Source of the DNA: Bacteroidales bacterium
Lineage (GTDB): Bacteria > Bacteroidota > Bacteroidia > Bacteroidales > P3
Direction: 5' to 3'
DNA length: 18,628 bases
Assembly (NCBI GenBank): GCA_017618625.1
Contig: JAFZTV010000050.1
Location: 1-18,628, forward strand
Within the stretch, counting starts at the first letter, position 1. The number at the start of each line of letters is the position of its first letter. The position numbers and the translations under genes are program-made. The notes under the pieces were generated by a model, which saw only the letters and a program-made list of their open reading frames with translations, was not told where the DNA came from and ran no database searches. This document shows positions 1-18,628 of this stretch, piece after piece.

Positions 1-4
1 ATAT

Positions 5-1174
5 TTAGTGCAGGAATGCCAGCAGGATACCGGCAGCCACAGCCGATCCTACCACGCCGGCCACGTTCGGACCCATAGCGTGCTGCAGGAGGTAGTTGGT
101 CTTGTCGTACTCCAATCCCACGTTGTTGGACACACGGGCGGCATCGGGCACAGCGCTCACACCGGAGTTACCGATAAGCGGGTTGATCTTGTTGCCCTCT
201 TTCAGGAAGAGGTTGAAGAACTTCACAAACAGAACTCCCGTGAAGGTGGCCACGATAAACGAGCCGGCACCAAGTCCGAAGATGAGCACCGACTTGCCGG
301 TGAGGAACGTGGTGGCCTGAGTGGAGGCACCCACGGTGATACCGATAAGCAGTGTGCACATGTTCACGATGGCGTTGCTGGCCACGTCGCTCAATCGTTT
401 GGTCACACCGCTCTCTTTAAGCAGGTTGCCGAAGAACAGCATGCCGAGCAGCGGAAGACCCGAAGGGACGATGAAGGCGCAGAACAGGAGGCCGAGAATC
501 GGGAAGGTGATCTTCTCCAGTTTCGACACCTGGCGCGGTGGTTTCATACGTATCACGCGCTCTTTCTTGGTGGTGCAGAGTCGCATGATGGGCGGCTGGA
601 TAACCGGCACAAGTGCCATATAGGAGTAAGCCGACACCGCGATGGCACCCATCAGGTCGGGAGCCAGCTGGGAGCTCAGGAAGATGGCGGTAGGACCGTC
701 GGCACCGCCGATGATGCCGATGGCACCGGCCTCGTTGGGAAGGAAACCGAGCGCCAAAGCTCCCATATAAGCGGCGAAGATACCGAACTGGGCGGCTGCG
801 CCGATAAGGAACAGCTTCGGGTTCGAAAGCAGCGCCGAGAAGTCGGTCATTGCTCCGATACCCAGGAAGATGAGAGGCGGATACCAGCCGTTCTGCACAC
901 CGTGGTACAGGATGTTCAGCACCGAACTGGTTTCGTAGATACCGATTTTCAATCCGGGATAGAACGGAATATTACCTATCAGCATACCGAATCCGATAGG
1001 AACGAGGAGCAGGGGCTCAAACTCCTTCTTGATGCCGAGGAAGATGAACACCAGTCCTATGACTATCATTGCGATGTGGCCCCATGTGACATTGGCAAAA
1101 CCCGTGTACTGCAGGAACTGCATCAACTGGGTTGACATAAAATCCATGAAACCACCTGTAGCTAAAGTTATCAT
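5..1174 (-). CDS. mmdB: Na+-translocating decarboxylase beta subunit (methylmalonyl-CoA decarboxylase type)
   Basis: Integral membrane subunit of a biotin-dependent sodium-pumping decarboxylase (OadB/GcdB/MmdB family). It decarboxylates carboxybiotin and couples this to Na+ export. The 389-residue product is hydrophobic throughout. It carries the family segment GGADGPTAIFLSSQLAP near residues 156-172, with the Asp (about 159) that serves as Na+/proton ligand in the Klebsiella enzyme, and the C-terminal GNSGVSAVP motif near 335-343 followed by HAMGPNVAG. Length fits the family. It is the last visible gene of the propionate operon, 107 bp after the biotin carrier. Assignment to methylmalonyl-CoA rather than oxaloacetate rests on the MmdA-type carboxyltransferase upstream. 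Met10 or Met13 are possible alternative starts. Unlike its operon partners its stop is not followed by the GC-rich repeat, although only four bases are visible. Confidence 0.95.
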   Translation of the reverse strand: MITLATGGFMDFMSTQLMQFLQYTGFANVTWGHIAMIVIGLVFIFLGIKKEFEPLLLVPIGFGMLIGNIPFYPGLKIGIYETSSVLNILYHGVQNGWYPPLIFLGIGAMTDFSALLSNPKLFLIGAAAQFGIFAAYMGALALGFLPNEAGAIGIIGGADGPTAIFLSSQLAPDLMGAIAVSAYSYMALVPVIQPPIMRLCTTKKERVIRMKPPRQVSKLEKITFPILGLLFCAFIVPSGLPLLGMLFFGNLLKESGVTKRLSDVASNAIVNMCTLLIGITVGASTQATTFLTGKSVLIFGLGAGSFIVATFTGVLFVKFFNLFLKEGNKINPLIGNSGVSAVPDAARVSNNVGLEYDKTNYLLQHAMGPNVAGVVGSAVAAGILLAFLH

Positions 1175-1260
1175 AGTTGTTATTGTGTTATTGTTTTATT
1201 TGTTAATTTGTTAGTGATAAAACTGCGTTTGATGCTCAATCGTTCACACAATCAATACAA

Positions 1261-1280
1261 CGCCCTGTGCGGGCACGCAC
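1261..1280 (-). repeat. Stop-adjacent GC-rich hairpin repeat, copy 1
   Basis: On the minus strand this reads GTGCGTGCCCGCACAGGGCG and starts one base after the biotin carrier TAA. It can fold as GTGCG-TGCC-CGCAC, or alternatively as GCCC-GCACA-GGGC. Seven other copies occur in the window. Confidence 0.9.
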
Positions 1281-1281
1281 T

Positions 1282-1713
1282 TTATCCAATCACTATCAGC
1301 ACGTCGCCTTCGAGCACGCTGTCGCCTTTGCGGCATTTCACCTCGGTGACTGTTCCGGCTACGTCGCATTCGATGTTGTTTTCCATCTTCATGGCTTCGA
1401 GCAGCACTACTCGCTGACCGGCACTCACCTTGTCGCCAACGTTGACAAACACGTCGAGTATCGTACCGGGTAGGGGAGTGGTGACTTTCGTTCCGGCTCC
1501 GCCGGCTGCTGGTGCGGGTGCTGCAGCGGGAGCTGCAGGAGCAGCAGCGGCTTTCGGTGCGGGACGCTTCACGGTCGGTTTCTGTTTCACTTCGGCATCC
1601 ACGGTCACATTATACGGGGTGCCGTTTACATTCAGTTTTATTTCCTGGCCTTCCACCTCGTTGATGTCAACGTTGTAGTCGGTTCCATTTATTTTGAATT
1701 TGAAATTTTTCAT
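1282..1713 (-). CDS. mmdC: Biotin carboxyl carrier subunit of the decarboxylase
   Basis: Carries the biotin arm that shuttles CO2 from the MmdA carboxyltransferase to the membrane beta subunit. The 143-residue protein has a short N-terminal region, an Ala/Pro-rich hinge (about residues 50-75) and a C-terminal biotinyl domain. The biotinylation motif EAMKMEN places the modified Lys at residue 109. The start was set at 1713 (MKNFKFK), because the open frame further upstream runs through the 1745-1764 repeat and reads as non-family sequence. It follows the OadG-like gene by 85 bp and precedes mmdB by 107 bp. These are long gaps for an operon, filled in part by repeat copies. The family call is secure. 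Whether the same carrier also serves another carboxylase cannot be seen here. Confidence 0.95.
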   Translation of the reverse strand: MKNFKFKINGTDYNVDINEVEGQEIKLNVNGTPYNVTVDAEVKQKPTVKRPAPKAAAAPAAPAAAPAPAAGGAGTKVTTPLPGTILDVFVNVGDKVSAGQRVVLLEAMKMENNIECDVAGTVTEVKCRKGDSVLEGDVLIVIG

Positions 1714-1744
1714 TGCTCTATTTTTTATTTTTGATTCTGTATAT

Positions 1745-1764
1745 CGCCCTGTGCGGGCACGCAC
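1745..1764 (-). repeat. Stop-adjacent GC-rich hairpin repeat, copy 2 (distal of a pair)
   Basis: Identical over 20 nt to the copy at 1261. It lies 13 nt beyond copy 3, in the gap between the OadG-like gene and the biotin carrier gene. Confidence 0.9.
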
Positions 1765-1777
1765 TTTGAACCTTTGT

Positions 1778-1798
1778 CGCCCTGTCTGGGGCTCGCAC
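1778..1798 (-). repeat. Stop-adjacent GC-rich hairpin repeat, copy 3 (divergent)
   Basis: This 21-nt variant abuts the TAA of the OadG-like gene directly. Changes in its middle break the GTGCG/CGCAC stem, but the GCCC...GGGC pairing is kept with a 6-nt loop. It is the most diverged copy in the window. Confidence 0.8.
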
Positions 1799-2905
1799 TT
1801 ACTTTTTATTGAAATACTGGTTCATGTTGAAGCGTTTGTCGTTCCATGGTGTCCAGGTGCGTTCCACGTTCTGGATGGTTATCACCATGTCTTCGTCGTC
1901 GTGCAGCTCCTCGTTGTAGAGGTAGATGGCCGTCGCGATGGCGGCATACACGTCGCCGTCAACTGACTGCTGGCTGCCGGCCTCTGCAGGCTGACCGCCA
2001 TTATCGCCCGTACGGCCAGTACCCGACTGTTTTTTGGCTTCATCTTTCTTCTTGCGTTTCTCGTTCCAGCTCCTAATCGCCGAGCCGTAGCCCAACATGA
2101 TCAGGCACACACTTATCAGGGCGATAAACACCACCGACACGGCCACCACCGTCAGTCCCAATCCGTAGGGGTCCTGGTCGGCTATCACCTCCGACTGTTT
2201 TTTCTTGTGGTAGTTGTAGGGCTCGCCTTTGAAACTCAGCTCCTCGGGGAAATTGGTCAGGTCTACCACGGCGATGCTGTAACCGAGGGCGTTGGTGCCG
2301 ACCACGGTAATCTCTTTCGCCATCGGGTTGATGTCAAACGCGTAGGCGTTGAAATGCAGACCGAAATAGGATTTCTCCTTGCCGAAAGCGTAGCACAGCT
2401 TGTCTGCGTGTTCGCCCTCTTTCGCCGGTTCCGGCTCCATCGACAGGATTCCGATATGGGCGCTGTCTTTGGCCGAAGAAGCGAGGTAGATGATTTTGTC
2501 ACCCAACACCCATACCGACTTCGGTCGGTGGATGTTCTTCAGGTCGTGACGTTTGTAGAGGCTGTCGGTCACATGGCGGCCGATGAGCTTCATGTTGCCC
2601 GCTTCGTCGCGCTCCACAAGGTCGATCGCACAGTCGGTGCTGTCAACGACCACGTAGGCCTGCATCTCGGGTATGAAACAGATTTGGTTCGACTGGAATG
2701 TGACAGGCTGCTGCCCGTGCATCGGCATTCCATGATGGTGCATTTCGCACTCCGGAGGCATCTTGCCATCCTCTGGCGGCATCGGACGTTCCACTCCCTG
2801 CTTCGGTGGCATGGGGCGTTTGTGCGGCTTCTTGGCCGACAACCCGCCGGCAAACATCGCCACACATAGGACGCCGATCGTGAATAATTTATAGATTTTG
2901 TTCAT
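1799..2905 (-). CDS. OadG/MmdD-like decarboxylase subunit with periplasmic extension
   Basis: Likely the small anchoring subunit that holds the decarboxylase complex at the membrane. The 368-residue product begins with a signal-type sequence (residues 1-24). A Met/His/Pro-rich stretch follows (about 26-68, including CEMHHHGMPMHG), then a periplasmic domain of about 170 residues with beta-rich, propeller-like patterns. A single membrane helix (about 249-275) leads to a charged linker and a C-terminal segment with YAAIATAIYLYNEEL and VERTWTPW. The helix plus C-terminal part match the OadG family as I know it from Bacteroidales. Classical OadG proteins are only about 80 residues, so most of this one is extension. 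Position between mmdA and the biotin carrier supports the role. The function of the extension is unknown. Metal binding is an inference from composition and from the Zn2+ reported for Klebsiella OadG. Confidence 0.8.
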   Translation of the reverse strand: MNKIYKLFTIGVLCVAMFAGGLSAKKPHKRPMPPKQGVERPMPPEDGKMPPECEMHHHGMPMHGQQPVTFQSNQICFIPEMQAYVVVDSTDCAIDLVERDEAGNMKLIGRHVTDSLYKRHDLKNIHRPKSVWVLGDKIIYLASSAKDSAHIGILSMEPEPAKEGEHADKLCYAFGKEKSYFGLHFNAYAFDINPMAKEITVVGTNALGYSIAVVDLTNFPEELSFKGEPYNYHKKKQSEVIADQDPYGLGLTVVAVSVVFIALISVCLIMLGYGSAIRSWNEKRKKKDEAKKQSGTGRTGDNGGQPAEAGSQQSVDGDVYAAIATAIYLYNEELHDDEDMVITIQNVERTWTPWNDKRFNMNQYFNKK

Positions 2906-2944
2906 GTCTTAGCTTGTAAAAATCTGAATGAAAAAGTTTTGACC

Positions 2945-2985
2945 GAAAGGGAAAAGGGGAGGTGACGGCCTTTGCAACCGCCACC
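2945..2985 (-). terminator. Terminator-like hairpin after the Cys-rich gene
   Basis: Arms 2961-2968 and 2978-2985 pair on the minus strand (GGTGGCGG with CCGTCACC, one G-U) around a 9-nt loop, followed by a C/T-rich tract (TCCCCTTTTCCCTTT). It lies 19 nt beyond the Cys-rich stop and before the OadG-like gene. It may be a weak terminator or attenuator that lowers expression of the downstream genes. Confidence 0.45.
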
Positions 2986-3003
2986 TTTTGCCCTAAAGTG
3001 CTT

Positions 3004-3339
3004 TTATTTTTTGCAGCACTCTTTCTTCTCGCCGTCTTTGCAGCATTTGTGCTCGCCGTCTTTGCAGCACTCGGCTTTCTCTCCCTTGCATTGCTGCTTG
3101 CAGCATTTGTCGGTGCCGTGGTTCGGGCAGCCTTCGCAGTTCTTCGCTGCGCAGCTGTCGGGACAGGTGCAAGCTTCGGCGCACTGGTGGTCGCACTGGT
3201 GCTCACACTCGTGGTTGCACACCTCTTCGATGCTGTCGCTGCACTCAACAGTGACGTCGACGTTCTTCTTGCAGTTGCAGGCTACCATTCCAAATACGAA
3301 TACGGTAGCGATTGCGGCGGTCAATAAAACTTTTTTCAT
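3004..3339 (-). CDS. Small cysteine-rich lipoprotein, metallothionein-like composition
   Basis: The 111-residue product has a lipoprotein signal peptide (MKKVLLTAAIATVFVFGMVA with Cys21 as lipidation site). The mature part is packed with cysteines: 21 in the full protein including Cys21, arranged as CxxxC spacings (41/45/49/53/57), CxC, and repeated CC pairs (79/80, 91/92, 99/100, 108/109). The last 35 residues contain three related units of the type ECCKDGE/KCCKDGE/ECCKK. No known domain is recognised. Composition suggests metal binding or a disulfide-rich fold on the periplasmic face of a membrane. It sits in the decarboxylase operon between mmdA and the OadG-like gene, 146 bp and 98 bp from them, with a terminator-like hairpin behind it and no recognisable promoter of its own. 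Its link to the decarboxylase is positional only. Confidence 0.8.
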   Translation of the reverse strand: MKKVLLTAAIATVFVFGMVACNCKKNVDVTVECSDSIEEVCNHECEHQCDHQCAEACTCPDSCAAKNCEGCPNHGTDKCCKQQCKGEKAECCKDGEHKCCKDGEKKECCKK

Positions 3340-3396
3340 CTTTTTTTGTGATTTATGGGGTCGCCCCCTGGTTATTAATTAAATTTGAATTTCGAA

Positions 3397-3438
3397 TTCC
3401 GAATCTTGATACTTGAATCTTGAAACCTGAATCTTGAA
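3397..3438. repeat. Degenerate 14-bp tandem repeat
   Basis: Three units close to ACTTGAATCTTGAA (last two at 3411-3424 and 3425-3438, one mismatch apart; the first more diverged) sit directly beside the GC-rich repeat cluster after mmdA. A similar A/T-rich, low-complexity stretch borders the other tandem cluster at 14501-14557. No function is evident. Confidence 0.6.
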
Positions 3439-3440
3439 AC

Positions 3441-3460
3441 TGCCCTGTGCGGGCACGCAC
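3441..3460 (-). repeat. Stop-adjacent GC-rich hairpin repeat, copy 4
   Basis: Near-identical 20-nt copy in direct tandem with copy 5, distal to the mmdA stop. Confidence 0.9.
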
Positions 3461-3485
3461 CCCTGTGTGGGCACGCACCACGCAC
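3461..3485 (-). repeat. Stop-adjacent GC-rich hairpin repeat, copy 5 plus a 7-nt partial copy
   Basis: On the minus strand the mmdA TAG is followed immediately by GTGCGTG (partial copy, 3479-3485) and then by an 18-nt copy (3461-3478) with CACAC in place of CGCAC. With copy 4 this makes about 2.35 tandem units. Confidence 0.85.
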
Positions 3486-5045
3486 CTATAGCGGCAGGTT
3501 GCAGTGTTTCTTCATCGGTATCGAGTCTTTCTTCGTCGAGAGCACCTGAAGGGCGCGGATCACACGGAACCTCGTGTTCCTCGGCTCGATAACGTCGTCG
3601 ATGTAGCCGTATTTGGCTGCATTGTACGGGTTCGCGAACTGGTCGTTATACTCCTTCTCCTTCTCGGCGATGAACTTGGCTTTCTCGTCCGGGTCGGTTA
3701 TTTCTTTCAACGCGCGTCCCTGAAGCACCTCGGTGGCTCCGCTGGCTCCCATCACAGCTATCTGTGCCGTCGGCCATGCATAGTTGATGTCGCTTCTCAG
3801 CTGCTTGCAGCTCATCACGATGTGTGCGCCGCCGTAGCTCTTTCTCAGCGTCACCGTCACCTTAGGCACCGTCGCTTCGCCGTAGGCGTAGAGCATCTTC
3901 GCTCCGTGCACGATCACACCGTTGTACTCCTGGCCCGTTCCGGGCAGGAAGCCGGGCACGTCAACCAACGTCACCAGCGGTATGTTGAAAGCGTCGCAGA
4001 ATCTCACAAAGCGTGCGCCCTTTCTCGAGGCGTTGCAGTCCAACACGCCCGCCATAGCCTTCGGCTGGTTCGCTACCACTCCAACACTTCTGCCGCCCAT
4101 ACGTGCGAATCCGACCACCAGGTTCGGGGCGAATTTCTCGTGTACCTCCAAAAACTTGCCGTCGTCCACGATTGCGTTGATCACCTCTTTCACGTCGTAT
4201 GGCGTGTTCGGGTTCTCGGGTATGATGGTGTTGAGCGAGTCCTCCATGCGGTCGATGGGGTCGTCGGTCTCCACCATTGGAGCATCTTCGAAGTTGTTGC
4301 TCGGTATGTAGCTTACCAGGTCGCGGATGAGCTCGATGGTCGACTCCTCGGTCTCGCCCACAAAGTGAGCCACACCGCTCTTGGTGGCGTGCACCATGGC
4401 GCCGCCCAGTTTGTCCACCGTCACATCCTCGCCCGTCACCGTCTTCACCACCTTCGGGCCGGTCAGGAACATATAGCTGTTCTCCTTCGTCATCATGATG
4501 AAGTCGGTCAATGCCGGACTATACACAGCGCCGCCGGCGCAGGGTCCGAAGATAGCGCTGATCTGCGGCACCACTCCCGACGCCAGGATGTTCCTCTCGA
4601 AGATCTCCGCATATCCGGCCAGCGAATTGCAGCCTTCCTGTATTCTCGCTCCGCCCGAGTCGTTCAGTCCTATCACAGGCGCTCCCACCTTCATAGCCTG
4701 GTCCATCACCTTGCAGATCTTCAGCGACATCGTCTCGCTCAGCGAGCCGGCAAATACCGTGAAATCCTGTGCGAAGACATAAACCAGCCTTCCGTTGATG
4801 GTACCGTATCCCGTTACGACACCGTCGCCCAAAAACGACTGCTTCTGCATGTCGAAGTTCGTGCAGCGGTGGGTGACAAACATGTCAAACTCTTCAAACG
4901 AGCCCTCGTCCAACAGCATCGCGATCCTCTCGCGCGCCGTCAGCTTGCCCTGCTCGTGCTGTTTGTCGATACGCTTTTGACCTCCACCCATGCGGGCTTC
5001 GGTCCTCTTGTCAAGAAGCTCTTTTATTTTCTGTTCAAAAGCCAT
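3486..5045 (-). CDS. mmdA: Methylmalonyl-CoA decarboxylase alpha / propionyl-CoA carboxylase beta-type carboxyltransferase
   Basis: Transfers the carboxyl group of (S)-methylmalonyl-CoA to carrier-bound biotin, giving propionyl-CoA. The 519-residue protein has the two crotonase-fold halves of the acyl-CoA carboxyltransferase family. The N half carries SGGARIQEG (about 130-138) and [13 protein letters not shown] (about 167-179). The C half carries [16 protein letters not shown] (about 361-376) and YGGAHIVM (about 404-411), the oxyanion-hole regions. Length matches the family. The same family includes propionyl-CoA carboxylase beta chains. Decarboxylase is preferred because the neighbours encode OadB-type and OadG-type subunits and an epimerase, with no biotin carboxylase gene in the visible operon. 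It follows the epimerase gene by 110 bp. Its TAG stop is followed at once by the tandem GC-rich repeats. Confidence 0.95.
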
Positions 5046-5136
5046 AATGTGTTTTTGATTAAAAGGTTATTGTAATCGAGACCTTCCCTCAAGCCTTAAC
5101 GCCTCTCGTTCCAGCCTCATGAAAATCAATTCTGAC

Positions 5137-5156
5137 TGCCCTGTCCGGGCACGGAC
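5137..5156 (-). repeat. Stop-adjacent GC-rich hairpin repeat, copy 6, with compensatory stem change
   Basis: On the minus strand GTCCGTGCCCGGACAGGGCA. Its first base is the G of the epimerase TAG. Compared with other copies, both arms of the first stem differ (GTCCG/CGGAC for GTGCG/CGCAC), so pairing is preserved. Confidence 0.9.
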
Positions 5157-5563
5157 TACTTGCAGCACATTTCCGTCAATACTCCGAGGGTGCTCTTCGG
5201 GTGTAGGAAGCCGATCTTCAGGCCTTCTGCGCCGCCGCGGCTCTCCTTGTCTATCAGGCGCACTCCCTTGCCTTCGGCGTCTTTCAGCGCCTGGTCGGTG
5301 TTCTCCACCGCGAAGGCGATGTGGTGCATGCCCCCCTTGCCGCCGTTCTTCTCTATAAACGACGCGATGGTGCTCTCCGGGCAGGTCGGTTCGAGCAGCT
5401 CGATCTTGACCTCTCCGATTTTGAAGAATGCGGTCTTTACTTTCTGGTCTTTTACCTCTTCGATGGCGTAGCATTTCAGTCCCATTACATCTTCCCAGTA
5501 ACGGATAGCTTCGTCAAGGTTCGTCACGGCAATGCCGATGTGTTCAATGTGTGAAGGTGTCAT
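5156..5563 (-). CDS. mce: Methylmalonyl-CoA epimerase
   Basis: Interconverts (R)- and (S)-methylmalonyl-CoA, linking methylmalonyl-CoA mutase output to the decarboxylase encoded next. The 135-residue protein has two vicinal-oxygen-chelate halves. Candidate metal ligands in family positions are His8 (EHIGIAV), Glu55 (KIELLEP, where some homologues have Gln), His80 or His81 (GMHHIAF) and Glu131 (GVLTE). Length is normal for bacterial epimerases. It is the first gene of the operon: a TATATTTG promoter element lies 64 bp before the start, and clpB, also on the minus strand, ends with its own terminator further upstream. The mutase genes are not in this window. Confidence 0.95.
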   Translation of the reverse strand: MTPSHIEHIGIAVTNLDEAIRYWEDVMGLKCYAIEEVKDQKVKTAFFKIGEVKIELLEPTCPESTIASFIEKNGGKGGMHHIAFAVENTDQALKDAEGKGVRLIDKESRGGAEGLKIGFLHPKSTLGVLTEMCCK

Positions 5564-5626
5564 AATTGTTTGTATATCTTGTTATTAATTAATCTATATA
5601 AAGAGCGTATGCCCGAAATGAAAATG

Positions 5627-5634
5627 CAAATATA
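5627..5634 (-). promoter_or_regulatory. Bacteroidota-type -7 element for the propionate operon
   Basis: Minus strand TATATTTG matches TAnnTTTG. A CTTTG lies about 14 nt further upstream, closer than the usual -33 spacing. Transcription would start near 5620, leaving a leader of about 56 nt before mce. Confidence 0.6.
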
Positions 5635-5733
5635 CTAAATAATTTTAACAAAGCGTATTAGATGGGTTGTATATTTTTGGGCGACTGCAAATTCCTTCAG
5701 TTTGTCATTCTGGATGGCGTATCTACTCTGGAT

Positions 5734-5769
5734 AAAAAACAAAGCGGACTTTCAAATGGAAAGCCCGCT
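5734..5769 (-). terminator. Intrinsic terminator of clpB
   Basis: Minus strand AGCGGGCTTT pairs with AAAGTCCGCT (10 bp, one G-U) around a 7-nt loop and is followed by TTGTTTTTT. It lies 27 nt past the clpB stop and separates clpB from the propionate operon. Confidence 0.9.
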
Positions 5770-5796
5770 TGCAACTTTAATTGGGATGCTCGCCTG

Positions 5797-8379
5797 CTAC
5801 TGCCTGAACACAAACTGCCCGTCTTCGATGTCTATCAGGATGTTGTCCTTTGGGTTGATTTTGTCCTCCAGAATTTGTTTCGACAGCTCGTTGAGCAGCG
5901 TGCGTTGGATGACTCGCTTGATGGGGCGCGCACCCATCGATGGGTCGTAACCTTCGTTGGCCAGATGGTCTATGGCTGCGTCGGTTGCCGACACTATGAT
6001 GTCGTTCTTTTCCAGTGTCTGTGCCAGCAGGTTGAGCTGCAGTTTGACTATCTCGCGCACTTGCGTCAGGTCGAGCGGACGGAACATCACCACCTCGTCT
6101 ATACGGTTCAGGAATTCGGGCCGTATGCGCTGCCGCAGTAGGTTCATTATCTCATCTTTGGTTTTCTCCATGTCCTGCGTTGAGACTTCTCCGTCGTCGA
6201 TGTGGCGCTGAATCAGTTCGCTTCCTAGGTTGGAGGTCATGATGATGATGGTGTTGCGGAAGTCGGCTGTGCGGCCTTTGTTGTCGGTCAGTCGTCCGTC
6301 TTCAAGCACCTGCAGCAGGGTGTTGAACACATCGGGATGTGCTTTCTCTATCTCGTCAAACAGCACGATAGAGTAGGGCTTGCGTCTCACGGCTTCGGTC
6401 AGCTGGCCACTCTCGTCATATCCGACATATCCCGGAGGTGCTCCGATAAGTCGCGAGATGGAGTGCGGCTCCTGGTACTCTGACATGTCGATACGCACCA
6501 TCATGCTTTCGTCGTCAAATAGTGTCTCGGCCAGCGCCCTTGCCAGCTCGGTTTTGCCAACTCCTGTTGTCCCAAGGAAGAGGAACGACCCGACGGGACG
6601 GTGCGAGTCGGCCAATCCTGTACGGCTACGTCTTACGGCGTTGGCCACCAGTGCAACGGCTTCGTCCTGTCCCACGATGCGTTTGTGCAGCTCGTCTTCG
6701 AGGTGCAGCAGCCGCTCGCGTTCCGACTGGAGCATACGGGTCACGGGAATGCCTGTCCAGCGCGACACCACCTCGGCGATTTGCTCTGAATCGACTTCCT
6801 CGTTTATCATGGCGTTGTCGGCCTGCATCTGCTTCAGCTGCTCTTTCAGGTCGGTGACGTGCTTTTCAGCCTCCTTGATGCGCCCATAGCGCAGTTCGGC
6901 CACTTTGCCGTAGTCGCCGGCACGCTCGGCCTGCTCGGCCTGGAATTTGTATGACTCTATGTTCTTGACCTCGGTCTGTATCGCTTCGACGATGTTTTTC
7001 TCGTTCTGCCAGCGTGCCTTCATCTGGTTGCGCTGTTCACCCAACTGGGCAATCTCGTTTGAGAGCTGCGACAGCTTGTCCTGGTCGTTTTCGCGCTTTA
7101 TGGCTTCGCGTTCGATTTCGAGCTGGCGAATCCTGCGTTCTATTTCATCTAGTTCTTCGGGCACTGAGTCGATTTCAAGACGCAGCTTGGCTGCCGCTTC
7201 GTCTATAAGGTCTATGGCTTTGTCGGGCAGGAATCGGTCGCTTATGTATCGGTTCGAAAGTTCGGCTGCGGCGATGATGGCTTCGTCTTTGATACGCACC
7301 TTGTGGTGCACCTCGTAGCGCTCTTTCAATCCACGCAGTATGGATATGGTGTCGGCTACGTTGGGCTCGTCTATCAGCACACTCTGGAACCTGCGCGCCA
7401 GCGCTTTGTCCTTCTCGAAGTACTTCTGGTATTCGGCCAGCGTGGTGGCACCTATGGCCCGCAGCTCGCCACGCGCCAGAGCGGGTTTCAGTATGTTGGC
7501 GGCATCCATGGCTCCTTCTCCGCCGCCTGCTCCAACAAGGGTGTGTATCTCGTCGATGAAGAGGATTATCTCGCCGTCTGCTTCACACACTTCGCGGATG
7601 ACCGATTTCAGACGCTCCTCAAACTCTCCTTTATATTTTGCACCCGCAATCAACGCACCCATGTCAAGCGAGAATAGTGTCTTCGATTTCAGGTTCTCTG
7701 GTACGTCGCCCGACACTATGCGGTGCGCCAGACCTTCGGCTATGGCGGTCTTTCCTACGCCGGGTTCGCCTATCAGTATGGGGTTGTTCTTCGTCCTGCG
7801 CGAGAGGATTTGCAGCACACGGCGAATCTCGTCGTCTCTGCCAATCACGGGGTCTAACTTGCCGGCTTGCGCAAGCTGGTTGAGGTTTTTGGCGTATTTG
7901 TTCAGCGCGTTGAACGAGTCCTCGGCGCTCTGCGACGCCACCTTGCTCCCTTTCCGCAGGTCGGCTATCGCGGCTTTGAGGCCTTTCTCGCTCACTCCCG
8001 AGCCTTGCAGCATCTTGGCTACTTGGTCGTTGCCGTCAACAAGTCCCAGCAGCAGGTGCTCCACCGACACAAAGTCGTCGCCCATGGCGGTGGCCGTCTG
8101 CGAGGCTTTCACAAGGGCTTTGTTGGCGTCGTTTGATAGATACTGGTCGCCTCCGCTCACCTTGGGCATCGACTGCAGCATCGTGTCGGTCTGCTGGCTG
8201 ATGGAGGTGACGTTTGCGTCGAGTTTTTTGAAAAGATAGGGCGTGACGTTTTCGTCAACGGTGAGAAGCCCTTTCAGCAGGTGGCTTGTCTCGATGGCTT
8301 GGTGCTGGTTGACCGAGGCAATTTCCTGCGCCTTTTGCACGGCTTCCTGTGCTTTGATTGTAAAATTGTTTAGATTCAT
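5797..8379 (-). CDS. clpB: ATP-dependent disaggregase ClpB (Hsp100)
   Basis: Cytosolic hexameric AAA+ chaperone that extracts polypeptides from aggregates together with DnaK. The 860 residues show the full ClpB architecture. An N domain with two Clp repeats (about 1-150) precedes AAA-1 with Walker A GEPGVGKT (204-211), pore loop KYKGEFE (248-254) and Walker B ILFIDE (272-277). A coiled-coil middle domain (about 400-530) distinguishes it from ClpA and ClpC. AAA-2 has Walker A GTTGVGKT (603-610), pore loop GYVGY (650-654) and Walker B IVLFDEIE (671-678). No ClpP-binding loop is evident. It is a single-gene unit with a terminator at 5734. I see no standard -7 element upstream but do see inverted repeats (8416-8461 and 8498-8510), so stress-specific control is possible. 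Confidence 0.98.
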   Translation of the reverse strand: MNLNNFTIKAQEAVQKAQEIASVNQHQAIETSHLLKGLLTVDENVTPYLFKKLDANVTSISQQTDTMLQSMPKVSGGDQYLSNDANKALVKASQTATAMGDDFVSVEHLLLGLVDGNDQVAKMLQGSGVSEKGLKAAIADLRKGSKVASQSAEDSFNALNKYAKNLNQLAQAGKLDPVIGRDDEIRRVLQILSRRTKNNPILIGEPGVGKTAIAEGLAHRIVSGDVPENLKSKTLFSLDMGALIAGAKYKGEFEERLKSVIREVCEADGEIILFIDEIHTLVGAGGGEGAMDAANILKPALARGELRAIGATTLAEYQKYFEKDKALARRFQSVLIDEPNVADTISILRGLKERYEVHHKVRIKDEAIIAAAELSNRYISDRFLPDKAIDLIDEAAAKLRLEIDSVPEELDEIERRIRQLEIEREAIKRENDQDKLSQLSNEIAQLGEQRNQMKARWQNEKNIVEAIQTEVKNIESYKFQAEQAERAGDYGKVAELRYGRIKEAEKHVTDLKEQLKQMQADNAMINEEVDSEQIAEVVSRWTGIPVTRMLQSERERLLHLEDELHKRIVGQDEAVALVANAVRRSRTGLADSHRPVGSFLFLGTTGVGKTELARALAETLFDDESMMVRIDMSEYQEPHSISRLIGAPPGYVGYDESGQLTEAVRRKPYSIVLFDEIEKAHPDVFNTLLQVLEDGRLTDNKGRTADFRNTIIIMTSNLGSELIQRHIDDGEVSTQDMEKTKDEIMNLLRQRIRPEFLNRIDEVVMFRPLDLTQVREIVKLQLNLLAQTLEKNDIIVSATDAAIDHLANEGYDPSMGARPIKRVIQRTLLNELSKQILEDKINPKDNILIDIEDGQFVFRQ

Positions 8380-8553
8380 ATTGCTTTTGTTTTTATTCGG
8401 TGATTATTGAAGGTATTTTGACATCTGGGTGGCCGATGCCTGAGTCTGGATGTCGTCAAAAGAACACCTACAAAATCAACGCCAAATGGGGCTGTTGTGA
8501 CATTTTGTCATAATACATATTGTAAAATATGGTGTAGAGTTGAAAAAATGTTG
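8380..8553. other. Spacer between clpB and the tRNA-Ser promoter, with inverted repeats
   Basis: No gene seen. TTTTGACATC (8416-8425) faces GATGTCGTCAAAA (8449-8461), which can pair with a 3-nt bulge. A short palindrome TGACA-TTT-TGTCA lies at 8498-8510. Both are upstream of clpB on the minus strand and could be operator or leader structures. Confidence 0.4.
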
Positions 8554-8561
8554 TATCTTTG
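8554..8561 (+). promoter_or_regulatory. -7 element for tRNA-Ser
   Basis: TATCTTTG matches TAnnTTTG and is followed by GC. Start expected near 8567, about 35 nt before the mature tRNA. Confidence 0.65.
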
Positions 8562-8601
8562 CACCCGTTTTCGTAACTCGGTAATATGGCGACGGAACGA
8601 T

Positions 8602-8686
8602 GGAAAGATGGCAGAGTGGTCGAATGCGGCGGTCTTGAAAACCGTTGACCTTCACGGGTCCGGGGGTTCGAATCCCTCTCTTTCCG
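8602..8686 (+). tRNA. tRNA-Ser (anticodon UGA)
   Basis: An 85-nt class II tRNA. The acceptor arms GGAAAGA and TCTTTCC pair perfectly. The anticodon stem-loop is GCGGT-CTTGAAA-ACCGT with TGA at 8636-8638. The long variable arm has GACC/GGTC pairing, as expected for serine, and the T arm is GGGGG-TTCGAAT-CCCTC. The discriminator base is G. CCA is not encoded (CAG follows). Confidence 0.97.
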
Positions 8687-8690
8687 CAGA

Positions 8691-8720
8691 AAAACGGTTG
8701 GCATTTGCCGACCGTTTTTT
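8691..8720 (+). terminator. Intrinsic terminator of tRNA-Ser
   Basis: ACGGTTGGC (8694-8702) pairs with GCCGACCGT (8707-8715) with one G-U around ATTT, followed by a run of T. It begins five bases after the mature tRNA end. Confidence 0.92.
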
Positions 8721-8861
8721 GTTTGATTATGTCAGTCTGAGTTCGTCGCTTCTCTCGTCTTATGGCTGCTCACCTGTCTTGTTTTATTTCTCAGAAGCCC
8801 GTTAAGTCTCATTTGGCGATAAATATTATCGCTATTTTTATAATTATCCGATTTTTTTTCT
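8721..8861. other. Spacer with a small AT-rich hairpin
   Basis: No credible gene. GCGATAA (8816-8822) and TTATCGC (8826-8832) form a perfect 7-bp hairpin with a 3-nt loop, followed by TATTTTTATAATT. It lies just upstream of the TACTTTTG element and could be an operator or a weak terminator. Confidence 0.4.
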
Positions 8862-8869
8862 TACTTTTG
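8862..8869 (+). promoter_or_regulatory. Possible -7 element upstream of the structured RNA
   Basis: TACTTTTG matches TAnnTTTG and is preceded by a T-rich tract. A transcript from here would begin near 8876 and include three small hairpins before the large one, among them AACTAT-GGGTAA-ATAGTT (8929-8946). Confidence 0.45.
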
Positions 8870-8953
8870 CAGTGGTATTTCACAGAAAATACTAAACCGC
8901 TTTAAACCAAAACCTAACCAACATGAGTAACTATGGGTAAATAGTTTTTGCTA

Positions 8954-8961
8954 TAAATTTG
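8954..8961 (+). promoter_or_regulatory. Alternative -7 element for the structured RNA
   Basis: TAAATTTG matches TAnnTTTG. A start near 8968 would give an RNA of about 160 nt whose ends can pair (AACTT 8971-8975 with AAGTT 9109-9113). It overlaps a 5-bp hairpin (GCTAT/GTAGC), so it may instead be part of a longer RNA. Confidence 0.35.
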
Positions 8962-8967
8962 TAGCGT

Positions 8968-9130
8968 TTTAACTTGTCATTAGGCTGAGTTCGATACCTG
9001 GAAAGTTTCAAACAGCACCATACTTTGATAAAGTAAGAACGCTCGCGGTTTGCCGTGAGCTTTTTGTCTGTATGGTGGGTAATTCCAGGACCTCGAACTC
9101 GATTCAAAAAGTTCTCGGCATTTTTATTTT
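8968..9130 (+). ncRNA. Candidate structured non-coding RNA (6S-like outline)
   Basis: A nearly unbranched long hairpin can be drawn by eye. Outer stem: 8987-8994 with 9093-9100 (8 bp), a 2x3 internal loop, then 8997-9003 with 9083-9089 (7 bp). Next come a large asymmetric bubble (9004-9015 against 9078-9082), a perfect 8-bp stem CACCATAC/GTATGGTG (9016-9023 with 9070-9077), a 17x9 internal loop, and a terminal stem GCTCGCGG/CCGTGAGC (9041-9048 with 9053-9060, one G-U) with loop TTTG. A long rod with a central bubble and about 160 nt length recalls 6S RNA. Bacteroidales are also known to carry conserved structured RNAs such as the Bacteroidales-1 motif. No strong terminator follows; CATTTTTATTTT (9119-9130) is the best end. 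No protein is predicted here. Identity as 6S is a guess from shape; the existence of structure is visible. A leader element for ilvE is less likely because ilvE has its own promoter at 9260. Confidence 0.5.
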
Positions 9131-9151
9131 CAATCGCATAGTTATAAATTG

Positions 9152-9199
9152 TTTTCTGACCTCTAATATAAAATGCTTGATTCTCAGTAGGTCAGAAAA
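9152..9199. repeat. Perfect 11-bp inverted repeat upstream of the ilvE promoter
   Basis: TTTTCTGACCT (9152-9162) and AGGTCAGAAAA (9189-9199) are exact reverse complements separated by 26 AT-rich bases. The arms place T at the 5' side and A at the 3' side, so it is not an intrinsic terminator on either strand. It ends 60 bp before the ilvE -7 element and could be an operator. Confidence 0.6.
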
Positions 9200-9259
9200 A
9201 TGTAGTTACTTGATGGCTAAAAATGGGGAACGGATATGTACTATTCTCATTTTTTTTTG

Positions 9260-9267
9260 TACCTTTG
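9260..9267 (+). promoter_or_regulatory. -7 element for ilvE
   Basis: TACCTTTG matches TAnnTTTG and is preceded by a T-run. Start expected near 9274, with a leader of about 38 nt. Confidence 0.65.
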
Positions 9268-9311
9268 CGACTATCAATCATCTATGTTAAACACATAATA
9301 AATTAAAACAC

Positions 9312-10325
9312 ATGAATATAGATTGGCAAAACCTTCCGTTTGGTTACGTGAAAACGGATTACAATGTTCGCTGCTGGTACCGCAACGGTGCTTGGGGTGA
9401 AGTCGAGGTCTCTTCCTCCGAACATATCGAGATGCACATGGCCGCCTCGAGCCTCCACTACGGTCAGGAAGCCTTCGAGGGCCTTAAAGCCTATCGCTGC
9501 AAAGACGGTAAGATCCGCATCTTCCGCCCCGAAGCCAACGCCGAGCGTCTGCAGAGCACCTGCCGCGGAATCATGATGCCGGAACTCTCCACCGAGAAAT
9601 TCGTCGAGATGTGCAAACAGGTGGTCAAGCTCAACGAGCGTTTCATCCCGCCTTACGGCACCGGCGCCAGCCTCTACCTCCGTCCGCTGCTCATCGGAAC
9701 CGGCATCACCGTGGGTGTGAAACCCGCCGACGAGTATCTGTTCATGATCTTTGTAACCCCCGTGGGGCCTTACTTCAAGGGTGGTTTCAAAGCCAATCCC
9801 TATGTCATCACCCGCAAGTTTGACCGTTCCGCTCCTCTCGGAACCGGTGTCTATAAGGTCGGTGGTAACTACGCTGCATCCCTCCGCGCCCACGTTGAAG
9901 CTTGCCATGGTGGCGAGTACGCCTGCGAGTTCTATCTCGACGCCAAGGAGAAGAAATATGTCGACGAAGCCGGAGCCGCCAACTTCTTCGGCATCAAGGA
10001 CGGTGTCTATGTGACACCCAAGTCAACCTCTATCCTTCCCTCCATCACCAACAAGAGCCTTATGCAGCTCGCCGAGGATATGGGCATGAAGGTCGAGCGT
10101 CGTCCTATCGACGTCGAGGAGCTGGCCACCTTCCAGGAAGCTGGCGCTTGCGGCACTGCCGCTGTCATCAGCCCCATCGAGCGTCTTGACGACCCCGAGA
10201 CAGGCAAGTCCTACAACTTCGGCAAAGAGCCCGGCCCCATCAGCACCAAGCTCTATCACGCTCTCCGTGCTATCCAGCTCGGCGAGGCCGAAGACAAGCA
10301 CAACTGGAACACCGTTATGGATTAA
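9312..10325 (+). CDS. ilvE: Branched-chain amino acid aminotransferase
   Basis: PLP-dependent fold-type IV transaminase that exchanges amino groups between glutamate and the 2-oxoacids of Leu, Ile and Val, acting in the last step of their synthesis or the first of their breakdown. The 337-residue protein has the family segments SSLHYGQEAFEGLKAY (about 46-61), PYGTGASLYLRPLLIGTG (about 114-131) and GVYKVGGNYAAS (179-190), with Lys182 as the expected PLP Schiff-base residue. EAGAANFFGIK and TPKSTSILPSITNKS follow in the C half. The longer variant with YLRP fits the eukaryote-like/class II BCAT branch common in Bacteroidota. It is monocistronic: own -7 element at 9260, terminator at 10352. An inverted repeat and a structured RNA candidate lie upstream. 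Codons are strongly C-ending, suggesting high expression. Confidence 0.96.
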   Translation: MNIDWQNLPFGYVKTDYNVRCWYRNGAWGEVEVSSSEHIEMHMAASSLHYGQEAFEGLKAYRCKDGKIRIFRPEANAERLQSTCRGIMMPELSTEKFVEMCKQVVKLNERFIPPYGTGASLYLRPLLIGTGITVGVKPADEYLFMIFVTPVGPYFKGGFKANPYVITRKFDRSAPLGTGVYKVGGNYAASLRAHVEACHGGEYACEFYLDAKEKKYVDEAGAANFFGIKDGVYVTPKSTSILPSITNKSLMQLAEDMGMKVERRPIDVEELATFQEAGACGTAAVISPIERLDDPETGKSYNFGKEPGPISTKLYHALRAIQLGEAEDKHNWNTVMD

Positions 10326-10351
10326 TCCACCATCGGACACATAAACAAAGA

Positions 10352-10380
10352 AGAGCCCCGTGCCATCAGCACGGGGCTCT
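10352..10380. terminator. Bidirectional terminator between ilvE and the lipoprotein gene
   Basis: A perfect 12-bp stem AGAGCCCCGTGC/GCACGGGGCTCT with loop CATCA sits between convergent genes. The minus-strand tail is T-rich (TTCTTTGTTTAT); the plus-strand tail is TCTCTTAAT. Confidence 0.9.
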
Positions 10381-10404
10381 CTCTTAATATCAAACCAATC
10401 TCTT

Positions 10405-11028
10405 TTAGAGACCGTAGCTCATATAGTAAACCGAACCTGAATAGGTGAAGCTGATGTCGTTTCTCGCAACCTCATTGCCGCTCATGTTGGAAGCTCCCAC
10501 ATTCGTTGCCTCGATCGAGACTGTCACGTTGTTTCCTACACGGGTGACGCTGAAGGTCGTGCCAGCTGGGAACCTGTATGTGCCGACATTTTTGTCCCAG
10601 GCATAATTAGTCTCCGTATTGTCGCAAGTGTATGTACCTGTCTCAAGTGCCTGGTTGAGGCTGAACGAAACGCTGTAGTCGCCCGAAAGGTAAATGGCGG
10701 GTTTGTACGAATCGTAGAATTGCAGCGTGGTGTGTATCGAACCGCCGGTGTTGACTTCCGACAGGTGACCGATCACGATGCTGTGGGTCTGGTCGCCTAT
10801 TGTGAGCGTGCCGTTGCCGTTGGCAACCGCCATGCTGTCGGCGCCCACGGTCCATTCGTTGAATGTAGTGGTCTGTCCACCGCCGGGAGTGTCAGGTGTG
10901 GTCGGCGTGTCGGTATTTGTGCCTCCGTTACCACCGTTGTTGTCGCCATCGTTGTCTTTCTTGCAGCCGGTCATAACCATAGCCACAACTGCCATAATGC
11001 ATGCAAAAACATAGAATGTCTTTTTCAT
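10405..11028 (-). CDS. Hypothetical lipoprotein with low-complexity linker
   Basis: A 207-residue secreted protein with a lipoprotein signal (MKKTFYVFACIMAVVAMVMT then Gly, Cys22). The Asn/Gly/Asp- and Thr/Pro-rich linker (about residues 23-55) is typical of outer-membrane-anchored Bacteroidota lipoproteins; the acidic residues just after the Cys (CKKDNDGDN) resemble surface-export signals. The remaining 150 residues read as beta-strand-rich (for example TLTIGDQTHSIVIGHL, IYLSGDYSVSFSLN, TFSVTRVGNNVTVSIEATN). No catalytic motif is recognised and I cannot name a family. It is transcribed alone from a TATCTTTG element at 11070, divergent from the DUF3267-type gene, and ends at the bidirectional hairpin shared with ilvE. 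Confidence 0.85.
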   Translation of the reverse strand: MKKTFYVFACIMAVVAMVMTGCKKDNDGDNNGGNGGTNTDTPTTPDTPGGGQTTTFNEWTVGADSMAVANGNGTLTIGDQTHSIVIGHLSEVNTGGSIHTTLQFYDSYKPAIYLSGDYSVSFSLNQALETGTYTCDNTETNYAWDKNVGTYRFPAGTTFSVTRVGNNVTVSIEATNVGASNMSGNEVARNDISFTYSGSVYYMSYGL

Positions 11029-11069
11029 AATAGTTAGTTTTATGGGTTAATAATGTTTATTCAGCACTG

Positions 11070-11077
11070 CAAAGATA
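11070..11077 (-). promoter_or_regulatory. -7 element for the lipoprotein gene
   Basis: Minus strand TATCTTTG matches TAnnTTTG, about 42 nt before the start codon. Divergent from the plus-strand element 33 bp away. Confidence 0.7.
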
Positions 11078-11109
11078 TACATTTTATTCGATAAATAAAA
11101 ACTATGGTG

Positions 11110-11117
11110 TATCTTTG
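11110..11117 (+). promoter_or_regulatory. -7 element for the HExxH membrane protein gene
   Basis: TATCTTTG followed by GC. Start expected near 11124, only about 12 nt before the ATG at 11136. Confidence 0.65.
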
Positions 11118-11135
11118 CAAAAAACACAATCAAGT

Positions 11136-11708
11136 ATGCGTACAAAACAAGCCGAACCGATACCCTCTGTAGTAGGCTGTGAGCCAGAACTTAAAACTGT
11201 CAGCATCATGAAGGCCAACCTCATAAGTATCCCGTTCCTGTTTGTTGTGGGAGGCCTCTCGGGTTGGATATATTACAAGGTGTGGCACACCTTCGAGTGG
11301 AACGGGATGGAGAATGCTCTATGGATGTTTGTCGCTATCGTAGTTGGCATTGTCGTCCACGAACTTATCCACGGGCTTACCTGGATGGCTGTCACCCGTC
11401 AGTCGTTCAAACACCTCTCTTTTGGAACAATGTCCGGTGCCGTTTACTGCCATATCGATGTGCCGATGAAAAAACGTCCATATATAATAGGTGCCGTTAT
11501 GCCTCTCCTGCTGCTGGGCGTTATCCCGACGGTTGTCTCTATGGTTGTGGGTAGTACCTTCTGGCTTGTGTTTGGAGTCATCTTTATCGTTTGCGCTATT
11601 GGCGACATCATGATAATGTGGATTATCCGCCGCGAACCGTCTGACACGCTCATCTACGACCACCCCACCGAAGCTGGCTGCGTAGTTTATCGTCGTGTGT
11701 CCGAGTGA
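11136..11708 (+). CDS. Membrane protein of DUF3267 type, putative zinc metalloprotease
   Basis: The 190-residue protein shows about four hydrophobic segments (about 28-48, 60-80, 115-138, 142-164). HELIHG lies at 75-80 inside the second, matching a HExxH zincin motif. A GD pair near 156-157 in the last segment could supply the third ligand, as in site-2-protease-like families. The layout fits DUF3267, a family of putative intramembrane zincin peptidases with unknown substrates. The start at 11136 was chosen because the frame further upstream has only a TTG inside the promoter element. It is monocistronic with its own terminator. Protease activity is inferred from the motif. Confidence 0.8.
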   Translation: MRTKQAEPIPSVVGCEPELKTVSIMKANLISIPFLFVVGGLSGWIYYKVWHTFEWNGMENALWMFVAIVVGIVVHELIHGLTWMAVTRQSFKHLSFGTMSGAVYCHIDVPMKKRPYIIGAVMPLLLLGVIPTVVSMVVGSTFWLVFGVIFIVCAIGDIMIMWIIRREPSDTLIYDHPTEAGCVVYRRVSE

Positions 11709-11731
11709 GTTGAAGGCTGCATGTAAATAGA

Positions 11732-11763
11732 AAAGGCGTACAGGGGTGTCTCTGTACGCCTTT
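11732..11763. terminator. Bidirectional terminator between convergent genes
   Basis: AAAGGCGTACAG (11732-11743) pairs perfectly with CTGTACGCCTTT (11752-11763) around an 8-nt loop. The plus-strand tail ends in TTTCTTG, and the minus-strand arm ends in TTTT. It serves the DUF3267-type gene and probably the Spy-like gene. Confidence 0.88.
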
Positions 11764-11781
11764 CTTGTAATGCGTGTGTTT

Positions 11782-12234
11782 TTATTTCTTGTTTACGGGG
11801 TGCAGGAACGAAGTCAGTTGCTTTTTGACTTCGCGTTTCTGCCGTTCTCGCTCCAGGTTCTCACGCAACTCTTTCTGCTGGTCGTCGGTCAGTATTTTGT
11901 CGATGCGCATCTTCGTGCGGTACTTCGCCTGGTCGATTTTGACATACAGTGCCGACCGTTGGGCGTAAAGAGGAAACAGCTCCGAGCTCCTGTCGCCCGG
12001 CAGTCCGTAGTAGTGCTGTATCTCTTTGTGCAGGTCGCTCAGCTGCTGGCGGTAGTCTTCCAGCGTCTTCTTGCTTTCCATCGTTACCGTTTTCAGCTCG
12101 TCCTGCTGCTGCTTCGTCAGCGTCTTGACAAACTTGGCAACATCGGGCGGCGTATATGCGTTGTCATACCCCGACTGCGCCGTCGCCATGCTGGCCATCG
12201 CGCAGAAAAGTATTATCGCTGCAATCCTTCTCAT
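11782..12234 (-). CDS. Spy/CpxP-like periplasmic protein
   Basis: A 150-residue exported protein: signal peptide (MRRIAAIILFCAMASMATAQ, cleavage after about residue 19), then an almost wholly helical, charged mature part. LTKQQQDEL (about 39-47) and LTDDQQKEL (about 115-123) resemble the LTxxQ repeats of Spy/CpxP-type periplasmic chaperones and metal sensors. It is the third gene of the ECF sigma cluster, 16 bp after the putative anti-sigma gene, so it may be a regulon output or sensor partner. Assignment to the Spy/CpxP superfamily is by motif and shape only. Confidence 0.7.
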   Translation of the reverse strand: MRRIAAIILFCAMASMATAQSGYDNAYTPPDVAKFVKTLTKQQQDELKTVTMESKKTLEDYRQQLSDLHKEIQHYYGLPGDRSSELFPLYAQRSALYVKIDQAKYRTKMRIDKILTDDQQKELRENLERERQKREVKKQLTSFLHPVNKK

Positions 12235-12250
12235 GGCTCGATCCGAAAGG

Positions 12251-12613
12251 TCAGATGGTTTCGTCTATGCCCAGCAGTATGTCGATATAGTCAGGCGTGT
12301 AGTACACCACGTCGGCCTGGTTCTGGCGGTTGTATATCTCAGAGATGAATTTAGCCATGCCGTCGTTCTCGTTCTGCGCTTGGGTCGAGCCGGTGTTGCC
12401 GACAAACAGCAGCAGTGCTACCGATGCGGCCGCGAGGCTCATGGTTCCAATCGTCCAGCGCACGCGACGTTCTCTCTTTATGCTGAATTTCTCTTTGGTT
12501 TCAGCCTCTTTCAGGCGCTCCATCACCTGGTCCACCACGTCCACCTCTCTGGCATACTTAGACTTGGCCAGTTCGTTGAGTGTCTTTTCCAGTTCTGTGT
12601 CTGTGTATTTCAT
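12251..12613 (-). CDS. Small single-pass membrane protein, putative anti-sigma factor
   Basis: The 120-residue product has a charged helical N-terminal half (VVDQVMERLKEAETKEKF), one membrane helix at about 53-71 (WTIGTMSLAAASVALLLF) and a short outer part ending in DYIDILLGIDETI. Its start overlaps the sigma factor stop as ATGA, implying translational coupling. A cytosolic helical segment plus one transmembrane helix directly after an ECF sigma gene is the usual arrangement of membrane anti-sigma factors. No zinc-binding (HxxxCxxC) motif is present, so it is not a ZAS-type anti-sigma. The role is inferred from context. Confidence 0.7.
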   Translation of the reverse strand: MKYTDTELEKTLNELAKSKYAREVDVVDQVMERLKEAETKEKFSIKRERRVRWTIGTMSLAAASVALLLFVGNTGSTQAQNENDGMAKFISEIYNRQNQADVVYYTPDYIDILLGIDETI

Positions 12614-13140
12614 TTCACTAGCATTTTTCTTAGGTTGTTCTTCGCGCGGAATATCAGCGATTCCACTTTTGCCAGGCTCCAGCCCATCGATTCGGCTATC
12701 TCGTTGTACGACTTCTCTTCGAATGTGTACAGCACCAAGGCTGTTCTCTGGTCTTCTTTCAGTTTTTGTATTGCGTTTTGCAGTTGTGTTATTTTCTCGT
12801 TGTATATGATGTCCTCTTCTACGTTCCTCTCCTCGCTCATTCTGTCAAACCGTGTGCTGTCGTCCTCGGTCACTATCCTTTTCTCTCTCGAAAGCATCTT
12901 CGACACTACGTTCACCGTTATCCGGTATATGAACGTGCTCAGCTTCGACTCGTTCCTGAACCTCGGCAGCGCTTGGTATAGCTCCACGAACACCTGTTGT
13001 GTCACCTCGTCTATGTCCAGCCTGTTTCCGCACAGCTTGTAGCACAGATTTACCACATTCATCTGATTCTCACTCACTATCCGTGCAAAGAGGTCTCTCT
13101 CGCCGTCCAGGATTTTCTGTATGAGTTCTTGTTCGCTCAC
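12610..13140 (-). CDS. ECF-type RNA polymerase sigma factor
   Basis: A 176-residue sigma-70 family protein limited to regions 2 and 4. Region 2 spans about 17-83, including VTQQVFVELYQALPRF and the RNESKLSTFIYRITVN segment typical of -10 recognition helices. Region 4 spans about 113-174, with the helix-turn-helix YNEIAESMGWSLAKVESLIFRA (read as YNEIAESMGW then SLAKVESLIF). It would direct transcription of a stress or envelope regulon under control of the membrane protein encoded next. The gene follows der by 52 bp with no clear -7 element between them, so it may be cotranscribed with der or use an autoregulated promoter not recognisable as TAnnTTTG. Confidence 0.93.
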   Translation of the reverse strand: MSEQELIQKILDGERDLFARIVSENQMNVVNLCYKLCGNRLDIDEVTQQVFVELYQALPRFRNESKLSTFIYRITVNVVSKMLSREKRIVTEDDSTRFDRMSEERNVEEDIIYNEKITQLQNAIQKLKEDQRTALVLYTFEEKSYNEIAESMGWSLAKVESLIFRAKNNLRKMLVK

Positions 13141-13192
13141 TGGCCTTTGCTTATTATAAGTACTACTATTGCCTAAAAACTTGCAACTTTTT

Positions 13193-14500
13193 CTATTTTT
13201 CTCTGAAATAAATTGTCATCGGCACCCCGTGGAAGTCCCACATCTCTCTCATCCGGTTCTCTACGAAGCGTTTGTAAGGGTCTCTTACATACTGCGGTAG
13301 GTTGCAGAAAAACACAAATTGCGGGTATGCCGTGGGCAGTTGGGTGATGTATTTTATTTTTATCCACTTTCCCTTCACCGACGGCGGCGGGTTCTGCTCT
13401 TTCACTATCGGCAGCATCTTTTCGTTCAGCTCCGCCGTGCTTATCCTGCGGCTCCTCGCCTCATACACCTGCTTCGCCGTCTCCAACACCTTGAATATAC
13501 GCTGTTTGTTTATCACCGAGGTGAATATGATTGGCACATCCTCAAACGGCGAGATTCGTTCCCTTATCAGCTGCTCGAATTCCCCGTGTGTCTTGTGGTC
13601 TTTCTCTATCAGGTCCCACTTGTTCACCACCACCACCACTCCTTTGTTGTTGCGGCTCACCAGCGAGAATATGTTCAAATCCTGCTGCTCAAGCCCCTGC
13701 GACGCGTCGAGCATCAGTATGCACACGTCGCTGTTCTCTATGGCTCTTATCGACCTCATCACCGAGTAAAACTCCAGGTTCTCCTCCACCTTGCTTTTCT
13801 TCCTCAATCCTGCCGTATCGACGAAGTTGAAATCGAAGCCGAACATGTTGTAGTGTGTGTATATCGAATCCCTTGTCGTGCCGGCTATCGGCGTCACTAT
13901 GTTGCGGTCCTGTCCTGTTATCATGTTGATAAACGACGACTTGCCTACGTTCGGCCTTCCCACCACCGCTATTCTCGGCAGTTCGTCGCCCGTGTCTATC
14001 TCCACTTCTTTGAAGTCTTTGACCACCTCGTCCAGCAGGTCGCCCGTGCCGCTTCCGCTTATCCCCGCTATGGGGTATATCTCTCCAAGTCCCAGCTGGT
14101 AGAACTCCGCTATGTCGTTCGCCACGTTCGTGTCGTCCACCTTGTTCGCCACCAGCAGCACCTTCTTTGTCGTTTTACGCAGCATCGCCGCCACGTCCTC
14201 GTCCATCGGAGTCAGCCCTTCGCGCACATCCACCAGAAACAGTATCACGTCGGCCTCCTCTATCGCCAGCTGCACCTGTCGGCGTATCTCCGTCTCGAAC
14301 GTGTCGTCGCCGCCCATCACATATCCGCCCGTGTCTATCACCGAAAACTTTTTCCCGTTCCAGTCGCTGTGGCCGTACTGCCGGTCTCTTGTCACACCGC
14401 TCACACTGTCCACAATCGCCTTCCTCTCGCCCGTCAGGCGGTTGAAAAGCGTCGACTTGCCCACATTCGGCCGTCCCACTATTGCAACGATATTACTCAT
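13193..14500 (-). CDS. der: Ribosome assembly GTPase Der (EngA)
   Basis: Essential GTPase of 50S subunit maturation. The 435-residue protein has two tandem G domains and a C-terminal KH-like domain, an arrangement unique to Der. G domain 1: GRPNVGKST (9-17), DTGG (57-60), NKVD (119-122). G domain 2: GRPNVGKSS (181-189), DTAG (about 233), NKWD (about 295). The C-terminal part (about 350-435) includes [15 protein letters not shown] and the FFCNLP segment of the KH domain. Length is normal. It lies 101 bp downstream of the TPR gene, with two repeat copies in the gap, and upstream of the sigma gene. No separate promoter was seen. Confidence 0.98.
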
Positions 14501-14557
14501 AGGTTCAAAACTTAAAACTCACAATTTCAATTTACAATTTTCCAGTTCATAATTAAT

Positions 14558-14577
14558 CGCCCCGTGTGGGCACGCAC
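14558..14577 (-). repeat. Stop-adjacent GC-rich hairpin repeat, copy 7
   Basis: Minus strand GTGCGTGCCCACACGGGGCG, distal member of a pair after the TPR gene, separated from copy 8 by TATT. One arm base of the first stem is mismatched; GCCC/GGGC pairing is kept. Confidence 0.9.
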
Positions 14578-14581
14578 TATT

Positions 14582-14601
14582 CGCCCTGTGCGGGCACGCA
14601 C
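14582..14601 (-). repeat. Stop-adjacent GC-rich hairpin repeat, copy 8
   Basis: Identical over 20 nt to copies 1 and 2, and directly abutting the TAG of the TPR gene 13 kb away from copy 1. Confidence 0.92.
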
Positions 14602-15738
14602 CTACCACGTCGCTCCGCGTTTCACCAGCCACTGCTGCGCCTTCTTGTTGCCCAGCTTCGCCGCTTTCTTGTACGAGTTCATCTCTCTCTGGCTGTTGCC
14701 CTGCCTCTGGTATAGTTCCGCCATCAGGCAGTAGGTCTCGTGGTCCTTGTCGTTTATCAGCACCGCCTTCTGGTACGAGTGCAGCGCCTTTGGGTAGTCT
14801 CCCTTGTCCGAGTAGGTCTTGCCCATCCCCTTGAATCCGTTCGGGTCGTCCGGTGCTATGCGTGTCGCCTTCTTGTGGTACGCTATCGAGCGGTCGTAGT
14901 CGGCCTTGTCGTTATATATCTCTCCCAGGCGGTTGTACGCTTTAACATACAGGCTGTCGTAGCTTATTATCGTCTCGTAGCACTGTATCGCCTTCCCCTT
15001 GTCGCCCTTCAGCCTGTACGCCCATCCCAGGCAGTAGTATATCTTTATCGACTTCGGCTCCTGCTGCAGCCCTTTCTTCAGGTACATCAGCGCCGACTCG
15101 TAGTTGTTCCTTATACAGAACATCGTGCCTATGTTCGCGTATGCGTCTATGTTTTCCGGTTCCGTCGCTATCGCCTTCTTGAAGTGTCCTATCGCCTCCG
15201 CGTCGTTCCCCCTGCTGTAGCAGATTATTCCCCACACGTTATACCCCCTGCTGTATTTCGGGTCGGCCTCCACCGCACGTTTCGCCCAAGTTAGCGCGTT
15301 CGTGTGGCTCCCGCGCGAGTTGAACACCAGCGCCATCGACGCCATCGCCGACGCCGACTTCGGGTTCAGCTCTATCGCCTTCTGCGCCGCCTGTTCCGCC
15401 TCGTCATACTTCTCTTTCTCCGTCAGGCAGTACGCCAGATGCTCGTATGCCTCCGCTGATTTCTCGTCATACACTATCGCTTTGCGGTACATCTCCATCG
15501 CGTTCTGGTAGTGCTCCTGCCGCTCCATCAGTTTCCCGAGGCTCACGTAGGGCTCTGCCGTCGTCGGCTCCAGCGCCACCGCCTGTTCATAGTACTGCTG
15601 CGCCAGGTCGTTCAGGTGCAGTTTCTCCGCGTTCTGAGCCTTTTTTACAAGTCCCGACACAATCGTATCCTCCTGTGCCGCAAGTCGGTAGGGGAGGATG
15701 CACATCAATGCCGCGATTATGGTTAGCAGTCGTTTCAT
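14602..15738 (-). CDS. Secreted tetratricopeptide repeat protein
   Basis: A 378-residue exported protein. The signal peptide is MKRLLTIIAALMCILPYRLA, with Gln/Glu after the cleavage site. It is followed by about nine TPR units at 34-residue spacing that cover nearly the whole protein (for example AEPYVSLGKLMERQEHYQNA, AEAYEHLAYCLTEKEKYDEA, IDAYANIGTMFCIRNNYESA). TPR arrays act as protein-binding scaffolds; here in the periplasm. No catalytic domain is present and the partner is unknown. The start at 15738 was preferred over an in-frame ATG 99 bp upstream because the -7 element at 15767 lies between them and the signal peptide begins here. It is the first gene of the minus-strand run to der and the ECF cluster. 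Confidence 0.9.
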   Translation of the reverse strand: MKRLLTIIAALMCILPYRLAAQEDTIVSGLVKKAQNAEKLHLNDLAQQYYEQAVALEPTTAEPYVSLGKLMERQEHYQNAMEMYRKAIVYDEKSAEAYEHLAYCLTEKEKYDEAEQAAQKAIELNPKSASAMASMALVFNSRGSHTNALTWAKRAVEADPKYSRGYNVWGIICYSRGNDAEAIGHFKKAIATEPENIDAYANIGTMFCIRNNYESALMYLKKGLQQEPKSIKIYYCLGWAYRLKGDKGKAIQCYETIISYDSLYVKAYNRLGEIYNDKADYDRSIAYHKKATRIAPDDPNGFKGMGKTYSDKGDYPKALHSYQKAVLINDKDHETYCLMAELYQRQGNSQREMNSYKKAAKLGNKKAQQWLVKRGATW

Positions 15739-15766
15739 GCGTCTGGTTCTAATCCAAAACAAATTG

Positions 15767-15774
15767 CAAAGATA
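15767..15774 (-). promoter_or_regulatory. -7 element for the TPR gene
   Basis: Minus strand TATCTTTG followed by GC, 28 nt before the start codon. It decides the start choice for the TPR gene. Confidence 0.7.
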
Positions 15775-16237
15775 CGAAAAAAAACACAACTGCCATACTT
15801 TGTGCCTCCCATCCCCCTCAAACCGCATAAAATCCACCCCACTAACCCACTAACGCAATAACACATTAACGCATCAACCTCTATAGAAACCCCGAATGAA
15901 CCCTGGATGAGTATAGGAGTTACCATAGAGATGATACGGAGTTGATACGTAGTTGATACGGCGTTGATACGGTGTTGATACGGAGGTGAGCTATTCTTTG
16001 TGCTGTCTTTCAGTCTATTGCAACGCCAAAAAATGCGCCTTTGTCATCGGCTGTATTCGCTGAATACACGCCAAAAGACTGATATCTATCTCGTTGGAAT
16101 ATTCCATAACAATCCTCTCGACCTTACAAAAATACTCCTTTTTTCACCCTCAAACAAGAAAAAAACACAAATTTTTTTCAAAAAATATCTATTCACCCCG
16201 TCTTAATAAATAAATATGGTAATTAAAAAAAAAATTG
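15775..16237. other. Divergent intergenic region between TPR gene and dnaB
   Basis: No credible protein gene. It holds a low-complexity stretch with repeated ACTAAC/TTAACGC words (about 15840-15875), the 11-bp tandem repeat at 15930-15984, and an AT-rich block (about 16140-16235) leading to the dnaB promoter. No DnaA-box cluster was noticed. Confidence 0.6.
15930..15984. repeat. Five tandem copies of an 11-bp repeat
   Basis: Five units near GTTGATACGGA in perfect 11-bp register (starts 15930, 15941, 15952, 15963, 15974), varying mainly at the last two positions. The core TGATACG is invariant in all five. The copies lie between divergent promoters, about 255 bp before that of dnaB. Confidence 0.92.
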
Positions 16238-16245
16238 TACCTTTG
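16238..16245 (+). promoter_or_regulatory. -7 element for dnaB
   Basis: TACCTTTG preceded by an A-tract. The expected start is near 16251, which coincides with an in-frame ATG and so bears on the dnaB start choice. Confidence 0.68.
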
Positions 16246-16292
16246 CCCCCATGGAAAACTCAACGGCAACAAGTCTAAGGGAAAAGAAAAGA

Positions 16293-17843
16293 ATGAATTA
16301 CAGCACTGCCTTCGAGGTCAACGGCAAGACTCCGCCGCAGGCTCTCGAAATCGAAGAGGCTGTGCTCGGCGCCCTCATGCTCGACAGCAACGCCCTCAAC
16401 ACCTCCATCGAGTCTCTTCATCGCGAGTATTTCTACAAGCCTGAGCATCAATATGTTTTTGATGCCATCATGAAGCTTTTCCAGGATTCCTATCCCGTTG
16501 ACCTCCAAACCGTCGTCGAGCGCCTTCGCAAGGACGGCACCCTCGAGCTTGCAGGCGGCGCCTACAATGTCGCCCAGCTCACCAACAACGTCGTCAGCAG
16601 CGCCCACATCGAGTATCACGCCCGCATCCTCAGCGAGAAATACATACAGCGCGAGCTCATACGCACCTCCACCGAGACCATCACCAAGGCCTACGACGAA
16701 ACCACCGATGTCGTCTGGCTCCTCGACTCCACCGAGCAGAAGCTCATGGACATCAACGACAAGAACTTCCGCACCGACTACCAGCCGGTCGGCTCGCTCG
16801 TCGCCTCCGCCATGAAGCAAATCGAGGAACTCAAGAAAAAAGAGGGTGGCGTAAGCGGCCAGCAGACGGGTTTCACCGCCCTCGACCGTGTCACCGCTGG
16901 TTTCCAGCCGGGCACCCTCATCATCCTGGCCGCCCGTCCCGGTATGGGTAAGACCGCCTTCGCTCTCAGCATAGCGAAAAACATCGCGGTCGATTTCAAC
17001 AAGCCCGTAGCCGTATTCTCCCTCGAGATGTCCGGCGTCGACTTGGCCATGCGTCTCATATCCAGCACCGCCGAGATTTCCGGCAGCCGCCTCAAGAAAG
17101 GCGACCTCCTCACCGACCGCGAGCGCGAGGTTATGGCCGCGCGCGTCGAGTCGCTCAACAACGCTCCGCTGTTCATCGACGACACTCCCCAGCTCACCAT
17201 CTTCGAGCTCCGCGCCAAGTGCCGCCGCCTCAAGCAGCAGCACCCCGACCTCGCTATGGTCATCATCGACTACCTCCAGCTCATGCAGGCCGGCGGCGAG
17301 ATGACCCGCTCTGGTAACCGTGAGCAGGAAATCAGCACCATCTCACGTCAGCTCAAGGCTCTCTCCAAGGAGCTCTCGCTGCCCGTGCTCGCCCTCTCTC
17401 AGCTCAGCCGTGCCGTCGAAACCCGTGGCGGCTCCAAGGAACCTCAGCTCAGCGACCTCCGCGAGTCGGGCGCCATCGAACAGGACGCCGACATCGTCAT
17501 GTTCATCTACCGCCCCGAATACTACCATCTCGACCAGGACGACCAGGGCAACTCCACCGACGGCCTCGCCGAAGTCAACCTCGCCAAGCACCGTAGTGGC
17601 GCGCAAGCCAAAATCCAGCTCCGCTTCGTCGGCGAGTACGCACGTTTCGAGAACCTCCCCGAGGACAGCCCTTCCTCTTCCGGCCAGTCTCCTTTCTTCA
17701 TGCCAGCCAACACCGATTTCGACAACAACGGCGGCGGTCGCATCCAGATTTTCGAGTCAAAGATGAATTCCTCCGACTTCGACAACCTCGACACTCCCCA
17801 CGACTCCGACACTCCGCCCATCGACGGCGACATCCCATTCTAA
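16293..17843 (+). CDS. dnaB: Replicative DNA helicase DnaB
   Basis: Hexameric 5'-3' helicase of the replication fork. The 516-residue product has an N-terminal primase-interacting domain beginning PPQALEIEEAVLGALML and a RecA-like C domain. Walker A is RPGMGKT (Gly217 to Thr221 for GMGKT), Walker B region is VIIDYLQLM, and LALSQLSRAVETR with SDLRESGAIEQDADIVMF follows, the latter a DnaB signature. The C-terminal tail is Asp/Ser-rich and acidic. No intein is present. Start: an in-frame ATG at 16251 would add 14 residues but coincides with the predicted transcription start, so it would be leaderless. ATG 16293 has a 41-nt leader with a purine-rich AAGGGAAAAGAAAAG just before it. I prefer 16293 but cannot exclude 16251. 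Confidence 0.95.
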   Translation: MNYSTAFEVNGKTPPQALEIEEAVLGALMLDSNALNTSIESLHREYFYKPEHQYVFDAIMKLFQDSYPVDLQTVVERLRKDGTLELAGGAYNVAQLTNNVVSSAHIEYHARILSEKYIQRELIRTSTETITKAYDETTDVVWLLDSTEQKLMDINDKNFRTDYQPVGSLVASAMKQIEELKKKEGGVSGQQTGFTALDRVTAGFQPGTLIILAARPGMGKTAFALSIAKNIAVDFNKPVAVFSLEMSGVDLAMRLISSTAEISGSRLKKGDLLTDREREVMAARVESLNNAPLFIDDTPQLTIFELRAKCRRLKQQHPDLAMVIIDYLQLMQAGGEMTRSGNREQEISTISRQLKALSKELSLPVLALSQLSRAVETRGGSKEPQLSDLRESGAIEQDADIVMFIYRPEYYHLDQDDQGNSTDGLAEVNLAKHRSGAQAKIQLRFVGEYARFENLPEDSPSSSGQSPFFMPANTDFDNNGGGRIQIFESKMNSSDFDNLDTPHDSDTPPIDGDIPF

Positions 17844-17890
17844 AATAACCCCGTTTATCAATTTAGAATCACAAATAAAACAATAATAAA

Positions 17891-18628
17891 ATGGAAAAGA
17901 AAGACCTTTTAAAAGAAACCATCAAACACATCGACATCAAGAAGTACGATTCCACCGAACTTATCGACGCTATGCGCGGTATGTCGTTCACCAGTCGCGA
18001 CACCGCCCGTGCCGCCGACATCCTGACCATGATGTGCAAGGAGCATGACTGCACCAACATCCTCACCCTCGCCGGCTCGACCAGCGCCGCTGGCTGCATG
18101 CAGGTGTATGTGGACATGGTAAAGAACAAGATGATCGACGTCGTTGTCTCCACTGGAGCTTCCATCATCGATATGGACCTCTTCGAGGCACTCGGCTTCA
18201 AACACTATGTGGGCACCAAGGAGAACGTCATCCCCGATACCGTTCTGCGTGAACTTTATATCGACCGTATCTACGACACTTTTATCGATGAGGAAGAGCT
18301 GCAGGCTTGCGACAACGCCACCTATGAGCTCTCCAACATGCTTGAGGCTCGCCCCTACAGCAGCCGCGAGTTCCTCTACGAGCTCGGCAAATGGCTCCAC
18401 AACGGCCGCGCTGTGAAGAAAGACAGCCTTATCCAGACCTGCTACGAGTGCGGTGTGCCTATCTTCTGCCCCGCATTCAGCGACAGCAGCGCCGGTTTCG
18501 GCATCGGCAAGCACCAGTGGGAGCGCGCCAACAAAGGCGAGAAATACCTGAGCATTGACTCGGTGTGCGACTTCGTCGAACTTACCCGCATCAAGATGGC
18601 CGCACCGCAGACGGGATTGTTTATGGTC
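17891..18628 (+). CDS. Deoxyhypusine synthase-like protein (partial, runs off the window)
   Basis: The first 246 residues are visible with no stop. Family segments are present: ILTLAGSTSAAGCMQVYVDMV (about 57-77) and VVSTGASIIDMDLFEALGF in the NAD-binding part, then CYECGVPIFCPAFSDSSAGFGIG in the second half. In eukaryotes and archaea this family uses NAD and spermidine to modify eIF5A, but bacteria lack that substrate. Bacterial members that have been studied act on polyamines, for example as homospermidine synthases. The catalytic Lys region expected near the C terminus lies beyond the window. It starts 47 bp after dnaB on the same strand with an A-rich leader and no -7 element between, so cotranscription is plausible. 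Confidence 0.88.
   Translation, partial: MEKKDLLKETIKHIDIKKYDSTELIDAMRGMSFTSRDTARAADILTMMCKEHDCTNILTLAGSTSAAGCMQVYVDMVKNKMIDVVVSTGASIIDMDLFEALGFKHYVGTKENVIPDTVLRELYIDRIYDTFIDEEELQACDNATYELSNMLEARPYSSREFLYELGKWLHNGRAVKKDSLIQTCYECGVPIFCPAFSDSSAGFGIGKHQWERANKGEKYLSIDSVCDFVELTRIKMAAPQTGLFMV

Follow-up and report, generated by a model that had tools for sequence, protein, structure and literature searches.

Rickettsia palindromic elements (RPEs) are palindromes that lie in-frame within genes and are longer than the element described here. They are named in PMC3733652, the relevant passages of which describe REP palindromes as lying near gene 3' ends, with tags that sometimes supply a TAG stop codon. 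In Escherichia coli, REPs were found at most 15 nt from a stop codon in 260 of 496 cases by an earlier count and in 446 of 4,072 by a later one, and have been linked to translation control, as set out in the part of PMC12306157 that deals with their position. The TAACTGA heptamer repeats, as portrayed in sections of PMC4679880, are short and intergenic, carry stops in all frames, are patchy across phyla and lie mostly upstream of start codons.

The element considered here resembles the REP/RAYT systems, to the extent that these are covered in the pertinent parts of PMC3733652 and PMC12306157, in being a small, high-copy intergenic palindrome near the 3' ends of upstream genes and sometimes within genes. 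It differs from the same accounts in its length of ~20 nt, in having no GTAG/CGTC tag, in that no Y1 transposase was found in its rich carriers, in keeping mostly to one orientation and in peaking exactly at 0/-1 from the stop codon, not within ~20 nt of it. With the RPEs it shares in-frame palindromes inside genes, whereas most copies here are at gene ends and the element is shorter. The TAACTGA repeats, going by the relevant sections of PMC4679880, resemble the 7- and 8-base arrays reported below, the hairpin element itself not being a tandem heptamer. No description of this element was found in the literature searched, and its first 18 letters gave 0 matches in papers. As far as these searches go, what is new is the single-base register combined with sense orientation, the lack of a tag, a transposase that was looked for in vain, and the occurrence of one core in two phyla; bacterial repeat elements of this general kind are known, and the present one is more sharply placed.

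Copies of the element in the window

The window, i.e., the whole stretch of 18,628 nt that was analysed, holds seven minus-strand matches to GTGCGTGCCCGCACAGGGCG at ≤3 mismatches, of which 0.01 are expected from shuffles. The copies and surrounding genes are listed below; gene ends throughout, including the 1123 start of the beta subunit, come from our own gene caller and not from an annotation.

5..1123, minus: Na+-translocating decarboxylase beta subunit (TIGR01109; PF03977 on 5-1174; start may be 1174)
1261..1280, minus: element, exact consensus GTGCGTGCCCGCACAGGGCG, offset +1 from the biotin carrier TAA (TAA-A-element)
1282..1713, minus: biotin carrier protein gene (PF00364)
1745..1764, minus: element, exact, second copy past the OadG-like stop, offset +34
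1778..1798, minus: degenerate copy, 21 nt, flush with the OadG-like TAA (offset 0)
1799..2905, minus: OadG-like gene (PF04277 above cut-off, E 9e-10; TIGR01195 below its cut-off)
3004..3339, minus: small ORF rich in cysteine and lysine
3441..3460, minus: element, 1 mismatch, second tandem unit after mmdA, offset +25
3461..3478, minus: tandem unit of 18 nt after mmdA, offset +7 (consensus match spans 3459-3478)
3479..3485, minus: 5' fragment GTGCGTG, 7 nt, flush with the mmdA TAG (the same fragment is in genome G003)
3486..5045, minus: carboxyltransferase, mmdA-like (PF01039, E 2e-198; TIGR01117 below its cut-off)
5137..5156, minus: variant GTCCG...CGGAC, with a stem-1 pair altered on both sides, offset -1
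5156..5563, minus: methylmalonyl-CoA epimerase, mce (TIGR03081, E 2e-44, above cut-off)
13193..14500, minus: GTPase Der (EngA), downstream of the TPR junction (TIGR03594)
14558..14577, minus: element, 2 mismatches, second copy past the TPR stop
14582..14601, minus: element, exact, flush with the TPR gene TAG (offset 0)
14602..15705, minus: TPR protein gene (gene caller and profile search)

The preliminary description of this DNA had counted eight copies of ~20 nt, all in one orientation. Seven are recovered at ≤3 mismatches, the eighth (OadG-like) being a degenerate 21-nt copy that reads, from 1798 downward, GTGCGAGCCCCAGACAGGGCG and has one stem broken; the orientation holds throughout, as all copies in the window are sense relative to the upstream gene. 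The stop offsets then given also stand for the biotin carrier (+1), the OadG-like gene (0, the degenerate copy), mce (-1) and the TPR gene (0), but that of 0 at mmdA is true of the 7-nt fragment only, the first near-complete copy lying at +7 and the next at +25. The mmdA tandem repeats every 18 nt, so that its 20-nt matches (3459-3478 and 3441-3460) have two bases in common. The mce copy overlaps the final base of the mce TAG (TA-GTCCG, the G being common to both). The element had been placed at almost every gene junction, which amounts to four of the five junctions in the row from mce to the decarboxylase beta subunit, the one exception being the junction 3' of the 3004-3339 gene, where no element follows the stop; this ORF had no match in NCBIfam or Pfam. 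An Rfam search of the window at gathering score returned no family for the element, the sole match being a tRNA.

Distribution across genomes

Scanning the genome collection for an exact 19-mer returned 102 stretches (L001-L102), chiefly from three Bacteroidales MAGs and nine Oscillospiraceae/Ruminococcus/Clostridia MAGs, plus isolated single matches, some of which (e.g., L027, L077 and L098) resemble ordinary coding sequence. At ≤2 mismatches, whole genomes contained 107 copies in RGIG8179 (G001), 68 in RUG12008 (G002), 20 in Tb.RUG.96 (G003), 22 in an Oscillospiraceae genome (G007), nine in G009, three in G005, two in G008 and one each in G004 and G006; the reversed pattern, searched as a control at the same threshold, was found 0 times in all nine genomes. 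Long matches of the window to G001, G002 and G003 are ~77-89% identical, and these genomes are thus taken as close relatives, probably congeneric. Among G001 and 60 relatives, a sample that left out G003 and G005, 57 of the 61 genomes were without any copy at ≤2 mismatches, the four that matched being G001, G002, G004 and G006 (the last two with one copy each). The source "Rumen" is stated for RGIG8179, RGIG8346 and RGIG6603, and RUG, RUI and SIG isolates are presumed from their prefix to be of rumen origin.

The element has multiplied in some rumen Bacteroidales. A form sharing its core occurs in Oscillospiraceae, where the core is mostly followed by AGACGC or similar and adopts a longer nested hairpin. 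Carriage by phage was rejected, an exact search of viral contigs with two element variants having returned 0 matches.

Register and orientation at stop codons

Loci L001-L102 were fetched for holding an exact copy, and placement in G001 was scored on the 86 copies at ≤3 mismatches in the fetched stretches, 78 of which also count towards the whole-genome total of 107. Once 11 tandem followers were set aside, the remaining 75 comprised 43 co-directional sense, 0 co-directional antisense, five convergent and two divergent copies, 19 inside called genes and six near locus edges. Removal of the in-gene, edge and divergent copies left 48 sense intergenic copies as the base for the offset count, and in 34 of these the first base lies at -1 or 0 relative to the stop. 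Real stops make up 111 of the 2,736 stop-like triplets (YAR or TGA) in G001 3' regions (4.1%), an expectation against which 34 of 48 flush copies gives a binomial p of ~2e-36, the background for the offset statistics being 20-kb stretches hand-picked on copy-bearing contigs, some spanning listed copies, and hence non-random. A DNA target consisting of a stop-like triplet alone was rejected, since it predicts 4.1% of copies at stops whereas 71% were observed in G001. Within the hand-picked 20-kb G001 stretches, GTGCGT directly follows the stop in 10/182.

The preliminary description had predicted a sharp sense-strand peak at -1 to +1 were its claim correct. This is the pattern of G001 (34/48, with 43 sense against 0 antisense), and it is weaker elsewhere. 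Offsets of -1 to +1 were found for 9/18 copies in G002, with a further six between +2 and +6 (RTG preceding the core in five), and for 3/8 in G003. Primary co-directional copies in G002 were 16 sense and eight antisense (8/24), the antisense ones being unanchored, and G003 had eight sense and one antisense. The stop-register peak takes in 3/5 in the window, 4/13 in G007 (at 0/+1, the others as far away as +236) and 1/6 in other Ruminococcaceae. Convergent gene ends are under-represented among copies (43 and 5 vs 128 and 42, p 0.045), and TAG is enriched at flush sites, in 22/43 vs 227/946 genes (p 2e-4).

The Ruminococcus core also adjoins tRNA 3' ends, and a stop codon is thus not always required. 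Five tRNA genes are present in the 44 loci scanned, of which three (Pro-GGG, Pro-CGG and Trp; Ruminococcus) have a copy 1 nt past the encoded CCA, and a pattern search of 13 genomes for tRNA-adjacent copies returned the same three and no other; these have similar downstream flanks and may not be independent.

Stop codons are also the starting point of short tandem arrays. Sequence that is periodic over 42 nt from the stop was found at 14/346 stops in G001, 28/405 in G002 and 9/312 in G003, and at 0 in shuffles; the period is 7 or 8 in 49/51 of these arrays, and the stop codon is in register in 24/51 (a stop triplet likewise opening two or more of the three units that follow). Array units of 7 or 8 place stops in all frames. 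Some genes have the hairpin in one species and a 7- or 8-base array in another, at the same base, which is a hint that exact register is not peculiar to the 20-nt hairpin. It would be in keeping with stop codons acting as an insertion hot spot, at which a termination- or 3'-end-sensing process adds different repeats, in sense orientation, at the same base, although we rate this idea as improbable and know of no described mobile element that uses the stop codon as an insertion hot spot in this way.

Filled and empty sites, turnover and copies within genes

A flush element was found at 51 of the 1,027 called genes of the fetched stretches; these 51 form 43 ortholog groups, and for 23 of the groups an element-free ortholog is present in another species. 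In 19 of these 23 independent flush sites the C-end residue is the same as in one or more of the element-free orthologs, and in the other four the ends differ by a single residue. By pairs, ends are the same in 33/37 at flush sites and in 306/438 for genes without the element (p 0.013, pairs not being independent), and conservation of the protein end is thus not worse, but rather better, than elsewhere.

At the biotin carrier, the site is filled in the window (TAAA-element-TTGTATTG) and in G002, and empty in G001 and in G003 (TAAATTGTTAATT). The TPR-gene copy (14582-14601) is present also in G001 and G003 and missing in G002 and G005, the post-stop sequence of the empty G005 site resuming after the tandem elements. 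On alignment, both sites look like clean insertions. Filled and empty sites aligned better than shuffles in 26/37 comparisons, with a clean pair at two sites only; in most others, alignment does not run from the stop onward and homology resumes further downstream, so replacement instead of simple insertion may have occurred there. Gradual deletion of a spacer is unlikely, as several exact-consensus G001 copies that are missing in relatives are already flush. By pairs, insertion seemed to convert other stops to TAG (16 to 3); as pairs are not independent, this reading was dropped, the count by independent sites being 6 to 3 (p 0.5).

Copies turn over between species: by our reading of the orthologs, sites were also occupied in 5/22 cases between G001 and G003 (two of the five decayed), in 0/15 between G001 and G002 and in 5/8 between G002 and G003. 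The mce copy (5137-5156) is common to the window, G002 and G003, and is identical in the three species although its spacer drifts. The mmdA site has GTCCG...CGGAC in G002 and GTGCG...CGCAC in G003 and the window. G001 has a copy with 1 mismatch at the OadG-like stop, and this shared copy is decayed in both the window and G001; such decay of some shared copies argues against a strong function.

Mid-gene copies at ≤3 mismatches occupy 24 places (19 sense, five antisense, in three frames and often in variable loops), some of which could be fortuitous matches or ordinary coding sequence. Copies read in-frame in protein genes, an RPE-like trait, translate as VRARTG, CVPAQG or ACPHRA, and CAG or CAA precedes several of them. 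Some gene-end copies lengthen the encoded protein, in genes which we take from their sequences to be LigA-, DapF-, UvrA- and Ddl-like. Species turnover together with in-gene copies is the behaviour of a mobile palindrome.

Hairpin structure and terminator tests

Stem 1 pairs positions 1-5 with 10-14, and stem 2, which uses the stem-1 loop, pairs 6-9 with 17-20. The two hairpins are of similar energy, about -7 to -9 kcal/mol, and could be alternatives or form a small pseudoknot. Covariation was scored on 57 of 71 variants, 14 divergent ones having been omitted by eye, and was then repeated with all 71. Doubly changed cells in stem 1 numbered 10 against 3.2 in shuffles (0/500), or 10 against 3.4 with all 71 variants; however, subfamilies have spread by copying, so that covarying cells are not events, and 9/10 of these cells are the single swap of G-C for C-G seen in GTCCG...CGGAC. 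Changed pairs in stem 1 show no excess in number (2 vs 1.8 shuffled, 290/500; much the same with all 71 variants), and stem 2 does not exceed shuffles either, with three doubly changed cells vs 2.3 (200/500), or, with the 10:16 pair, three vs 1.2 (55/500).

Two window copies fit a loose terminator pattern. Counts of terminator-like copies equal those of shuffles (7 vs 7.1; 3 vs 2.4), and four Ts in a row within 10 nt after a copy were found for 6/35 copies in G002, 2/86 in G001 and 0/7 in the window. On these counts, a standard intrinsic terminator was rejected.

Search for a mover

The element has the REP traits of a short palindrome with many dispersed extragenic copies and of a location just 3' of coding regions. 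A GTAG tag precedes 5/86 copies in G001, 2/35 in G002, 0/10 in G003 and 1/7 in the window, and the flank profiles of G001 and G002 have no fixed tetranucleotide on either side; the base at -1 is a purine in 84/86 G001 copies. The Y1 transposase (PF01797) gave 0 matches in the draft MAGs G001, G002, G003, G007 and G009, an absence which in drafts is not proof, and one in G005, a genome with only three copies of the element. With no tag and no Y1 transposase in the copy-rich carriers, classical REP/RAYT membership was rejected. A route through reverse transcriptase is not supported either, as RVT_1 had no match in G001 or G003; it is present in G002, G004, G005 and G007. RNA ligase gave no pattern, RtcB being found in G001, G007 and G009 and missing in G002 and G003.

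Discussion

We consider the element to be a short, mobile REP-like palindrome of ~20 nt (an 18-nt unit in tandem), with a probability of roughly 0.55, a reading which does not account for the stop register itself. The element would spread by DNA insertion carried out by an enzyme. Copies do stand at the ancestral stop with the protein end unchanged. The transcribed hairpin would be harmless, or mildly useful between cistrons, where it might form a barrier to 3'-5' decay or, by analogy with E. coli REPs within 15 nt of a stop, damp translation; the retention of copies at stops would then reflect an intact protein and a hairpin that does no harm or is of slight use. Of the two proposals in the preliminary description, an RNA element acting at translation termination, in mRNA 3'-end processing or in stability between cistrons, and a REP-like element whose insertion target includes the stop, the latter is the better-supported half, given the turnover, the in-gene copies and the element-free orthologs with the same end.

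The former would make the element a selected RNA device for termination, 3'-end stabilisation or uncoupling of cistrons, with copies arising everywhere and being kept only at the stop. The 43 to 0 sense bias at co-directional junctions of G001 fits such selection, as do the compensatory change in stem 1 (10 cells vs 3.2 shuffled, 3.4 with all 71 variants), the pair swap at mmdA between G002 and G003 with the window, and the mce copy, which does not vary among three species even as its spacer drifts. Nevertheless, 9/10 of the cells are one pair of one variant, possibly spread by copying, changed pairs are no more numerous than in shuffles, and little is shared (5/22 G001 sites in G003, two of them decayed, and 0/15 in G002). 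Copies have decayed, and selection would also need to tell offset 0 from +1 to +3; we think a selected device unlikely. An intrinsic terminator or attenuator family fares far worse and is barely credible: against the two window copies with the loose pattern and the 6/35 G002 copies with four Ts within 10 nt stand the counts equal to shuffles, the T-runs after only 2/86 G001 and 0/7 window copies, and the position of copies inside gene rows and their scarcity at convergent ends (p 0.045).

Two further explanations were weighed. A classical REP moved by a RAYT, the gene of which was lost or missed in these MAGs, could have a tag that supplies the TAG stop, and a Y1 gene is indeed present in the related, low-copy G005; with GTAG before only 5/86 G001 copies and no Y1_Tnp in the three carrier Bacteroidales, this seems doubtful. 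Insertion at the RNA level would have a ribosome-dependent, RelE-like cut in the stop codon mark the site and the product return to DNA. RelE cuts ribosome-dependently at UAG, UAA and CAG according to the passage of PMC7180214 concerned, and the exact register, the sense orientation, the TAG excess (22/43 vs 227/946) and the CAG or CAA before several in-gene copies speak for it. It is nonetheless very unlikely, as RVT_1 is missing from G001 and G003, copies adjoin tRNA 3' ends, and, with sites counted independently, other stops show no significant shift to TAG (6 to 3).

Should the register of the mobile palindrome be set by insertion, then bacterial DNA insertion would read out translation or the ends of gene products, which to our knowledge is in no known transposition model. 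Should it instead be set by selection, function would constrain the first bases after the stop more tightly than is assumed, which could be tested on the dozens of filled and empty sites that nature provides. The element also calls for care in annotation, as its core has no stop in any of the three frames (VRARTG, CVPAQG and ACPHRA) and gives rise to false starts and C-terminal tails.

Tandem arrays and stop codons

Tandem arrays with 7- or 8-base units were found immediately 3' of stop codons in three related Bacteroidales MAGs that carry copies of the element, RGIG8179 (G001), RUG12008 (G002) and Tb.RUG.96 (G003), for example in the fetched stretches L193 and L204. Across the three, periodic sequence followed 51 of 1,063 stops, as against 0 in shuffles; the stop codon itself was in register with the array at 24 of these 51, and the period was 9 at two.

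Array units after stop codons
G003: TAGTTTT/TAGTTTC
G001: TAAGCTG/TAAGTTT and TGAAGGTG
G002: TGATTGCT/TGAATGCT

Upstream of the TPR gene, an 11-bp tandem array (TGATACGGNGT) occupies 15921-15989 of the window. In relatives lacking the element at the biotin carrier junction (L181, L185), other low-complexity inverted repeats lie 3' of the stop.

Coding contexts and tRNA genes

Some copies create a tiny ORF straight after the stop (ATG-GTGCGT...-TAA/TAG; L065 and L091 in G002, L016 in G003), the peptide of which reads MVRARTGR/H from these three sequences. A protein stretch, GASRTGDN or GTGRTGDNGGQ, occurs in loops and C-termini (the OadG-like gene at 1799-2905, minus strand, of the window; L092 and L035 of G001); judged from sequence, it may be a repeat related to the element that likewise sits inside genes. 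In Ruminococcus stretches L017, L029 and L036, the CCA of a tRNA gene is followed 1 nt on by the core of the element, and then by a terminator-like hairpin.
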